A stretch of DNA of 64,000 nt from Micrococcaceae bacterium Sec5.1 (GTDB lineage Bacteria; Actinomycetota; Actinomycetes; Actinomycetales; Micrococcaceae), in assembly GCA_039636795.1 (NCBI GenBank), contig CP143430.1, forward strand, positions 4,712,001-4,776,000. Reading direction: 5' to 3'. A model generated the notes under the pieces. It made no database searches and was not told the DNA's origin. It was given only the letters and a program-made list of their open reading frames with translations. A program made the translations under genes and the position numbers. Every line of letters starts with the position of its first letter. Positions within the stretch are counted from its first letter, which is position 1. Shown one piece after another: positions 1 through 64,000 of this stretch.

Positions 1-453
1 CACGAATCCGAGTTCGATCCTGCAACTGCTGAGCTTGCCTTACGAACGCTCGTGCCGGGCCCGGACAGTGTTCCTACGATCAAGTCTTACAAGTACGTCA
101 AAGCATCGGATGAAATCACGCCCGTTGCTTTGTCTCAGAAGGATTCAAAGGACCGATATGCCGGTGCCGTGCATCAGGTCGCACTGCGTACGCTGCACGA
201 AGTTTTTGAAGCCGACCGGCGCCGATTGATCCAGAGCATTTCGTTGGAAGTGGGAACGAATACCATCAACCCGGCGACGGGCCGTGACACTTACATTCCA
301 TTCGTTGCAGTAGCTGTCCCGCGTGACGTCTTCACCGACATTGATCTTTCAGCAGTCGTACCGTCCGCGACACTTGAACATCTTGGCGCTTCAGTCTCCA
401 AGAATCCATTCGGTCTGGTTCCTGCCAATGTCTCTGGAGTGCGTTCCTCCTGA
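1..453 (+). CDS. C-terminal part of an unidentified protein, cut by the left edge
   Basis: The frame is open from the first base and ends at a TGA that overlaps the next gene's ATG by one base, so about 150 C-terminal residues are visible and the true start lies outside the window. A predicted helix (ALRTLHEVFEADR) is followed by a beta-rich part with the phrase PFVAVAVPRDVF. I do not recognise the family. Tight coupling to the following T5orf172 protein suggests a two-gene unit, possibly defence-related, but that is inference from context only. Codon use is less GC-biased than in the core genes to the right. Confidence 0.6.
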   Translation, partial: HESEFDPATAELALRTLVPGPDSVPTIKSYKYVKASDEITPVALSQKDSKDRYAGAVHQVALRTLHEVFEADRRRLIQSISLEVGTNTINPATGRDTYIPFVAVAVPRDVFTDIDLSAVVPSATLEHLGASVSKNPFGLVPANVSGVRSS

Positions 454-1820
454 TGTCGGCTGAGCAAACAATGATTTTCAATCCTCCGCCGGGGTGGCCA
501 AAGCCGCCGCCCTCATGGCGCCCTCCGGCCGGGTGGACGCCGGATCCAGCCTGGCCAGCCCCTCCCGAGGGCTGGCTATTATGGCTGCCCGCTGAAACTG
601 GTGAGGATGACCTCACTCAAACCCCGCCAGCAGCGATTGACACGCAAGACCAATGCGTAGTTCCCATGTCCCGTGGTCAGTCTTCTGAATCAGCCCGGAT
701 CGCTTTCCTTGAGGCCGAAAATAATCTTTTGAAGCAGCGTCTTGAACAGACCGGGACGGCGGCAGCGTCGTATGTTGAGCTAAACGACGGACTGGTACTG
801 CAAGAGGTCGGCATCTATCGCTACCACCACCCACTTGAGAACGCGGCCTCCTACCGTGACAGGCTGGGTGAGATCGAAACACGCATCGCTGACCTGGTAC
901 GGGCCGGTGGCGCTATCATCAAGTCCAACATGTTCACCTTCGACAATTCCTTGGCCAAGGGGCGGCGCATGACCGAGGACTTGGCAAAACTCATGCTTAG
1001 GGCATATAACGCCGAATCTGACAACAGCATCCGGTCACTGAAACTCGGCAACGTCATAACCGCGAAACGGCGCTTGGAAGCATCGCGAGTGGCCATCGCC
1101 AAGCTCGGAGCACTTATGGAAATGCACATCAGCGATGAATTCCATAACCTCCGCTTGGAAGAGATTGAGCTGACAGCTGACTGGTTGATGAAGAAGCAGG
1201 AAGAAAAAGAAGCCCAACGTGAAGAGCGGGCCCGCCTTCGCGAAGAACAACGCGTTGAGAAGGAACTCGCCGAGGAACGCTCCCGGCTGGCCAAGGAACG
1301 TTCGCATCTCATCAATGCCCTTACTGCCCTCGGCGCTTCCGGCCAATATGACACTGAACTTGAACAGCGGCTGAGAGAAGTCGATGAGGCCATCGCCCAG
1401 AATGACTTCCGTGCTGCCAATATCAGGGCCGGGTATATCTATGTGATATCTAACCGGGGAGCCTTTGGCGAAGGAGTTGTGAAGATCGGCCTCACACGCC
1501 GGCTGGAGCCAGAACAACGCGTAGCCGAACTCAGTGGCGCATCTGTCCCCTTCCGATTCGACGTTCACACCCTGTACTTCTCTGAAGATGCAGTCACCCT
1601 TGAGAACGAACTCCACAAACACTTCGCGGCCCGCGCCCTGAACCAGGCAAACCTCCGGAAAGAGTTCTTCTTCGCTACACCAGCCGAGGTACGCGACGTC
1701 CTGGAGCGTAAAATCGGCAACCTGCTCGAGTTCACAGAGCATGCTGACGCAACCGAATACTTCCAGTCTGTCGGTTACTGGCCCCAACGAGACGATAACC
1801 AACTCACCGAACAGAAGTGA
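453..1820 (+). CDS. DUF4041 / T5orf172 (GIY-YIG-like) domain protein
   Basis: This 455-residue protein starts with a proline/tryptophan-rich segment of PPxGWPxPP-type repeats (about residues 10-50). A coiled-coil central region follows (about 80-310), with the DUF4041-type helical block and a highly charged E/R/K stretch. The C-terminal domain (about 325-420) reads GYIYVISN, then VVKIGLTRR, then a histidine/phenylalanine-rich end (LHKHFAARAL...EFFF), the pattern of the phage T5orf172 family, a relative of GIY-YIG nucleases. The family occurs in phages and bacterial accessory regions. Catalysis is not shown, and a role in DNA processing or phage defence is inference. The start ATG overlaps the preceding stop, indicating translational coupling. 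Confidence 0.75.
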   Translation: MSAEQTMIFNPPPGWPKPPPSWRPPAGWTPDPAWPAPPEGWLLWLPAETGEDDLTQTPPAAIDTQDQCVVPMSRGQSSESARIAFLEAENNLLKQRLEQTGTAAASYVELNDGLVLQEVGIYRYHHPLENAASYRDRLGEIETRIADLVRAGGAIIKSNMFTFDNSLAKGRRMTEDLAKLMLRAYNAESDNSIRSLKLGNVITAKRRLEASRVAIAKLGALMEMHISDEFHNLRLEEIELTADWLMKKQEEKEAQREERARLREEQRVEKELAEERSRLAKERSHLINALTALGASGQYDTELEQRLREVDEAIAQNDFRAANIRAGYIYVISNRGAFGEGVVKIGLTRRLEPEQRVAELSGASVPFRFDVHTLYFSEDAVTLENELHKHFAARALNQANLRKEFFFATPAEVRDVLERKIGNLLEFTEHADATEYFQSVGYWPQRDDNQLTEQK

Positions 1821-1849
1821 ATGCCACCCTATGGCCAACGCAGCACTTT

Positions 1850-1894
1850 AACTGGCGTACACGGTTATTCGTGAGGCGGGAGTAGACGGTTTTC
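1850..1894 (+). repeat. Cassette-boundary repeat, copy 1
   Basis: This 45-bp stretch starts AACTGGC, contains TATTCGTGAGG and ends GGGAGTAGAC then a TTTT run. It closely matches 3234-3275, and its core resembles the ends of the two longer repeats at 3862-3955 and 4766-4863. It lies just downstream of the T5orf172 gene and just upstream of the toxin-like fragment, as expected for an insertion or recombination boundary. Confidence 0.55.
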
Positions 1895-1991
1895 GAAGGA
1901 TGGCTGGACTCAGCCTGAACCCGGAGTACTGCATTGCAAGGCTTGCAAGCTTGGCAAACTGGCTCTGGTAGGAAAATTGGGTGCTGCCGTA

Positions 1992-2345
1992 ATGCAGGGA
2001 GGACGCGTCACTGCAGGGAGCGGCATGGTTGATCCGTCACTAATCCGATTCACCCAGAAACAACATCAAATCGTCCTTCAGGAACGGGGGTGGGTATCGG
2101 AGCTAGCAGCTGGCCTCAACGGCGGGTCCATGGATCCAGCGGATCTCCCAGCAATTCGTCTAGTCGAACGAAACGGAAATTACTACTTCTCGTTGGACAA
2201 TCGGCGACGAGCCGCTTTCCAAGCAGCTCGTATGGCCATACCATTTCGCATCGCCACGCCGGGCGAAATCGCCACGGAAGCGGCTCGTAAATTCAGTACA
2301 AAGAACGATGGAGTGTCCATCGTGATTCGAGGAGGCAATCAATGA
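1992..2345 (+). CDS. Toxin-like C-terminal domain (ParB/Srx-nuclease-like), probably an orphan fragment
   Basis: The 117-residue protein contains LPAIRLVERNG, then YYFSLDNRRRAAFQAA, then IPFRI. This resembles the P-I-x-V...G-x-x-x-x-x-DNRR-x-x-A-F pattern of ParB/Srx-type nuclease domains at the C-termini of polymorphic toxins. The start is uncertain: TTG 1977, ATG 1992 and ATG 2025 are all in frame, and no good ribosome-binding site precedes any of them. The frame stays open back to 1875 without a convincing N-terminal domain, so this may be a displaced toxin tip rather than a complete gene. The stop overlaps the next gene by 4 bp, the usual toxin-immunity arrangement. Family assignment is by motif memory. 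Confidence 0.5.
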   Translation: MQGGRVTAGSGMVDPSLIRFTQKQHQIVLQERGWVSELAAGLNGGSMDPADLPAIRLVERNGNYYFSLDNRRRAAFQAARMAIPFRIATPGEIATEAARKFSTKNDGVSIVIRGGNQ

Positions 2346-2596
2346 CATCGGTTCCGGAAACCATCCCCGGGATGAATCGGCTTGACTTGGCTGACCTCAT
2401 TGACCAACTCAGAGATAACCTGAAAGAAGATCCGGAATCCTGGGAGAATCCCGATCTGGACAGGTTCCTGGAATCCTTATCTGCATGGACCCGAGATATG
2501 GATGGTGTCTTCTTGAACCGTGGTGAACCACTCCCCGAGGTACCTTCCTGGGAACTTATCGCCGATATGCTTCTTGCAGCCAGAATTTATGAGTAG
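2342..2596 (+). CDS. DUF7660-like small protein, candidate immunity partner
   Basis: This acidic 84-residue protein carries the order WEN...LDRFLESLSAW...DMDG...PSWELIADMLLAARIYE, the conserved skeleton I associate with DUF7660 proteins. They are small, soluble and often found beside polymorphic toxin tips. The ATG overlaps the upstream toxin-like gene's stop by 4 bp, so the two are translationally coupled. That context and the protein's acidity support an immunity role, but this is inferred. No membrane segment or enzyme motif is visible. Confidence 0.6.
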   Translation: MTSVPETIPGMNRLDLADLIDQLRDNLKEDPESWENPDLDRFLESLSAWTRDMDGVFLNRGEPLPEVPSWELIADMLLAARIYE

Positions 2597-2748
2597 GGAC
2601 GCGGGGTGAGGACGCAACGCTCGCCCATGTTGACCATTCCCCGAGTCCCGAGGTCACCGCGAAGACAGTTCATTATTCTGGTTTCGCCGACATTCCATAA
2701 GCCCAAATCATTTGTAACCGGCAAACAGCTCTGACGAGCCCGGCGACA

Positions 2749-3117
2749 TCAAAACTTTTCGATCTCGTCTCGATTCGGCAGCGGCGTCTGCTCCAGGGCC
2801 TCCTCGAAGAGCGCATCATCGGATGAACTGAACGGAGGTTCCCACCAGCTTCGAAGCACGTCGCCCGCCACGACACGAACTTCCTGTCCGAGCCTTCTAT
2901 CCTTCGCTATACGGTTGACAGTTTCTGTGAAGCGATAGACATAGTCCTCATAGGTTTGTTTGTACGCCTCCCGGAATCCGCCATGCTCGGGAACTGGGCT
3001 ATCACCCTTACTTGACAGTGCAGGCAGCAGCGAGGGGTCGCGACTCCACTCGCCATCAACGACTTCTTCAACATTGAGATCTAGGACGATGGGCGCAGGT
3101 CGGTTCAGTTGGGTCAT
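2749..3117 (-). CDS. Hypothetical protein
   Basis: From the ATG at 3117 this encodes 122 residues starting MTQLNRPAPIVLDLN, acidic at the N-terminus, with a helical middle (EAYKQTYEDYVYRFTETVNRIA) and a late WWEPPF motif. Upstream in-frame starts exist at 3213 (ATG) and 3225 (TTG). Neither has a clear Shine-Dalgarno, so the N-terminus is uncertain. I do not recognise the family. It lies between a candidate toxin-immunity pair and a DUF6881-like gene, so another small immunity-type protein is possible, but nothing in the sequence proves it. Confidence 0.45.
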   Translation of the reverse strand: MTQLNRPAPIVLDLNVEEVVDGEWSRDPSLLPALSSKGDSPVPEHGGFREAYKQTYEDYVYRFTETVNRIAKDRRLGQEVRVVAGDVLRSWWEPPFSSSDDALFEEALEQTPLPNRDEIEKF

Positions 3118-3233
3118 CAGCCCAGTATGTCCTGGTCGACAGACATTCGATACGAGGTGGCGCCATCCATTCCTCACACTGTCGGCCGATCCGAAGACGA
3201 ATGCACAATTCATATTTAAAGCCAATGAGAATC

Positions 3234-3275
3234 AACTGGCCTGACTGGCTATTCATGAGGGGAGTAGACCCTTTT
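3234..3275 (+). repeat. Cassette-boundary repeat, copy 2
   Basis: It begins AACTGGC and contains TATTCATGAGG, GGAGTAGACC and a TTTT run, matching 1850-1894 along its length with one missing base and a few substitutions. It separates the hypothetical minus-strand gene from the DUF6881-like gene. Confidence 0.55.
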
Positions 3276-3330
3276 GTTGCGCGCGACGTTTGCTAAGTTT
3301 CGTTTGGGGTCAGGGCCCTATGGTGTTGCT

Positions 3331-3654
3331 ATGGAACGGTACCAACGAGTGGACTGGCACCAGGGCTTCGACGAAGAGCCTATGGGGATGGGTAGCGAGA
3401 TAGATGCCCAAGGTTTCGAGACGCGCAAAGTCGAACAGTTCAGGGACGGCACCTCCACCTTCGCGAACGAACTAACGGCCACTGGGAGTACTTGGCTCTC
3501 GGAAGTTGCTCTTCCTTCCTTGGAGGAGATCAACCAGCAGCAGTCTAAGTTCAATGCAGAGCCGATCGAGGCATCTCTCGGCAATGCGCCGGGTTGTGGG
3601 CGTAATTGGTCGAAAATCTCGCGGGTGTTCTTTGGAGTTGGCAGCGTTGCTTGA
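3331..3654 (+). CDS. DUF6881-like protein with a probable C-terminal frameshift
   Basis: From ATG 3331 the product starts MERYQRVDWHQGFDEEP, then SEIDAQGFETRKVEQFRDG, then LSEVALPSLEEIN. This is the conserved order of DUF6881, a small family often seen as immunity-type proteins in polymorphic toxin loci. After KFNAEPIEA the frame stops resembling the family. A neighbouring frame reads ISRQCAGLWA and stops at 3603-3605, where intact members end with an ISxxEFxxxW-type tail, so one indel near 3567-3575 is likely and the last 20-30 residues as read are spurious. An upstream TTG at 3274 is in frame but lies in the boundary repeat. Confidence 0.5.
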   Translation: MERYQRVDWHQGFDEEPMGMGSEIDAQGFETRKVEQFRDGTSTFANELTATGSTWLSEVALPSLEEINQQQSKFNAEPIEASLGNAPGCGRNWSKISRVFFGVGSVA

Positions 3655-3861
3655 TGGTCTGCGTCGTTAGCCCACGGACAAGCATCTACGCCCACGAGCA
3701 ATCCGGCACGGCCGTTAAAACACGCCCGCCGGCCCTGAATAGGCCAACGTCCGGATCCGCCAACATCTTTGGGACAAACCCCGGAACGGCGGCACCACTC
3801 ACTGCAACCCCAAAACCATGGAAACATGCATTAGATGAAGGAAACCTGTAGCTTTCAGCCG
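3655..3861. other. Intergenic, no gene recognised
   Basis: Open frames exist on both strands here, but none has a ribosome-binding site, a recognisable motif or family resemblance. I read this as non-coding or decayed DNA between the DUF6881-like gene and the direct repeat that starts at 3862. Confidence 0.4.
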
Positions 3862-3955
3862 TAGCGGATCAAATCCAGGTGACCCGCCCTTGAGCATGAA
3901 GCAATGCAAAATCCATTCTTACCTGAGGAAACGCCTAAGTCTTAAGGAGACAGTA
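3862..3955 (+). repeat. Long direct repeat, copy A
   Basis: This 94-bp stretch starts TAGCGGATCAAATCCAG and ends CTTAAGGAGACAGTAG. It is repeated in the same orientation at 4766-4863: the first 17 bases are identical, and further shared blocks include ATGAAG, AATGCAAAA, ACCTG and GGAAACGCC. The two copies bracket an EF-Tu-barrel-like gene and an integrase fragment, so they are probably ends or recombination sites of a mobile unit. Confidence 0.7.
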
Positions 3956-4072
3956 GTTCGGTAGCACTTCCACAGTCGGGCTTAGACTGGCAGCGAGACG
4001 TGTTGATGTGGGACGAGTTAGCGCTTTTGGCCTTTCAATGTGCGTTGGTGTTGTCACCATTACACTGCGATC

Positions 4073-4501
4073 ATGGAAATCCTCCCCACTGTGGCCATAG
4101 GGATCAATCTGTATGTCGTGCCGACGTCAGAAGGCGGACGGGAGACGCCTCTGCTCGCTGGTTCTGCGGTGAAGATTAGATTCAGGTACCGGCCGAACTG
4201 GGGATTGCCTGGTTGGGCCGATGGCGAGCAAGCCGGTGCGCCGGTATTGGGTTTCTCTCGGGAGGACATTCATCCGGGTGAAACAGTTCGCGCTGTAATC
4301 GCGCCCTTCTACTTTGAAGGTGTGCCAGCTTGGCGGGATGTAGCGCCGGGCGATGAGCTGCGCATGTATGAAGGTCCACGCATCTGTGGGCGTGGAACCG
4401 TCATTTGGGTGCAGCACTCTACCTGGCCCATGGCAGAGGAGGACCAAGAGCGGTTCACCCGCTGGCTCGAATCAGGAACAGACGTGTCAGCAGCTATTTG
4501 A
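4073..4501 (+). CDS. Small EF-Tu C-terminal-barrel-like protein
   Basis: The 142-residue product from ATG 4073 shows PTSEGGRETPL, then RFRYRPNW, then the G-E-x-V pattern, PGDELRMYEGPRICGRGTV. This is the layout of stand-alone proteins resembling the third (C-terminal beta-barrel) domain of EF-Tu. No GTPase domain is present. An in-frame GTG at 4040 would add eleven residues that do not fit the family. These proteins have no firmly established function and sometimes occur near toxin-immunity genes. It lies between the two long direct repeats. Confidence 0.55.
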   Translation: MEILPTVAIGINLYVVPTSEGGRETPLLAGSAVKIRFRYRPNWGLPGWADGEQAGAPVLGFSREDIHPGETVRAVIAPFYFEGVPAWRDVAPGDELRMYEGPRICGRGTVIWVQHSTWPMAEEDQERFTRWLESGTDVSAAI

Positions 4502-4772
4502 AGCGTTGGGTGGCCTTGTCTAAGCTTGCATCTTTGCCAGCGCTGTCGGAGGCGGTGTATTGGGCGTAGTTGGTGGATGAATCAATGGCGTGGCGATCGA
4601 TCGTGGCCGGGGAGTAGCCGAGGGCCTCGGCGATGATGGCGACCGGGGTGAGTTTGGTGAGTTCATGCAGGGTTCCGAGTCTGGCCCCTCGGCTGCTGAA
4701 AGCCGTGCCGAGTCGCTGGGTTAGGGTCGAGGCCCGAAGGTGCTGGCCGGGGGCGCCACCGAGGATAGCGGA
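4494..4772 (-). pseudogene. Truncated tyrosine recombinase (integrase), C-terminal remnant
   Basis: Reading the minus strand from about 4772 down to a TAG at 4494-4496 gives about 92 residues with no start codon at the upstream end. They contain GAPGQHLRASTLTQRLG, then RGARLGTLHEL, then PVAIIAEALGYSPATIDRH, then a late NYAQYTAS. This matches the end of actinobacterial site-specific integrases, whose C-termini typically read APAPVVADALGxHxxT...TWxxYA. The catalytic core is absent. The frame is cut by direct repeat B, where a stop appears at 4773-4775. The 3' end overlaps the EF-Tu-like gene by a few bases. Confidence 0.65.
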
Positions 4773-4863
4773 TCAAATCCAGATGACGGTCCCACGATCA
4801 TGAAGGAATGCAAAACTGCTTCTGACCTGCGGAAACGCCAAATTCGTAAGGGGGCGGGAGTTC
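4766..4863 (+). repeat. Long direct repeat, copy B
   Basis: Second copy of the repeat at 3862-3955, about three-quarters identical by eye, starting with the same 17 bases. It ends ATTCGTAAGGGGGCGGGAG, which also resembles the cores of the shorter boundary repeats at 1850 and 3234. It truncates the integrase remnant on its left. Confidence 0.7.
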
Positions 4864-5182
4864 TCGCATCCACTTCTACTCCCGTGCTTTAAACAACGCA
4901 TATGCAGGTTGACCCCTGCCTATCATTTGGCACGAATGAAGTCGGCCAATCTTGCTTTGCCCTTCGAGGACCGGCAGTTTCCCCGCCTGTCCAGCTTCCC
5001 GCCTTAGGCCCCCGGCGTGCCGCTGAGTCGCAGCGCCGCGCCGAACAGCCCCTGCGCTGGCCACAACGAGCATTCGTGCAAAGCATACCCGCGCACAGGT
5101 CGAACCGCGCTGCATCCAAACGTTTAGGGCTCTAGCCGCGACACGTTGGTATCCCAAACGCCCACCCTCGTCACCCACCCCC
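4864..5182. other. Intergenic gap between accessory island and catabolic operon
   Basis: Short open frames on both strands here are proline/arginine/cysteine-rich, lack ribosome-binding sites and resemble no family. I see no RNA gene. The segment is best read as the right margin of the accessory patch. Confidence 0.4.
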
Positions 5183-5211
5183 TTGACTCCCACCCCCACC
5201 TTGCCTAAACT
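5183..5211 (+). promoter_or_regulatory. Predicted promoter of the hyi operon
   Basis: TTGACT at 5183-5188 and TAAACT at 5206-5211 are separated by 17 bp, a good match to a housekeeping sigma promoter. It lies 114 bp upstream of the hyi start codon, and the operator-like palindrome begins 22 bp past the -10. Confidence 0.55.
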
Positions 5212-5232
5212 TTTCATAAAGCAGAATCTAAA

Positions 5233-5247
5233 TTCCACAAGGCGGAA
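5233..5247. promoter_or_regulatory. Operator-like palindrome TTCC-N7-GGAA (hyi copy)
   Basis: The 15-bp site reads TTCCACAAGGCGGAA. A second site of the form TTCCAnnAnGCGGAA lies upstream of uraD at 19319-19333, at nearly the same distance from the predicted -10. A repressor bound here would block the start of transcription. An IclR/GntR-type purine regulator is a guess; no regulator gene of that kind is in the window. Confidence 0.45.
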
Positions 5248-5324
5248 AGTGAAGCCAAGCACCAAGGCAGCAGCCAAGCCAACCCGGAAGATAGACCTAA
5301 GCCCCCTCCTCGGAAGGACCTACG

Positions 5325-6128
5325 ATGACGTACACAGTGAACTGCTCCATCCTCCTGACGGAACTGCCCTTGCTCGAGCGCCCCGCCGCCGCGAAGGCAG
5401 CCGGTTTTGACGCCGTCGAGTTCTGGTGGCCCTTCGAGACCTCCGTCCCCACCGACGCACAAGTAACCGAATTCGAGAACGCCATCAAGGACGCCGGCGT
5501 TCAGCTCACGGGTCTGAACTTCAACGCCGGCAACATGCCTGGCGGGGATCGCGGCCTGGTCTCCTGGCCGGCACGCTCCACCGAGTTCCAGGACAACATC
5601 GACGTTGTCGCCGGCATCGGTGAGCGCCTCGGCTGCAAGGCCTTCAACGCCCTCTACGGCAACCGCATCGACGGCGAATCCGCCGAGAAGCAGGACGCCA
5701 TCGGTGCCGAAAACCTCGCAACCGCAGCGGCCGGCGTCGCACGTATTGGCGGAACTGTCCTCCTCGAACCGGTCAGCGGCGCACCCAAGTACCCGCTCCT
5801 CACCGCTGAAGACGCCCTCAAGGTCATCGCCCGCGTCAAGGCAGAATCCGGCGCCCAGAACATCAAGCTCCTCGCCGACTTCTACCACCTGGCAGTCAAC
5901 GGCGACGACGTCGAATCCGTCATCGAGAACCACGCCAAGGACTTCGGCCACATCCAGATCGCCGACAACCCCGGCCGCGGCGCTCCCGGAACCGGCACCC
6001 TCCCCCTCGGCGAATGGATCGCCCGCAGCCGCGAACTCGGCTACGACGGCTACATCGGCCTCGAGTACAAGGAACCGCAGGAATCGGCCTTCAGCTGGGC
6101 CATCCGCCAGCGCGCCAACGCCAACTAG
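5325..6128 (+). CDS. hyi: Hydroxypyruvate isomerase
   Basis: The 267-residue TIM-barrel protein of the xylose-isomerase-like family interconverts hydroxypyruvate and tartronate semialdehyde. The start MTYTVNCSILLTELPLLERP is typical, and an SD-like GGAAGG lies just upstream. The two expected metal/catalytic glutamates are in LLEPVSG (Glu148) and GLEYKE (Glu247), with Asp185 in LLADFYH and the loop DNPGRGAPGTG between them. Its length matches the E. coli Hyi family. It is the first gene of the glyoxylate block hyi-glxR-gcl-glxK-allB and follows a good promoter and a candidate operator, so it is probably induced by purine breakdown products. Confidence 0.93.
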   Translation: MTYTVNCSILLTELPLLERPAAAKAAGFDAVEFWWPFETSVPTDAQVTEFENAIKDAGVQLTGLNFNAGNMPGGDRGLVSWPARSTEFQDNIDVVAGIGERLGCKAFNALYGNRIDGESAEKQDAIGAENLATAAAGVARIGGTVLLEPVSGAPKYPLLTAEDALKVIARVKAESGAQNIKLLADFYHLAVNGDDVESVIENHAKDFGHIQIADNPGRGAPGTGTLPLGEWIARSRELGYDGYIGLEYKEPQESAFSWAIRQRANAN

Positions 6129-6211
6129 CGAACGACGGCGGCACCCGCCAAAGCGGCTATCTCGCCGTCCAGCACACCTGAGCTAAAAAGACTTTCAGAA
6201 AGAGAACCACA

Positions 6212-7090
6212 ATGAGCAACGTTGCAGTCATCGGACTCGGAATCATGGGCCTCCCCATGGCCATCAACCTCGTCAAGGCCGGCCACACGGTCACCGGTTT
6301 CAACCGCAGCCAGGACAAGATCGACAAGCTCGTCTCCGAGGGCGGCCAGGGTGCCACGAGCATCGCGGACGCAGTCAAGGACGCCGACGTCGTCATCACC
6401 ATGGTCCCGGACTCCCCCGATGTCGAGGGTGTTGTCAGCGGCAAGGACGGCGTCTTCGCCAACGCGAAGAAGGGCGCACTCTGGATCGACGCATCCAGCA
6501 TCCGCCCGGACGTCGCAGCCCGACTGGCAGCAGACGCCAAAGAAGCAGGCATCCGCCCGCTCGACGCTCCCGTATCCGGCGGCGAACAGGGCGCCATCGA
6601 CGCCGTCCTTTCCATCATGGTCGGCGGCGAAGCTGCAGACTTCGAGGCAGCACAGGATGTCCTCAACGCAGTGGGCAAGACCATCGTCCACGTCGGCCCG
6701 TCCGGCTCCGGCCAGACCGTCAAGGCAGCAAACCAGCTGATCGTAGCCGTCAACATCCAGGTCCTCGGGGAGGCCATCGCCTTCCTTGAGGCCTACGGCG
6801 TAGACACCGACGCAGCACTGAAGGTCCTCGGCGGCGGCTTGGCCGGCTCCAAGGTCCTGGACCAGAAGGGTCAGAAGATGCTCGACCGCAACTTCGACCC
6901 CGGCTTCCGCCTGGCCCTCCACCACAAGGACCTCGGCATCGTCACCTCCGCAGCCCGCGAAGCCAACGTCGCTGTCCCGCTCGGCGCAGTCGTCGCCCAG
7001 CTCGTCGCCGCAACCGTCAACCAGGGCGACGGCGGCCTCGACCACTCGGGCCTCTTCAAGCAGGTCCTCCAGCTCAGCGGCCGCAGCTAA
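6212..7090 (+). CDS. glxR: 2-hydroxy-3-oxopropionate (tartronate semialdehyde) reductase
   Basis: This 292-residue beta-hydroxyacid dehydrogenase reduces tartronate semialdehyde to D-glycerate with NAD(P)H. The N-terminal Rossmann motif is GLGIMGLPMAINLVKAGH (residues 8-25). The substrate-binding signature is DAPVSGGEQGA (118-128), and the catalytic lysine is Lys171 in GQTVKAANQL. A strongly helical C-terminal domain follows. It sits 83 bp after hyi and 132 bp before gcl, with AGAAAG-type purines ahead of the ATG. The gene order makes the assignment firmer than the family alone, since paralogues act on 3-hydroxyisobutyrate. Confidence 0.92.
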   Translation: MSNVAVIGLGIMGLPMAINLVKAGHTVTGFNRSQDKIDKLVSEGGQGATSIADAVKDADVVITMVPDSPDVEGVVSGKDGVFANAKKGALWIDASSIRPDVAARLAADAKEAGIRPLDAPVSGGEQGAIDAVLSIMVGGEAADFEAAQDVLNAVGKTIVHVGPSGSGQTVKAANQLIVAVNIQVLGEAIAFLEAYGVDTDAALKVLGGGLAGSKVLDQKGQKMLDRNFDPGFRLALHHKDLGIVTSAAREANVAVPLGAVVAQLVAATVNQGDGGLDHSGLFKQVLQLSGRS

Positions 7091-7125
7091 CCCAGCCGCC
7101 CAAGAGGCAACAAAGCAACACAGTA

Positions 7126-7162
7126 GGGAACCCGCCGTCGTACCTAAACGACGGCGGCTCCC
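7126..7162 (+). promoter_or_regulatory. Intercistronic hairpin between glxR and gcl
   Basis: A perfect 10-bp stem (CCGCCGTCGT with ACGACGGCGG) has a 6-nt loop, extended by GGGA/TCCC outside. No T-run follows, so it is probably an mRNA-stability or attenuation element rather than a terminator. Confidence 0.5.
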
Positions 7163-7222
7163 TCACCACACCCAAAAACACCCCAGACTTCGCCCGCAAG
7201 GGCAACAAACAAGGAGTACACC

Positions 7223-8998
7223 ATGGCTAAGATGCGCACCGTTGATGCGGCAGTCGCCATCCTGGAAAAGGAAGGCGCCACCGAGGCTTTCGGCCTGCCA
7301 GGCGCAGCGATCAACCCCTTCTACTCAGCAATGCGTGCCCACGGCGGCATCCGCCACACGCTGGCCCGCCACGTTGAAGGCGCCAGCCACATGGCTGACG
7401 GCTACAGCCGCGCAGCTGATGGCAACATCGGCATCTGCATCGGCACGTCGGGCCCCGCAGGCACGGACATGATCACCGGCCTGTACGCAGCCCAGGCCGA
7501 TTCGATCCCCATGCTCTGCATCACCGGCCAGGCACCCGTTGCCAAGCTGCACAAGGAAGACTTCCAGGCCGTGGACATCGAGTCCATCGCCAAGCCGTTG
7601 ACCAAGTTCGCAATGACCATCCTGGAACCGGGTCAGGTTCCCGGCGCGTTCCAGAAAGCTTTCCAGCTGATGCGTTCAGGTCGTCCGGGCCCGGTCCTGC
7701 TGGACCTGCCCATCGATGTTCAGATGGCCGAGATCGAGTTCGACATCGACGCCTACGAGCCCCTGCCGGTGGAGAAGCCCAGGGCTTCCCGCAAGCAGCT
7801 GGAAAAGGCCCTGGACATGTTGACCTCGGCCCAGCACCCGCTGATCGTTGCCGGTGGCGGCATCATCAACGCCGGCGCTTCGGCCCAGCTGGTTGAGCTG
7901 GCCGAGATCCTGAACGTTCCGGTTATCCCGACGCTGATGGGTTGGGGCTCCATCCCGGACGACCACCAGCTGATGGCCGGCATGGTTGGCCTGCAGACTT
8001 CGCACCGCTACGGCAACGAGACGTTCCTGCAGAGCGACTTCGTGATCGGCATCGGCAACCGTTGGGCCAACCGCCACACCGGCGGCCTGGACACCTACAC
8101 TGCCGGCCGTAAGTTCGTGCACATCGACATCGAGCCGACGCAGATCGGTCGCGTTTTCTCGCCGGACTTGGGCATTGCGTCCGACGCCGGTGCGGCGCTG
8201 GACGGTCTGTTGGAACTGGCACGCGAACGCCAGGCAGCCAAGACCCTGCCGGACTACTCGGGCTGGGTTGCCGAGTGCCAGGAGCGCAAGGGCTCCCTGC
8301 ACCGCAAGACCAACTTCGACAACGTGCCCATCAAGCCGCAGCGCGTGTACCAGGAGATGAACAAGGCCTTCGGCCGCGACACCACCTACGTGTCCACCAT
8401 TGGCCTGTCGCAGATCGCCGGCGCACAGATGCTGCACGTGTTCGGTGCGCGCAAATGGATCAACGCAGGCCAGGCCGGACCGCTGGGGTGGACCGCTCCC
8501 GCCGCTCTGGGCGTTGTTCGTGGAACCCCGGATGCCACCGTTGTTGCCCTGTCCGGTGACTACGATTTCCAGTTCATGATCGAGGAACTGGCCGTTGGCG
8601 CACAGTTCAACCTGCCGTACATCCACGTTGTGGTGAACAACAGCTACCTGGGCCTGATCCGTCAGAGCCAGCGCGGCTTCAACATGGAACAGAACGTTTC
8701 CCTGGCCTTCGAGAACATCAACTCCCCGGAGACCAACGGTTACGGCGTGGACCACATCAAGGTTGCCGAAGGTCTGGGCTGCAAGGCCATCCGCGTTGAG
8801 GACCCCAACGATCTGCCTGCCGCTTTCGACAAGGCCAAGGCACTCATGGGCGAGTTCAAGGTTCCCGTCGTTGTTGAAGTGATCCTGGAAAAGATCACCA
8901 ACATCTCCATGGGCGTTGAGATCAACGGCGTGAACGAGTTCGAAGAGCTGGCAGAGACCGCGGCGGACGCTCCGACCGCGATCCTGACCAAGGCTTAA
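7223..8998 (+). CDS. gcl: Glyoxylate carboligase
   Basis: The 591-residue thiamine-diphosphate enzyme joins two glyoxylate molecules to tartronate semialdehyde and CO2. It has the three-domain acetolactate-synthase fold: N-terminal PYR domain with [14 protein letters not shown], central domain, and C-terminal PP domain with GDYDFQFM followed by [10 protein letters not shown]. At the position where other ThDP enzymes have the activating glutamate, this protein has Val51 ([13 protein letters not shown]), the diagnostic substitution of Gcl, and its length is close to the E. coli enzyme (593). AAGGAG precedes the ATG. It supplies the substrate for GlxR and is the central step of the operon. Confidence 0.95.
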
Positions 8999-9017
8999 AG
9001 GAAAAGGAGGCACCGGA

Positions 9018-10187
9018 ATGCGTGTTGTCATCGCCCCGGACAAATTCAAGGGCTCGCTGTCCGCGCCCGACGTCGCCAGGCATCTCGCAACAGGATTGCT
9101 GGCAGGCTTCGGACAAACCGGGCTCGAGGCAACACGCATTCCGGTCGCCGACGGCGGCGAAGGAACCATCGACGCCGCCATCGGCTCGGGCTTCACCCGC
9201 CGGACCACTGCCGTCACCGGCCCGTTGGGCGAACCGGTGAAGGCAGACTTCGCAGTGCGGGACCAGGAAGCAGTCATCGAAATGGCGGCTGCTTCAGGCC
9301 TCGCACTCCTGCCGGACGGCCCCACGAGTGAAACAGCACGTAACGCCACCAGCATCGGCACGGGCGAACTCATCCGCGCCGCGATGGACCTCGGCTGCCG
9401 CAAGATCATCCTGGGTGTGGGCGGCAGCGCCAACACCGACGCGGGCGCTGGAGTTCTTCAGGGTCTCGGCGCCGTGTTCCTGGACAAGGACGGCAACGAG
9501 CTCCCCGGCGGCGGTGCGGCTCTCGCTGAAGTAGACAGCATCGACTTCTCCAACTTCGACGTCCGTATCGAGGCAACGGAGTTCGTGTTGGCGTCCGACG
9601 TCGACAATCCCCTTTTGGGGTCAAGCGGAGCCCCAGCCATCTTCGGTCCGCAGAAGGGCGCGACGCCGGACGACGTCACCTCGCTCGACGCAGCAGCAAG
9701 CCACTTCGTGGACGTGCTCGCAGCAACCACAGGCCAGCACGCCAAGTACGCCGCCAAGGCAGAAGGCGCTGGAGCAGCAGGCGGCGTTGGCTACATTGCC
9801 ATCGCGGCACTGAACGCTGAGCGGCGGCCGGGTATCGACGTCGTGCTTGAATTTACTGACCTTGAACAGAGACTGAAGGGCGCCGATCTGGTGATCACCG
9901 GAGAAGGCAGCCTGGACGAACAAAGCCTGCTCGGCAAGACCCCCATGGGCGTCTCCCGCGCAGCACAGAAGGCCGGGGTCCCCGTGATCGCAGTCTGCGG
10001 CCGGAGTACCCTGAGCCGGGAACAACTCACGGATGCCGGCTTCCACACGGTCCACGCTTTGACCGACATGGAAACTGATGTCCAGAAATGTATCGCTGAA
10101 GCCGGTCCGTTGCTTGAACAATTAGGTAAGCACATAGGCGTGTACCTGGCGGAACGGACCGAAAACAAGGAGTACCTCAATGTCTGA
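9018..10187 (+). CDS. glxK: Glycerate kinase
   Basis: This 389-residue enzyme of the GlxK/GarK family phosphorylates D-glycerate, feeding glyoxylate-derived carbon into glycolysis. Family hallmarks are the start [36 protein letters not shown], and the late [17 protein letters not shown] followed by PVIAVCGR. A strong AGGAGG ribosome-binding site lies in the 19-bp gap after gcl. The stop overlaps the allB start by 8 bp, indicating coupled translation. Whether it makes 2- or 3-phosphoglycerate cannot be told from the sequence; this family is generally 2-phosphoglycerate-forming. Confidence 0.93.
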
Positions 10188-11529
10188 AGCAATCGGCGCC
10201 TATGACCTCGTTATCCGGGGCCAGCGCATCCTGACCACTGCCGGCCTCGCAGCGCGCGAAGTTGGTGTCCGCGACGGCATCATCGTCGCCATTGAACCCT
10301 TGGGCAACGGCCTGACGGGCAACGAGGTCATCGAACTCGCAGACGACGAAACCCTCATCCCCGGCCTCGTGGACACGCACGTCCACGTCAACGAGCCCGG
10401 CCGCACCGAGTGGGAAGGCTTCGCCTCCGCCACGCGCGCCGCAGCCGCCGGTGGCGTCACCACCATCATCGACATGCCGCTGAACAGCATCCCGCCCACC
10501 ACCAGCGTGGACGGCCTGGAGCAGAAGCGCGTTGTGGCCAAGGACCAGGCGTTCGTGGACGTCGGATTCTGGGGCGGTGCCATCCCGGGCAACAAGGGCG
10601 ACCTCCGCCCGCTGCACGACGAAGGCGTTTTCGGCTTCAAGTGCTTCCTCCTGCACTCCGGCGTGGACGAGTTCCCGCACCTTGACGCGGATGAGATGGA
10701 AGAGGACATGGCTGAGCTCAAGTCCTTCGACTCCCTGATGATCGTGCACGCCGAGGACTCCCACGCGATCGACCGCGCACCGCACCCAGGCGGCGACCAC
10801 TACGAAACCTTCCTCGCTTCCCGCCCCCGCGGCGCCGAGAACAAGGCAATCGCCGAGGTCATCGAACGCGCCCGCTGGACCGGCGCCCGCGCCCACATCC
10901 TGCACCTCTCATCCTCGGACGCGCTGCCGATGATCGCCTCGGCAAAGCGCGACGGCGTCAACCTCACCGTTGAGACGTGCCCGCACTACCTGACGCTCAT
11001 GGCCGAAGAAATCCCCGACGGCGCCACCGCCTACAAGTGCTGCCCGCCCATCCGTGAGGCCTCCAACCGCGAGCTCCTCTGGAAGGGCCTGCAGGACGGC
11101 ATCATCGACTGCATCGTCTCGGACCACTCCCCCTCCACACTGGATTTGAAGGACTTGGAGAACGGCGACTTCGCAGTGGCATGGGGCGGCGTTTCCTCGC
11201 TGCAGCTGGGCCTGTCCCTGATCTGGACCGAAGCCCGCCACCGCGGCATCCCGCTGGAACAGGTCGTATCCTGGATGGCCGAGAAGCCCGCCGCCTTGGC
11301 CCGCCTGCACAACAAGGGCCAGCTCGCCCTCGGCTACGACGCCGACTTCTCCATCTTCGCGCCGGACGAAGCCTTCGTTGTGGACGTCACCAAGCTCAAG
11401 CACAAGAACCCGATCACGCCCTACGACGGCCGCCCACTGGCCGGCGTCGTCCGCAAGACGTACCTGCGCGGCACCCCGATCGACGGCCAGAACCCCGGCG
11501 GCAAGCTGCTCCGCCGCGGCAACGTTTAG
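10180..11529 (+). CDS. allB: Allantoinase
   Basis: The 449-residue amidohydrolase hydrolyses allantoin to allantoate. Metal ligands are visible in order: [16 protein letters not shown] (first histidines), the carboxylated-lysine region [28 protein letters not shown] and the aspartate in VSDHSPS. Length and motif order match AllB, and the ARTEWEG-type loop separates it from dihydropyrimidinases. It overlaps glxK by 8 bp. Its place in the glyoxylate operon fits the route allantoin to allantoate to glyoxylate. No allantoate amidohydrolase is present in the window. Confidence 0.93.
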
Positions 11530-11540
11530 GGTCCACCGCC

Positions 11541-12326
11541 ATGGCAGTCAGTGCCTACGGGCCGCCGCCCACACGTCCCGTCCGGGGCGTTACGGGCCGG
11601 CGACCGGGAGTGAGCGCACAGCCCGGCCTAAGTGCGCGGGGCCTCGCGCTCTGGGTCAACCCGGCCGAGGGCGACGAGATGGATCCAGCAGTCTGGGAAC
11701 GGGCAGCACGCCTTGTGCTGGCCCGCGCCATGAAACTTGCCCCGGAGGCGGAAGTCCGCATCTGGCCCGCCATCGGGGCAGAACACTCCGGCGTCGGCGA
11801 TACTTCCTGGGGCGGCACTCCGCAGGAAGCCGCCGACGCCGGTAACCACCCTTCCCTGTCCCTCGCCGAGGCTCTCGCAGACGGAAATTCCCCCTCCAAC
11901 GGACGAATCACCTCCGTACGCGAGGATGATATGTCCGTTGGCGGGGGCCAGACCATAAGCGGCGGCAGCACCGCCGTCGAGCCCGTCATGTTGGCCGGGC
12001 GTCGTAGTCAACTTGCAATCGACCTCGCCGCTGAAGTAGTGCTGCTCGACGGCGAGCCGGTTGCCTTTACTGGCATGGAATACAAGCTGTTGCGCTACCT
12101 CGTGGTGAACTGCTCGCGCGCCATTAGTCGTGAAGAATTGCAACGTTTTCTGGAGTCATTTGATCTCCCCGGCGCGGCATTTCGCTCCATTGACGTTTAT
12201 GTTGGAAGGGTGCGGCGGAAGCTTGGAAGCGCCCGCCACACTGTCGCCACCGTTCGTGGTGGCGGCTACCAGTTCGTGCCAGGGCCTTATGCCACAGTGC
12301 GCGGACCTGCGGAATACAGCATCTGA
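11541..12326 (+). CDS. OmpR/PhoB-type winged-helix protein without receiver domain
   Basis: The 261-residue product starts at ATG 11541, 11 bp after allB. The first 150 or so residues are low-complexity and unrecognised (PPPTRPVRG..., WVNPAEGDEMDP...). The C-terminal part (about 170-250) is a winged-helix effector domain: VVLLDGEPVAFTGMEYKLL, then ISREELQRFL, then RSIDVYVGRVRRKLG and VRGGGYQFV. There is no phosphoacceptor receiver domain, so control by phosphorylation is not expected. Position suggests a regulator carried with the allantoin/glyoxylate operon, but its target is unknown. The frame stays open far upstream inside allB; that part is not coding. Confidence 0.7.
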   Translation: MAVSAYGPPPTRPVRGVTGRRPGVSAQPGLSARGLALWVNPAEGDEMDPAVWERAARLVLARAMKLAPEAEVRIWPAIGAEHSGVGDTSWGGTPQEAADAGNHPSLSLAEALADGNSPSNGRITSVREDDMSVGGGQTISGGSTAVEPVMLAGRRSQLAIDLAAEVVLLDGEPVAFTGMEYKLLRYLVVNCSRAISREELQRFLESFDLPGAAFRSIDVYVGRVRRKLGSARHTVATVRGGGYQFVPGPYATVRGPAEYSI

Positions 12327-12407
12327 CTTCGCTGTTCTGTCTTTAGACAATCCGTTTTCTTGAATGACCAATGCCGGCTGCAAGCCGGTGAAACGCAAAG
12401 GATCGCC

Positions 12408-12878
12408 ATGACCCAGAAACTCCTCGTCGGAACGCAAGCACCTGACTTCGCGCTGCTCGACGCCGACGGCACCAAGGTCTCGCTGTCCGATTACCGCGGA
12501 CGCAACGTCATTGTGTACTTCTACCCCAAAGCAGCCACCCCCGGCTGCACCACCGAGGCCTGCGATTTCCGCGACAACCTCGCAAGCCTGCAGGGCAACG
12601 GTTACGACGTCATCGGGATCTCCCCTGACGCCCCCGAGGCCCTCGCCAAGTTCACTGGTGAATTTGCGCTGACCTTCCCGTTGCTCTCCGATGAGGACCA
12701 CGCCGTGGCCCTCGCCTACGGCGCCTGGGGCGAGAAGCTGGTTGACGGCGAGATCGTCGAAGGCCTGGTCCGTTCCACCGTTGTGCTCGACGGCGAAGGC
12801 ACCGTCAAGCTCACCCAGTACCAGGTCAGCGCCCAGGGCCATGTCCAGGCCCTGAAGGAAGAGCTGCTGGGCGTCTAA
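12408..12878 (+). CDS. bcp: Thiol peroxidase / peroxiredoxin of the BCP family
   Basis: The 156-residue protein from ATG 12408 (AAAGGA just upstream) reduces hydroperoxides in the cytosol. The thioredoxin-fold start is LLVGTQAPDFALLDADG. The catalytic motif YFYPKAATPGCTTEACDFRD contains the peroxidatic Cys and the second Cys five residues later, as in atypical 2-Cys BCP proteins. GISPDAPEALAKF and the C-terminal VLDGEGTVK complete the family pattern. It appears to be a single-gene unit; a 32-bp-period repeat begins 3 bases after its stop. Confidence 0.92.
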   Translation: MTQKLLVGTQAPDFALLDADGTKVSLSDYRGRNVIVYFYPKAATPGCTTEACDFRDNLASLQGNGYDVIGISPDAPEALAKFTGEFALTFPLLSDEDHAVALAYGAWGEKLVDGEIVEGLVRSTVVLDGEGTVKLTQYQVSAQGHVQALKEELLGV

Positions 12879-12880
12879 CC

Positions 12881-12955
12881 CTCTCTCACTTCCCGCGGCT
12901 TTAGGGACGTCCTTCTCTCACATCCTGAGGCTTTAAGGGAATCCCTCTCGCACAT
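12881..12955 (+). repeat. 32-bp-period tandem repeat downstream of bcp
   Basis: CTCTCAC or its variant CTCGCAC recurs at 12883, 12915 and 12947, exactly 32 bp apart, with similar sequence between (cgaggcttta-type then aGGGa). It belongs to the same family as the arrays at 16946-17186 and 36299-36545. Confidence 0.7.
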
Positions 12956-12970
12956 AACTGCACAATTTTT

Positions 12971-13004
12971 GTAACGCCCGCCCATGATTGTGAGCGGGCG
13001 TTAC
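12971..13004. terminator. Hairpin between bcp and the response-regulator gene
   Basis: An 11-bp inverted repeat (GTAACGCCCGC with GCGGGCGTTAC) has a 12-base loop. A T-run lies on its left rather than its right, so it is not a textbook terminator for bcp, though it could still stop or protect the transcript. Confidence 0.4.
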
Positions 13005-13056
13005 ACGTCTCTTTACTAAACGTGACAAAAGGCCCGCGGCAGTAGTTAATGGAGCC

Positions 13057-14226
13057 ATGGTCTCAACCGCGTCCCCTCGCCATGCTGTAGTCGTAGAAGA
13101 TGACGCCGATATCCGTGGCCTCCTCGTTTTGGTCCTTGAGCAGCTCGATTTTGTGGTGACGGAAGCGCCCGACGGTCTTTCCGGCGTCGAGGCCGTCCGC
13201 AACACCAACGCCGAACTGGTGACGCTGGATATCAACCTCCCGGACATCGATGGCATGGAAGTTTGCCGGCGCCTGCGGGAGTTCTCGGACGCCTACATCT
13301 TGATGCTCACCGCCCGTGCCGACGAGATTGACCGGCTCAACGGTTTGGACACCGGAGCGGATGATTACGTCAACAAGCCGTTCAGCCCCAAGGAACTGCA
13401 GGCCCGCATCCGTGCACTTTTCCGCCGGGCCCGAACACCCGCTGCACCCGCCGAGGACACCCGTCAGACTGACGAACTCGCCCGCGCTGCGGTTGTGCAG
13501 ACGAGCCTCCTCCCGCAGGAAACTGTCCGGCTGAAGGATTACGACGTCGCTGGTGCCTTCCGCCCATCGCGCAGCGTGGGTGGGGACTTCTACGACTGGT
13601 ACCAGACCGGCGACGGGATGCACCTGACGTTCGCCGACGCCATGGGCAAGGGCATGGGCGCGGCCTTGATAGCGGCCACTGTCCGCGCCGTCATGCGGTC
13701 AGTGGCGGACACCCCTGCAATTGCTGACGCCTTCGAGTCCGCCAGCGCCACACTGACCTCCGATCTGGACCAGTCCGGGTCCTTCGTGACCATGTTCCAT
13801 GCTCGCCTGGACAGTGCCTCGGGCAAGCTCAGCTATATCGACGCCGGTCATGGACTCGCTCTGCACGTTCCGGCCGAGGGGGCGGCACGGAGATTGGTAT
13901 CCGCCGGGCCACCTGTCGGGATACTGGAAGAACAGCAATGGCCGGCCGCGGAACTACAGCTGGAGCCGGGCGATTCCCTCGTGATCGTCAGCGACGGCGT
14001 CCTCGACGCTCACGATTCCCTTGAAGAGTTCGTGAGGAACGTAGAGAAGGCGGCGAGGAGCAGGGGCACCTCGGACGAGGTCTGTGCTGCCCTGCTGGAG
14101 CTTGCACCGGCGGACACAGCGGAAGATGACGTGACTGCCGTCGTGGTTCATCGACGGCGTGAGGTTGGCCGGGATGTTGGGCTGGAAGGCAACCACAGCG
14201 GAGTAGCTCAGACAATCCGGCACTAG
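13057..14226 (+). CDS. Response regulator with PP2C/SpoIIE phosphatase output
   Basis: The 389-residue protein has an N-terminal receiver (about 1-125) with the acidic pocket VVEDDAD, phosphoacceptor Asp58 in TLDINLPD, Thr85 and Lys107 in NKPF. A helical linker leads to a PP2C-type SpoIIE/RsbU domain (about 165-375) with SVGGDFYDW, FADAMGKGMGAAL and late acidic metal ligands (VSDGVLDA, AEDDVTAVV). It should dephosphorylate a phospho-STAS protein when activated by a histidine kinase, which is not encoded nearby. The likely substrate is the STAS protein encoded 2 kb downstream. GGAG precedes the ATG. Confidence 0.88.
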   Translation: MVSTASPRHAVVVEDDADIRGLLVLVLEQLDFVVTEAPDGLSGVEAVRNTNAELVTLDINLPDIDGMEVCRRLREFSDAYILMLTARADEIDRLNGLDTGADDYVNKPFSPKELQARIRALFRRARTPAAPAEDTRQTDELARAAVVQTSLLPQETVRLKDYDVAGAFRPSRSVGGDFYDWYQTGDGMHLTFADAMGKGMGAALIAATVRAVMRSVADTPAIADAFESASATLTSDLDQSGSFVTMFHARLDSASGKLSYIDAGHGLALHVPAEGAARRLVSAGPPVGILEEQQWPAAELQLEPGDSLVIVSDGVLDAHDSLEEFVRNVEKAARSRGTSDEVCAALLELAPADTAEDDVTAVVVHRRREVGRDVGLEGNHSGVAQTIRH

Positions 14227-14245
14227 TCACACAAAAGGGGGGAAC

Positions 14246-16207
14246 GTGACGCGATTCTGGACTCGGCTTTGTGTTGTCCTAACGGTCATTCTGGGCGTGA
14301 ATTACGTCGCGTGGCGCTGGCTGGCTTCCCTGAATTGGGAAGCGTGGTGGATCGCTGTTCCGCTGGTGATTGTAGAGACGTACAGCCTTATTGACGTGAT
14401 GCTATTCGGCCTGACGGTCTGGAACCTGAAGATTCGCAAGCCACCGCCCGCGGCGCCGGATAACGCGACGGTGGACGTTTTCATCACCACGTACAACGAG
14501 CCGCTGGACCTGGTGATGACCACCGCCCTCGCCGCCAAGGGCATACGCTGGCCGCACAGTACCTGGATTCTGGACGACGGCGACCGACCTGAGATGCGCG
14601 AGCTCGCCGAGTCGAACGGGATCGGTTACGTAACCCGCGGCGCCGACTGGACGCCGGACATGCCGCGGCACGCCAAGGCCGGCAACCTGAACAACGCGCT
14701 CATGATTACGTCGGGCGAATACCTGTTGATCCTCGACGCCGACCAGATCCCGGAGCCGGACATCCTGGACAAGACGCTGGGCTACTTCAACGATGACCGC
14801 GTGGCGTTGGTCCAGACGCCCCAGTACTTCATCAACGTTCCCGCCGACGATCCCCTGGGCAGCCAAGCACCCCTCTTTTATGGCCCGATCCAGCAGGGCA
14901 AGGACGGCTGGAACGCGGCGTTCTTCTGCGGCTCCAATGCGATCCTGCGCCGGGAAGCCCTCATGCAGCTTGGTTTGGTGGGATACGTCAAGGCCACGGA
15001 GAAGAGTGTGCGCCGTGCTCTGGCTGCGTCGCGGTCTGCCATCAAGAAGGCCCGGCGTTCGGCAGAGGCGGAGAACCCGCTGGTGGAGCAAATGCTCAAC
15101 GAGGTGGAAGCCGCCACCGAAAGCGCCCAGCAGGAGCTCGAAGCCGGGGCATCCCTGAGCGAGATCACGTACCGCGTACGCCGCAAAGTGGACGACGCCG
15201 TTCGCACGCTCGTGGCCGCCGACTTCTCAGCGCTCCAATCCGACCTCGAAGAAATCGCTGCCATGGAACTGGCCCACGTCGGCGAGTCTGGCGTCACGAC
15301 AGTGGCAAGTGACGCCGTCGACCGCATGTCCGGACGCGACTGGTCTCCGCTGGGCGCCCTCGAGTCCGTTCACGCAGTCCTGGACGCCATCTCCGTGGAA
15401 CGAACCGACGAAGCCCAGCCCATCATGCCCTTGGCCACCATCTCCGTCACTGAGGACATGGCTACGGCGATGCGCCTTCACGCCCTTGGCTGGAAGAGCG
15501 TCTACCACCACGAAGTCCTCGCCAACGGCCTGGCTCCCGAGGACATCAAAACCATGCTGACCCAACGCCTTCGCTGGGCCCAAGGCACCATGCAGGTCCT
15601 CCTGCGCGAGAACCCGTTGGTCCAACGCCGCCTCGCGTGGGGCCAGCGGCTCATGTACTTCTCCACCATGTGGAGCTACCTGAGCGGTTTCGCGGCCGTC
15701 GTCTACTTTGCGGCGCCCATCATCTACCTGACGCTCGGCATCCTCCCCGTCAGCAGCCTGAGCCTCGAGTTTTTCGCCCGTTTCATCCCGTTCATGGTGG
15801 TAAACCAGATGCTGTTTGTGATCGCCGGACACGGGATCCCCACCTGGCGCGGGCAGCAGTACAGCCTCGCGCTGTTCCCCACCTGGATCAAGGCCTGCAC
15901 GACGGCGGCACGTAACGTCTGGTTCGGCCGTCCCCTCGGGTTCGCCGTCACCCCCAAGGCCCGGCAGAGTGGCGGCCCCAGCTGGAGCCTGATTCGTCCC
16001 CAGATCATCGTTGCTGTGTTGCTGGCCGTTGCTCTCGTTGTCGGGCTGGCGCGGCTTCTTTCTGGCCTGTCGGAGCCCCTCGGAACCCTGGTGAATGTAG
16101 CGTGGGTAGCTTACGATCTGGTGGTCCTCAGCGTGCTGGTCAAGGCTGTTTTGTACAAGGGATTTGTTCCTGAAGTCTCCGAAGAGAGGAATGCTGATGC
16201 AGTTTAG
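14246..16207 (+). CDS. Membrane glycosyltransferase, cellulose-synthase-like, with helical insertion
   Basis: The 653-residue family-2 processive glycosyltransferase has two N-terminal membrane segments (about 8-58), then catalytic motifs DDG (110-112), DAD (164-166), TED (402-404) and QRLRW (440-444). Further membrane segments follow at about 465-555 and 590-645. BcsA-like enzymes have only about 30 residues between the FFCGS motif and TED; here there are about 170. The extra part (about 249-395) is charged, helical and coiled-coil-like. No PilZ domain is present, so cyclic-di-GMP control of the BcsA type is unlikely. The product is probably an extracellular polysaccharide, sugar unknown. 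It lies inside a phosphatase/STAS/kinase locus. Confidence 0.85.
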   Translation: MTRFWTRLCVVLTVILGVNYVAWRWLASLNWEAWWIAVPLVIVETYSLIDVMLFGLTVWNLKIRKPPPAAPDNATVDVFITTYNEPLDLVMTTALAAKGIRWPHSTWILDDGDRPEMRELAESNGIGYVTRGADWTPDMPRHAKAGNLNNALMITSGEYLLILDADQIPEPDILDKTLGYFNDDRVALVQTPQYFINVPADDPLGSQAPLFYGPIQQGKDGWNAAFFCGSNAILRREALMQLGLVGYVKATEKSVRRALAASRSAIKKARRSAEAENPLVEQMLNEVEAATESAQQELEAGASLSEITYRVRRKVDDAVRTLVAADFSALQSDLEEIAAMELAHVGESGVTTVASDAVDRMSGRDWSPLGALESVHAVLDAISVERTDEAQPIMPLATISVTEDMATAMRLHALGWKSVYHHEVLANGLAPEDIKTMLTQRLRWAQGTMQVLLRENPLVQRRLAWGQRLMYFSTMWSYLSGFAAVVYFAAPIIYLTLGILPVSSLSLEFFARFIPFMVVNQMLFVIAGHGIPTWRGQQYSLALFPTWIKACTTAARNVWFGRPLGFAVTPKARQSGGPSWSLIRPQIIVAVLLAVALVVGLARLLSGLSEPLGTLVNVAWVAYDLVVLSVLVKAVLYKGFVPEVSEERNADAV

Positions 16208-16529
16208 CTACGAGGTCAAAGACTCCTACGCGGAGGTGAAGAGCGTCGGCCGGTTGAATATGGTGGCCGCTCCGAAGCTGCGCGAACTAGTGGCCGAGGT
16301 TGTGGCGGGTGGGTCCAGTCGCGTTGTGGTGAACCTTGAAGAGACCGACTTCATGGATTCCTCGGGCCTCGGAGCCCTCATCGGTTGCCTCAAAGCGACT
16401 CGTCAGGCAGGCGGCGATTTGCGGATCTCGGGTGTGCAGCCACAGGTCAAAATGGTCCTGGAACTGACCAACATGGACCGCGTTCTCACCGCATACTCCT
16501 CAGCCGAGGAGGCGTTCGGAAATGACTGA
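16197..16529 (+). CDS. STAS-domain anti-sigma-factor antagonist-like protein
   Basis: The 110-residue single-domain STAS protein carries the phosphorylation loop FMDSSGLGALIG, with the target serine at residue 55 or 56. Start ATG 16197 is chosen because GAGAGGA lies 7 bases upstream; ATG 16191 is too close to it. It overlaps the glycosyltransferase stop by 11 bp and the kinase start by 8 bp. In this architecture the kinase phosphorylates the serine and the PP2C partner removes it; the unphosphorylated form binds a target, either the kinase itself or possibly the glycosyltransferase. Confidence 0.88.
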   Translation: MQFSYEVKDSYAEVKSVGRLNMVAAPKLRELVAEVVAGGSSRVVVNLEETDFMDSSGLGALIGCLKATRQAGGDLRISGVQPQVKMVLELTNMDRVLTAYSSAEEAFGND

Positions 16530-16941
16530 GGTCATCGCACGCAGGGGATTCCGCGGCCTGTCCAACGAAGAAGCCATCGAAGCCATCCATGCCGAGCTTG
16601 ATGCTTTGTGGGACGACGCCTCCTTCGTCCCGGACATGGACCGGATGACCTTCACCACCGCCGTCATTGAGGCCGCCGCCAACATCGTGCAACATGCCCT
16701 TCCCGTGGCCGAGAAGCCCGTGGAGATGGGTGTGGACATCAGCGTCCGGCCCAGCCGCCTTCAGGCGCGCGTCAGTGCCTACAACGCCCGCGAGCCCTTC
16801 GCCGAGGACATGCAGGCCAACATGCCGGACGAGGACGCCGAATCCGGACGCGGTCTTGCTCTCATCGAAGCCTTGGTGACCACCGTAACCTTCGAACGCC
16901 AAGACGGAACCAACACCTGGATCCTGACCCGCGAAACCTGA
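16522..16941 (+). CDS. RsbW-like HATPase serine kinase with altered G1 box
   Basis: The 139-residue single-domain GHKL protein is of the anti-sigma-factor kinase type. The N box is intact (Glu50-AAANIVQH, with Asn54), and the G2 loop is present (AESGRGLALIE, about 107-116). The G1 box, usually D-x-G-x-G, reads AYNAREPF, with Asn in the Asp position and no following glycines, so ATP binding may be weakened or lost. It is translationally coupled to the STAS gene. No sigma factor gene is adjacent, which favours a non-sigma target for this module. Confidence 0.82.
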   Translation: MTEVIARRGFRGLSNEEAIEAIHAELDALWDDASFVPDMDRMTFTTAVIEAAANIVQHALPVAEKPVEMGVDISVRPSRLQARVSAYNAREPFAEDMQANMPDEDAESGRGLALIEALVTTVTFERQDGTNTWILTRET

Positions 16942-16943
16942 CC

Positions 16944-17188
16944 TTCTCTCACATCCACCGGCCTTTCCGGCGATGCTCTCTCACACCCGGCGCCTGTGAT
17001 CGCGGGCGCGGTGTGTTCTGCCCATCGTAAGACGCTAGGCACCTGTAACCATTGATGGTCGGCGCAACCGCCAAAACCAATCACGATCTGCGAGAGCATC
17101 GGCCCAAACCGGTCACGATCTGCGAGAGCATCCGAAGTACTGACGTTCTCTCACATAATCGCCGATTTCCCGGAACGTTCTCTCACTT
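16944..17188. repeat. 32-bp-period repeat cluster between the kinase gene and pucG
   Basis: CTCTCAC occurs at 16946 and 16978, and again at 17148 and 17180. Between them two inverted units share CACGATCTGCGAGAGCAT at 17082 and 17114. Every pair is exactly 32 bp apart. The left end abuts the kinase stop codon and the right end abuts the pucG stop codon. Confidence 0.7.
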
Positions 17189-18281
17189 ACGCCTTGTCGA
17201 TGGCCTCTTTCAACGCGCCCAACACCAAAGTCACCGACGCCCGGTTCGCGTTCGGCCCCATCATTCCGATGCGCCAGACCGTATCCGTGAACTCGCCCAC
17301 CCCGGAACCGATCTCCATACTGAAGTTCTCCAGAAGGTAAGCGCGGACGGCGGCCGAGTTGACGCCGTCGGGCACTTTCACGGTGGTGAGGCTCGGCAGT
17401 CGGGCGCCTTCGGCCGCGAACAGCTCAAGTCCCATCTCCTGCAGGCCGCTCTGCAAGGCAGCGCCGGCAGCGCGGTGGCGGGCTTGGACGACGTCGAGCC
17501 CCTCGGCGAGGATGCGGTCGAGCGCGGCTTCGAGACCGGCGATCATGGTGACCGGCGCCGTGTGGTGGTACGTACGGGCACCGCTGGCAGCCCCGACGTA
17601 GCCGCCGAGCAGGCCGATATCCAGGTACCACGAGCGCGGATCCTTGACGCGACGCTCAAACGCGCGGTCGGACACGGTGAATGGCGAAAGCCCTGGCGGA
17701 ACGCCCAGGCACTTTTGAGTCCCGGCATATCCGACGTCGATCCCCCAGTCGTCTGCCAAGAGCTCCAGTCCGCCGATGGACGTCACGGCGTCGGTGATCA
17801 GCAAGGCGTCGCCCTTTCCTGCCCCCAGCGCAGCGATGTCGGAGAGGACGCCGACGGACGTTTCAGCATGGACGGCCGCAATCACCTTCGGATGAGGATG
17901 GGCCGAGAGCACCCGATCTGCATCCACCGGCTGGCCCCACTCGTGGTCGACCCGAACGACACTTGCCCCGCACCGCCGGGCGACCTCACACATTCGCGCC
18001 CCAAAAAGTCCATTGACAGCGATCACCGCCACATCGCCATCGGACACGGTGTTCACAAAAGCGGCCTCCATGCCGCCCGAACCTGTGGCACTCAACGGGA
18101 GCGTGCGCGCATTCGAAGTACCCCAGACAGCCCGCAAACCCTCGCATGTACGGTCCAAGCGTTCGATGAAGACCGGATCCAGATGGCCGAGCACTGGATA
18201 GGCCAGTGCAGCCATGGCCTCGGGGTAGCAGTTGCTCGGACCGGGACCGAACAGGAACCTTGACGTCAGAATGTCGGGCAT
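17187..18281 (-). CDS. pucG: Ureidoglycine/alanine-glyoxylate aminotransferase, PucG-like
   Basis: The 364-residue class V PLP-dependent aminotransferase starts FLFGPGPSNCYPEAM, has the cofactor aspartate in LITDAVTSIGG (Asp164) and the Schiff-base lysine in YAGTQKCLGVPPG (Lys190). The family includes alanine-, serine- and ureidoglycine-glyoxylate aminotransferases, and the substrate cannot be fixed from sequence. With allB, uraD, uraH and gcl nearby, the PucG role (ureidoglycine plus glyoxylate to glycine and oxalurate-type product) is the best inference. It is transcribed alone, toward the kinase locus. Confidence 0.85.
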   Translation of the reverse strand: MPDILTSRFLFGPGPSNCYPEAMAALAYPVLGHLDPVFIERLDRTCEGLRAVWGTSNARTLPLSATGSGGMEAAFVNTVSDGDVAVIAVNGLFGARMCEVARRCGASVVRVDHEWGQPVDADRVLSAHPHPKVIAAVHAETSVGVLSDIAALGAGKGDALLITDAVTSIGGLELLADDWGIDVGYAGTQKCLGVPPGLSPFTVSDRAFERRVKDPRSWYLDIGLLGGYVGAASGARTYHHTAPVTMIAGLEAALDRILAEGLDVVQARHRAAGAALQSGLQEMGLELFAAEGARLPSLTTVKVPDGVNSAAVRAYLLENFSMEIGSGVGEFTDTVWRIGMMGPNANRASVTLVLGALKEAIDKA

Positions 18282-18438
18282 GTGCGAACTCCTTCAGCTG
18301 GTTCTCGTCATTCTGCCCCAGGGTGCCGTGCGGTGCGAGTCTCCAAGCCCCGAGCCTCCAAGCCCAAACTGCTAAGGTTACTCATCAATGCGGAGGCCGC
18401 CACGGTAAGGGGACAGCCGCCACAGTGAGGGGACAAGG

Positions 18439-19269
18439 GTGACGACTGAAGGAAATGAGCAGCCAGAGAAGGGCGTCCGCGGCGAGGTAACCCAAGACCG
18501 ATTCGTTGCGGGACAAGATCTCACAAGGTGGAACACCCGGATTGGCCGTGTCCTGGCGGGGGCTGCACAACGAATCACCAAACTTCTGGGCCCTTACGCA
18601 GCGCTGATCATCACGTTGGCTGTGGGACTTCTCATTGCCGTCTCCCTCGCAGTGGCTTTCGGCGAGGTCTACGAGTCGGTCACCGAAGCCGACGGGGTCG
18701 CGGGCCTCGACCACCCTGTCCTTGACGCAGCCAAGACCGTTCGCTCCCCTGCAGTGGACCTTGCCATCACCGCTTACACGAATGTTGGCGGCACGGTTGG
18801 CATGCCGATCATCGCGGTGGGGATCATGATTGCGTTGGCCACGAAGCGCCGCTCTTGGACTCCTGTCATCCTGATGCTGACAGCGGGCCTGGGCTCACTG
18901 CTGATGACGATTCTGGGCAAGCCTCTGTTTGGCCGCACCCGCCCTGACCTCGCGGACGCCATTCCTCCGTACGAGCACTCGCCGTCGTTCCCCAGCGGCC
19001 ACTCCCTGAATTCCATCGTGATCGCAGGAATCGTGGCCTACTTGATCATTCTTCGCCTCAAAACGGCCAAGGCCAGAATCATCACCGTCGTCCTTGCATC
19101 AGCGTTTGCCGCGACCACGGGCTTGAGCCGCGTCTACCTCGGACACCACTGGCTCACAGATGTCCTGGCCGCGTGGGCTCTCGGCATAGCATGGCTTGCC
19201 TTGGTCATTACGGCGCACCGCCTCTACCTCACTGTGAGAACGCGGCGCCCCGACGCGGTACTCTCTTGA
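18439..19269 (+). CDS. PAP2-family membrane phosphatase
   Basis: The 276-residue protein starts at GTG 18439 behind a GAGGGGAC site. It has about six membrane segments and the three phosphatase motifs in order: KPLFGRTRP, PSFPSGHS and SRVYLGHHWLTD. The active site faces the outside in this superfamily, which dephosphorylates lipid phosphates such as undecaprenyl pyrophosphate or phosphatidate. The N-terminal 40 residues are cytosolic and charged. Its stop codon overlaps the -35 of the predicted uraD promoter. No functional link to the purine genes is evident. Confidence 0.88.
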   Translation: MTTEGNEQPEKGVRGEVTQDRFVAGQDLTRWNTRIGRVLAGAAQRITKLLGPYAALIITLAVGLLIAVSLAVAFGEVYESVTEADGVAGLDHPVLDAAKTVRSPAVDLAITAYTNVGGTVGMPIIAVGIMIALATKRRSWTPVILMLTAGLGSLLMTILGKPLFGRTRPDLADAIPPYEHSPSFPSGHSLNSIVIAGIVAYLIILRLKTAKARIITVVLASAFAATTGLSRVYLGHHWLTDVLAAWALGIAWLALVITAHRLYLTVRTRRPDAVLS

Positions 19270-19296
19270 CACCAGAGCAAGTGCTCGGCTTAACTA
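19266..19296 (+). promoter_or_regulatory. Predicted promoter of uraD-uraH
   Basis: TTGACA at 19266-19271 is followed by TTAACTA at 19290-19296, giving 18-19 bp spacing. The operator-like palindrome begins 23 bp further on, as at hyi. Confidence 0.45.
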
Positions 19297-19318
19297 TTTA
19301 CGTATGCTGAAATAACAG

Positions 19319-19333
19319 TTCCATGATGCGGAA
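19319..19333. promoter_or_regulatory. Operator-like palindrome TTCC-N7-GGAA (uraD copy)
   Basis: The site reads TTCCATGATGCGGAA and shares TTCCAnnAnGCGGAA with the hyi site at 5233-5247. An extra inverted half site TTCCGCAT lies at 19373-19380, pairing with ATGCGGAA at 19326-19333. Placement just past the predicted transcription start suggests repression. Confidence 0.45.
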
Positions 19334-19423
19334 GCAATGAGAAGCAAGCTTCCTCCTGCTAAAAGGTAGGAGTTCCGCATAGCCCACACCATGGATGCCA
19401 GCATTTGCACGAGGATGACAAGC

Positions 19424-19933
19424 ATGGAGCTTGCAGTATTCAACAGTGTTGACCGGGACGAGGCCATCAGGACCCTGACCCCTTGCCTGGATATCAGCCG
19501 CTGGGTTGAGGACGTCGCCGACGCCCGACCCTTCACGAGCGTCGACGAACTGCTGGGTCAGGCCCGCCAAGCCGCCGAGCCGTTCACGCCGGAAGAGGTG
19601 GAATCCGCGCTCGCCCACCACCCCCGGATCGGCGAACGACCCAAGGCCCAGACCACCGAGGCGGCCATGTCCCGTTCGGAACAATCCGGAGTGGACCCCA
19701 GCGACGACGGCACAGCCGCCGCCCTCGCCGAGGGGAACCATGCTTACGAAGAGAAGTTCGGCAGGGTCTTCCTGATCCGCGCGGCAGGACGCAGCGCGCA
19801 GGAGATCCTGAGTTCCCTTCAGGAACGCCTCACCCACACCCCCGAAGAAGAAGACGCAATTGTGGCTGGCCAGCTGCGGGAGATCGCATTGCTGCGACTC
19901 TCAGGCGTGATCAGCGAAGGAGAAAATGCATGA
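19424..19933 (+). CDS. uraD: OHCU decarboxylase
   Basis: The 169-residue protein decarboxylates 2-oxo-4-hydroxy-4-carboxy-5-ureidoimidazoline to S-allantoin. The signature HHPRIGERPKA contains the active-site histidine and the loop that holds the substrate, and the helical RTLTPCLDISRWVEDVADARPF start is typical. ATG 19424 is chosen because CGAGGA lies 8 bases upstream; in-frame ATGs at 19391 and 19415 lack a site. The stop overlaps uraH by 4 bp. Its product allantoin is the substrate of AllB from the upstream operon. Confidence 0.92.
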   Translation: MELAVFNSVDRDEAIRTLTPCLDISRWVEDVADARPFTSVDELLGQARQAAEPFTPEEVESALAHHPRIGERPKAQTTEAAMSRSEQSGVDPSDDGTAAALAEGNHAYEEKFGRVFLIRAAGRSAQEILSSLQERLTHTPEEEDAIVAGQLREIALLRLSGVISEGENA

Positions 19934-20271
19934 GTGTTTCACAGGTAACCACGCACATCCTGGATACCGGTTCCGGTCGCCCGGCGGCGGGGGTCGCCGT
20001 CGTACTCTACGTCCGCGAAGGCGATAACTGGACTCTGATCGCAAAGGGCGAGACCGATGCCGACGGCCGTATCAAGGACCTCGGTCCGGAGCGGATTCCG
20101 GGCGGCGCTTACCGTCTGAACTTTGCCACAGGCACCTACTACGAGGGCCTCGGCACGGAAACGTTCTTCCCGGAAGTGGATTTGAACTTCACGGTTTCGG
20201 ACGCCGGCGAGCACTATCACGTGCCGCTGCTGCTGAGCCCGTTCGCGTTTTCGACGTACCGCGGTAGCTGA
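19930..20271 (+). CDS. uraH: 5-hydroxyisourate hydrolase (transthyretin-like)
   Basis: The 113-residue protein hydrolyses 5-hydroxyisourate to OHCU. The N-terminal HILDTGSGRPAAGV, the arginine/histidine-bearing core, and the C-terminal tetrapeptide YRGS with preceding PFAFST are diagnostic of HIU hydrolases as opposed to transthyretin. It is coupled to uraD by an ATGA overlap, the usual order for consecutive urate-pathway steps. Uricase, the preceding enzyme, is not encoded next to it. Confidence 0.94.
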   Translation: MSVSQVTTHILDTGSGRPAAGVAVVLYVREGDNWTLIAKGETDADGRIKDLGPERIPGGAYRLNFATGTYYEGLGTETFFPEVDLNFTVSDAGEHYHVPLLLSPFAFSTYRGS

Positions 20272-20276
20272 TTCAA

Positions 20277-20339
20277 CGCCGAGGTGGCAGTTAATGCCAA
20301 TGTTCAGCGAGGACATTGGCATTAACTGCCACCTCGGCG
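20277..20339. repeat. Perfect 27-bp inverted repeat
   Basis: Both arms (20277-20303 and 20313-20339) are perfectly complementary over 27 bp around a 9-base loop, containing GGCAGTTAATGCC. It follows the uraH stop by 5 bases, ends 21 bases before the next ATG and lacks a T-run. It may terminate uraDH transcription, or it may be a repeat element. Confidence 0.75.
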
Positions 20340-20360
20340 AGGAACGGTAGGCTTGAAGGC

Positions 20361-20705
20361 ATGGCTTCTGAGGACACCAACGCCCAATCCGGAAACGGCA
20401 CTGCCCGCCGCGAAATCACAGTTCGCCGCGCACCCAAGTTCGTTCCGTTCATGATTCTCGGTGCCATTGTGGGTGCAATCGCCGCCGCCTTCATCGCGTA
20501 TGGCCGTCCCGCGGACCCCGCCTTCGACGCCAGCACCGTCTTCGGCTTCTTCCTGGTGGCCTGCGTTTCCGGAGGCGTCATCCTGTTCTCGATCCTCGCC
20601 CTGGTTCTGGACCGGATCAGCGTCAAGCGGTCCAAGCGTGCCGTAGTGGAAGCCGTCCCGGATTCGGTTCCGGATGAGGGTCCAGAGCACGACGGCGGTC
20701 GCTAG
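20361..20705 (+). CDS. Small two-helix membrane protein
   Basis: The 114-residue product has a charged N-terminus (about 1-28) and two membrane helices, FMILGAIVGAIAAAFIAYG (about 30-48) and FGFFLVACVSGGVILFSILALVL (about 62-84). A basic patch (DRISVKRSKRA) and an acidic C-terminal tail follow. The family is common just upstream of purF in this group of actinobacteria but has no known function that I can name. Start ATG 20361 is preceded by GAAGG. Confidence 0.65.
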   Translation: MASEDTNAQSGNGTARREITVRRAPKFVPFMILGAIVGAIAAAFIAYGRPADPAFDASTVFGFFLVACVSGGVILFSILALVLDRISVKRSKRAVVEAVPDSVPDEGPEHDGGR

Positions 20706-20839
20706 GCAGGCAGCCCGACGCACCTCTTTCGGGGGTGCTGTTGTGAGACACACCGCATTTTTGCCAAATGAAGCCTGTTCGCGGGGTCACAAAGCCGGAG
20801 CGGGAACTTACCACGGCCACAACATGAGACAATCGACCA

Positions 20840-22468
20840 GTGGCACGTGGCGACGGAAAACTTTCTCATGATCTTCTCCCCGGCGAAAAAGGCCCTCAGG
20901 ACGCTTGTGGCGTCTTTGGGGTCTGGGCTCCCGGTGAAGAAGTAGCAAAACTCACCTATTACGGGCTGTATGCGCTGCAGCACCGCGGACAAGAATCGGC
21001 TGGTATTGCTACCAGTGACGGCAAGCGCATCAACGTCTATAAAGACATGGGCCTCGTGTCCCAGGTCTTCGATGAGACGACCCTGAACACCCTCACCGGG
21101 CACCTGGCCGTTGGCCACTGCCGGTACTCCACCACTGGTGCAAGCCACTGGGCCAATGCGCAGCCCACCTTGGGCGCAACCGCGACCGGCACGGTTGCCT
21201 TGGCCCACAACGGCAACCTGACCAACACCGCTGAACTCCGGGAAATGATCCTTCAGCGCAATGATGGCCAGTTGACCGGTGAGATGAAGCAGGGCAACAC
21301 CTCGGACACCGCCTTGGTGACCGCACTCCTTGAGGGCGAAGAGGGCAAAACCCTGGAGCAGACCGCGTTGGAGCTGCTGCCCAAGATCAAGGGTGGCTTC
21401 TGTTTCGTCTTCATGGACGAAGGAACGCTCTACGCCGCCCGCGACACCTACGGCATCCGGCCGCTGTGTCTGGGCCGCCTGGAGCGTGGCTGGGTTGTTG
21501 CTTCGGAGCAAGCCGGCCTGGCCACAGTTGGTGCGAGCTTCATCCGTGAGATCGAGCCCGGCGAGTTCATTGCCATCGATGAGGACGGCGTCCGCTCCCA
21601 GCGTTTCGCCGAGGCAACGCCTGCCGGCTGTGTCTTCGAATACGTTTACCTTGCCCGTCCGGATGCTGCCATCGCCGGCCGCTCCGTGTACGAAGCCCGT
21701 GTTGAGATGGGCCGCCAGTTGGCCCGCGAGAACACCCACGAGGCCGACATCGTCATTCCAGTTCCCGAATCCGGCACCCCCGCCGCAGTTGGTTATGCGG
21801 AGCAGTCCGGCATCCCCTTCGCTCATGGCTTCGTCAAGAACGCCTACGTGGGGCGCACCTTCATCCAGCCATCGCAGACGCTGCGCCAGTTGGGTATACG
21901 CCTCAAGCTCAACGCCTTGGAATCCGTCATCCGGGGCAAGCGCGTTGTTGTTGTGGATGACTCGATCGTCCGTGGCAACACGCAACGCGCCATCGTGCGG
22001 ATGCTCCGCGAAGCAGGTGCCGCTGCTGTCCACGTGAAGATCTCCTCTCCCCCGGTCCAGTGGCCTTGCTTCTACGGCATCGACTTCGCCTCCCGCGCAG
22101 AGCTGATTGCCAACGGCGCCACGATCGAGGAAATCTCCCAGGCAATCGGAGCCGACTCGCTGGCCTACATCTCCGAAGACGGCATGATCGGCGCAACCCA
22201 GCAGCCGCGCGAACGCCTCTGCACCGCCTGCTTCACCGGCCAGTACCCGATTGAGCTGCCGCATGCCGACAAGCTGGGCAAGAACCTGCTGGAGCGCACG
22301 GATCTCGGCGGACTGCCCGCTGCTGAGTCCCTCTCAGTGGACGACTCCGAGGATCCGGCCGAGAAGCCCGGCGCTACGGGCTGCGATCCTGGCCCGGATG
22401 CCGAATTCGAGAACCTGCTGACCGACGCTGATCGTTTGACCGACGCCGACAAGAAAGAGTCTGTATGA
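20840..22468 (+). CDS. purF: Amidophosphoribosyltransferase
   Basis: The 542-residue enzyme performs the first step of purine synthesis (PRPP plus glutamine to phosphoribosylamine). The GTG start is followed by a 22-residue propeptide ending QDA, then Cys23 of CGVFGVW, the glutaminase nucleophile after cleavage. The PRPP loop is VVVVDDSIVRGNTQRAI. Cysteines in GCVFEYVYLARPD, WPCFYGID and LCTACFTG match the 4Fe-4S ligands of the Bacillus-type enzyme, so oxygen-sensitive cluster control is likely. The C-terminus carries about 60 extra acidic residues. The stop overlaps purM by 4 bp. Confidence 0.95.
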   Translation: MARGDGKLSHDLLPGEKGPQDACGVFGVWAPGEEVAKLTYYGLYALQHRGQESAGIATSDGKRINVYKDMGLVSQVFDETTLNTLTGHLAVGHCRYSTTGASHWANAQPTLGATATGTVALAHNGNLTNTAELREMILQRNDGQLTGEMKQGNTSDTALVTALLEGEEGKTLEQTALELLPKIKGGFCFVFMDEGTLYAARDTYGIRPLCLGRLERGWVVASEQAGLATVGASFIREIEPGEFIAIDEDGVRSQRFAEATPAGCVFEYVYLARPDAAIAGRSVYEARVEMGRQLARENTHEADIVIPVPESGTPAAVGYAEQSGIPFAHGFVKNAYVGRTFIQPSQTLRQLGIRLKLNALESVIRGKRVVVVDDSIVRGNTQRAIVRMLREAGAAAVHVKISSPPVQWPCFYGIDFASRAELIANGATIEEISQAIGADSLAYISEDGMIGATQQPRERLCTACFTGQYPIELPHADKLGKNLLERTDLGGLPAAESLSVDDSEDPAEKPGATGCDPGPDAEFENLLTDADRLTDADKKESV

Positions 22469-23622
22469 CCTCCGCAACCCCCGCCGCTGGAAGCACCCCG
22501 AATTCAACGGGCATCACCTACGCCTCCGCGGGTGTCGACGTCGAAGCGGGAGACCGCGCAGTCGAGCTCATGAAGGATGCCGTGAAGGCGACCCACAACA
22601 CCTCGGTGATTGGCGGCGTCGGCGGTTTCGCAGGCTTGTACGATGTCTCGAAGCTGCTGACCTACAAGAAGCCGCTGCTGGCCACGTCAACTGACGGTGT
22701 GGGCACCAAGGTTGCTATTGCGCAGGCCATGGACATCCACGACACGATTGGTTTCGACCTCGTGGGCATGGTCGTGGACGACATCGTGGTGGTTGGCGCC
22801 GAGCCCCTCTACATGACGGACTACATCGCTTGCGGCAAGGTTGTCCCCGAGCGCATTGCGGACATTGTCCGCGGTATCGCAGCTGCTTGCTCCGTTGCCG
22901 GCACCGCCCTGGTTGGCGGCGAGACCGCTGAGCACCCGGGCCTGCTAGGTGAGCACGAATACGACGTCGCGGGTGCCGCTACCGGTGTTGTCGAAGCTGA
23001 CGCCTTGCTCGGTCCGGACCGGGTCCGCGGCGGAGACGTCGTGATTGGCATGGCCTCCTCGGGCCTGCACTCCAACGGCTACTCTTTGGTCCGCCGCGTC
23101 ATAAACCACGCTGGCTGGGCCTTGGATCGCCAGGTTTCCGAGCTCGGCCGCACACTTGGCGAAGAGCTCCTGGAGCCCACGCGCGTCTACGCAGCCGACT
23201 GCCTGGACCTCGCCCGCACGTTCCCGGTCTCAGCCGGCCAGGCCGTCCACGGGTTCAGCCACGTCACCGGTGGTGGCCTGGCAGCCAACCTGGCGCGTGT
23301 CCTCCCGCAGGGCCTGGTTGCCACTGTTGACCGCAACACGTGGGAACTGCCGGCTATCTTCAAGCTTGTTTCCGAGCTTGGCAATGTGCCGCTCGCCGAC
23401 CTTGAGCGCACGCTGAACCTCGGTGTCGGCATGGTGGCAATCGTGTCCCCGGAAGCCGCTGACGCAGCCGTGGCACGCCTCAACGAGCGCGGCCTGCCGT
23501 CCTGGATCATGGGTACGGTTACTGCAGATTCTGACTCGATCGACAAGACAGGCCCGGACTACGTCCAGGGTGCCAAGGGCGTCGACGGCGGTGCCGTACG
23601 TTTGGTGAACGCCTACGCATAG
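22465..23622 (+). CDS. purM: Phosphoribosylformylglycinamidine cyclo-ligase (AIR synthetase)
   Basis: The 385-residue ATP-dependent enzyme closes the imidazole ring in purine synthesis. The N-terminal ITYASAGVDVEAGDRAVELM, the STDGVGTK loop, GFDLVGMVVDDIVVVGAEPL, LVGGETAEHPG and HVTGGGLAANLARVLP are all in place. It is coupled to purF by an ATGA overlap and followed by a strong intrinsic terminator. The N-terminal 20 residues are longer than in E. coli and poorly conserved. Confidence 0.95.
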   Translation: MTSATPAAGSTPNSTGITYASAGVDVEAGDRAVELMKDAVKATHNTSVIGGVGGFAGLYDVSKLLTYKKPLLATSTDGVGTKVAIAQAMDIHDTIGFDLVGMVVDDIVVVGAEPLYMTDYIACGKVVPERIADIVRGIAAACSVAGTALVGGETAEHPGLLGEHEYDVAGAATGVVEADALLGPDRVRGGDVVIGMASSGLHSNGYSLVRRVINHAGWALDRQVSELGRTLGEELLEPTRVYAADCLDLARTFPVSAGQAVHGFSHVTGGGLAANLARVLPQGLVATVDRNTWELPAIFKLVSELGNVPLADLERTLNLGVGMVAIVSPEAADAAVARLNERGLPSWIMGTVTADSDSIDKTGPDYVQGAKGVDGGAVRLVNAYA

Positions 23623-23645
23623 GCGCGCTTCCTCTTAGTTAAAGA

Positions 23646-23690
23646 CGGCCGGGCAGTTGATCTCAACTGCCCGGCCGCTCTTTTTTGTTT
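23646..23690 (+). terminator. Intrinsic terminator after purM
   Basis: A 15-bp perfect stem (CGGCCGGGCAGTTGA with its complement) has a 2-base loop and is followed by CTCTTTTTTGTTTTT. It ends 8 bp before the convergent VOC gene's 3' end. Confidence 0.9.
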
Positions 23691-23697
23691 TTGCTGT

Positions 23698-24468
23698 TCA
23701 GATCTGGATCAAGCTGAGAACGCCGCCCTGGGGATCCCGGATAGTAGCCAGAGATCCTGCTTCTGGCCTGTCTTCCGGCTCCACAAGCACGATTCCACCC
23801 GCGGCTACCGCTACTTCGGCGGCTTGACGAACATCCGCCACTCCGAAATAGATCTGCCAACCGGCTTCTTCCCCCTCTTCGGCAGGGACAATCCCGGCCA
23901 CCTCCTCGCCTTTGACCATCAGCGTGCTGTAACTGCCGCCGTCGTCCTGGGGATATTCGGTGACTTCATGCCCGAAAAGCTGCTGGAAAAAAGCGATGGC
24001 GGCCTGCGGTTCCGGAGTCAGCAGCTCAGCCCAGGCCAAGGCGCCGGCCTGATTGAACAGATGGCTTCCAATGTGGGTGCCCGCTTGCCAGATCCCCGTT
24101 GTCCCGCCGCCGGGCGCCTCGATGAACGCCAGGACGCCTGTATCGGCAACCTGCTCCGGGCCAAACTCGAGCTTCCCACCAGCATGGACGGCGTCTTCCG
24201 CTATCTCCTCGGCGTCCGTTGCAGCGAGGTAGATGTTCCACTGTCCATGCTTGCCCGCAGCCTCCTGCATGGGGTTCTGCGGAGCGATGACCGCCACCAG
24301 GTCCTTGCCAACAAAGGCCTGAGCGTAGCTGCGACCGTCAGGTGTAGGGAGGTCCGTGAATGTCCAGTCGAACAGCTTGCCGTAGAACTCCTTGGCTGCG
24401 GGTACGTCCGGGGTCTGCAGATCGGCCCAACAGGGTTCACCGCTTGAATAATGCGTCCGGGAAGTCAT
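23698..24468 (-). CDS. Tandem VOC-superfamily (glyoxalase-like) protein 1
   Basis: The 256-residue protein consists of two VOC units (about 8-120 and 135-256). Each starts with a W-x-(D/E)L-x-T-x-D-x-x-x-A-x-x-FY/FF pattern: CWADLQTPDVPAAKEFYGKLF and WAELLTPEPQAAIAFFQQLF. Metal-ligand positions in such duplicated proteins are often partly lost, and I cannot assign a substrate. The ATG overlaps the stop of the upstream paralogue by 4 bp, so the two are one transcript. It is related to the mycobacterial CFP30B-type proteins of unknown function. Confidence 0.8.
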   Translation of the reverse strand: MTSRTHYSSGEPCWADLQTPDVPAAKEFYGKLFDWTFTDLPTPDGRSYAQAFVGKDLVAVIAPQNPMQEAAGKHGQWNIYLAATDAEEIAEDAVHAGGKLEFGPEQVADTGVLAFIEAPGGGTTGIWQAGTHIGSHLFNQAGALAWAELLTPEPQAAIAFFQQLFGHEVTEYPQDDGGSYSTLMVKGEEVAGIVPAEEGEEAGWQIYFGVADVRQAAEVAVAAGGIVLVEPEDRPEAGSLATIRDPQGGVLSLIQI

Positions 24469-25247
24469 GCGGCAAGTCCTGTCATGATGCTGAATGCGGC
24501 GCCGGCGGGGTCCATGAGCACAGCCATTCGTCCGACACCGGGAACATCGAAAGCCGGAGCGATTACGTGCGCTCCAAGCTCAACGGCCCGCTCCACTCCA
24601 GTATCTACCTCCTCGACGCCGAAATACGTCATCCAGAACGGCGAGAGTCCTTCAATGGGCAGCTTGAGGGCACCGGCAATCCGCTTTCCTTCCACGAGCA
24701 GGCTGGTGTACTCCTGAAGATCTCCAGCGGGTGTGGTTTCGCTGCTGCACCCCGTGACGGCCTCGTAGAACTTCACGGCCTTGGGGACGTCGTCCGTCTG
24801 TAGTTCGTTCCATATCATGGCGCCAGGCTCGTTGACCAAACCGGATCCGGGATGCGTTCCAGCTTCCCAGAAGCCGATCTGTGCACCCGTGGGATCTATG
24901 GCGAAGAACATCCGTCCGCTGCCATTCGGCACGTCGTCAGGCTCGAACAAGATCGACCCGCCTGCCGCCACAGCCCGTTCCGCTGCCTCATCCGCTGAGT
25001 CCACGGCAATGTAGTTGGCCCAGTAGGACGGCATTCCCTCCGGCGCATCCGGCATTTGCTGCATCATGCCGGCAACGTTCCGGCCGTGGAGTTTTGCCAT
25101 GTAGTAAGTCAGGCCGTTGCCGGCGTCCATGGGATCCAGCTCCCAGCCGAAGAGCTCACTGTAAAACCTCCGGGAAACCTCGACGTCGGTGGAGGACAGG
25201 TCCACCCAACATGGTGTCCCCTGCTTGTAACTCTCGACCGCCGGCAT
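24465..25247 (-). CDS. Tandem VOC-superfamily (glyoxalase-like) protein 2
   Basis: The 260-residue paralogue of the gene downstream also has two VOC units. The first reads PCWVDLSSTDVEVSRRFYSELFGW, and the second MIWNELQTDDVPKAVKFYEAVTG. GTxPGSGLVNEPGA between the units is typical of the family. It leads the two-gene operon, with a purine-rich AAAGGGAG before the ATG. The pair may have arisen by duplication, or the two may pair as a heterodimer; neither can be shown here. Confidence 0.8.
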   Translation of the reverse strand: MPAVESYKQGTPCWVDLSSTDVEVSRRFYSELFGWELDPMDAGNGLTYYMAKLHGRNVAGMMQQMPDAPEGMPSYWANYIAVDSADEAAERAVAAGGSILFEPDDVPNGSGRMFFAIDPTGAQIGFWEAGTHPGSGLVNEPGAMIWNELQTDDVPKAVKFYEAVTGCSSETTPAGDLQEYTSLLVEGKRIAGALKLPIEGLSPFWMTYFGVEEVDTGVERAVELGAHVIAPAFDVPGVGRMAVLMDPAGAAFSIMTGLAA

Positions 25248-25266
25248 GCCGCTCCCTTTCCTAGCA

Positions 25267-25325
25267 ACGCGGGGTCACTTGTGGCCCATGTTGAGGCCTG
25301 AAATGGGCCCTAACTGACCCCGCGT
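25267..25325. repeat. Nested inverted repeat upstream of the VOC operon
   Basis: The outer arms ACGCGGGGTCA and TGACCCCGCGT (11 bp, perfect) enclose inner arms GGCCCAT and ATGGGCC. It starts 20 bp upstream of the VOC start codon and could be an operator, a leader hairpin or a repeat element. Confidence 0.55.
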
Positions 25326-25411
25326 CGGAGTCCATGGGGACTACGCTATGGCGCTTCCACTGCTTGCGCCAGACGTGGGCCGCATTACCCCAGTGGTACT
25401 GATGCGAAAAA

Positions 25412-25459
25412 AGGCCCGCAGGGTACGCCAATGAATGGCGTGCCCTGCGGGCCTCTTTC
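25412..25459 (-). terminator. Intrinsic terminator of the DUF3073 gene (bidirectional form)
   Basis: A 19-bp stem (AGGCCCGCAGGGTACGCCA with its complement) has a 5-base loop. On the minus strand it is followed by TTTTTTC, fitting termination of the DUF3073 transcript. The other side has a shorter CTCTTT. Confidence 0.85.
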
Positions 25460-25550
25460 AGAGATATTCGGCATCCGAAGATGCGCGACGACCTTAATGT
25501 ACGACGGCGGTACGCAAGTCAGTGCCAGAGGCACCGATTGTTTGCGACAG

Positions 25551-25775
25551 CTATCCGATACGGCGGGTGTCTACCTCGTCGTCATCGTCTTCCGCGTACT
25601 TGTCCTCATAAGCCGAGTAGTCCGGCTCCGGGGGATCTTCGGGGAAGTGGCTCTTTACACGACTCGATGGGCCCGTGAGCTCACGCTCAAGTGCCGAGTA
25701 GTCAGTGTTCGGGGAGTAGTACTTGATGTCCCGAGCCTGCTTGGTAGCTTTTGCCTTTTGACGGCCGCGCCCCAT
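25551..25775 (-). CDS. DUF3073 protein
   Basis: The 74-residue protein starts MGRGRQKAKATKQARDIKYY, then SPNTDYSALERELTG, the family's fixed beginning. The rest is acidic (EDPPEPDYSAYEDKYAEDDDDE). ATG 25775 is chosen for that reason and because AAGGGGG precedes it. The family is small, soluble and restricted to actinobacteria, without a known function; the basic N-terminus followed by an acidic tail suggests a nucleic-acid or protein interaction. Confidence 0.9.
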   Translation of the reverse strand: MGRGRQKAKATKQARDIKYYSPNTDYSALERELTGPSSRVKSHFPEDPPEPDYSAYEDKYAEDDDDEVDTRRIG

Positions 25776-26018
25776 GGCGTGACCCCCTTTTGTACTTGGA
25801 CCGGAGGTGGTCACCTTGGCTATCGGTGAGGCCCCGGAATGTTTGGTCAATTTGTCGTATGTCTAGATTACATGCTTTCGAGGGTGCCTGCGTGCCACCC
25901 CGGACCTGCATCGGGTACAACTACGGTCCAAACCGCTCCCCACCACCTCCAATACACCAAAAAATTGGGTAGAGTCTGCCTCAATGCGGCTCCAAAGCAG
26001 GAAGGCAGACTCCGGGAT

Positions 26019-26939
26019 ATGAGCGAGGACAACACCCCACCACGTGATGATTCACCGCGCGAAAAACGCGATAAAGGAGAGGCCGGGGTGCCACCTGCGC
26101 CCAGGGTACCGCCCACGCCGCCGCAGGCCCCAGGTGTGCAGCCGAAGCAGGCCCCAGGTGTGCAGCCGAAACAAGCCTCGGAAACACAGCCCGAGGCTTC
26201 AGGCCTGCAGCCTGATCCTGCACCGGACCTTGATCCGGACTTCGTACCTAATCCCAGCGACCAGCCTGATCCTGCGTTGCCGGCATACTCCGATCAGTCC
26301 CAGCACCCCGGCAAGCGGGAGCAGCCCGGCCAGCCAGACTACTCCGGCCAGCCAGAGTACCCCGGCCAGCCCGGGGATCCCTCCCGGACAGGGGATCCCC
26401 TCCAGCAGCCCCAACCCGCCCCGCACAGGGATCCGGTAAAACGCCAGCGTTTTGTCATCGGCGCAATCGTGGTCGGTGTCCTGGTGCTCATCGGCGTCGT
26501 GATCTGGGTGCTGCTGAACCTGTTGGGTACACGGCCTCAGGCTGTTGTGTCTACCCCGAGCCCCACGGCAAGCCTTGGCCCATTACCGCGGGATACAGAA
26601 GCCAAGGATTTCCAGGTAGGCGATTGCTTTGCCGACTTCGACCCCAACGCATCCAAAGCCCGGGCCGTGCCCTGTGACACCGAGCATTCAGCCCAACTGG
26701 GCGCCGTCCACACATACCCAGCGGACGATTCCTTCCCCGGCACGAACGCGCTGAAGGACAAGGGCCGTGAAGTCTGCGGCGACGTAAAGCTGAATCACGC
26801 GGCGGCCGATAAGTACGTACTGCTCCAGCAGAACGTCTACCCAAGCACCACCAGTTGGGATCGGGGCGACCGCCGCGTTGATTGCTTCATCGTTGTGGAT
26901 TCGGGCAACACCATCAAGGAAGACCTCCTCAATAAGTAG
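26019..26939 (+). CDS. Septum-formation-family membrane protein with repeat-rich cytosolic tail
   Basis: The 306-residue protein has a long proline/glutamine-rich N-terminal tail with short repeats (QAPGVQPK twice, then QPDYSGQ/QPEYPGQ units, about 20-130). A single membrane helix follows (FVIGAIVVGVLVLIGVVIWVLL, about 145-167). The external domain resembles the Septum_form family: FQVGDCFADFD, VPCDTEHSAQLGAVHTYPA and two later cysteines (REVCGD, VDCFIVV), probably disulphide-bonded. Start ATG 26019 matches the acidic MSEDNTPP start. A role at the cell envelope or division site is inferred from the family. Confidence 0.8.
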   Translation: MSEDNTPPRDDSPREKRDKGEAGVPPAPRVPPTPPQAPGVQPKQAPGVQPKQASETQPEASGLQPDPAPDLDPDFVPNPSDQPDPALPAYSDQSQHPGKREQPGQPDYSGQPEYPGQPGDPSRTGDPLQQPQPAPHRDPVKRQRFVIGAIVVGVLVLIGVVIWVLLNLLGTRPQAVVSTPSPTASLGPLPRDTEAKDFQVGDCFADFDPNASKARAVPCDTEHSAQLGAVHTYPADDSFPGTNALKDKGREVCGDVKLNHAAADKYVLLQQNVYPSTTSWDRGDRRVDCFIVVDSGNTIKEDLLNK

Positions 26940-26948
26940 CCCGCCGAC

Positions 26949-29606
26949 CTACTTCTTCCGAACCAGTAGCCCAGTGCCCACAGACGGGCCGCCGTCAGGA
27001 CCTGTCAGCGACTCAAATCCCTCAATGGTGAGTTCATCGACGTCGGCCGCAGTATCCACCAAGACGGTGTCGCCATCGGTGATCGTTCCGGCAAGGATCT
27101 CCTTGGCCAGGCGGTCTCCGATTTCGCGCTGGACGAGACGTCGCAGAGGCCGCGCGCCGTACGCCGAGTCATAGCCGGACATGGCGAGCCAGGCGCGGGC
27201 TCCGTCGCTCACCTCGAGGGTCAAGCGGCGGTCCCGCAGACGCTTGGTGAGTTCGGCAACGTGAAGTTCCACGATCCGGGCCAGCTCCTCGACGGACAGG
27301 GGGTCGAACAGCACGATCTCGTCCAAACGGTTCAGGAACTCTGGCTTGAACGAGGCCTGTACCACGGCCATGACGGCATCACGCTTGGCTTTGGCATCCA
27401 GGGACGGGTCCACCAGGAACTGGCTTCCGGAGTTGGACGTCAGCACCAGGATCGTATTGCGGAAGTCCACCGTCCGCCCTTGACCGTCTGTGAGGCGGCC
27501 GTCGTCGAGAACCTGCAGGAGGATGTCGAACACCTCTGGATGGGCCTTCTCTACCTCGTCGAGCAGCACAACAGAGTATAGGCGGCGACGGACGGCTTCT
27601 GTCAGCTGACCGCCTTCCTCGTAGCCGACGTATCCCGGAGGTGCACCTACCAAACGCGCAACGGAGTGTTTCTCTCCGTACTCGGACATATCGATCCTGA
27701 TCATGGCCCGTTCGTCGTCAAAGAGGAAGTCTGCCAAGGCCTTTGCGAGCTCGGTCTTGCCGACGCCGGTGGGGCCAAGGAACAGGAACGAGCCCGTGGG
27801 ACGGTTGGGGTCGCTGATGCCCGCGCGTGCACGACGAACGGCGTCCGAAACTGCCTGTACGGCCTTGGTTTGGCCGATCAGGCGCTTACCGAGTTCCTCC
27901 TCCATGTGCAGCAGCTTTTGTGATTCACCCTGCAGCATGCGCCCAGCGGGAATGCCGGTCCACGCCGAGATAACCTCCGCAATGTCGTCTGCTGTCACAT
28001 CCTCTGCGACCATGAGTTCGGGCTTTGCGTCGCCGCGCGCGGATTCCTCCTCAGCAGCCGCATTGAGCTCACGTTCGAGGGCAGGCAGCTCGCCATAAAG
28101 TATCCGCGACGCCGACTCAAGGTCGCCTTCGCGCTGGTACTTTTCGGCGGCTGACCGCAGTTCGTCGATCTTGGCTTTGAGGTCACCAACCCTGTTGAGT
28201 CCGGCCTTCTCAGCTTCCCAACGGGCGTTGAGGGCCCTGAGTGCTTCCTTCTTGTCCGCCATGTCAGCGCGAAGGGCAGCCAACCGCTCAACGGATGCAG
28301 GATCAGTCTCGCCCTGCAGGGCCAGTTCTTCCATGGTGAGGCGATCGACGGAACGGCGGAGTTGATCGATCTCTTCCGGCGCTGAGTCAATCTCCATCCG
28401 AAGCCGTGACGCGGCCTCGTCTACGAGGTCGATCGCTTTGTCCGGGAGCTGACGGCCCGAGATGTACCGGTTGGACAGGGTTGCAGCTGCCACCAGGGCA
28501 GAGTCGGCGATGGCCACCTTGTGGTGGGCCTCGTACCGTTCCTTGAGGCCGCGCAGAATGCCGATGGTGTCCTCGACGCTCGGCTCGCCCACGTAAACCT
28601 GCTGGAAGCGGCGTTCCAAGGCAGGGTCCTTCTCGATGTTTTCGCGGTACTCGTCCAGGGTGGTGGCACCAATGAGCCGCAACTCGCCGCGGGCCAGCAT
28701 CGGCTTGAGCATGTTGCCCGCATCCATCGCGCTGTCGCCCGTTGCGCCAGCTCCAACTACCGTGTGGATTTCATCGATGAATGTGACGATCTGGCCGTTG
28801 GAGTTCTTGATCTCCTCCAGAACCGCTTTGAGCCGCTCCTCGAATTCACCGCGGTATTTGGCGCCCGCAACCATGGAGGCCATGTCCAAGGCAATGAGGG
28901 TCTTGCCGCGGAGGCTCTCCGGGACGTCGCCGGCAACCATGCGTTGGGCGAGGCCCTCGACTACCGCGGTCTTACCTACGCCAGGCTCACCAATCAGTAC
29001 CGGGTTGTTCTTGGTGCGCCGGCTCAGGACCTGAACCACGCGACGGATTTCGCTGTCACGCCCAATGACCGGGTCCAGCTTCCCTGAGCGGGCAATAGCA
29101 GTGAGGTCCGTGCCGAACTTCTCCAAGGCCTGGAACGTATTTTCGGGATCCGGCGAGTTGACCTTTCGATCGCCCCGGACACCCGGCAGCGCGGCAAGCA
29201 GTGCTTCGTGGGAGGCACCGGCGTCGCGCAATAACTTTCCAACCGTGTCACTGCCAGCCGAAAGCCCCAAGAGCAGGTGCTCAGTAGAGACAAAGGAATC
29301 GCCGAGTTTGTCGGCCTCATTCTGGGCAGCCTGGATGGCCTGCATGGACTGCCGGGAGAGCTGGGCTTGCTGGACCGAGCTGCCCGAAGAGGACGGCAGC
29401 GACTTGATGGCCGAACTGGCCTGAACGCTCACGGCATCAGGATCGGCACCCGTGGCGCGCAGGAGTGCAACAGCAACGCCCTCGCGCTGGTCCATGAGGG
29501 CCTTCAGCAGGTGTGCTGGCTCCAATTGCGGGTTGCCGGCAGTAGAGGCATTCATGGCGGCCGCAGAAAGGGCCTCCTGGCTTTTGGTGGTGAATTTGAC
29601 GTCCAA
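26949..29606 (-). CDS. clpB: ClpB disaggregase
   Basis: The 885-residue AAA+ chaperone works with DnaK to rescue aggregated proteins. It has an N-terminal Clp repeat domain ([14 protein letters not shown]...), AAA-1 with Walker A GEPGVGKT, the long coiled-coil M domain (about 410-530) and AAA-2 with GPTGVGKT. Start TTG 29606 is chosen because AAAGGGAG sits 6 bases upstream and the protein then starts at the family's usual residue; the open frame further upstream runs into the regulatory inverted repeat. The HAIR-like site 40 bp upstream indicates HspR repression. Confidence 0.95.
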
Positions 29607-29642
29607 CGAAAGCTCCCTTTCTGGAGTAAGACCAATACTTTC

Positions 29643-29669
29643 AAAGTTGAGTCTACTACGCTCAACTTT
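29643..29669 (-). promoter_or_regulatory. HAIR-like HspR operator upstream of clpB
   Basis: AAAGTTGAGT, then 7 bp, then GCTCAACTTT forms an inverted repeat matching the HAIR consensus CTTGAGT-N7-ACTCAAG in TTGAGT-N7-xCTCAA. HspR represses clpB and dnaK operons through this element in actinobacteria. Confidence 0.75.
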
Positions 29670-29811
29670 GCTTTGTGGCCCATGTGTTCCATGTTTGCCC
29701 ACGGCGAAACACCTGTCCAGACGAAACCATGGCTATGTGAATAACAGGGGTCTACGATCAGGCAGTGACAGGGTGGAACCACTAACAAATACCCGCAACA
29801 AAGGACACGAC

Positions 29812-30147
29812 ATGACTAAGTACGTGGCGCTTTACACCGCTCCCCAGTCCGCCGAATCCGCAATGGAAGAAGCCTCCCCCGAGTCAGCAGCCGAAGGCAT
29901 GAAAGTCTGGATGGACTGGGCCAACAAGGCCGGCGACGGGATCATCGATCTTGGCACGCCTCTGGGCGGAGGTAAGGAAGTGGCAAACTCAGGTGTCTCC
30001 GATACCAACACAGGCGTAGCGGGGTACACCATCCTCCAGGCCGAAAACATGGACGGCGCCCTTGCTCTCCTGGAGGGCCACCCGCACCTGATGATGCCCG
30101 GAGCCAGCATCCAGGTCGACGAGGCCCTGGACATTCCAGGCATGTAA
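29812..30147 (+). CDS. YCII-related domain protein
   Basis: The 111-residue protein starts MTKYVALYTAPQSAESAMEEAS at ATG 29812 (AAAGGA upstream). It contains the dimeric ferredoxin-like YciI/DGPF-type fold with MKVWMDWANKAGDGIIDLGTPLGGG and a late LLEGHPHLMMPGASIQVDEALDIPG. The histidine in EGHPH corresponds to a conserved position in the family. Members include uncharacterised small enzymes near sigma factors, but no such link is seen here, and the substrate is unknown. Confidence 0.8.
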   Translation: MTKYVALYTAPQSAESAMEEASPESAAEGMKVWMDWANKAGDGIIDLGTPLGGGKEVANSGVSDTNTGVAGYTILQAENMDGALALLEGHPHLMMPGASIQVDEALDIPGM

Positions 30148-30170
30148 CTGCCAACCAGGCGGGGCTGGCC

Positions 30171-31250
30171 TCACGCCGGATAGATCGAGACCAGCGCGGA
30201 CTTCACGACGAACCGCACGTCCACGCCCGGTGCCAGGCCGAGATCGGCAGAGGCAGCAGGAGTGATGTCTGCGGACAATGTGCCGCGCTTCCCCGCGCCC
30301 GGTCCGCCCGCCCTGACGCGGATCTGGTCGCCGTGCGGCTCCAAGTCACTGACGGTGACAGGAAAGGAGTTGCGTGGGCTTCCGTGCACTTCGCCAAGAA
30401 AAACGGAAACGGCCGACGGCGGGAAGGCCGCCACGCCTGCCTGGCCGAGTGCAGGTGACCACTCCGGATCGTGGTGTCCGGCGAAAAGCCGGCCATCCGG
30501 CGTCGTGATTCCCTGCTCGGAGATGATTCCGCTGACGAGGTTCAGTCCTGCAAGCCCGGCCGCAAAGTGGCTCCGAGGGCGTTCGAGGACTTGGCGGGTT
30601 GGGCCTTCCTCGGAAATCCGCCCGTTCTCCACGACAATGACGCGATCGGCGAGCATGTAGGCGTCCAGGACGTCGTGCGTGACGATGATGGCGTTGCGTC
30701 CATCCAGGACCCGTTTGAGGACGCGGCGCAGCAGTGGTGCGGCATGGATATCCAGGGCCGACATCGGCTCATCGAGGAGCAATAACTCGGGCTCCGTGGC
30801 GAGCGCCCTAGCAACGGCCACACGCTGTGCCTGACCACCGGACAGCTCTGCTGGTTTGCGGGACTCCAGATGAAGGGCGTCCACCTCAGTCAGCCAAAGC
30901 CGGGCGGTTTCGCGGGCCGCGGCTTTGGCTGTGCCCTTGCTGCGGGGCCCGAAGGCGACGTTGTCCAGCACGTTCAGGTGCGGAAACAGCAGTGCCTCCT
31001 GAGCGAGCAGCGCAGTGCCGCGCAGGTGCGGGGCGTTCCACTGGTGATTGCCGCCGTCGAGGTCAAAAAGCTGCCGGCCGCCAATCTGTGCACTCCCGGA
31101 ATCTGGCCGCAGAAGGCCCGAAATCACCCCAAGAAGAGTTGATTTTCCGGCGCCGTTGGGACCGAGAATGGCTAGCGTTTCGCCATCGGAAAGCTTGATT
31201 GACATCTCGAAGTTGCGGGATATAAGGCTCGCTTCCAGTTCAAACGTCAT
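30171..31250 (-). CDS. modC: Molybdate ABC transporter ATPase
   Basis: The 359-residue protein has an ATPase domain (about 1-235) with Walker [10 protein letters not shown], signature [15 protein letters not shown] and Walker [15 protein letters not shown]-terminal TOBE/Mop domain (about 290-359, ending [25 protein letters not shown]) binds oxyanion in this family. It powers molybdate uptake through ModB. It overlaps modB by 4 bp and is the last gene of the minus-strand cluster regulator-modA-modB-modC. Confidence 0.9.
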
Positions 31251-32068
31251 GGCTGGACGTCCGCAGGGGCGTTTGCGCCAGTGTTGCTGGGGCGTCGACC
31301 GTAGCTGAGGCCAACTACTGCCGCGGCCACCGCCACCAAAACCAGAGACAGAGCGACGGCGGCGTCGGGGTCAGTTTCGCGCTGAAGGTAAATCTCCAAG
31401 GGAAGAGTGCGCGTGACGCCTTGCAAGCTGCCGGCGAAGGTCAAGGTAGCGCCAAACTCTCCGAGGCTGCGCGCGAAGGACAAAACGGCGCCCGACGCGA
31501 GCCCCGGCAGGACCAAGGGCAGTGTGACGCGGCGCAGGACGGTGGTTGGCCGCGCGCCCAGGGTCGCCGCCACGGCCTCATACTTGCTTCCCGCAGTCCG
31601 CAGGGCGCCTTCGAGGCTGACAACCAAGAACGGCAAGGCCACGAATGTTTGTGCAAGCACCACGGCGGTAGTGGAGAACGCGATCTGAATTCCGGCCATT
31701 TCGAGCGACTTCCCCAGCAAACCTTGCCGCCCGAAGGTGTAGAGCAGCGCGATACCTCCGACGACGGGCGGCAGCACGAGGGGCAACAGCACCAAGGAGC
31801 GCAGCAGCCTCTGCCCGGGAAACTCCCCGCGGGCCAGGACAAGGGCCAACGGCACACCAAGCACGATGCACAACAGGGTGCTTGCTGCTGACGTCCTCAG
31901 GCTCAGGCCCAACGCATCGAGCGACGATTCCGACGTGATGAGCGGAAGGAACTGGGACCAGTTCACGCGCACCAGCATCGCGAGCAGGGGAAGAATCACC
32001 AGCAGACCGCCCGCAACGGCGATCACGTAGATCCACCGTGGGATGCCGTGGTATCCAGTTCGATTCAT
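31247..32068 (-). CDS. modB: Molybdate ABC transporter permease
   Basis: The 273-residue membrane protein has five to six hydrophobic segments. The EAA-loop-type motif [27 protein letters not shown] docks the ATPase, and [14 protein letters not shown] is the ModB hallmark. ATG 32068 is chosen since it follows the modA stop by 7 bases with TAGGAA upstream; the frame continues further but inside modA. It overlaps modC by 4 bp. Confidence 0.9.
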
Positions 32069-32075
32069 TGCGTTC

Positions 32076-32864
32076 CTACGAGGGGCCGAAGCCAGCGTCG
32101 CCCAGAACCTTCTGCCCCGCGCTGCCGGTGACCATGGCAATGAAGGCGCGGGCGAGGTCCTTGTTTTTGCTGGTGCCCACAGTGGCGATCGGATACGTAT
32201 TGACGGCCTTGCCGGACTCCGGAAACGGTATGCCCTTCACCTTGCTCCCAGCACCCTTGATGTCCGTCACGTAAACCAGCCCGGCGTCGGCTTCCTGCGA
32301 GACGACCTTGCCCAGCACATCACTGACTGATGACTCTTCGCTGACCGGGCTCAACGTGGTCCCCGAGGCCTTCTCTATCGTCTCCGCGGCCGCACCACAA
32401 GGAACCTGGCTGGCACAGACCACAACTTTGACGCCGGGCCTGGACAGGTCCGCGAAGGAAGAGATCGACGCCGGGTTGCTGGGCGGGACAGCGATCTCCA
32501 GTATGTTCGTGGCAAAGTTTGTCGCGGTGCCGTCCACGAGTTTTGCGTCCGAGACCTTGGTCATGTTCTTGGTATCGGCTGAGGCAAACACATCAGCTGG
32601 TGCACCCTGGGTGATTTGCGTTGCCAAGTCTGAAGAACCGGCGAAGCTAAGGTTCACTTTGGTGCCGGGGTTTTTGGCCTCGAAGTTCTGGGCAAGTTGG
32701 GTGAACGGTGCTTTGAGGGACGCTGCGGCGAAGACGGTGATGGTGCCCCCCAGCTGATTCCCGGTTGCCGTTGGGCCTGCGGCGTTTGAAGCACAGCTCG
32801 CCATACCGGCCGCCACGGCGACCGCGACTAAGAGCGCCATGGCTTTCGTGCCAGTGTTCCTCAT
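32076..32864 (-). CDS. modA: Molybdate-binding lipoprotein
   Basis: The 262-residue substrate-binding protein has a lipobox (GMASC, Cys24) after a hydrophobic signal, so it is anchored outside the membrane. The mature part starts [21 protein letters not shown], with [24 protein letters not shown] and a late [14 protein letters not shown], all typical ModA ligand segments. The start ATG overlaps the regulator gene's stop by 4 bp. Confidence 0.92.
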
Positions 32865-33271
32865 ACGACGCTCTTTCCCTGAGGCGTTTCGATGATGACA
32901 GTTGTGGCCTTCACCACCGCTGTAGCCACTGACCCAAGTTCCAGACCAAGCTCGCGCACGGCTTCACTGCTCATCAGCGACACCACACGGAACGGCCCAC
33001 ATTGAAGCTCCACCTGTGCCATGACTTTGTCCGCGGTAATGCCCGTGACCAGACCGACGAAGCGGTTCCGGGCCGAGCTGCCTGTACGGGCGGGATCGTC
33101 CGGAAGGTGCGACTGATCGCGGGCAACCTTGGCCAGCTCCAAGCCATCCACAGCGAGTCGGCCCGCGGCGTCCTTCCGGGCGGTAAGTGTTCCGTTCTCG
33201 GTCCACCGCCTCACAGTGTCGTCGCTGACACCAAGGAACCGGGCTGCTTCGGAGATCCGTATTTGCGGCAT
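32861..33271 (-). CDS. Helix-turn-helix/TOBE molybdate-responsive regulator
   Basis: The 136-residue protein joins a MerR/excisionase-type helix-turn-helix (IRISEAARFLGVSDDTVRRWTENG, residues 4-27) to a Mop/TOBE domain (about 65-136, RNRFVGLVTGITADKVMAQVELQCG...). The Mop unit binds molybdate or tungstate, so this probably senses oxyanion and regulates modABC. It is first in the operon, coupled to modA by ATGA. Repeats of its likely site overlap its own start codon and promoter, which suggests autoregulation. It is a single-Mop relative of ModE rather than ModE itself. Confidence 0.85.
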   Translation of the reverse strand: MPQIRISEAARFLGVSDDTVRRWTENGTLTARKDAAGRLAVDGLELAKVARDQSHLPDDPARTGSSARNRFVGLVTGITADKVMAQVELQCGPFRVVSLMSSEAVRELGLELGSVATAVVKATTVIIETPQGKSVV

Positions 33272-33324
33272 GAAAATATTCTAAGGCAGTATTTGCGGAT
33301 TCTATTGTGTGATAGCTCCGCAAA
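33259..33324. promoter_or_regulatory. Candidate operator region of the mod operon
   Basis: GTATTTGCGG occurs at 33259-33268 (across the start codon) and 33289-33298, exactly 30 bp apart. TCCGCAAA at 33317-33324 is the inverted half site, giving TTTGCGGA-N17-TCCGCAAA at 33292-33324. The region is AT-rich and contains the likely minus-strand promoter. Confidence 0.45.
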
Positions 33325-33454
33325 ACGGAATGTTACTGTCTAGTTCCAAGCGAGAGCGCCGCTGGTGCGCTGGGCGGCAAACGGTGCGGGCCGCCGTCGT
33401 ACTCTATCCGGCGTGGAGTCATAGCCGTAACCTGTTGCCAAGGAACTCCTACGC

Positions 33455-33551
33455 TCCTTCCCAGTTGCTGTGACCACACGGGCAGTGAAGCCTGTGCTTC
33501 CGGGGCGGACGCTCGGCGGTAGCCGCTCCGACGACCGGTAACTGGGAAGGA
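33455..33551. repeat. Inverted-repeat element, copy 1
   Basis: This 97-bp element begins TCCTTCCCAGTTGCT and ends GGTAACTGGGAAGGA, so its ends are complementary over TCCTTCCCAGTT. Copy 2 at 38729-38837 carries the same ends in opposite orientation, with a shared TTCCGGGG inside. It ends 22 bp before the HD-protein ATG, whose upstream GAAGGA lies in the element. Confidence 0.6.
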
Positions 33552-33573
33552 TCGTTTGGCTTACACTTTGCCA

Positions 33574-34443
33574 ATGGCCGTATATGTCGATCCGCCCCTG
33601 TGGCCCGCCCACGGCACCGTGTTTTCACATCTGGTATCAGACAAGTCCTTGGACGAGCTTCACGCTTTCGCCGAGGCGGCCGGAGTCCCCGAAAGGGCGT
33701 TCGACGGCGACCACTACGACGTTCCTGAACGCCGCTACAACGACCTCGTAGCGGCTGGAGCCATTCCCGTGGAGGCAAGGGTCCTGGTCCGGAAACTCAT
33801 CGCGAGCGGCCTTCGCATTCCAGCACGCGATCGCAGCAAAGCCCTCACCGTTCCGCTGATGGAGCGATGGAACAGCACCTACCCCGGGCACGAGGAACTC
33901 GGTTTGGAACTACTGGAACGGTGGGGCGAGGACGGCCGTAAGTACCACAGTCGGACCCATTTGCTGGCCGTCCTCGAAGCCCTGGACATTTTGACGGAAC
34001 CCGCCCTCCCTGCCCGCACAGTCACGCTGGCGGCCTGGTTCCACGACGCCGTCTATGAAGGTGTCGCGGGGCAGGACGAAGAAGAATCCGCGCGGCTTGC
34101 CGAGGACCGACTGACTGCTGCACGGCTTGCCCCGGAAGATGTCGCCGAGGTGGCCCGATTGGTCCGGCTCACCGCCGAGCACAATCCCAAACCCGGCGAC
34201 CACGCCGGAGCCCTCCTCTGCGACGCCGATCTCTCCGTACTCGGAGGTAACGAACAGTCCTACGCGCGCTACCTGGCCGCAGTCCGGGAAGACTATGCCC
34301 ACGTCAGCGACGACGACTTCGCCAAGGGGCGTGCCGCCGTCGTGCGTCATCTGCTGTCACTGGACCCTCTCTTCCACGGTGAGCGGGCCAAGGCGCTCTG
34401 GCTTGACGCAGCCCGCCGCAACCTCACCGCCGAACTCGGATGA
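33574..34443 (+). CDS. DUF4031 plus HD-domain protein
   Basis: The 289-residue product from ATG 33574 starts MAVYVDPPLWPAHGTVFSHL, the DUF4031 signature, covering about the first 85 residues. The second part is an HD-type domain with YHSRTHLLAVLEAL, AAWFHDAVYEG and a late CDADLSVLGG, holding the expected histidine/aspartate metal ligands, so a phosphohydrolase is likely. Substrate unknown. Some pipelines give this family eukaryotic receptor-subunit names, which are wrong. It is coupled to comB by a 4-bp overlap. A TTG at 33556 is an alternative start. Confidence 0.8.
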   Translation: MAVYVDPPLWPAHGTVFSHLVSDKSLDELHAFAEAAGVPERAFDGDHYDVPERRYNDLVAAGAIPVEARVLVRKLIASGLRIPARDRSKALTVPLMERWNSTYPGHEELGLELLERWGEDGRKYHSRTHLLAVLEALDILTEPALPARTVTLAAWFHDAVYEGVAGQDEEESARLAEDRLTAARLAPEDVAEVARLVRLTAEHNPKPGDHAGALLCDADLSVLGGNEQSYARYLAAVREDYAHVSDDDFAKGRAAVVRHLLSLDPLFHGERAKALWLDAARRNLTAELG

Positions 34444-35204
34444 GCGAACCGGGAGCGCCCCAGCGGCAGTTGCCGTACTCGGTCCGGTTCGAATGGGGGC
34501 TCGACGGCGCCCGCGCCATAGTGCCACGGGCGGACCTTGCTGTTGTGGTTGACGTCCTTTCCTTCACGACGTGCGTGAGCGTCGCCGTGGATCGTGGGGC
34601 GGCCGTTTTTCCCTACCCGATGCGCGATGCTGCGGCGAGTGAGTTCGCCGCTCATCATCAGGCTGCGCTGGCCGGACCGCGTGGCGGGGAGGGGTTGAGT
34701 TTGTCTCCGGCGAGCCTGCGTCATGCGCCGCATCTTGAGCGTGTAGTCCTGCCGTCACCCAACGGCTCGACGCTGAGTCATGAGCTCGCCAACTCCGCAC
34801 GACAAGTAGTGGCTGTATGCTTACGCAACGCCGCGGCGACCGCCGACTGGGTCCATGCCACACTGCCTCCGGATGCGGTGATTGCTGTGATCGCCGCAGG
34901 TGAGAAGTGGACCAATGGCTCGCTGCGGCCAGCATTGGAGGACGAGCTCGGAGCGGGAGCATTCATCGCCGGATTGGCAGGATCGGGGCGCCGGAATTTC
35001 TCACCTGAAGCCGGATCTGCGGCGGCGGCCTTCGACGCCGCCGAGCCCAAGCTGGCCTCGGTGCTGCGCGGTTGCTCCAGCGGGCGGGAACTAATAGATG
35101 GGGGCTTCATTGAAGACGTGGCAATTGCCGCCGAGTTGGATGGCAGCACGGTGGTTGCTTTGCTGACGGATGGGGCTTTTCAGGGCCTCCGCCCGACCGA
35201 TTAG
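34440..35204 (+). CDS. comB: 2-phosphosulfolactate phosphatase family protein
   Basis: The 254-residue ComB-family protein shows VVDVLSFTTCVSVAVDRGA, LPSPNGSTLSHELA and VIAAGEKWTNGSLRPALEDELGAGAFI, the family's conserved blocks. ComB makes sulfolactate in methanogen coenzyme M synthesis, but actinobacterial members occur without that pathway, so the physiological substrate here is open. It overlaps the HD gene by 4 bp, and the two form a short operon. Confidence 0.8.
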   Translation: MSEPGAPQRQLPYSVRFEWGLDGARAIVPRADLAVVVDVLSFTTCVSVAVDRGAAVFPYPMRDAAASEFAAHHQAALAGPRGGEGLSLSPASLRHAPHLERVVLPSPNGSTLSHELANSARQVVAVCLRNAAATADWVHATLPPDAVIAVIAAGEKWTNGSLRPALEDELGAGAFIAGLAGSGRRNFSPEAGSAAAAFDAAEPKLASVLRGCSSGRELIDGGFIEDVAIAAELDGSTVVALLTDGAFQGLRPTD

Positions 35205-35213
35205 ACCGGCGAG

Positions 35214-35615
35214 CTAGCGATAGGTGCTGACGAACGGCTGGTTGGTCGGCACAATCTGCTTGCCGAGAGGCATGAGCGACACCGGGATCAGCTTCAGGTT
35301 AGCGATAGCCAGCGGGATACCGATGATGGTGATGGCCATGGCGAAAGCCGTAACCACGTGGCCGATCGCAATCCAGATACCAGCAACCAGTAGCCAAATC
35401 ACGTTGCCCAGAAGTGCGAAGACACCCGTTCCGCCGGGCTTCTCCACCACCATCCGGCCAAACGGCCACAAACAATATGCGCCGATCCGGAACGAAGCGA
35501 TGCCCCAAGGAATGGTCACAATGAGCACGCAGCAGATAATGCCTGCTGCGAAATAGCCCAGTGCCAACCAGAAACCACCGAAGACCAGCCAAATGATGTT
35601 GAGCAGCGTTTTCAT
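35214..35615 (-). CDS. yccF: YccF-family inner-membrane protein
   Basis: The 133-residue protein starts MKTLLNIIWLVFGGFWLALGY. It has two repeated halves, each with hydrophobic helices and the phrase IPWGIASFRIG or IGIPLAIANLKLIPVSLMPLGK, which defines YccF. ATG 35615 has AAGGGAGAA 8 bases upstream. Function unknown. It is convergent with comB, 9 bp apart, with no obvious terminator. Confidence 0.88.
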   Translation of the reverse strand: MKTLLNIIWLVFGGFWLALGYFAAGIICCVLIVTIPWGIASFRIGAYCLWPFGRMVVEKPGGTGVFALLGNVIWLLVAGIWIAIGHVVTAFAMAITIIGIPLAIANLKLIPVSLMPLGKQIVPTNQPFVSTYR

Positions 35616-35702
35616 AGTCTCAATTCTCCCTTGCCGGACAGACATTAAGCCTCAGGGTCTGCCCTGAATCGGCCCTGAGTTTGACGACGCATCAGGGGCG
35701 AT

Positions 35703-36152
35703 TTAGTCCAGCAATGCGTCCAGCTTGTCGAAGGAAGTTCCCCAGCCATCCCGTGTCATTTCGACCCATTCTTCAGATGCGAAAGGTCCCTGGGTAAGAT
35801 GCATCCGGGTGCGTCCGTTGAGGTCTTCGAATTCGAGGTGCATTTCCTCGTACTCATGATCGGCATCGGGAGCAGCCTTTGCCCTTGCTACGAGGAGCGC
35901 GGGTGCATCCAACTCCGTGATGACAGCTTCGATGGGTGCTTCCTGCTCCCCCTCATCGTCCGTCCATGCCATGACCACTTGCCAGATTCCGCCCACGTGC
36001 GGCTCCACGATGATCTTGTCGCGTGGAGCATCCACTTCCACGGGCCCGAACCACTTGGTGAGCTGATCCGGGTCCATCCAGGCATCGAAGATCCGATCAC
36101 GCGGGGCGTCGAACTCGCGGATCAGGGTCAGGGTGTGCTGTTCCGTGCTCAT
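35703..36152 (-). CDS. SRPBCC / AHSA1-type protein
   Basis: The 149-residue START-like protein starts LTLIREFDAPRDRIFDAWMDPDQLTKWFGP, then VGGIWQVVM, then FEDLNGRTRMHL, ending with a GWGTSFDKLDALLD helix. These are the marks of the AHSA1 subgroup, which bind hydrophobic ligands or act as accessory factors; no catalytic role can be assigned. A threefold 12-bp direct repeat lies in its leader. Confidence 0.85.
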   Translation of the reverse strand: MSTEQHTLTLIREFDAPRDRIFDAWMDPDQLTKWFGPVEVDAPRDKIIVEPHVGGIWQVVMAWTDDEGEQEAPIEAVITELDAPALLVARAKAAPDADHEYEEMHLEFEDLNGRTRMHLTQGPFASEEWVEMTRDGWGTSFDKLDALLD

Positions 36153-36183
36153 TGCTTGGGCTCCTGGTTTCGTTGGTCCGATT

Positions 36184-36219
36184 GTTTGGTTCCGCGTTTG
36201 GTTCCGCGTTTGGTTCCGT
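36184..36219. repeat. Three tandem 12-bp repeats upstream of the SRPBCC gene
   Basis: GTTTGGTTCCGC occurs three times head to tail (36184, 36196, 36208; the last base of the third differs). They lie 32-67 bp upstream of the SRPBCC start codon and could be operator repeats. Confidence 0.6.
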
Positions 36220-36298
36220 GTGTAAGTCCAGTGGAGTGTCTCAGTGAATCGTGTCGTCGTGAGGGAGTCTAGGGTGTGCCAGTGCTAAGTCCGATGCT

Positions 36299-36370
36299 CT
36301 CTCACATCATCACCCGAATTCCCCAACCTTCTCTCACATCAATCACCCGAATGACCCGATGTTCTCTCAT
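36299..36370 (+). repeat. 32-bp-period repeat, three units
   Basis: CTCTCAC (or CTCTCAT) occurs at 36299, 36331 and 36364, with CACCCGAAT between units. The first spacing is 32 bp and the second 33 bp. Same family as 12881-12955 and 16946-17186. Confidence 0.7.
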
Positions 36371-36397
36371 ATCATGAACCGTTCGGGGGTGTCCGCC

Positions 36398-36550
36398 GGC
36401 AGGACGTGACAGAGGAACGCCCCAAAAGCCGCAGGACGTGAAAGAGGAACGCCCCAAACACGGCAGGACGTGACAGAGGAACGGCCGAAAAGCAGCAGGA
36501 CGTGAGAGAGGAACGCCCGAAAAGCAGCAGGACGTGAGAGAACGTCAGGC
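36398..36550 (-). repeat. 32-bp tandem array directly downstream of trpF
   Basis: Four complete 32-bp units (starting 36398, 36430, 36462 and 36494) and a partial fifth share GCAGGACGTGA, then AGAGGAACG. Read on the minus strand each unit contains CTCTCACGTCC, so the array belongs to the dispersed CTCTCAC family. The partial unit runs into the trpF stop codon at 36545. Confidence 0.85.
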
Positions 36551-37141
36551 CTTTGCAGCTTCCACGAACGCGCGGATCTTCGCCAGGTCCTTCACTCCCC
36601 GAGACGACTCCACACCTGAGGAAACGTCCACGCCCCAAGCACCGGCCGCAGCGGCGGCAAAGGCGACGTTGCCGGGTTCGAGACCGCCTGCGAGCAACCA
36701 CTCCCGGTCGCCCAGTCCCTTGGCCAGCACGGACGCGTAGTCCCAAGACTCCCCCGAGCCTGGCACGGCTGCATCGATCAAGAGCAGATCCTCGCCAAGA
36801 TCGCTGAACTCGTCCGGGGTGGCACCCATGGTTACGGCCCGGATGAGCCGCATTCCGGCGTCGTGCACTGTTTTGACGTCCTCGGCAGTCCGGGTACCGT
36901 GCAGTTGAACCCACGTGAGTCCGGCGGCGCGGGCAACAGAAACGGCGTCGGAAGCGGGCTCGTGCCGGAACACGGCCACGGCACGAACACCTGCGGGCAC
37001 CAGCGGCAGTAGTACACGTACCTGGTCAGGACTGACCTCACGTGGGCTGGACGTCAGCACGAAGCCGACGGCGTCCGCCCCGGTGTCCACGGCTGTGCGG
37101 ACGGATTCGGGTGTGCTTAATCCGCACACTTTGACGAACAT
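36545..37141 (-). CDS. trpF: Phosphoribosylanthranilate isomerase
   Basis: The 198-residue TIM-barrel enzyme of tryptophan synthesis starts MFVKVCGLSTPESVR, where Cys6 (in KVCGL) is the catalytic base. The acid aspartate is in LLIDAAVPGSG, and LAGGLEPGNV and GVDVSSGVESSRGVKD are the phosphate-binding loops. ATG 37141 is chosen for the CGL start and the GGAGG 7 bases upstream. It stands apart from other trp genes, as is common in actinobacteria. Confidence 0.93.
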   Translation of the reverse strand: MFVKVCGLSTPESVRTAVDTGADAVGFVLTSSPREVSPDQVRVLLPLVPAGVRAVAVFRHEPASDAVSVARAAGLTWVQLHGTRTAEDVKTVHDAGMRLIRAVTMGATPDEFSDLGEDLLLIDAAVPGSGESWDYASVLAKGLGDREWLLAGGLEPGNVAFAAAAAGAWGVDVSSGVESSRGVKDLAKIRAFVEAAKA

Positions 37142-37238
37142 TCCTGTGCCTCCAGCCGTATTCCCAACGTTTTCCACATATGACGTTAGCAAGCCATGGT
37201 GGCAACGCAGAAGCTGTGTCCACCACTAGGCTGGTCGG

Positions 37239-37886
37239 ATGGAGATTATCCGCTTTGCCGACGTCCACCCCGAACCGTGGCGCAATGGAGGCGGGGTGAC
37301 GCGCGAACTCGCCAGCCACCCGAAGGCCGCCTCGGCCCAGGATGGGGCATGGGATTGGCGCGTCAGCATCGCCGACGTCTCCAAGGCCGGGGACTTCTCC
37401 AATTTTCCGGGCATGGAACGGGTCATCACCATCATTGACGGTGAGTTGCTGCTGCTGACCGTCGACGGCGAGGAGCACCCGCTGGAGAAGTATCGCCCGT
37501 TCCGTTTCTCCGGCGAGGCAGCTTCGTCGGCCACTCTGCCCACCGGGGACATCCGCGATCTCAATGTCATCGCTCGCGCCAGCGCGTTCAAGGGGTACAC
37601 GTCCATCGTCGAGATCTCCAAGAAACGCGCGCACCCCGTCTTCGAGGGCCAGCTGGCCGTCCTCCTGGAAGGCAAGGCGACGGTCGCGCCCGGCGCGGCT
37701 CCGGAGGAAGGCGCCGCTGTGGGGGAAGAGCCCGACGGCGCCAGTCCGGCTCCCACCGAGACCGAACCGGTTGAACTGAACCGCTACGACGCCATAGTGG
37801 GCTCGGATACGCGGAGCCCCGAGATCTCGGGCCGAGGTTTTGTTGCCGTGATCTCCATCGACAAAGTGGACCCCGCAAACGCCTGA
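37239..37886 (+). CDS. hutD: HutD/Ves-family protein
   Basis: The 215-residue cupin-like protein starts RFADVHPEPWRNGGGVTRELA, then WDWRVSIADVSKAGDFSNFPGMERV, the HutD signature. A loop of about 30 acidic/proline residues (PGAAPEEGAAVGEEPDG...) is inserted before the last strands. HutD occurs in histidine-utilisation clusters, possibly buffering formiminoglutamate, but no hut genes are nearby, so the role here is uncertain. Confidence 0.82.
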   Translation: MEIIRFADVHPEPWRNGGGVTRELASHPKAASAQDGAWDWRVSIADVSKAGDFSNFPGMERVITIIDGELLLLTVDGEEHPLEKYRPFRFSGEAASSATLPTGDIRDLNVIARASAFKGYTSIVEISKKRAHPVFEGQLAVLLEGKATVAPGAAPEEGAAVGEEPDGASPAPTETEPVELNRYDAIVGSDTRSPEISGRGFVAVISIDKVDPANA

Positions 37887-37961
37887 GCTGGTGACTTTGG
37901 CCACCAGAAGTGGCCACCCTCTGCAGGAGTTGCTAGCCTGAAATCAAGGTTCCGCTCTGGA

Positions 37962-38006
37962 ACCTCCGGACGACGGTTCAGTACCCGGCACGCGACAAGA
38001 CTGGCC
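37962..38006 (+). promoter_or_regulatory. Guanidine-III (ykkC-III) type riboswitch
   Basis: Between hutD and the SMR gene the leader reads CCGGACGA, then seven bases, then GTACCCGG, a short spacer and GACAAGAC, followed by the GGCC arm and an AAAGGA ribosome-binding site 6 bases before the ATG. These blocks and their order match the guanidine-III pseudoknot riboswitch, with CCGG/CCGG pairing and the conserved ACGA and GACAAGAC ligand region. Guanidinium should expose the ribosome-binding site and turn on the exporters. Confidence 0.8.
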
Positions 38007-38018
38007 AAAGGATCTGTC

Positions 38019-38333
38019 ATGTCGTGGTTAATTCTCATTCTCTCCGGAGCGCTTGAGGCCGTTTGGGCTGCTGCCCTTCACCGATCAAAGGGCTTCCGCA
38101 AGCCAATCGCCACAGTCGTTTTCCTGGTGAGCGTCATCGCCAGCACCGGCGGCCTTGCGGTTGCCATGCAATCCATTCCTACTGGTACGGCGTACGCGGT
38201 GTGGGTTGGTGTCGGCGTCGTCCTGACGTCGGCATACGCCATGGTCACCAAGGTGGAACGCGCGACGACGGCCCGGCTGCTGCTGCTCGCAGGGATCGGC
38301 GCGTGCGTGGTTGGCCTGAAGGTGGTGGCGTAG
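38019..38333 (+). CDS. SMR-family guanidinium exporter subunit 1 (Gdx/SugE-like)
   Basis: The 104-residue four-helix protein has the essential glutamate Glu13 in LSGALEAVWAAAL and the Gdx-type GTAYAVWVGVG motif in helix three. WAAAL instead of the multidrug-type motif, and the riboswitch ahead of it, support guanidinium/proton antiport over quaternary drug export. The second SMR gene begins 2 bp after its stop, suggesting a heterodimeric pair. Confidence 0.88.
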   Translation: MSWLILILSGALEAVWAAALHRSKGFRKPIATVVFLVSVIASTGGLAVAMQSIPTGTAYAVWVGVGVVLTSAYAMVTKVERATTARLLLLAGIGACVVGLKVVA

Positions 38334-38335
38334 CC

Positions 38336-38722
38336 GTGGCTGCAACGACCACCACGACCCAGAACTCTGCGAAGAACGGCGTCTTCTGGCTGGTTCTCCT
38401 CGCCTCCGCCGTCCTTGAAGCCGTGTGGGCCACCGCTCTGGGACTCTCCAACGGCTTCACCCAGTTGATTCCCACCTTGGTCTTCGCGGTGACGGCAACA
38501 TTGAGCATGCTCGGACTCGGGATCGCGGTAAAGCGGATTCCCTTGGGCACCGCCTACGCGGTGTGGGTTGGAATCGGCGCTGCGCTGACTGTTGGGTGGG
38601 CGATGGTTACAGGGGTAGAGCCTGCCAGCCCGCTGAAGCTTCTCTTCATCGCCGGAATCGTGGGTTGTGCTGCCGGTTTGAAGGCGTTGCCTGCTGAGAA
38701 GCCCGCGGCAAAGGCCGAGTAG
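38336..38722 (+). CDS. SMR-family guanidinium exporter subunit 2
   Basis: The 128-residue protein starts at GTG 38336, 2 bp after the first SMR gene. A 13-residue polar N-terminal extension (AATTTTTQNSAKN) precedes four helices with Glu29 in ASAVLEAVWATAL and GTAYAVWVGIG. Paired SMR proteins often insert in opposite orientations to form one transporter. The C-terminal tail (PAEKPAAKAE) is longer than in subunit 1. The inverted-repeat element copy 2 begins 7 bp after its stop. Confidence 0.87.
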   Translation: MAATTTTTQNSAKNGVFWLVLLASAVLEAVWATALGLSNGFTQLIPTLVFAVTATLSMLGLGIAVKRIPLGTAYAVWVGIGAALTVGWAMVTGVEPASPLKLLFIAGIVGCAAGLKALPAEKPAAKAE

Positions 38723-38728
38723 CGCCGC

Positions 38729-38837
38729 TCCTTCCCAGTTACCGCCACTCGCACCTGCCCCAGTGCCGGCAAAACCCCGGAAACACGGGGGCTGTGCATC
38801 TTTGGAGTTCGTCAGGGCCCCGAGCAACTGGGAAGGA
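38729..38837. repeat. Inverted-repeat element, copy 2
   Basis: This 109-bp element has ends TCCTTCCCAGTTACCG and GAGCAACTGGGAAGGA. Its reverse complement starts like copy 1 (TCCTTCCCAGTTGCT) and ends like it (GGTAACTGGGAAGGA). It lies between the SMR pair and the aldo/keto reductase gene. Confidence 0.6.
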
Positions 38838-38926
38838 CCGCAGCCTCGCGCAGGAATACCCATCGCGTCCATGGAGTTCACGCCAACAAAGGGCACTTCG
38901 AATACCAACACGCATGGGAGAAGTTC

Positions 38927-39934
38927 ATGACTGCAGTTCAACTCGGCGATGGCCTTTCTGTTAGCCCCCTCGGCTTTGGCGGCATGGCCCTGACGCCGGT
39001 GTATGGGGGAATCGACCCCGAGGAAGCCCTGCAGACACTTAGGCATGCGGTGGATGCGGGAATTACCTTCATCGACACCGCGGATGTTTACGGCGCCGGA
39101 AGCAACGAGGAGTTGGTCGGCAAGCTCCTGAAGGGCCGGCGTGACGAGGTCCAGTTGGCAACAAAGTTCGGGATAGAGGGCAACGCCGCGAACGGGTACA
39201 CGGGAGTTCGCGGCGATGCGCCCTACGTCAGGCAGGCGGCAGAAGCTAGCCTCCGCCGCCTGGACACTGACGTGATTGACCTCTACTACCTGCACCGCCG
39301 AGACCTCCGCGTTCCGATAGTGGAAACCGTGGAGGCCATGGCGGAGCTGGTCCGGGAGGGCAAGGTTCGGCACCTCGGACTGTCTGAGGTGACAGCCGAG
39401 GAGCTTCGGCAGGCCAACGCTGTCCATCCGATTGCCGCGGTCCAGAGTGAATGGTCAATCTGGAGCAGGGATGTTGAGCAAAACGTTGTTCCCGCAGCGA
39501 AGGAACTCGGTGTTGGCTTTGTGCCTTATTCGCCGCTCGGCCGCGGGTTCCTCACGGGAACCATTAGCGCGAGCGACTTGGGCGAAAACGACTTCCGCCA
39601 CAAGATTCCCCGCTTTGGTGGCGAGGCCCTCGATGCAAACCAGGCCGTAGTGGCCGCGGTTCGGGAGGTAGCCGATGACCTGGGTGCAACTCCTGCCCAG
39701 GTAGCACTGGCTTGGCTGTTCGCCCAAGGCAAGCGCCTTGGACTGCCGGTGGTCCCCATCCCCGGTACGCGCAAAACGCACCGCATCGACGAGAACCTTG
39801 GCGCGTTGTCCCTGCAACTGGGAACAGCGCAACTTGAGGTGCTCGACCAGACCGCGGACGCCGTCGTGGGTTCACGTTCTGCCGACCCCAACTGGGTGTC
39901 GCAAGGCCGCGAAGCCAACGCGGCCACTGCATAG
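38927..39934 (+). CDS. Aldo/keto reductase
   Basis: The 335-residue NADPH-dependent TIM-barrel reductase has the tetrad Asp50 and Tyr55 (FIDTADVYG), Lys80 (ATKFG) and His123 (YLHRRD). SPLGRGFLTGTI and the cofactor-binding PIPGTRKTHRIDENL complete the AKR pattern. It belongs to the larger YajO/AKR13-like group, and its substrate cannot be read from sequence. It is probably transcribed on its own, with the next gene 9 bp downstream and perhaps cotranscribed. Confidence 0.9.
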   Translation: MTAVQLGDGLSVSPLGFGGMALTPVYGGIDPEEALQTLRHAVDAGITFIDTADVYGAGSNEELVGKLLKGRRDEVQLATKFGIEGNAANGYTGVRGDAPYVRQAAEASLRRLDTDVIDLYYLHRRDLRVPIVETVEAMAELVREGKVRHLGLSEVTAEELRQANAVHPIAAVQSEWSIWSRDVEQNVVPAAKELGVGFVPYSPLGRGFLTGTISASDLGENDFRHKIPRFGGEALDANQAVVAAVREVADDLGATPAQVALAWLFAQGKRLGLPVVPIPGTRKTHRIDENLGALSLQLGTAQLEVLDQTADAVVGSRSADPNWVSQGREANAATA

Positions 39935-39943
39935 ACTGAGCCG

Positions 39944-40594
39944 ATGGATTCGCTTATTCACTCATCGCGTGACGTCACCATCCGGAGCATCTCGGTCAGC
40001 GAGATGAACAACAACGTGTATCTGTTGACCTCGAAGTCCACAGGCGTGCAGCTGTTGATCGACGCCGCCGACGAACTTCCGGCCATTCAGCAACTCCTGA
40101 AGGACAGCGAAACGGATACTTCCGAGGTGCCGAAGCTCGTCCGAATAGCCACCACCCACCAGCATTGGGACCACATCCGCGCCTTGGGTGAGCTGGTCTC
40201 AGCTACGGGCGCCAGCACTTCTGCAGGGGCGGACGACGCCGATGCGCTGCCCGTACCGGTGGATGTCCGGCTTGGTCACGGCGACGTCGAGCGGTTCGGC
40301 GACTTCGAGATCACGGCGATCCACCTGCGTGGGCACACCCCCGGCTCGATCGCTTTCGTTTACCAGGATCCGGACGGGCCGGCCCACATTTTCAGTGGCG
40401 ACTCGCTGTTTCCCGGAGGCGTCGGCAACACACAGGGCGATCCTTCACGTTTCACTTCACTGTTGAACGACGTGAAAGGGCGGCTGTTCGACGCCTACCC
40501 GGACGAGACCGTGGTGCACCCGGGCCATGGATTGCCCACGACCCTCGGAGCCGAGCGGCCACACCTTGAGGAGTGGCGCGCCCGCGGCTGGTGA
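39944..40594 (+). CDS. Metallo-beta-lactamase-fold hydrolase
   Basis: The 216-residue protein has the dinuclear metal motif THQHWDH (His72, His74, Asp76, His77), with further ligands in RGHTPGSIAF, FSGDSLFPGG and VHPGHGLPT. It is of the glyoxalase-II-like type and size, though Gln73 in THQHWDH replaces the more usual residue. It may hydrolyse a thioester; substrate unknown. It starts 9 bp after the aldo/keto reductase stop, so both may be in one transcript. Confidence 0.85.
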   Translation: MDSLIHSSRDVTIRSISVSEMNNNVYLLTSKSTGVQLLIDAADELPAIQQLLKDSETDTSEVPKLVRIATTHQHWDHIRALGELVSATGASTSAGADDADALPVPVDVRLGHGDVERFGDFEITAIHLRGHTPGSIAFVYQDPDGPAHIFSGDSLFPGGVGNTQGDPSRFTSLLNDVKGRLFDAYPDETVVHPGHGLPTTLGAERPHLEEWRARGW

Positions 40595-40608
40595 GCAACG
40601 TGGACGTA

Positions 40609-42360
40609 CTAGCGGCCGCGACGTTCGTTCGAAGCCGGTGCCGATGCACGACGCGGGCCGCTGCGTGCCGGACGACCGGCGCCGGAGCCCCCGCGACCGG
40701 AGTTGCCGGAAGCAACGGAGCCCGAACCGTAGGATCCGCCGGATGTAGCGCCCGTTGCGGAAGACCAAACAGCCTTGTTTCCGCCAGTGCGGGTGCTCGT
40801 GGTCGACGCTGTGCGCGGAGCCGAAGCAGAGCGCTGGCCACCGGTAGCGGCACGCTGGCCCGAAGCCGGACGGCCACTGCGGGCGCCCTGGCCCTGCGAG
40901 CCGGGAACGTCGTTGCGGTGCGTGGCACCAGCCTTGCCGCGGCCGCGTGAGCTGCGGGCGACGTCGTCGTTCATTGCTGCGCGACGGTCAGCGCGGTTGA
41001 TGTCGGTGCGAACCGGCTCAGCTGCCACCTTGCCGCGTCCGCCGCGACCGCCACGGCCACCCGTGGTGGGTGCAGCCTGGCCGCCGGTACGGCGTGCGCG
41101 CTTTCGCTGGGCGTTGGCGCCAGTTGACGTGCCACCACCCTGCGGGGCTTTCGCCGCGAGGAGGGCCGCACGGGTGCGGGGATCAACCTTGTCTGCGATG
41201 TCGCCCACGAGCTCGGCGACCAGCGGCGAGTTGGCAGTGACGCGCTCGAACGACACATCGACGCCCGCAGCCTTCATGAGCTTCTTGACGTCGCTCTGCT
41301 GCTCCGGGAGCGTCAGGGTGACAACAGTGCCATCGGAACCGGCGCGGGCCGTGCGGCCTGAGCGGTGCAGGTACGCCTTGTGCTCTGTGGGCGGGTCAAC
41401 GTGGATGACGAGTTCGACGTCGTCAACGTGCACGCCGCGGGCTGCGACGTCGGTGGCCACCAGGACGCGAACGTCACCGTTGGAGAACTCGGCCAAGTTG
41501 CGGTCGCGGGCGTTCTGCGACAGGTTGCCGTGAAGGTCGACGGCGGGGATTCCGGCGTCCGTCAGGGTCTTGGCAAGCTTGCGGGCGTGGTGCTTGGTCC
41601 GCATGAAGAGGACGCGGCGGCCGGCGCCGGAGGCCAGTTCGACGATGAGCTGCTTCTTGACAGTCTGATCGTTGACTACCAGGACGTGGTGTTCCATGGT
41701 GGTGACGGCAGCCTGCGGGTCATCCACGGAGTGCGTGAGCGGGTTGGACAGGTAGCGGTTGACCAGCTTGTCAACACCGTTGTCCAACGTCGCCGAGAAG
41801 AGCAGGCGTTGACCCTGGGTGGGGGTCATGTCCATGAGCTTCTTGACCACCGGGAGGAAGCCGAGGTCAGCCATGTGGTCTGCCTCGTCCAGCACGGTGA
41901 CCTCAACGGCTTCGAGGGTCAGGATGCGCTGGCGGATCAGGTCTTCGAGGCGGCCCGGGCAGGCGATGACGATGTCGACGCCGGCGCGCAGCGCCTTTTC
42001 CTGGCGTGCCTGGGAGATGCCGCCGTAGATCACCGTGGTGTTCAGGCCCATGGCCTTGGCCAACGGCTCGATTGTGGCGTTGATCTGGGTTGCGAGTTCA
42101 CGCGTCGGTGCAAGGACGAGACCCATGGGGCGGCCCGGCTTGCGGAAGTGCTTGGCTTCACGCTCGGCCAAGCGGGCCACAAGCGGGATGGCGAACGCGA
42201 TGGTCTTGCCGGAGCCGGTGCGGCCACGGCCCAGGACGTCGCGGCCTGCGAGCGTATCCGGGAGGGTCTTCACCTGGATGGGGAATGCCTCTTCGATGCC
42301 GTCTGCGGCGAGGGAATCAGCAATAGCCTTGGGCGTGCCAAGGGCAGCAAAAGTAGTCAT
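40609..42360 (-). CDS. DEAD-box RNA helicase
   Basis: The 583-residue helicase has motifs in order: Q (FPIQVKTLP), I (GRTGSGKT), Ia (PTREL), II (DEADH), III (FSATL), V (ATDVAARG) and VI (HRSGRTARAG). The core ends near residue 385. The C-terminal 190 residues are a low-complexity arginine/glycine/serine tail that probably binds RNA. It resembles RhlE/DeaD-type enzymes of ribosome assembly and cold adaptation. A leader of about 240 bases without another gene precedes it. Confidence 0.9.
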   Translation of the reverse strand: MTTFAALGTPKAIADSLAADGIEEAFPIQVKTLPDTLAGRDVLGRGRTGSGKTIAFAIPLVARLAEREAKHFRKPGRPMGLVLAPTRELATQINATIEPLAKAMGLNTTVIYGGISQARQEKALRAGVDIVIACPGRLEDLIRQRILTLEAVEVTVLDEADHMADLGFLPVVKKLMDMTPTQGQRLLFSATLDNGVDKLVNRYLSNPLTHSVDDPQAAVTTMEHHVLVVNDQTVKKQLIVELASGAGRRVLFMRTKHHARKLAKTLTDAGIPAVDLHGNLSQNARDRNLAEFSNGDVRVLVATDVAARGVHVDDVELVIHVDPPTEHKAYLHRSGRTARAGSDGTVVTLTLPEQQSDVKKLMKAAGVDVSFERVTANSPLVAELVGDIADKVDPRTRAALLAAKAPQGGGTSTGANAQRKRARRTGGQAAPTTGGRGGRGGRGKVAAEPVRTDINRADRRAAMNDDVARSSRGRGKAGATHRNDVPGSQGQGARSGRPASGQRAATGGQRSASAPRTASTTSTRTGGNKAVWSSATGATSGGSYGSGSVASGNSGRGGSGAGRPARSGPRRASAPASNERRGR

Positions 42361-42671
42361 GTACTTATGTCTTTCGGGCGGTGTCCAGTTGCGGACATCG
42401 GCCCCCGACGCCGGTTGGGCCAGGGGTTCGCCGAGGAAAAGTCAGGTGGTCTACCGGTTCGCTGCTGGAGCGTTGGCCGGGACCAAATGGAAGCGTTCAT
42501 CGACGCAGGATGTGCCTCTCACATGAAAAATGCCCCGTCACGTAGCCTGTTGGGCCACCTGCTTCAGGGCGTCACCGCACATCAAGTGCTCCCAGTCTAG
42601 CAGTGTTCGGCCTCGAGCCCCGCATCGGGCTGATTAAGGCTCGCGTTGTGGGGCCCCAACTGGGTAGCAGC
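42361..42671 (-). other. Long leader region of the DEAD-box gene
   Basis: No plausible gene lies between the helicase start and the MFS terminator. A TAGACT-like -10 on the minus strand at 42594-42599 would give a leader of about 230 bases. Such leaders often carry cold or autoregulatory control, but I see no recognisable riboswitch. Confidence 0.35.
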
Positions 42672-42703
42672 TGAGCGCGTTTTGGACGCTCAAAACGCGC
42701 TCA
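42672..42703 (-). terminator. Hairpin downstream of the MFS gene
   Basis: A 12-bp perfect stem (TGAGCGCGTTTT with AAAACGCGCTCA) around an 8-base loop lies 33 bp past the minus-strand MFS stop. Confidence 0.65.
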
Positions 42704-42736
42704 ACTGGTACTTACTTGGGCTTGGTGAGCGTCGGG

Positions 42737-44137
42737 CTACTTGTGGAGCGATGCCTCAGGTTCGGTTTCCCGCGTGGTGGAGACACCCGCCCGGGGGGCG
42801 ACCCGTGGCGCGATGACGACCCCGACGACGGCGATCACCGCCGTCAGTGCGAAGACCCCCGCAAACGGGTTCGTCGTCGTAAATGCTGCGAAGACGAGTC
42901 CCGTGGCGGCGAGGGACAAGGCGCCGCCCAGAGAGTCCGAGATGGACATCGCTGCGCTGTTGAAGCCCTGGTTTTCCTCACCGGACAACGCCAAGGTCAT
43001 CACTGAGAGCCGCGGGTACATGAGTCCCATGCCGCCGCCCGCAAGGATCCAGCCTCCAATGGCAATACCCGCCGGCAGCGCCGAGGCCGCGGTCACCAGG
43101 GCCAGCATTATGGCCACCAGCACCAGCGCAGCACCAATTTTCACGGCGAGGGCATCGGCCAGCTTGGAACCCAACCGGCCCTGCAGAGCGGATGCTCCTG
43201 CCCATGCGAGCGCGGCGCCGGTCAGCGTGAGCCCGGCAAACGTCGGCGTGAAGGCGTACTGCTCCGTCAACAGATACGGCAGGTAGACCTCCGCGCCGAA
43301 AAAGGCTGCCGAAGCTAAACCGCGGGTGAGGATCACGCTGGGAAGGCCTCGACGGGCAACCAGTGTTCCGCGCGGGACCAACGGCCTTACCGCCACCACT
43401 GCAAGGACAAGCGCGACGACGGCAATCACGCCGCCCACGCCCGGCACCTCTGCTGACAGGTTCAGCGCGAGGACGGTCAGGGCAGCCAGCGCCGCCCAGC
43501 CCATGCGTCCGAAAGCCCAAGGCACATGCTGGGTATCTGTGTCGGGGTCGGGTGCCGTCCCGCGTACAGCCGGAACCACCATCAGCAGCGCCGGAACGAC
43601 CAGCCCCACAACGCCAAGGAACACCCAGTGCCAACTGCTGAGCTGTGCCACGATCCCTGCGGCAAACGGGCCCACCAAGGAAGGGATCACCCAGGAAGCG
43701 GCAAAGGCGGCAAAGATTTTGGGATGAAGCACCGGCGGGTAGACCCGTGCCACCAACACATACAGGGCAACGGTCATGGCACCGCCGCCGAGTCCCTGCA
43801 CGAGCCTTCCCAGCACCAGAACTTCCATGCTCCCGGCTGTTCCCGCGATCAGAAGACCGGCGACGAACAGTGCCACCGATGCGTACAGCGGCGCCGCCGG
43901 ACCCCGGCGATCAGACCAGTTACCTGCTCCCACCATGCCCATCACGCCAGTCGCCAGGGGGCCGGCGAAGGCCAGCGCGTAAAGGCTGGCTCCGTCCAGG
44001 TCCCGACTGACGAGCGGCATGATGGTGGTTACCGCCAGGGACTCGAAGGCGCTGAGGAAAACGAGCGCACAAGCACCGACGGTGGCCAGCAGGTAAGGAA
44101 GGCGGAGTATCCCGGCCGTTGAGGTATCAGAGGTCAT
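42737..44137 (-). CDS. MFS efflux pump, probably SoxR-regulated
   Basis: The 466-residue major-facilitator protein has about 14 hydrophobic segments. Motif A reads GNWSDRRGPA near residue 73-82, and motif C-like glycine-rich segments are present (GRLVQGLGGGAM). It starts 17 bp from a perfect SoxR-box palindrome and is divergent from soxR. This suggests it exports redox-active compounds or is induced by them. Substrate specificity cannot be deduced. Confidence 0.85.
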   Translation of the reverse strand: MTSDTSTAGILRLPYLLATVGACALVFLSAFESLAVTTIMPLVSRDLDGASLYALAFAGPLATGVMGMVGAGNWSDRRGPAAPLYASVALFVAGLLIAGTAGSMEVLVLGRLVQGLGGGAMTVALYVLVARVYPPVLHPKIFAAFAASWVIPSLVGPFAAGIVAQLSSWHWVFLGVVGLVVPALLMVVPAVRGTAPDPDTDTQHVPWAFGRMGWAALAALTVLALNLSAEVPGVGGVIAVVALVLAVVAVRPLVPRGTLVARRGLPSVILTRGLASAAFFGAEVYLPYLLTEQYAFTPTFAGLTLTGAALAWAGASALQGRLGSKLADALAVKIGAALVLVAIMLALVTAASALPAGIAIGGWILAGGGMGLMYPRLSVMTLALSGEENQGFNSAAMSISDSLGGALSLAATGLVFAAFTTTNPFAGVFALTAVIAVVGVVIAPRVAPRAGVSTTRETEPEASLHK

Positions 44138-44153
44138 GGACGTTACCCTAGAA

Positions 44154-44171
44154 CCTCAACTAATGTTGAGG
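44154..44171. promoter_or_regulatory. SoxR box
   Basis: The perfect 18-bp palindrome CCTCAAC-TAAT-GTTGAGG closely resembles the SoxR consensus (CCTCAAGttaacTTGAGG type). It lies between the divergent MFS and soxR genes, 17 bp from the MFS start. Confidence 0.85.
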
Positions 44172-44205
44172 TCAATCCACCACGCCCACCACCGGAGGAC
44201 CAGCC

Positions 44206-44667
44206 ATGCCACAAGTTCCAGGCAGCGCCCACCGGCCCCTGAGCATCGGTGAGCTTTCGGAACGCAGCGGAGTATCGCCGTCGGCCCTTCACTTCTACGA
44301 ACGCAACGGGCTCATTACAGCTGAGCGCACGGCCGGCAACCAGCGGCGGTACAGGCGCGAAACGTTGCGTCGGGTGGCATTCATCAAAACATCGCAAAGA
44401 GTTGGCCTTCCTCTAAAGGACATCCGTGAGGCGCTGGACTCCCTGCCGGATGGGCGAACGCCCACCAAACGGGACTGGACGCGGTTGTCGTCGCGATGGC
44501 GCAGGGAACTCGACGAGCGAATTGCCGCGCTGCAACACCTGCGGAATGACCTGGATGGGTGCATCGGCTGCGGTTGCCTGAGCCTGAAATCGTGCACGCT
44601 TCAGAACCCTGCCGACGAGCTGGGGGCGACCGGAGCGGGAGCCCAGCGCTGGAACCAGCCAAATTAG
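44206..44667 (+). CDS. soxR: Redox-sensing regulator SoxR
   Basis: The 153-residue MerR-family activator has the N-terminal helix-turn-helix LSIGELSERSGVSPSALHFYERNGLI, a coiled dimerisation helix, and the iron-sulphur motif CIGCGCLSLKSC (C-x2-C-x-C-x5-C) near residues 123-134, which binds the [2Fe-2S] cluster oxidised by redox-cycling compounds. The matching SoxR box lies 35 bp upstream, so it controls the divergent MFS gene and possibly itself. The C-terminal 20 residues are longer than in enteric SoxR. Confidence 0.93.
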   Translation: MPQVPGSAHRPLSIGELSERSGVSPSALHFYERNGLITAERTAGNQRRYRRETLRRVAFIKTSQRVGLPLKDIREALDSLPDGRTPTKRDWTRLSSRWRRELDERIAALQHLRNDLDGCIGCGCLSLKSCTLQNPADELGATGAGAQRWNQPN

Positions 44668-44714
44668 GAGGCAGAACTGTCACTTGCGTTGGAACAACTT
44701 GAAGCAAGGACCGG

Positions 44715-46727
44715 CTATGCGATTGCTGTCATCACGTTCCAGCCAGCCCCAACCTTTACTCTTGGCTGATAGCCTCCATGTTCTGTTCCCGGGTAGAGCC
44801 AGAAGTCGCCAGAGACATCACGCGCCAGGATGTCTGGAATGTCGTCACCATCGAAATCGCCCGGTGTCACAATGCTGGTCATCGCATTCCAGCCGGTGCC
44901 GACTTGCCGTCGAGGTACCCATTGGCTGGACAGATCGCGCTCGTAGAGCCACAAGGTTCCGGCACTGTCGCGTGCAAGCACATCGGTTCCGGGGATTGCG
45001 TTTCTCCCGGGTCCCATGATCGCCGTCATGTCATTCCAACCGGCACCGACTTTCGTCCGCGGTAACCACCCGCCCATGCCATTGCCCGGATAGAGCCACA
45101 GGTCGCCTGCGCTGTCGCGGGCCAAAATGTCCGAGTGCCCGTCATAATCAAAATCTCCGGGTGCGACCACTGCGGTCATGGCATTCCAGCCCACGCCGAC
45201 CTTGGTAGGTGACCACCAATACGACTGTCCATCCCCTGGATACAGCCACAGGTCTCCGGCGCTGTCCCGTGCCAGGACATCCGGCTTCTTGTCTCCATTG
45301 AAGTCACCGGGAGTAACAACTAGGTTCATGGCATCCCAGCCCGAGCCAGCTCGAGTCCGCGTAAGCCAGCCCTTGTTGGTGTTGCCCGGATAGAGCCACA
45401 ATGCACCTCCCGAATCACGGGCCAGGATATCTGTGGCGTAATCGGAGTTGTAGTCCTTGCGCACGTTGTCGAGGCGAGGCGCATTGACCACCACGATGTG
45501 CCCACCGTCATTTGTTAGCCCGTAGCCCTTACTGCCATCCGGGGACATCGTGAAGCTGCTGACCACTCTGGGCATGGGGGTGCTGGCCAGGACTTGAAGG
45601 GAAGGCAAAGCAAGGACGACAGCTTTGCTGCCCAGCACATAGAGCCTCTTGCCGTCCGGGCTCGTTTGGATGACGGGACGTCCCGGAGTGCTTGAGCCTG
45701 AGTCTGCAGTGGCAATGGGCCTCACCGTATTCTTCGCAACGTCGATTTCAGCCACGAAGTAATCGCCCGCGACGTTCTCTCCGTTCACGACGCGCCCCGG
45801 ATATTGATCCACGACGTATGCCCGCGAACCGTCTCGAGTGAATACAGGCGCGGTTACAGGAGAGATGGTCGGAACACTTGTAAGAACCGTGTCCGTCGAG
45901 ATCGCCACGACTGCTATCCCGCCCGAAGGCTTGGGGTAGAAGATCTTGGTTCCGTCGGCCGAGATGGAGCCTTGACCCAATCCACCTTCGATTGGAAGCG
46001 TCTTGACCACTTTGTTGGTGACGGCACTGATGACAGTGATGGTGTTGTCAGCGTAATTCGATACGTAGATCTTGTCCCCGGACGGGGCGACTAGAACGTC
46101 GTTAGCACCAGCCCCGACCGGAACAACGGCCTTCACAGCTTTTGCTGCGAGGTCGATTACGTTCACCGACCCGTTTTTTAGTGGCGACTCATAGGGCCGC
46201 CCAGACAACGCGTAGAGAACGGCACCGTTTGCTGAGATGGCTACCTTCTGCGCCTCTTCAGCCAAAGGAATCCTGGCAGTGACCGTGTGCCGTACCGTGT
46301 CCACCACAGCGATGTCAGCCGTCTCGTATTTTGTAGGGAGGTACGCGGTGGATCCGCTTGGCGACATCGCGAGGTCGAAGGCGTTCATAACTTCAACGCT
46401 GCCGGACACGATGTCCGGTGGTACGTAAATATCTGCAAAATACTGACGGCCATATACGAAGGCCCTGGACCCGTCACGACTGAACTTCAAAATACTTGCG
46501 TCCACTGCAAGGGTGTCTGGAGAATCCATTGAAGCCAACGGAACTCCCATCGCTTTTATCCCCGCGGGACTTTGACCTGCGGAGATCAACGACGTAGCCA
46601 AGGGAAGAGACGATTTGACGGTTGGCTGAATGGGATGCCCGTGAGCAACCCCAGCGCCCACGAGCGAAAGCACTGCCGCAGCCGTTAGCGCAGCGGGCAC
46701 ACGAATATTGCGTTGCAGGAACACCAT
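44715..46727 (-). CDS. Secreted beta-propeller / FG-GAP repeat protein
   Basis: The 670-residue exported protein has signal peptide VPAALTAAAVLSLVGAGVAHG (cleavage near residue 30). A YVTN-type beta-propeller follows (about 50-420) with repeats such as VDTVRHTVTARIPLA and KIYVSNYADNTITVISAVTNKV. Five FG-GAP-like units come next, each with D(I/V)LARDSxGxLWLYPG then GWxxMxxIVxPGDFxxD. ATG 46727 is chosen for the signal sequence. It is surface-associated or secreted; ligand and role are unknown. The near-identical repeats suggest recent internal duplication. Confidence 0.85.
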   Translation of the reverse strand: MVFLQRNIRVPAALTAAAVLSLVGAGVAHGHPIQPTVKSSLPLATSLISAGQSPAGIKAMGVPLASMDSPDTLAVDASILKFSRDGSRAFVYGRQYFADIYVPPDIVSGSVEVMNAFDLAMSPSGSTAYLPTKYETADIAVVDTVRHTVTARIPLAEEAQKVAISANGAVLYALSGRPYESPLKNGSVNVIDLAAKAVKAVVPVGAGANDVLVAPSGDKIYVSNYADNTITVISAVTNKVVKTLPIEGGLGQGSISADGTKIFYPKPSGGIAVVAISTDTVLTSVPTISPVTAPVFTRDGSRAYVVDQYPGRVVNGENVAGDYFVAEIDVAKNTVRPIATADSGSSTPGRPVIQTSPDGKRLYVLGSKAVVLALPSLQVLASTPMPRVVSSFTMSPDGSKGYGLTNDGGHIVVVNAPRLDNVRKDYNSDYATDILARDSGGALWLYPGNTNKGWLTRTRAGSGWDAMNLVVTPGDFNGDKKPDVLARDSAGDLWLYPGDGQSYWWSPTKVGVGWNAMTAVVAPGDFDYDGHSDILARDSAGDLWLYPGNGMGGWLPRTKVGAGWNDMTAIMGPGRNAIPGTDVLARDSAGTLWLYERDLSSQWVPRRQVGTGWNAMTSIVTPGDFDGDDIPDILARDVSGDFWLYPGTEHGGYQPRVKVGAGWNVMTAIA

Positions 46728-46887
46728 GAATCCCCCAGCACGAGGCGCCACCGGAATGATTCGGGCGCAGAAGGTCACAGGTTATCCGCCATCGCGGGCA
46801 AAAACCAGATGCGTCCGCCCAGCGGTGGAACTTGCCGAAGCAGCAACAGGGATTGCCTTGCGCCGAGCCTCACGGCACGCTTGGCAT

Positions 46888-47583
46888 ATGACTGAACACA
46901 CGCACGACGGCGATACTCACCACAGCGAGCCGAGGCATGGCGGGCTCAATCTCCACGAGGACGCTGACAACGCCGCTGACATGTGGGACGGCATGTACAA
47001 GGAGCGTCCAAAGGTCTGGAGCGGGCACCCGAATCCTCAGTTGGTCGCCGAAGTGGCGGGCCTTCGTGCGGGAACGGCCTTGGACCTTGGCTGCGGCGAG
47101 GGTGCAGACGCGATCTGGCTCGCCGGGCAGGGCTGGAAGGTCACCGCAATGGATGTGTCCGCCGTCGCGCTTGAACGTGCAGCAGCCCATGCCGTGGACT
47201 CCGGTTACGCTGACCGGATCATGTGGCAGCAGCAGGACTTGGCCGAATGGAAGCCGGAACCCATCTTTGACCTCGTATCAGCACAGTTCCTCCACAGCCC
47301 CCTCCTGCCGTGGCGCGACTCCGTAGCTTCCGCAGCAGCGGCAGTAGCCCCGGGCGGCACGTTGCTGGTGGTCGGACATCACCCGCATGGACTCGCTCCT
47401 TGGAGCCACCACCGTGAAACGGGCATGTTCTTCTCGCCGGAACAGTTGGCTGGCGCGCTCCGCCTGGATCGCGAGCCGTGGTTCGTCAACGTCCTGACTT
47501 CGCGGGAACGCACCGTCACGGGTCCGGAGGGCGAACCGGCTACTGTCGTGGACACGGTCCTCCGGGCAACGAAGCACGCCTGA
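46888..47583 (+). CDS. Class I SAM-dependent methyltransferase
   Basis: The 231-residue protein from ATG 46888 has a histidine-rich N-terminus (TEHTHDGDTHHSEPRHGG). SAM-binding motif I is ALDLGCGEGADAIWLAGQGW, motif II VTAMDVSAVALERA, and the post-motif is QQDLAEW. It is of the TehB/tellurite-resistance-like Rossmann type; the substrate is unknown. It lies on the strand opposite the beta-propeller gene with no ribosome-binding site, which may mean a leaderless start. Confidence 0.85.
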   Translation: MTEHTHDGDTHHSEPRHGGLNLHEDADNAADMWDGMYKERPKVWSGHPNPQLVAEVAGLRAGTALDLGCGEGADAIWLAGQGWKVTAMDVSAVALERAAAHAVDSGYADRIMWQQQDLAEWKPEPIFDLVSAQFLHSPLLPWRDSVASAAAAVAPGGTLLVVGHHPHGLAPWSHHRETGMFFSPEQLAGALRLDREPWFVNVLTSRERTVTGPEGEPATVVDTVLRATKHA

Positions 47584-47642
47584 TAGAGGCGGGAACCGCG
47601 CCCAAGCGGGGTGACGCCGTCGTCGTCAACTTCGGCAAAACC

Positions 47643-48680
47643 TCAAGCTGTCTCCGGCAGCAGTTCCCCGTAGGGTGCCACGACTGTTCCTGTTGCCGTT
47701 GAGTCCGGGTTCAGCATCCAGCCAACCCGTTTGGCCGTATTCAACATGACGACGCTCTCCACCAGTTCGATCCCCGGGATCCGCTGCTGGATGGCGAGTT
47801 CCATTTCCATGACCTGCGCAAGCGAACGCAGCCACATGATCATGGTGAAGTTGGTGCGGCCGGTGGTTGACGCGGAAAACCTGACATTCCGGATGGAACG
47901 CAGTTCAGTGGCTGCGGCCTCGTGCTGTCCCGCGGGGACGTTCGCAAACCACTGGACTGTGATGGGATAACCGGAGAATTTTTGGGCGATCTCGCAGCGG
48001 AAGGAGAGCATTCTGCTGTTCAGCACCCGCCCCAACTGGCGTTGCACGGTGGCGGGATGCCGCCCCAAAGCCCGCGCTATCTCAGCAGCAGAAGCACGCC
48101 CGTCGCGGGACAGGAACGGGATAAGCGCCAGGTGGCTTTCGGGCAGCGGCACGACTATGGCGTCCGGAGCGGAGGGGTTGGCCGATTCGGGCCCTGCCAT
48201 CGCCCGAAGCGCTTGCTGTTCCCCCTTGGTGAGAACATTCAGCCGCCAGGCATAGCCGCTGGTGTGGATGCGGGTGCAGAGCGACGTGTGGTACTTGGTG
48301 AGCCCACGGATTTCCTTAAGTCGCGGCAGCAGGCTCGTGCTGAACTGATCGAGGTCCTGGGTGATGACCGTGAGCGTGAGATCGCGGTTACTGGCGGCTT
48401 CTTCCACGGTGATGACCTCAGGGAGCTCTGCGAGCGCAGTGACAACGTCCGGCCGTAGGTCCATGTCGCAGTCGATGTCCACCATGGCGAGGCACATGTT
48501 CTTCGGATCGCCCATCAGGTGCGCCGTAGTCCAGGCCGCTCCCGTGGCTTTCAGGCGGTCCCACCGCGCGGCCAGGGTTGTGGCATGGACACCCAGGACC
48601 GCGCCGGCGTCGGACCAGCTGATGCGGGGAGAAATCTGCAGGGCATTGACGAGGCGTAGATCCTCTTCACTGAGTTCCAT
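47643..48680 (-). CDS. Double-domain Lrp/AsnC-family regulator
   Basis: The 345-residue protein is about twice the usual Lrp length and contains two helix-turn-helix units. The first is at about 1-50 (LSEEDLRLVNALQISPRISWSDAGAVLGV) and the second at about 190-235 (RDGRASAAEIARALGRHPATVQRQLG), each followed by an alpha/beta part. It is divergent from the M20 hydrolase and MHS transporter genes, 139 bp away, and probably regulates them in response to an amino acid or derivative. Confidence 0.85.
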   Translation of the reverse strand: MELSEEDLRLVNALQISPRISWSDAGAVLGVHATTLAARWDRLKATGAAWTTAHLMGDPKNMCLAMVDIDCDMDLRPDVVTALAELPEVITVEEAASNRDLTLTVITQDLDQFSTSLLPRLKEIRGLTKYHTSLCTRIHTSGYAWRLNVLTKGEQQALRAMAGPESANPSAPDAIVVPLPESHLALIPFLSRDGRASAAEIARALGRHPATVQRQLGRVLNSRMLSFRCEIAQKFSGYPITVQWFANVPAGQHEAAATELRSIRNVRFSASTTGRTNFTMIMWLRSLAQVMEMELAIQQRIPGIELVESVVMLNTAKRVGWMLNPDSTATGTVVAPYGELLPETA

Positions 48681-48819
48681 GCGTACATTCTCTCAACTGT
48701 GCATGAATCGTGCGTTTCTGCGGCTTCGTTGCATTTTTGTAGATGTTTTCAGGATTGTGAGTTAAGTCACCACAGAATTGCTGGAAGAAACCCGTAGCCA
48801 AGCGAGACCAGGAGTACAC

Positions 48820-50037
48820 ATGACCATCGCCGCCGACGCCAAGGAACTGCAGGACGACATCGTCCGCCTCCGCCACGACCTCCACCGTGAGCCGGAAATC
48901 GGCCTGCAACTGCCCCGCACCCAGGAAAAGGTGCTGAAGGCACTCGACGGACTCCCTTACGAAATCACCCTGGGCAAGGACACGACGTCGGTCACTGCAG
49001 TTCTGCGTGGGGGCGCGGCTTACGCCTCGGCTGAGAAGCCCGTGGTGTTGCTGCGTGCAGACATGGACGGCCTTCCCGTCCAGGAAGCCACTGGGGTGGA
49101 CTACACATCCCGTGTAGATGGAGCGATGCACGCCTGTGGTCACGACCTCCACACTTCCATGCTGGCCGGAGCCGCCACCCTGCTGGCAGAGCATCGCGAC
49201 AAGCTGGCCGGCGACGTCGTCCTCATGTTCCAGCCCGGCGAGGAAGGCTTCGACGGCGCCAGCTACATGATCAACGAAGGCGTCCTGGATGCTGCTGGCA
49301 GGCGGGCAGATACGGCGTACGGAATGCACGTCTTCTCCTCGCTGGAACCGCACGGCCAGTTCGTCACCAAGAATGGCGTGATGCTCAGTTCTTCGGATGG
49401 GCTCGTTGTGACCGTGCTGGGCGCCGGCGGACACGGCTCCGCACCGCACTCAGCCAAGGACCCCGTGACCGCAGCAGCCGAAATGGTCACCGCCCTTCAG
49501 GTCATGGTGACGCGCCAGTTCAACATGTTTGATCCCGTTGTCCTCACCGTTGGTGTGCTGCACGCAGGAACCAAACGAAACGTGATCCCCGAGACCGCGC
49601 GTATCGAAGCCACCATCAGGACCTTCTCCGAAGAGTCACGGCAGAAGATGATGGAAGTAGTACCCAAGCTGCTCCAAGGCATTGCCGCAGCCCACGGACT
49701 GGAGGTTGATGTGGACTACCAACAGGAATACCCGCTCACCATTAATGACGAGGACGAAACCAACACGGCGGAGAAGGTCATCGCTGGCATGTTCGGCGAG
49801 TCCCGGCTGACCCGGATGGCAACTCCCCTGAGTGGTTCCGAGGACTTCTCCCGTGTCCTGGCCGAGGTCCCGGGAACATTCGTGGGGCTCAGCGCCGTTG
49901 CCCCCGGCACCGACCACGCGACGTCGCCCTTTAACCACTCGCCGTACGCAACTTTCGACGACGGCGTCCTCACCGACGGCGCTGCCCTGTACGCAGAGCT
50001 CGCTGTGTCCCGCATCGCAGCCCTCGCCGCCAACTAA
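48820..50037 (+). CDS. M20D-family amidohydrolase
   Basis: The 405-residue metallopeptidase starts LQDDIVRLRHDLHREPEIGLQLPRTQ, and has DMDG, the cysteine-bearing metal motif HACGHDLHTS, FQPGEEG and GAGGHGSAPH. This is the M20D subgroup that cleaves N-acyl or indoleacetyl amino acids and aminobenzoyl-glutamate, not the AllC type, which lacks the HACGHD cysteine motif. ATG 48820 has AGGAG upstream. It probably works with the transporter encoded next, which would import its substrate, and is likely regulated by the divergent Lrp protein. Confidence 0.9.
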   Translation: MTIAADAKELQDDIVRLRHDLHREPEIGLQLPRTQEKVLKALDGLPYEITLGKDTTSVTAVLRGGAAYASAEKPVVLLRADMDGLPVQEATGVDYTSRVDGAMHACGHDLHTSMLAGAATLLAEHRDKLAGDVVLMFQPGEEGFDGASYMINEGVLDAAGRRADTAYGMHVFSSLEPHGQFVTKNGVMLSSSDGLVVTVLGAGGHGSAPHSAKDPVTAAAEMVTALQVMVTRQFNMFDPVVLTVGVLHAGTKRNVIPETARIEATIRTFSEESRQKMMEVVPKLLQGIAAAHGLEVDVDYQQEYPLTINDEDETNTAEKVIAGMFGESRLTRMATPLSGSEDFSRVLAEVPGTFVGLSAVAPGTDHATSPFNHSPYATFDDGVLTDGAALYAELAVSRIAALAAN

Positions 50038-50068
50038 CTCCCAGCCCTATCCCACCTTGGAGAATCAC

Positions 50069-51361
50069 ATGACCGCCACCGTTGGAACGTCCACCGAAGT
50101 CAAGGTCCACAAGTCTCATCTGCGCACGCTCGTCGGAACCGGCATCGGCAACGCCGTTGAATGGTACGACTGGGCCATCTACGCCACGTTCTCGCCGTTC
50201 ATCGCAAGTGCTTTGTTCAGCCAGGCCGACCCCACGTCCGCTGTGCTGTCCACCTTGGCGATCTTCGCCGTCGGGTTTGTTGCACGGCCGTTCGGCGGTT
50301 TCGTGTTCGGCTGGATCGGCGACCGCATCGGCCGCAAGACCTCCATGACGGTGGCCGTTGCGCTTGGAGCTCTCGGCAGCCTCCTCATCGGCATCGCGCC
50401 GACGTTCCAGGCTGTTGGCGCATTCGCATCTGTGATGCTCCTGCTCGCCCGGCTCATCCAGGGCCTTGCCCACGGTGGTGAACTGCCGTCGTCGCAAACG
50501 TACCTGTCCGAGATGGCACCCAAGGAAAAGCGCGGCTTCTGGGCCACACTCATCTACACGTCCGGCACCGCCGGCATTCTGGCTGGAACACTGCTTGGTG
50601 CGATCCTCACTGCTGTCCTGTCAAAGAACGACATGAGCGCCTGGGGTTGGCGTATTCCGTTCCTCATCGGCGGCGCGCTGGGCATCTACGCGCTGTTCAT
50701 GCGGGCCAAGATGAAGGAAACCCACGCATTCGAGGCTGAGACGCCCAAGGAAAAGCGCCTGCCGATGTGGCCGCAGATCGTCAAGTACCGCAAGCAGGCC
50801 CTGCAGGTTATCGGCCTGACCGTTGGCCTCACGGTGGTCTACTATATCTGGGGTGTCGTGGCGCCGAGCTACGCAGCCACAACGCTGAAGATGGACCGCG
50901 GCGCAGCCCTGTGGGCCGGCGTGATCGCCAATGTTGTGTTCATCGCCGCGCTCCCGTTCTGGGGCAAGCTGTCTGACCGCATTGGCCGCAAGCCTGTGCT
51001 GATCGGCTCGTCCATCGGTGCCATGCTCATGCACTTCCCCATGACGTGGCTGCTGAAGGATTCGCCGTGGCAGCTGACCGTGTCCATGTCCGTGATGCTG
51101 TTCTTCATCGCTGGTAGCGCGTCGATTGTTCCGGCCGTCTACGCCGAGCTGTTCCCGACGCACATCCGCACTGTCGGCGTCGGCGTCCCGTACTCCATCT
51201 GCGTAGCGGCCTTCGGTGGCACGGCTCCGTACCTCCAGACCTGGCTGGGCACCATTGGCCAGGGCTACCTGTTCAACGTGTACGCAGTGATCCTGCTGGT
51301 GATCGGCATCGCGTTCGCCTTCTCGATCCCGGAGACGAAGGGCAAGGACCTGACGGTCTAG
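50069..51361 (+). CDS. MHS-family (metabolite:proton symporter) transporter
   Basis: The 430-residue 12-helix MFS protein starts LRTLVGTGIGNAVEWYDWAIYATF, the MHS hallmark. GWIGDRIGRK loop motifs follow helix two, and a second GKLSDRIGRKP follows helix eight. ATG 50069 follows TTGGAGA, 31 bp after the M20 gene. Family members import dicarboxylates, betaines or shikimate-type acids; here the neighbour suggests an acylated amino acid, by inference. Confidence 0.88.
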   Translation: MTATVGTSTEVKVHKSHLRTLVGTGIGNAVEWYDWAIYATFSPFIASALFSQADPTSAVLSTLAIFAVGFVARPFGGFVFGWIGDRIGRKTSMTVAVALGALGSLLIGIAPTFQAVGAFASVMLLLARLIQGLAHGGELPSSQTYLSEMAPKEKRGFWATLIYTSGTAGILAGTLLGAILTAVLSKNDMSAWGWRIPFLIGGALGIYALFMRAKMKETHAFEAETPKEKRLPMWPQIVKYRKQALQVIGLTVGLTVVYYIWGVVAPSYAATTLKMDRGAALWAGVIANVVFIAALPFWGKLSDRIGRKPVLIGSSIGAMLMHFPMTWLLKDSPWQLTVSMSVMLFFIAGSASIVPAVYAELFPTHIRTVGVGVPYSICVAAFGGTAPYLQTWLGTIGQGYLFNVYAVILLVIGIAFAFSIPETKGKDLTV

Positions 51362-51367
51362 GTCCCC

Positions 51368-51479
51368 GTTGTGAGGCTCGCTCTGCGCCCCTCCCGAAAT
51401 AGGGCCCACGCCGCCCGGGTTCCCTGGCCGAGCTTGCGAGGTTAGGGAGGCGGTGGGGATGCAGAGCGGGCCTCACAAC
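51368..51479. repeat. Large palindromic element with 57-bp core (copy 1)
   Basis: Outer arms GTTGTGAGG...GCTCTGC (51368-51386) and GCAGAGC...CCTCACAAC (51461-51479) flank a core (51402-51458) that contains CCCTGGCCGAGCTTGCGAGG. The core recurs at 58467-58523. It lies between two convergent genes and may also terminate both. Confidence 0.7.
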
Positions 51480-51483
51480 TCAT

Positions 51484-52791
51484 TTAAACGAACTTGTTGC
51501 GGCCCGCGCGGTAGCCGAAGAACGCAGCCAGCGCTCCGACCACCAGGAACAGGATGCCCGCGGCAGTGAATCCACCCGTGGCTTGGTGCAGTTGTCCCAC
51601 GAGCAAAGTTCCCACAGAGCCCACTCCGTAGCCAACACCCTGCATCATTCCCGACAGGTGCGCGGCGGTGTGGGCATCGCGGGTGCGGACCATGATCATC
51701 GTGAGGGCAACCGCCGTGAGGGAGCCTTGTCCCAGTCCCAGCAGTCCGGTCCAGATCCAGATCAGTTCAGTTGGCCCGAAGATACTGAGGGCGAAGCCAC
51801 CGCCGGTCATCAGGGCCACCACGGTGTTGATCACCCTCTGATCCTTGAAGCGCGTGGCCAGGGCAGGCGCGAAGAGTGAACCGAGCATCTGAAGCACGAT
51901 CGACACCGACACAATCAGGCCAGCCGTCCCGCCCTCGATGCCCCGGTCCCTCAGGATCGGCGCCAGCCACGCAAACACACTGAACGACATCATGGCCTGC
52001 AGCACCATGAACAGGGTGACCTGCCAGGCAACCGCCGATCGCCAAACGTTCACGCCGCCACGGACCGCCTGGTGCTTTACCGATGGCTGGCGGATGGCCA
52101 GCGGAAGGAAGAGCAAAAGCACGACGCCGGCAGGCACGGCCCAGGACCACAGCGCCGAAGTCCAGTGGCCGGTTGCCGCAAACACCGGATACGTGAACCC
52201 GGCACCAAGAGCGGCGGAAGCACAGATTGCCGTCGTGTAGAGGCCGCCCATGAGCCCGAGCCGGTGCGGGAAGTCCCTTTTGACCACGCCGGGGAGGAGG
52301 ACGTTGCAGAGCGCGATCGCTGCTCCGCAGGCTGCTGTTCCTGCGAGAAGCATGGGCAGGTGGCCTACTCCCGGGATTTCGCTTGGACGCACCAGAAGCC
52401 CTGCTGTGAGCACCACCATGGCGCCCAGCAAGACCCTTTCTGCGCCGAAACGGCGGGCAAGGATCGGGGCGAGCGGAGCGAAAATGCCCAGCAATGTCAC
52501 GGGAACGGTGGTCAGGACCACCACAGCCCAGCCCGGCAACCCGGCGTCGGACGTTATTTCCGGAAGGACGGCCGAGAAACTCGAGAAGACCGTCCGCAGG
52601 TTCAGGCCGATCAGGACGAGGCAAATGCCGAGGTAGATGAGGCCCCTCTTGGAGCGCAGCTGCGTAGGTGGGGCGGGCGGGACGTCGTCGATCTCGGCAT
52701 CCACAGCGATTTCAGGGCGAACGGCCTGATAGCGGATCGGGTCTGCCTGGCCGCTTGTATCTGCGACGCCGGATCTGTTCGAGGAGGTCAC
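51484..52791 (-). CDS. CynX/NimT-type MFS transporter
   Basis: The 435-residue protein has 12 helices after a polar N-terminus of about 60 residues. The phrase GLNLRTVFSSFSAVLPEI in helix one, and a QTVGYGVGS-type motif near helix eleven (MMQGVGYGVGSVGTLLVG), match the cyanate/nitroimidazole transporter group. GTG 52791 is chosen for its AGGAC and because a start at 52914 would leave only 12 bp to the divergent gene; both are in frame. Substrate unknown. Confidence 0.82.
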   Translation of the reverse strand: MTSSNRSGVADTSGQADPIRYQAVRPEIAVDAEIDDVPPAPPTQLRSKRGLIYLGICLVLIGLNLRTVFSSFSAVLPEITSDAGLPGWAVVVLTTVPVTLLGIFAPLAPILARRFGAERVLLGAMVVLTAGLLVRPSEIPGVGHLPMLLAGTAACGAAIALCNVLLPGVVKRDFPHRLGLMGGLYTTAICASAALGAGFTYPVFAATGHWTSALWSWAVPAGVVLLLFLPLAIRQPSVKHQAVRGGVNVWRSAVAWQVTLFMVLQAMMSFSVFAWLAPILRDRGIEGGTAGLIVSVSIVLQMLGSLFAPALATRFKDQRVINTVVALMTGGGFALSIFGPTELIWIWTGLLGLGQGSLTAVALTMIMVRTRDAHTAAHLSGMMQGVGYGVGSVGTLLVGQLHQATGGFTAAGILFLVVGALAAFFGYRAGRNKFV

Positions 52792-52926
52792 ACGTCCTAT
52801 TCTGTCAGCCGTGTCTGATCTGCCGCCCAAGGGCGTGATGTGACCAGGATCTGGGCGTCTGCGGGTTGTCCACATACGCAGGATTGCACCTGTCTGTGCC
52901 GCATCGGCGTCCATAGCGTTGAGAGC

Positions 52927-53373
52927 ATGAACCTAACTTCTTTGCCCTCGCCTACGTCATCGAACCCGGACAAGGCGGAGTCGCCGATCGGATATGTTCT
53001 TGTCCCGCCGAAGCAGCCTCCTGGGCTCAACACAGGAATTGGCAGCCTCGTCTTTGCCGTTGCTGCGCTCTTATACCTGAGAGTCACATTGCCTGTGGCG
53101 TTATTGGCGGCGTTTTTCACCAGGTCACCCTCTGAGGCGGGACCTTACGATTGGATTGCCCCGACCGTATTGTGGAGCCTCCCGGCCCTGTGCGGCCTAG
53201 TTTCCCTGGTACTCGGCACGGCATCGGTGGCGCTGGCTCGACGACCCACGCCAACTGGGCGACACACCAAGGCGTGGTTCACAGGAATTGCCGGGCTGGG
53301 CGTTCTCGGGCTGGACGTTGCAATTGTTGCTGCCTGGATTTTCACCACCGGTCGCGTCATGATCCTGTTTTGA
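52927..53373 (+). CDS. Membrane protein, four predicted helices
   Basis: The 148-residue protein starts MNLTSLPSPTSSNPDKAESP behind GAGAG. It has hydrophobic segments at about 45-70, 80-100, 115-135 and near the end, with a proline/serine-rich N-terminus. It resembles the DUF4190-type small actinobacterial membrane proteins in layout, but I cannot assign it. It is divergent from the CynX-type transporter gene. Confidence 0.7.
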   Translation: MNLTSLPSPTSSNPDKAESPIGYVLVPPKQPPGLNTGIGSLVFAVAALLYLRVTLPVALLAAFFTRSPSEAGPYDWIAPTVLWSLPALCGLVSLVLGTASVALARRPTPTGRHTKAWFTGIAGLGVLGLDVAIVAAWIFTTGRVMILF

Positions 53374-53443
53374 CGCCGGAGCACGGATTCAGCCTCGTCT
53401 GAGCCAGCCATCTGCCCGCCGGAACCAAAGTATTCTGGAAAGG

Positions 53444-54349
53444 ATGAGTGAAACCCCAGATTCCCCGCGACCAGTCACGCCAGGCAGCCAGGCTTCCTTT
53501 GGAACCTACGGTGGCCGGCCGGTCAGTTTCGTGCGCCGCGGCACCCGTTTGCAGGGCCGGAGGCAGGCCGCGTGGGAAGAGCACGCCGAGCGGTGGGCCG
53601 TCCAGGTTCCACGTCACGTCGCCAACACATCGGTGCACCCCGATTACACGTTTGATGCCGAGGCCGTCTTTGGGCGCAAAGCTCCGCTGATCGTCGAGAT
53701 CGGTTCGGGTTTGGGCGACGCCGTAGTCCATGCTGCCGAACAGAATCCGGACAAGGACTTTTTGGCCGTTGAGGTTTACACGCCCGGATTGGCCAACACC
53801 ATCATCAAGATCAACAGCCGTGGCCTGACCAACGTTCGGGTGGTGGAAGCCAACGCGCCCGAGGTTTTGGAGTCGATGCTCCCCGCCGGTTCAGTCAGTG
53901 AGCTCTGGGTGTTCTTTCCCGATCCCTGGCACAAGGCACGCCATCACAAGCGCCGCCTTATCCAGCCGGCTTTCGCTTCCGTGGCTGCCAAGGCGCTGGA
54001 AAAGGGTGGTTACTGGCGCATTGCCACCGACTGGTCCAACTACGCTGTACACGTCCGCGACGTCCTGGCAGGCTCAACGGAATTTGAGAACATGCACGAA
54101 GGCGAGCGCAGTGGCGAGGAGAGCCCTCTGACGCAAGTGTGGCAATCCGGCGTCGAGTCTGTTGTGGGAGGGGCGCCGGTGCGGGAAGGCCGCGCACCTG
54201 TCAGCACGGAGCACACGGGTCCGAACGAGGGTGTGGACGAGGAAGGCGGCTGGGCTCCCCGGTTCGAGGGCCGTATCCGCACGAGCTTTGAAAACAAAGC
54301 CCACGAGGCCGGGCGTATGATCTTCGACCTCACGTATCGCAAGACCTAG
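53444..54349 (+). CDS. trmB: tRNA (guanine-N7)-methyltransferase
   Basis: The 301-residue enzyme methylates G46 of tRNA. The SAM motif is PLIVEIGSGLGDAVVHAAEQNPD, followed by LAVEVYTPGLAN, then the catalytic WVFFPDPWHKARHHKRRLIQ and YWRIATDWSNYA. An insertion of about 50 residues (EESPLTQ...VDEEGG, about 225-275) lies before the C-terminal RTSFENKAHEAGR, longer than in E. coli. The N-terminal 45 residues are an actinobacterial extension. Confidence 0.93.
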   Translation: MSETPDSPRPVTPGSQASFGTYGGRPVSFVRRGTRLQGRRQAAWEEHAERWAVQVPRHVANTSVHPDYTFDAEAVFGRKAPLIVEIGSGLGDAVVHAAEQNPDKDFLAVEVYTPGLANTIIKINSRGLTNVRVVEANAPEVLESMLPAGSVSELWVFFPDPWHKARHHKRRLIQPAFASVAAKALEKGGYWRIATDWSNYAVHVRDVLAGSTEFENMHEGERSGEESPLTQVWQSGVESVVGGAPVREGRAPVSTEHTGPNEGVDEEGGWAPRFEGRIRTSFENKAHEAGRMIFDLTYRKT

Positions 54350-54369
54350 CCGAAGCACTTGGGGGAATC

Positions 54370-54762
54370 ATGAGCTATCAGCCACCGGCTGAGTACTACC
54401 AGCAGCAGCAACGGTCCAGGACGCCTGGCCTGGGTGCGGGCATCACAAGCATCGTCGCGGCAGTCCTCTCGCCAGTCGCTGCTGTGGTCAGCATTCCCCT
54501 GGGCGTCGCGGCCGTTGCTTCAGCGATGAGCCGCTACAACCCCGGCAACGACGTCTGGTGGTTCAGTGCGCTTATCCTGGCGTTGGTTGCGGTGGTACTT
54601 GCCATTGTGTCTGTGGTCAGTGGGCTGATTGCTGTATTTCGGGCTGGGCGCATGAATGCCGGACGTATTACGGGGATCATCGGACTGGCGATCATGGCGG
54701 TCAACGTCTTTGGCGTCACCTTCATGGTTCTCCTGGTGCTCGGTTCAGGGCAGGGGTCCTGA
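54370..54762 (+). CDS. Small membrane protein with glutamine/tyrosine-rich start
   Basis: The 130-residue protein starts MSYQPPAEYYQQQQRSR. Helices lie at about 20-50, 66-92 and 98-125 (MAVNVFGVTFMVLLVLG), and the layout resembles DUF4190-type proteins. GGGGGA precedes the ATG. The stop is immediately followed by the ATG of the next gene, so they share a transcript. Confidence 0.75.
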   Translation: MSYQPPAEYYQQQQRSRTPGLGAGITSIVAAVLSPVAAVVSIPLGVAAVASAMSRYNPGNDVWWFSALILALVAVVLAIVSVVSGLIAVFRAGRMNAGRITGIIGLAIMAVNVFGVTFMVLLVLGSGQGS

Positions 54763-55245
54763 ATGCCCCAGGTTCGTGCTGAACGATTTATCCGCCTGGA
54801 TGCCGAGACAGCCTTCGCGCTCTCGCAGACCACTGGCGAGTTCAGGCTCAGATGGGATCCGTTCATTTCGGCGCAAAGCTTCGTTGACGGAGCCAAAGGA
54901 GCGGGCAAGGGAGTTCGTACACGAACCGTCTCGAGGATGGGCCTGAAGATGGTGAGTGAGTACGTCTCCTACACCCCGCCCCGCAATGTCGGAATGACCA
55001 TGGTGTCCGGGCCGTGGTTCTTTGAGAACTTCGGCGGTGGCTGGCGGTTCACCCCCGACGACGGCGGCACCCGGGCAGTGTGGAAGTACACCTTTTCCTG
55101 CCGCCCGGCTTGGCTCAAGCCCGTAGCCGAGAGAATCGGAAGCTGGTTGTTGGGCCGCGAAATCGAACGGCGGATCGAAGCATTTGCCCGGGCCTGCGAG
55201 GACCCCGCCCTCGTCGCAGAGCTGCGGGCAAACCTACGGCGCTAA
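54763..55245 (+). CDS. SRPBCC-family protein
   Basis: The 160-residue START-like protein contains RFIRLDAETAFALSQTTGEFRLRWDPF, then MVSGPWFFENFGGGWRFTP, then WKYTFSCRPAWLKPVAERIGSWLLG, the polyketide-cyclase-2 pattern. It follows the membrane protein without a gap. The 3' end overlaps the 15-bp tandem repeat array, and the terminal residues LRANLRR are encoded at its edge. Ligand unknown. Confidence 0.85.
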   Translation: MPQVRAERFIRLDAETAFALSQTTGEFRLRWDPFISAQSFVDGAKGAGKGVRTRTVSRMGLKMVSEYVSYTPPRNVGMTMVSGPWFFENFGGGWRFTPDDGGTRAVWKYTFSCRPAWLKPVAERIGSWLLGREIERRIEAFARACEDPALVAELRANLRR

Positions 55246-55323
55246 GACCTACGGCACTGAAATCTAGGGCGCTGACATTTAGGGTGCTGACATCTACGGC
55301 ACTGAAATTGAGGCCACTGTCTT
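55234..55323. repeat. 15-bp tandem repeat array
   Basis: Six consecutive 15-bp units (starting 55234, 55249, 55264, 55279, 55294 and a diverged sixth at 55309) follow CTAsGGCrCTGAmAT; units two and five are identical. The array runs from the end of the SRPBCC gene into the end of the convergent anti-sigma gene. Confidence 0.75.
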
Positions 55324-55968
55324 GTCCCCTTCATCCCGGAGCTCCACTCCGGCGATGCCGCCAAGCTGCACGGGCGTAGCGCCAGTGATCTTGATGCGAC
55401 CACTCGGGGTCGCCGTCCAGCCGCAGGTGCGCTCTTCCGCCCCGTCACGGCCCTTCACCCAAAGGTAGAGCGTTCCTTCGAGCGGCATGCTCTTGCCCTC
55501 GACCTCAAGCTCCGTGCCCCAGGTCTTCTTGACCATGCCTACTGTCAGTTGCAGGCCTGTTTCGGACTGCACCGAGTAGCTGGCATCGGGTTTTGGTGGT
55601 TGATTCAGCAGCGGGCCGGCAAGGAAACCAAGTGCCAGGCACGCAGCGGCGACTGTCCCCACGAAAGCCGCCCACCGCCGTCGTGATTTCTTCCTGCGTG
55701 CCGAAAGGTCAACCAGGATCTTCTGCGGCAATGCTTCCCGGCTCGGTTCCAAAGGTGAGAGTGCACCGGCGGTACCCGTCACGGTGAGCGCGACGGCGTC
55801 GGCGGACGGAACGGCGTCGAGCAGCGCGGGGAGGCTTTCCAACTCCTCGAGTTCCTTGCGGCAGGCAGCACATCCGGCGAGGTGCGCTTCAAAAATGCGA
55901 GCTTCCTCGGGGTCGAGCCCGCCCAGCAGGTAGGCGCCCAGCAATTGGTGGACGGGGTTGCCGTTCAT
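55294..55968 (-). CDS. Anti-sigma factor, RskA-like with zinc-finger motif
   Basis: The 224-residue protein has an N-terminal cytosolic anti-sigma domain with FEAHLAGCAACRKEL (H-x3-C-x2-C, residues 27-36), a membrane helix (WAAFVGTVAAACLALGFLAG, about 99-118) and an external RskA-type C-terminal domain (WVKGRDG...TPSGRIKITGATPVQLGG). It should sequester the sigma factor encoded upstream until an extracytoplasmic signal triggers its proteolysis. The ATG overlaps the sigma gene by 4 bp. Confidence 0.9.
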   Translation of the reverse strand: MNGNPVHQLLGAYLLGGLDPEEARIFEAHLAGCAACRKELEELESLPALLDAVPSADAVALTVTGTAGALSPLEPSREALPQKILVDLSARRKKSRRRWAAFVGTVAAACLALGFLAGPLLNQPPKPDASYSVQSETGLQLTVGMVKKTWGTELEVEGKSMPLEGTLYLWVKGRDGAEERTCGWTATPSGRIKITGATPVQLGGIAGVELRDEGDKTVASISVP

Positions 55969-56462
55969 CGTTCCACCCCCATTTCATCAAGGATCGTTCG
56001 GAGGGCTTTCACAGCATAGAAAGCCCGGGATTTCACAGTGCCGGCAGGGATGTTCAGCTGCAGGGCTGCCTCGCTGACGGTGAACCGCTGGTAATGCAGG
56101 GCCACAAGGACCTCTCGGTGTTCGTGGCTGAGCCGTAGGAGCGCCTCTTCCATGAGGACGCGGTTCAAGAGTTCATCAACACGTTCCGTCGCGACATGGT
56201 CTGGAAGGTCGTGCTCGCCTGCCTCGACGGGACGCCTCTGAGCCTTCCGGTAGTTGTCGATGATGACGTTGCGGGCGGTCCGGAAAAGGTAACTGCGCAG
56301 GCTGCCCGTAATCTGCGGGGCGTGCTGCCAGACCTTGAGGATGGTTTCCTGCACGACGTCGTCGGCCAAGTGCGTGTCCGAAGTGCAGCTGAGCACAAAG
56401 CGCTTCAACGCTGTGCCGTGATCGCGGTAGATTGCCGCCACCACGTCCTCGTCCAGCGGCAT
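55965..56462 (-). CDS. ECF-family RNA polymerase sigma factor
   Basis: The 165-residue sigma factor has region 2 (about 20-80: DDVVQETILKVWQHAPQI, then YLFRTARNVIIDNYR) and region 4 (about 110-160: LSHEHREVLVALHYQRFTVSEAALQLNIPAGTVKSR). The ATG at 56462 has AGGAGG 5 bases upstream; the GTG two codons earlier overlaps that site. Its own promoter has the same TGAACC-N16-CGTCGTA motif as the divergent lipoprotein gene, implying autoregulation. It resembles SigK/SigL-type ECF factors; the exact group is not decided. Confidence 0.92.
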   Translation of the reverse strand: MPLDEDVVAAIYRDHGTALKRFVLSCTSDTHLADDVVQETILKVWQHAPQITGSLRSYLFRTARNVIIDNYRKAQRRPVEAGEHDLPDHVATERVDELLNRVLMEEALLRLSHEHREVLVALHYQRFTVSEAALQLNIPAGTVKSRAFYAVKALRTILDEMGVER

Positions 56463-56502
56463 AGCCACCTCCTTCGCGCTGTTTCCTGCTGCCCTACCCC
56501 CA

Positions 56503-56531
56503 TACGACGCCGCGCGCGGGAAAAAGGTTCA
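56503..56531 (-). promoter_or_regulatory. ECF-type promoter of the sigma/anti-sigma operon
   Basis: On the minus strand TGAACC, 16 bp, CGTCGTA lies 41 bp upstream of the sigma-factor ATG. The motif and spacing equal the plus-strand promoter at 56538-56566. Confidence 0.65.
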
Positions 56532-56537
56532 GCTCCT

Positions 56538-56566
56538 TGAACCATTCTTCCCCCGCTGGCGTCGTA
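56538..56566 (+). promoter_or_regulatory. ECF-type promoter of the lipoprotein gene
   Basis: TGAACC (56538-56543), 16 bp, CGTCGTA (56560-56566) lies 47 bp upstream of the lipoprotein ATG and mirrors the sigma-operon promoter. Two identical motifs at identical spacing facing away from each other make sigma-factor recognition likely. Confidence 0.65.
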
Positions 56567-56613
56567 GGGGTTAGCGCCGACCCATCCCGGCCGGCCCGTC
56601 AAAGGAGCTAAAC

Positions 56614-57159
56614 ATGAGAAATAGACTCAGCGTTGGGATCGGCGCAATGGTTTTCGCCGTGGCTCTTGCCGGTTGCGGCGGAAGCCCCGGGACAAGCACC
56701 ACGTCCTCTGCCGCGCCCACGGCCGCTACGTCCTCGACGGCACCTACCTCCACGTCCCCAAGTACAGCCATGTCCAGTCCGGCCACGGCCGGTGCCGAAA
56801 TGAAGGTTGCATCATCCAGCGCCGGGCAGATCGTGGTGGACAGCAAGGGCATGAGCCTGTACTTCTTCACCAAGGACGTCAAGGATTCAGGATCCAGCGC
56901 GTGCACCGGCGCCTGCCTGACGGCGTGGCCAGTGTTCACGACGACGTCGGACAAGCCAACCGTTGAAGGCGTCACGGGCACCGTGGGAACCATAGCGACC
57001 CCTGACGGGAAGAAGCAGGTCACCCTCAATGGCATGCCGCTGTACTACTACGCCAAGGACAAGGCTCCGGGCGATGTCACCGGCCAAGGCGTCCAAAGTG
57101 TCTGGTACTTGGTGAGCCCCAGTGGAGAAATGATCAAGGGGGCCGCAGCGGGCTACTAA
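56614..57159 (+). CDS. COG4315-type secreted lipoprotein
   Basis: The 181-residue protein has a lipobox (VALAGC, Cys21), a serine/threonine/proline linker (about 25-60), then two tandem COG4315 units: VVDSKGMSLYFFTKD...CTGACLTAWPVF and LNGMPLYYYAKDKAPGDVTGQGV. The CTGAC...WP cysteine pair is typical. Family members sit outside the membrane, with unclear function, and are often found beside ECF sigma factors. The divergent promoter suggests it is a direct regulon member. Confidence 0.87.
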   Translation: MRNRLSVGIGAMVFAVALAGCGGSPGTSTTSSAAPTAATSSTAPTSTSPSTAMSSPATAGAEMKVASSSAGQIVVDSKGMSLYFFTKDVKDSGSSACTGACLTAWPVFTTTSDKPTVEGVTGTVGTIATPDGKKQVTLNGMPLYYYAKDKAPGDVTGQGVQSVWYLVSPSGEMIKGAAAGY

Positions 57160-57251
57160 AGCGTGACGCCGAGATCGCGGGAAGCCTGCCATATCGCCGA
57201 AATGTTCCGTGCGAACAGGCAGGGTTCCCACGAACTCGCCTTCAGGCCGCA

Positions 57252-58226
57252 TCACCTGAGCGCTCGAAGGATGCGCTCCTTGAACGCGCGTTCTTGAAAC
57301 AGGTCCTTCCACTCGATCCGGATGAACCGCCACCCCTCCTCGACGAGTGCCTTCTCCCGCCGTCGTTCTTGAAAGATGACCTCATCTGTCGGATTGAAGT
57401 CGAAGTATTTGGTTCGACCGTCGAACTCCAGAGCCAGTCTTTCCTCTTCCCAAGCGAAATCCATACGGTGGCGACCCAAGCGGGACTGCACCTCGAATTG
57501 TGGCTGTGGACGCCTGATGTTGAGCCTTTGCATCAACTCACGGGTCAGCGTCTCGCCGGCAGACTCGGAGCGGTGGTCTGCGTTGTCCAAAGCCTTGCGC
57601 AGCGTGCGGATACCCCGCTTCCCTGAGGAGACCTCGGCCAAGGAAGTCAGCCTGCTCCTATCAGCGCCGACGCGCAGTCCATGATCCATAATCACCAGTG
57701 CTTTGGGATAGCTGAGCATCCTGGCGCTGTCGCAGATGGTGCGTTCGAGTGTGGTCGCCCGTAAGCCCTGAACCTGCATGACATCGTCCTCAGTGAAGCT
57801 TTCTGTGTGTCCGCGAACGTCCTTGCCCCAGCGGTCGGAGGATGGCCGTGCCGTGTGCAGGACGTGAACCTTGTCATCCGCGCCCCACACGAACAGACCG
57901 TGGAGTCGTGCAGCCGACAAATGGCTGTAGACGAATCCGCCTGTTGACGTTGTCAGCGTCCCATGCGCATGTGCCAGGATCCTCTCCTTGGCTTGCCTCC
58001 TCGGACCCAGCGCATTCCACTTGCTGCCCCTGATGTAGCAGCCGTACCTCAAGCGGTGCAGCTCACCGGAGTCCACCAGTGCCTTGACCTTTCGACTGTT
58101 CAGGCCGAAACGGAGTAACTCGTCGGTTCTCCACATGTACCCGCGCACAGGAAGCGGATGGACTAACGGGGCGGTGCTTTCAAGCCATGATCTTGGATCC
58201 ATGGACTTAGCATGCCGACGAAACAT
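57252..58226 (-). CDS. DUF559/AbiEi-type two-domain protein
   Basis: The 324-residue product from ATG 58226 begins with a winged-helix-like part (MWRTDELLRFGLNSRKVKALVDSGELHRLRYGCYI), as in AbiEi-type antitoxin domains. It ends with a VSR/DUF559 endonuclease-like fold (RLGRHRMDFAWEEERLALEFDGRTKYF, then EKALVEEGWRFIRIEWKDLF). Many actinobacteria carry paralogues of this protein, with no proven role. No partner gene sits beside it. Upstream in-frame codons are open to 58463; the start could also be ATG 58202. Confidence 0.7.
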   Translation of the reverse strand: MFRRHAKSMDPRSWLESTAPLVHPLPVRGYMWRTDELLRFGLNSRKVKALVDSGELHRLRYGCYIRGSKWNALGPRRQAKERILAHAHGTLTTSTGGFVYSHLSAARLHGLFVWGADDKVHVLHTARPSSDRWGKDVRGHTESFTEDDVMQVQGLRATTLERTICDSARMLSYPKALVIMDHGLRVGADRSRLTSLAEVSSGKRGIRTLRKALDNADHRSESAGETLTRELMQRLNIRRPQPQFEVQSRLGRHRMDFAWEEERLALEFDGRTKYFDFNPTDEVIFQERRREKALVEEGWRFIRIEWKDLFQERAFKERILRALR

Positions 58227-58466
58227 CCAGTCCTTAAAGGGGTGCGCCACGCTATGTGGACATCCAGTGCCGAGGCCCCGGGAACGATGCGAATACGCCG
58301 GAACTTTGCCCGCTAACGCGCACGTTTTCAGCGAAGTCAGGAGAACGGCCGGGCTACGATCGAGCGAAGTGGCGACGTCCATCGCAGGGGTGGCAGCCAA
58401 ATCGCCGGAAAAGCGCGGCAACGGCTGGACGGCAGGCATCCGGAAGCGTGCGTCAAAGCGCAAAGT
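58227..58466. other. Intergenic, nothing recognised
   Basis: This holds the likely promoter and leader of the DUF559-type gene. No RNA gene or convincing open frame is seen. The 57-bp palindromic element begins at its right end. Confidence 0.4.
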
Positions 58467-58523
58467 GGGCCCACACCGTCAGGGTTCCCTGGCCGAGCTT
58501 GCGAGGCCAGGGGGACGGTGGGG
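58467..58523. repeat. 57-bp palindromic element, copy 2
   Basis: It matches the core at 51402-51458: GGGCCCAC, GGGTTCCCTGGCC, GAGCTTGCGAGG and CGGTGGGG are shared, and CCCTGGCC pairs with GGCCAGGG. It lies past the 3' end of the minus-strand gene at 58568. Confidence 0.7.
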
Positions 58524-58567
58524 TACACGCAGAGGATGTCGGCCGTCCAGCCGAACGATCGAGCGAA

Positions 58568-59416
58568 TTACGCGTCGGCGAGCTCGTCGGACTCTTCGAA
58601 CTCCACGGCAGCGATGATTTCCTTGGTCTCCGGGTGGATCATGAAAGCTTCGTCATCGTCTTCCACCATGATGTAGTCACCGTGGTCGGTGGAGAAGTGC
58701 CAGGCGAGGGTCTTCACGCCGTCGTGCTCGTAGTTGGGGTCTCCCATGGTGATCTTCTGCAGCGCGTAGCCAGCCACATCGCACAGTTCCCGGATGATGA
58801 CCTCGAACTCCGGAGCGTTGGCGAGGGCTTCTTCGTCTGCTTCGGCCTGGCGCTCTGCAAGGTCCGGAATCAGGGCGACGCGCTCAGCAATGTGCGCTTC
58901 AAGCTCCTCATCGGAGAGGACCAGCAGTTCGGACGAGCCGCGAAGGTAGGCGGCGTTGAGGTCGATGATGTCCTCTTCTTCCAGCAATGCCTCGAATTCG
59001 CCGTCGAGCTCATCCAGGACAACAACGGCCGCGAGAGGCGTTTCGGATTCGTCCAGCTCGCCGTCGAGGTAGGCCTCGGCGTCGTCCTCACTCAACGCAT
59101 CAAAGGCTGCTGCGGTGCGGTTGAACAGGTCAAGGTGCCGGGTGGCGCCCATGCCTTCCAAACCGGCACGCACGTAGGCGTCAACCTCTTCACGCTCCGG
59201 GGCGGTGAACACGTACTGGGCGAATCCACCGGCCAATGCCTGGGTCATGTAGAAATCGGCAAAGTAGCTGTTGAGCGCAGCGGGCGCGATTTCGTCGCTG
59301 TTGAGGAGCTCCGCGTACATCTGGTTCACGACGTTGACGTTGGAATCCACTACGTCTGCATTGCCTGCTTCGAAGCTGGTTTTGTTCAGGACGACGGGGT
59401 ACTCGTTGGTAGTCAT
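58568..59416 (-). CDS. Acidic DUF4375-like (DMP19-type) protein
   Basis: The 282-residue protein is very acidic. The N-terminal third reads VNQMYAELLNSDEIAPAALNSYFADFY, then ALAGGFAQYVF, matching the helical DMP19/DUF4375 pattern seen in small DNA-mimic proteins. The rest has two further parts, including MGDPNYEHDGVKTLAWHFSTDHGDYIMVEDDD. Charge and pattern allow a DNA-mimic idea, but that is inference. It is divergent from the SNF2 gene, 165 bp apart. Confidence 0.6.
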   Translation of the reverse strand: MTTNEYPVVLNKTSFEAGNADVVDSNVNVVNQMYAELLNSDEIAPAALNSYFADFYMTQALAGGFAQYVFTAPEREEVDAYVRAGLEGMGATRHLDLFNRTAAAFDALSEDDAEAYLDGELDESETPLAAVVVLDELDGEFEALLEEEDIIDLNAAYLRGSSELLVLSDEELEAHIAERVALIPDLAERQAEADEEALANAPEFEVIIRELCDVAGYALQKITMGDPNYEHDGVKTLAWHFSTDHGDYIMVEDDDEAFMIHPETKEIIAAVEFEESDELADA

Positions 59417-59581
59417 GGGAAATCCTCACTGCTGAAAGCTGTTGGTGCTCCGGACCCTTTCAACGTACGCGTGGGAGCGGCGCGGCAATCGAGGTAGAGG
59501 TTAACGGAGGGCGAAGTTTGGGAGCCGTTTTCTGCTGACTAAGATTGAGCAGATAACCTCCTGCCGAAAGTAGCCCGACGC

Positions 59582-63016
<3,435 letters not shown>

Positions 63017-63038
63017 TCTCCGCAAGTAACTCGCAATT

Positions 63039-63068
63039 GTGGTTGTTCCCAGCGCTGGGAACAACCAC
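63039..63068. terminator. Perfect 30-bp palindrome between convergent genes
   Basis: GTGGTTGTTCCCAGC with its complement, without a loop spacer, lies 22 bp after the SNF2 stop and 25 bp before the 3' end of the convergent MFS gene. A bidirectional terminator is the simplest reading. Confidence 0.6.
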
Positions 63069-63093
63069 TAATGCCAGTCAGTTGGGCCTGGGA

Positions 63094-64000
63094 TCAGTCG
63101 TCCAGCCGCACCCCGCGCAGCAACAGCATCGTTCCGCCAACTGCCACCGCGGAGGCAAGGAACACACCCGCCGCGCCGAGTCCGACGGCCACAACTCCGA
63201 TCGCGCTCGGCAGGACAACTTGGCCCACCCTGTTGCCGGCGAGCCTCAAGGCCAGCGCGCGTCCGCGTTGGCCTTCGGGCGCCTGGGCTGAGAGCCAGGA
63301 CATCGTCAATGGCTGGCCGATTCCCAAGCCAAGGCCGAGGAACGCCATGACGACGAAGAGCAACCACATGGGCATCGGAATTGCCGCTACTGCCAGCGAC
63401 ACTGCGGAAACTGCAAGGCTCAGAACCAGCAGCCTCATCCGTCCCAGTTTCCGGGACATGTTGCCAAGCCCCAGCCGCGAAACCATGGACAACACCGCTC
63501 GAACAGTCAGCATCAGGCCAACAGTTGCCGCACTCAGGCCCCGCTCTGCGCCAAGGGCGGGCAGATAGACGACAGTCAGGTCAACCACTGCCAGGACGGT
63601 AGCGCTCGTTGCCAATGCCCGGACCACACCAGGGGTTTTGAGCAATGCCATGGCGCCGCCCTTGGCGCCAGCGGATCCGTTGGACATGCGTCTTCTCCGG
63701 CTAACCTTCGACGAGACCACAAAAGTAGTCACGAAGAGCACCAGGCTCATGGCCGTCGCCAGAAGGAAGATGGCATTCGTATCCGGGCGGACGGAGGCGC
63801 CGCCCACCAAGGAAATCGCCAACGGTCCAAGTGCCTGTCCCAGCGACGCGGCGAACGTCAGATACCCGAACGCAGAGTCCAAGCGCGCCGACTCTGCATT
63901 GTTCGCAACGACCGCCTGCTGCCCCACCACACAAGCGAGCTGCCCGGCGCCAAGAAGCGCTGTTCCGGCCACCAGCGCGGGAACCGACGTTCCGAAGAAC
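63094..64000 (-). CDS. MFS transporter, N-terminal part cut by the right edge
   Basis: The visible 300 or so residues stay in frame through the last base (upstream residues read FFGTSVPALVAGTALLGAG), so the start is beyond the window. Membrane helices alternate with a GLGLGIGQPLTMSWLSAQAP loop, and the central charged loop holds VSSKVSRRRRMSNGSAG. It is a 12-helix drug-efflux-type layout; substrate unknown. Confidence 0.85.
   Translation of the reverse strand, partial: FFGTSVPALVAGTALLGAGQLACVVGQQAVVANNAESARLDSAFGYLTFAASLGQALGPLAISLVGGASVRPDTNAIFLLATAMSLVLFVTTFVVSSKVSRRRRMSNGSAGAKGGAMALLKTPGVVRALATSATVLAVVDLTVVYLPALGAERGLSAATVGLMLTVRAVLSMVSRLGLGNMSRKLGRMRLLVLSLAVSAVSLAVAAIPMPMWLLFVVMAFLGLGLGIGQPLTMSWLSAQAPEGQRGRALALRLAGNRVGQVVLPSAIGVVAVGLGAAGVFLASAVAVGGTMLLLRGVRLDD

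Follow-up and report, generated by a model that had tools for sequence, protein, structure and literature searches.

Mycobacterial interspersed repetitive units (MIRU) are intergenic tandem repeats of actinobacteria that adjoin stop codons; they are longer than the repeats described here and occupy places where the stop and start codons of operon genes overlap. DNA uptake sequences occur in dialects and often lie in terminators, while the Sal-box/TTF-I terminator arrays of eukaryotic rDNA place repeated, oriented binding sites at the 3' end of a gene. Targeting of REP sequences by IS3-family elements is described for IS1397, ISKpn1 and ISPsy8 in an excerpt of PMC1525189, and rut sites, according to an excerpt of PMC12350095, have merely a loose consensus.

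The arrays reported here resemble REP/BIME in that they are extragenic, present in many copies, located 3' of genes, arranged as inverted modules and targeted by an IS3-family element. They differ in that the units follow one another in direct orientation with a constant 32-bp period, and in that the unit is not palindromic in the host chromosome (G000), although a central palindrome is present in the arrays of the relative G080. Membership of the RAYT/REP family was rejected, since a small intra-unit hairpin (GAY...RTC) showed no covariation at positions -4 and +7 in G000 (P 0.68) and the RAYT transposase (PF01797) was detected in just one of the 61 genomes of the genus, the 60 without it including G000. 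By word search, the main text of PMC3733652 mentions neither Arthrobacter nor Actinobacteria. Like MIRU, the arrays are tandem repeats found between actinobacterial genes and close to stop codons, but the units here are 32 bp long and lie mostly at gene ends, with convergent ends favoured, rather than at overlaps within operons. The species-typical core and the inverted pairs behind genes recall DNA uptake sequences, but the arrays are almost never genic and are tandem with a fixed period; natural uptake sequences were set aside because the units avoid genes. The Sal-box/TTF-I arrays offer, by analogy only, a model for how oriented 3'-end arrays could work. Nor do the arrays show the CRISPR pattern of identical repeats with unique spacers, linkers being by eye alike within an array and unlike between arrays. 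A phage origin was rejected, since all seven IMG/VR matches to a triple-unit pattern were short-period microsatellites. No account of such 32-bp arrays was found in the open-licence literature.

Arrays in the window and in the host chromosome

The window is the whole 64-kb stretch of DNA that was analysed, and its arrays and neighbouring genes are as follows.

12408..12878, + strand: bcp-like thiol peroxidase gene with the first array (NCBIfam cut-off passed, 148 vs 140 bits)
12876..12955, + strand: three-unit array beginning at the stop codon of bcp, with CTCTCGCAC at 12945 as its last unit
12971..13004, + strand: hairpin past the bcp array, left arm unit-like and in 32-bp register (register by eye)
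16522..16941, + strand: RsbW-like anti-sigma ATPase gene, the kinase gene of the earlier note (weak, below the curated cut-off)
16939..16990, + strand: two sense units behind the RsbW-like gene, after its stop codon
17088..17126, - strand: two variant units, CTCGCAG cores at 17088 and 17120
17142..17187, + strand: two antisense units that abut the stop codon of the aminotransferase gene on the - strand
17187..18281, - strand: aminotransferase gene, pucG in the earlier note (below the curated cut-off)
36292..36375, + strand: three units opposite the trpF array, the antisense arm of an inverted array pair
36399..36547, - strand: five sense units from the trpF stop codon
36545..37141, - strand: trpF-like gene, phosphoribosylanthranilate isomerase (below the curated cut-off)

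The earlier note had reported CTCTCAC at 32-bp spacing in both orientations, and this was borne out: pairs 32 bp apart lie at 12883 and 12915, 16946 and 16978, 17148 and 17180, and 36299 and 36331 on the + strand, and at 36502 and 36534 on the - strand. Its CTCTCAC count omitted variant units in the same register, namely the third bcp unit, the two CTCGCAG units, CTCTCAT at 36364, and CTGTCAC and CTTTCAC within the trpF array. The adjacency to stop codons that it described holds at bcp (TAA+4), the RsbW-like gene (TGA+4) and trpF (TGA+4); at the aminotransferase gene the core lies at 0 nt, but antisense. None of the window's arrays matches a curated Rfam model at gathering score; the window yields a single such match, a guanidine-III riboswitch located elsewhere. 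Across the window the heptamer CTCTCAC alone shows no enrichment (12 seen, 9.4 expected), and the non-random feature is the 32-bp periodicity, not the heptamer count.

A genome scan for periodic copies, as the earlier note had proposed, found 104 exact CTCTCAC-N25-CTCTCAC pairs (48+56) in the host chromosome, as against 0 for the reversed pattern. In a sampled 864 kb there are 249 repeat units, only two of them inside gene calls, and 163 of 173 distances between same-strand neighbours equal 32 bp. Single units are few, with 73 of 76 runs holding at least two units and three holding one. The 32-bp repeat arrays at gene ends are thereby confirmed as a real, genome-wide observation. The arrays also serve as the landing site of one insertion sequence: all 5 copies of an IS3-family element that G000 itself carries lie inside arrays, as do 12 of 13 close copies (identity of at least 85%).

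Unit, placement and distribution of the family

The conserved part of the unit comprises about 17 bp, GAYSYTCTCTCACRTCC in G000, with two-fold degenerate positions Y, S, Y and R, and the core of the family generalises to YTC-NN-TCAC. In stretches of eight relatives that were chosen by synteny and are thus unbiased, 38 of 41 core pairs 30-34 bp apart are at 32; the corresponding counts in stretches of which most were picked for holding a 32-bp pair are 131/139 (G000), 65/65 (G080) and 30/31 (G061). The spacing stays at 32 while linkers differ between loci. The NN of the core is nearly uniform among the distinct units of some genomes (GC in 28/28 in G067, TC in 58/60 in G080 and 110/123 in G000) and mixed in G061 and G008, so that a factor reading NN cannot be general.

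Placement was assessed from gene calls of a home-made hexamer model that missed some genes, and these calls determine both the distances to stop codons and the types of intergenic space. On these calls, arrays occupy 16 of 71 convergent, 19 of 226 codirectional and 4 of 110 divergent spaces in G000, and the order convergent, codirectional, divergent also holds in G080. G061 is without a 3'-end trend (1/8, 7/30 and 1/8, respectively). Runs in codirectional spaces are biased to the sense orientation in G000 (23:7) but not in G080 (11:11), and facing runs outnumber back-to-back runs 18:4. Behind a sense gene, 17 of 56 G000 runs start exactly 4 nt past the stop codon, and 39 runs lie within 60 nt; the equivalent distance occurs in just 2 of 38 runs in G080. 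Abutment on stop codons is strong in G000 and weak in G080, and therefore does not define the family as a whole.

With the general core, the family turns up in 45 of the 61 genomes of the genus and also in another genus; 30 other genera have 0 or 1 pair per genome. The arrays are thus specific to a lineage, the Arthrobacter group of soil bacteria, where they lie at the far ends of dozens of genes. A depletion of arrays near the terminus may merely mirror fewer conserved genes there. The ends of bcp, the aminotransferase gene and trpF bear arrays in several species, with differing cores and with copy numbers that vary between species at the same gene. Orientation at the aminotransferase gene differs among G000, G008 and G023. 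Among plasmids, roughly half of the trpF array has a match in two very large Arthrobacter sp. StoSoilB13 records; in the one inspected the place is unannotated.

Possible roles of the arrays

The earlier note suggested a repeat family with a role at gene ends, perhaps as a protein-binding array or a transcript-end signal. This is partly supported. The dispersed family and its tie to 3' ends stand; the rarity of single units, the exact spacing and the genome-typical core are compatible with a putative protein-binding array, and the 3'-end placement is compatible with a candidate transcript-end signal. We tentatively propose, with a probability of about 0.35 and from sequence evidence, that the arrays are gene-end boundary elements in which each unit is one site of a putative factor, that is, an undescribed REP/BIME-like 3'-end element acting as a protein-binding array and polar transcription boundary. 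Each 32-bp unit would be a single site for a sequence-specific factor, and head-to-tail sites about three helical turns apart would allow at least two molecules to bind side by side on the DNA. Oriented away from the stop codon, a bound array would form a polar barrier at which transcription leaving the gene is ended or insulated, and convergent genes would have one array each, the two facing. Local duplication may account for the growth and homogenisation of arrays, and one IS lands in them.

Several results are in favour of such a boundary: the exact spacing despite differing linkers, the 73 multi-unit runs of 76, the 2 genic units of 249, the shared occupancy order, the biases of 23:7 and 18:4, the genome-typical cores, the degenerate positions together with the lack of covariation at -4/+7, the 5/5 IS copies, and the arrays at the same three gene ends in several species. 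Against it stand the mixed NN of G061 and G008, the variable orientation at the aminotransferase gene, the four G000 arrays between divergent genes, the 11:11 ratio and little stop phasing of G080, the missing 3'-end trend of G061, and the hairpin covariation of the innermost G080 arms (see below), a feature that a site made of plain direct repeats would not require. A genus-level system, in which a sequence-specific DNA-binding terminator or insulator protein acts on oriented arrays at gene ends and its site has changed genome-wide in concert between species (CTCTCTCAC, CTCGCTCAC, CTCCCTCAC), appears rather doubtful.

It is possible, if doubtful, that the arrays instead load Rho. The transcribed array, unstructured, richer in C than in G and YC-rich, would be exposed immediately after the ribosome that terminates at the stop codon. 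The ~70-80 nt that Rho needs would be provided by two to three units, and termination would follow downstream. At 31 G000 ends that have a sense array no more than 20 nt away, the first 80 nt past the stop have a C/G of 1.97, 21.0 YC and a mean MFE of -18.2, compared with 1.05, 12.3 and -33.1 at 78 array-free convergent ends and 1.10, 12.3 and -27.0 at 123 array-free codirectional ends. These features match those of rut sites in excerpts of PMC6407284 and PMC12350095. A linker hairpin around the T-run was rejected in G000, where complementarity between linker halves falls below that of shuffled halves, and this too would suit Rho. C exceeds G in the linkers of G020, G061 (C/G 3.5) and G008 (4.2), but not in those of G080 (0.65), G067 (0.87), G022 (0.77, 4 units) or G012 (0.96, 5 units). 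Furthermore, array ends fold better than mononucleotide shuffles (-18.2 vs -13.7), and antisense arrays exist. Since the rut consensus is loose, Rho leaves the fixed TCAC, the exact 32-nt spacing and the lineage restriction unexplained.

We regard it as unlikely that the arrays are amplified arms of bidirectional hairpin terminators, in which the central inverted pair would be the terminator and slippage would have added 5' and 3' arms in 32-nt register, the repeated stem giving further chances both ways. In G080, 14 of 23 facing pairs share a 13-nt gap, and their inner arms (positions -9..-1) show 141 matches against 106 (sd 6) in shuffled pairs, as expected of a covarying hairpin. At bcp, by eye, a hairpin has the final in-register unit as its left arm in G000, G008, G023 and G021, and several (nearly) array-free genomes have a lone upstream unit 31-32 nt ahead of such a hairpin. 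However, the G080 linkers farther out show no covariation (P 0.93 and 0.96), covariation is not significant in 15 facing pairs of G000 (P 0.08) and is absent among 9 pairs of G067, facing gaps in G000 range from 5 to 248 bp, 43 of 76 G000 runs lack a scored hairpin in the 160 nt examined, and arrays of a single orientation occur in G061. Strong hairpins are found at 43% of 21 convergent G000 ends with arrays and at 60% of 42 others; the same figures bear on arrays as hairpin substitutes.

Selfish or neutral repeats that evolve in concert (by slippage, gene conversion and mobilisation) and are enriched behind genes because they are chiefly tolerated there seem just as improbable: the patchy occurrence (5 tree changes for 10 array-rich among 25 genomes, at least 3 of them forced by well-supported branches), the varying copy number at the same locus and the targeting by an IS would agree with this, but single units are few (3/76 runs), the 32 spacing is kept while linkers vary, occupancy tracks 3' ends in G000 and G080, and RAYT, the only mobiliser searched, has a candidate in just the one genome.

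The arrays provide a clear example of an IS that targets a single repeat family. Should they load Rho, they would be unusual among rut sites in having a fixed consensus; should they bind a factor, they would constitute an oriented, modular transcription boundary in bacteria.

Array anatomy and placement at gene ends

The CTCTCAC repeats that the earlier note had described in three intergenic regions of the window (12881-12955, 16946-17186 and 36299-36545) were borne out, and the genome-wide scan it proposed found 104 CTCTCAC pairs exactly 32 bp apart in the 5.43-Mb host chromosome, against 0 for the reversed pattern. The heptamer by itself was not over-represented within the window. Places were known for 100 of the 104 pairs. 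The sample comprised the window and 40 stretches of 20 kb, of which 26 surround pairs of known place and 14 were picked blind, 864 kb in total. A weight matrix built from paired units accepted 249 units at a score of at least 10, compared with 3 in reversed sequence; none of the 249 lay in the blind-chosen stretches. The host consensus is S-G-A-Y-S-Y-T-CTCTCAC-R-T-C-C, followed by a variable, G+C-rich linker that is T-rich in its middle.

Same-strand neighbours in the host were spaced by 32 bp in 163/173 cases (the others by 30-34 bp), and 73 of the 76 runs held at least two units (two in 26 runs, three in 23, seven at most), which leaves 3 runs of a single unit. Only 2/249 units fell inside gene calls. 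Junctions between arrays were facing in 18 cases and back-to-back in 4. Since most stretches were picked for holding arrays, occupancy is readable only as a contrast of space types: among intergenic spaces of 40-900 bp, excluding host spaces that bear an insertion element, arrays occupied 16/71 convergent, 19/226 codirectional and 4/110 divergent spaces in the host (convergent versus codirectional, P 0.003). The corresponding counts were 18/28, 16/67 and 2/39 in the relative G080, and 1/8, 7/30 and 1/8, without trend, in G061. Codirectional host spaces held 23 sense and 7 antisense runs; G080, with 11 of each, had no sense bias. The proposed adjacency to stop codons held in the host, where 17 of the 56 runs that follow the 3' end of a sense gene start exactly 4 nt past the stop codon (TGA 10, TAA 5, TAG 2), so that the first unit overlaps it, but was weak in G080, where 2/38 runs lie at the equivalent distance. 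For the host there is good support for the link with gene 3' ends, for the strict 32-bp period and for the scarcity of lone units.

Other features of the window:
1821-5324, about 3.5 kb without a strong gene call, adjoining the ORF at 453-1820, which presumably resembles a GIY-YIG protein
37944-38009 (+), a riboswitch of the guanidine-III family (RF01763 in Rfam, 60 bits) ahead of the gene calls at 38019-38722
55230-55319, a separate 15/30-bp tandem repeat close to a gene end

Distribution and core dialects

Pairs of the narrow pattern were found in 21 of 59 genomes (host and relatives). Since variants of the array unit stood at the bcp and trpF ends of genomes in which the narrow pattern had given no pairs or hardly any (G022 and G012, for instance), the core was widened to YTC-NN-TCAC. 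Such pairs occurred in 45 of 61 genus genomes (at most 275, in G067), with 5 matches in total for the reversed control. Family-wide, 44/295 genomes matched; only the host genus and genus g45 were rich in pairs, the other 30 genera having 0 or 1 per genome. Among the narrow-pattern matches listed, many named genomes were Arthrobacter, Pseudarthrobacter and Paenarthrobacter, and isolated matches in other organisms were at chance level for 14 fixed bases. In a tree of 25 genomes built from bcp and trpF, the array-rich genomes were scattered patchily. A facing-array module in G067 (C10, 118368-118886) is present as three tandem copies in 184-bp steps.

Among distinct units within the sampled stretches of each genome, NN was TC in 110/123 (host), 58/60 (G080) and 13/14 (G020), GC in 28/28 (G067), and mixed in G061 and G008. 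The bcp, aminotransferase and trpF ends bear arrays across species with NN differing between species and, since the same gene ends bear different NN, cores seem from these comparisons to change in place. Uniformity of NN may be maintained by a trans-acting factor or by copying between loci, although the mixed genomes are evidence against any factor reading NN in every case.

Insertion element and chromosome position

An IS3-family element of 1302 bp, carrying an rve domain, has five full, near-identical copies in the host chromosome (a sixth match is a fragment), and 5/5 lie within or at the edge of arrays.

Full copies of the IS3-family element (host chromosome, C1), in or at the edge of arrays
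761499
1079508
1483633
3145587
5041918

A survey of 121 genomes (E up to 1e-100) listed 23 copies, 13 of them with at least 85% identity. Twelve of these 13 sit in arrays (in the host, G023, G080 and G378), the exception being a G004 fragment outside arrays. One G023 copy (L345) was assigned from its flanks; the automatic scan saw no unbroken pair there because the element splits it. Eight of the 10 distant copies had no pair, and the other two had one relaxed pair each, which may be chance. PMC1525189 describes IS1397 and ISPsy8, likewise of the IS3 family, as using REPs as targets.

Since the host record begins at dnaA, with dnaN, recF and gyrB soon after, the replication terminus should lie near 2.7 Mb. 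The terminus-side quarter (1.82-3.14 Mb) held none of the pairs listed (100 of 104), which run in order to a last one at 5.25 Mb. A similar terminus-side depletion was seen in G020, whose pairs among the matches listed (67 of 71) all lie within 0.30-2.84 Mb, the origin side as judged by bcp position. The depletion may reflect no more than a lower density of conserved genes near the terminus.

RNA structure and possible roles

Array-bearing gene ends in the host, compared with other ends, are weakly structured, C-rich and YC-rich, like the rut sites described in PMC6407284 and PMC12350095. Unlike such sites, the linkers of G080, G067, G022 and G012 have no excess of C over G. We regard Rho loading by the arrays as rather unlikely.

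That the arrays serve as arms of hairpin terminators appears improbable. A central hairpin is likely in G080, since the innermost facing arms covary well above shuffled pairs and 14/23 facing pairs share a 13-nt gap; linkers further out showed no covariation. In the host, covariation of facing arms was not significant, no pairing was found within the single unit, the two halves of a linker were less complementary than after shuffling, and a scored hairpin was absent from 43/76 runs (160 nt looked at). To regard the arrays as selfish repeats seems equally doubtful.

No description of these arrays was found in open-licence PMC papers. The reading we favour, tentatively and at a probability of about 0.35, is that of a protein-bound array serving as a polar boundary; it is not fully exclusive of Rho loading, terminator arms or selfish repeats, and the four are partly compatible.
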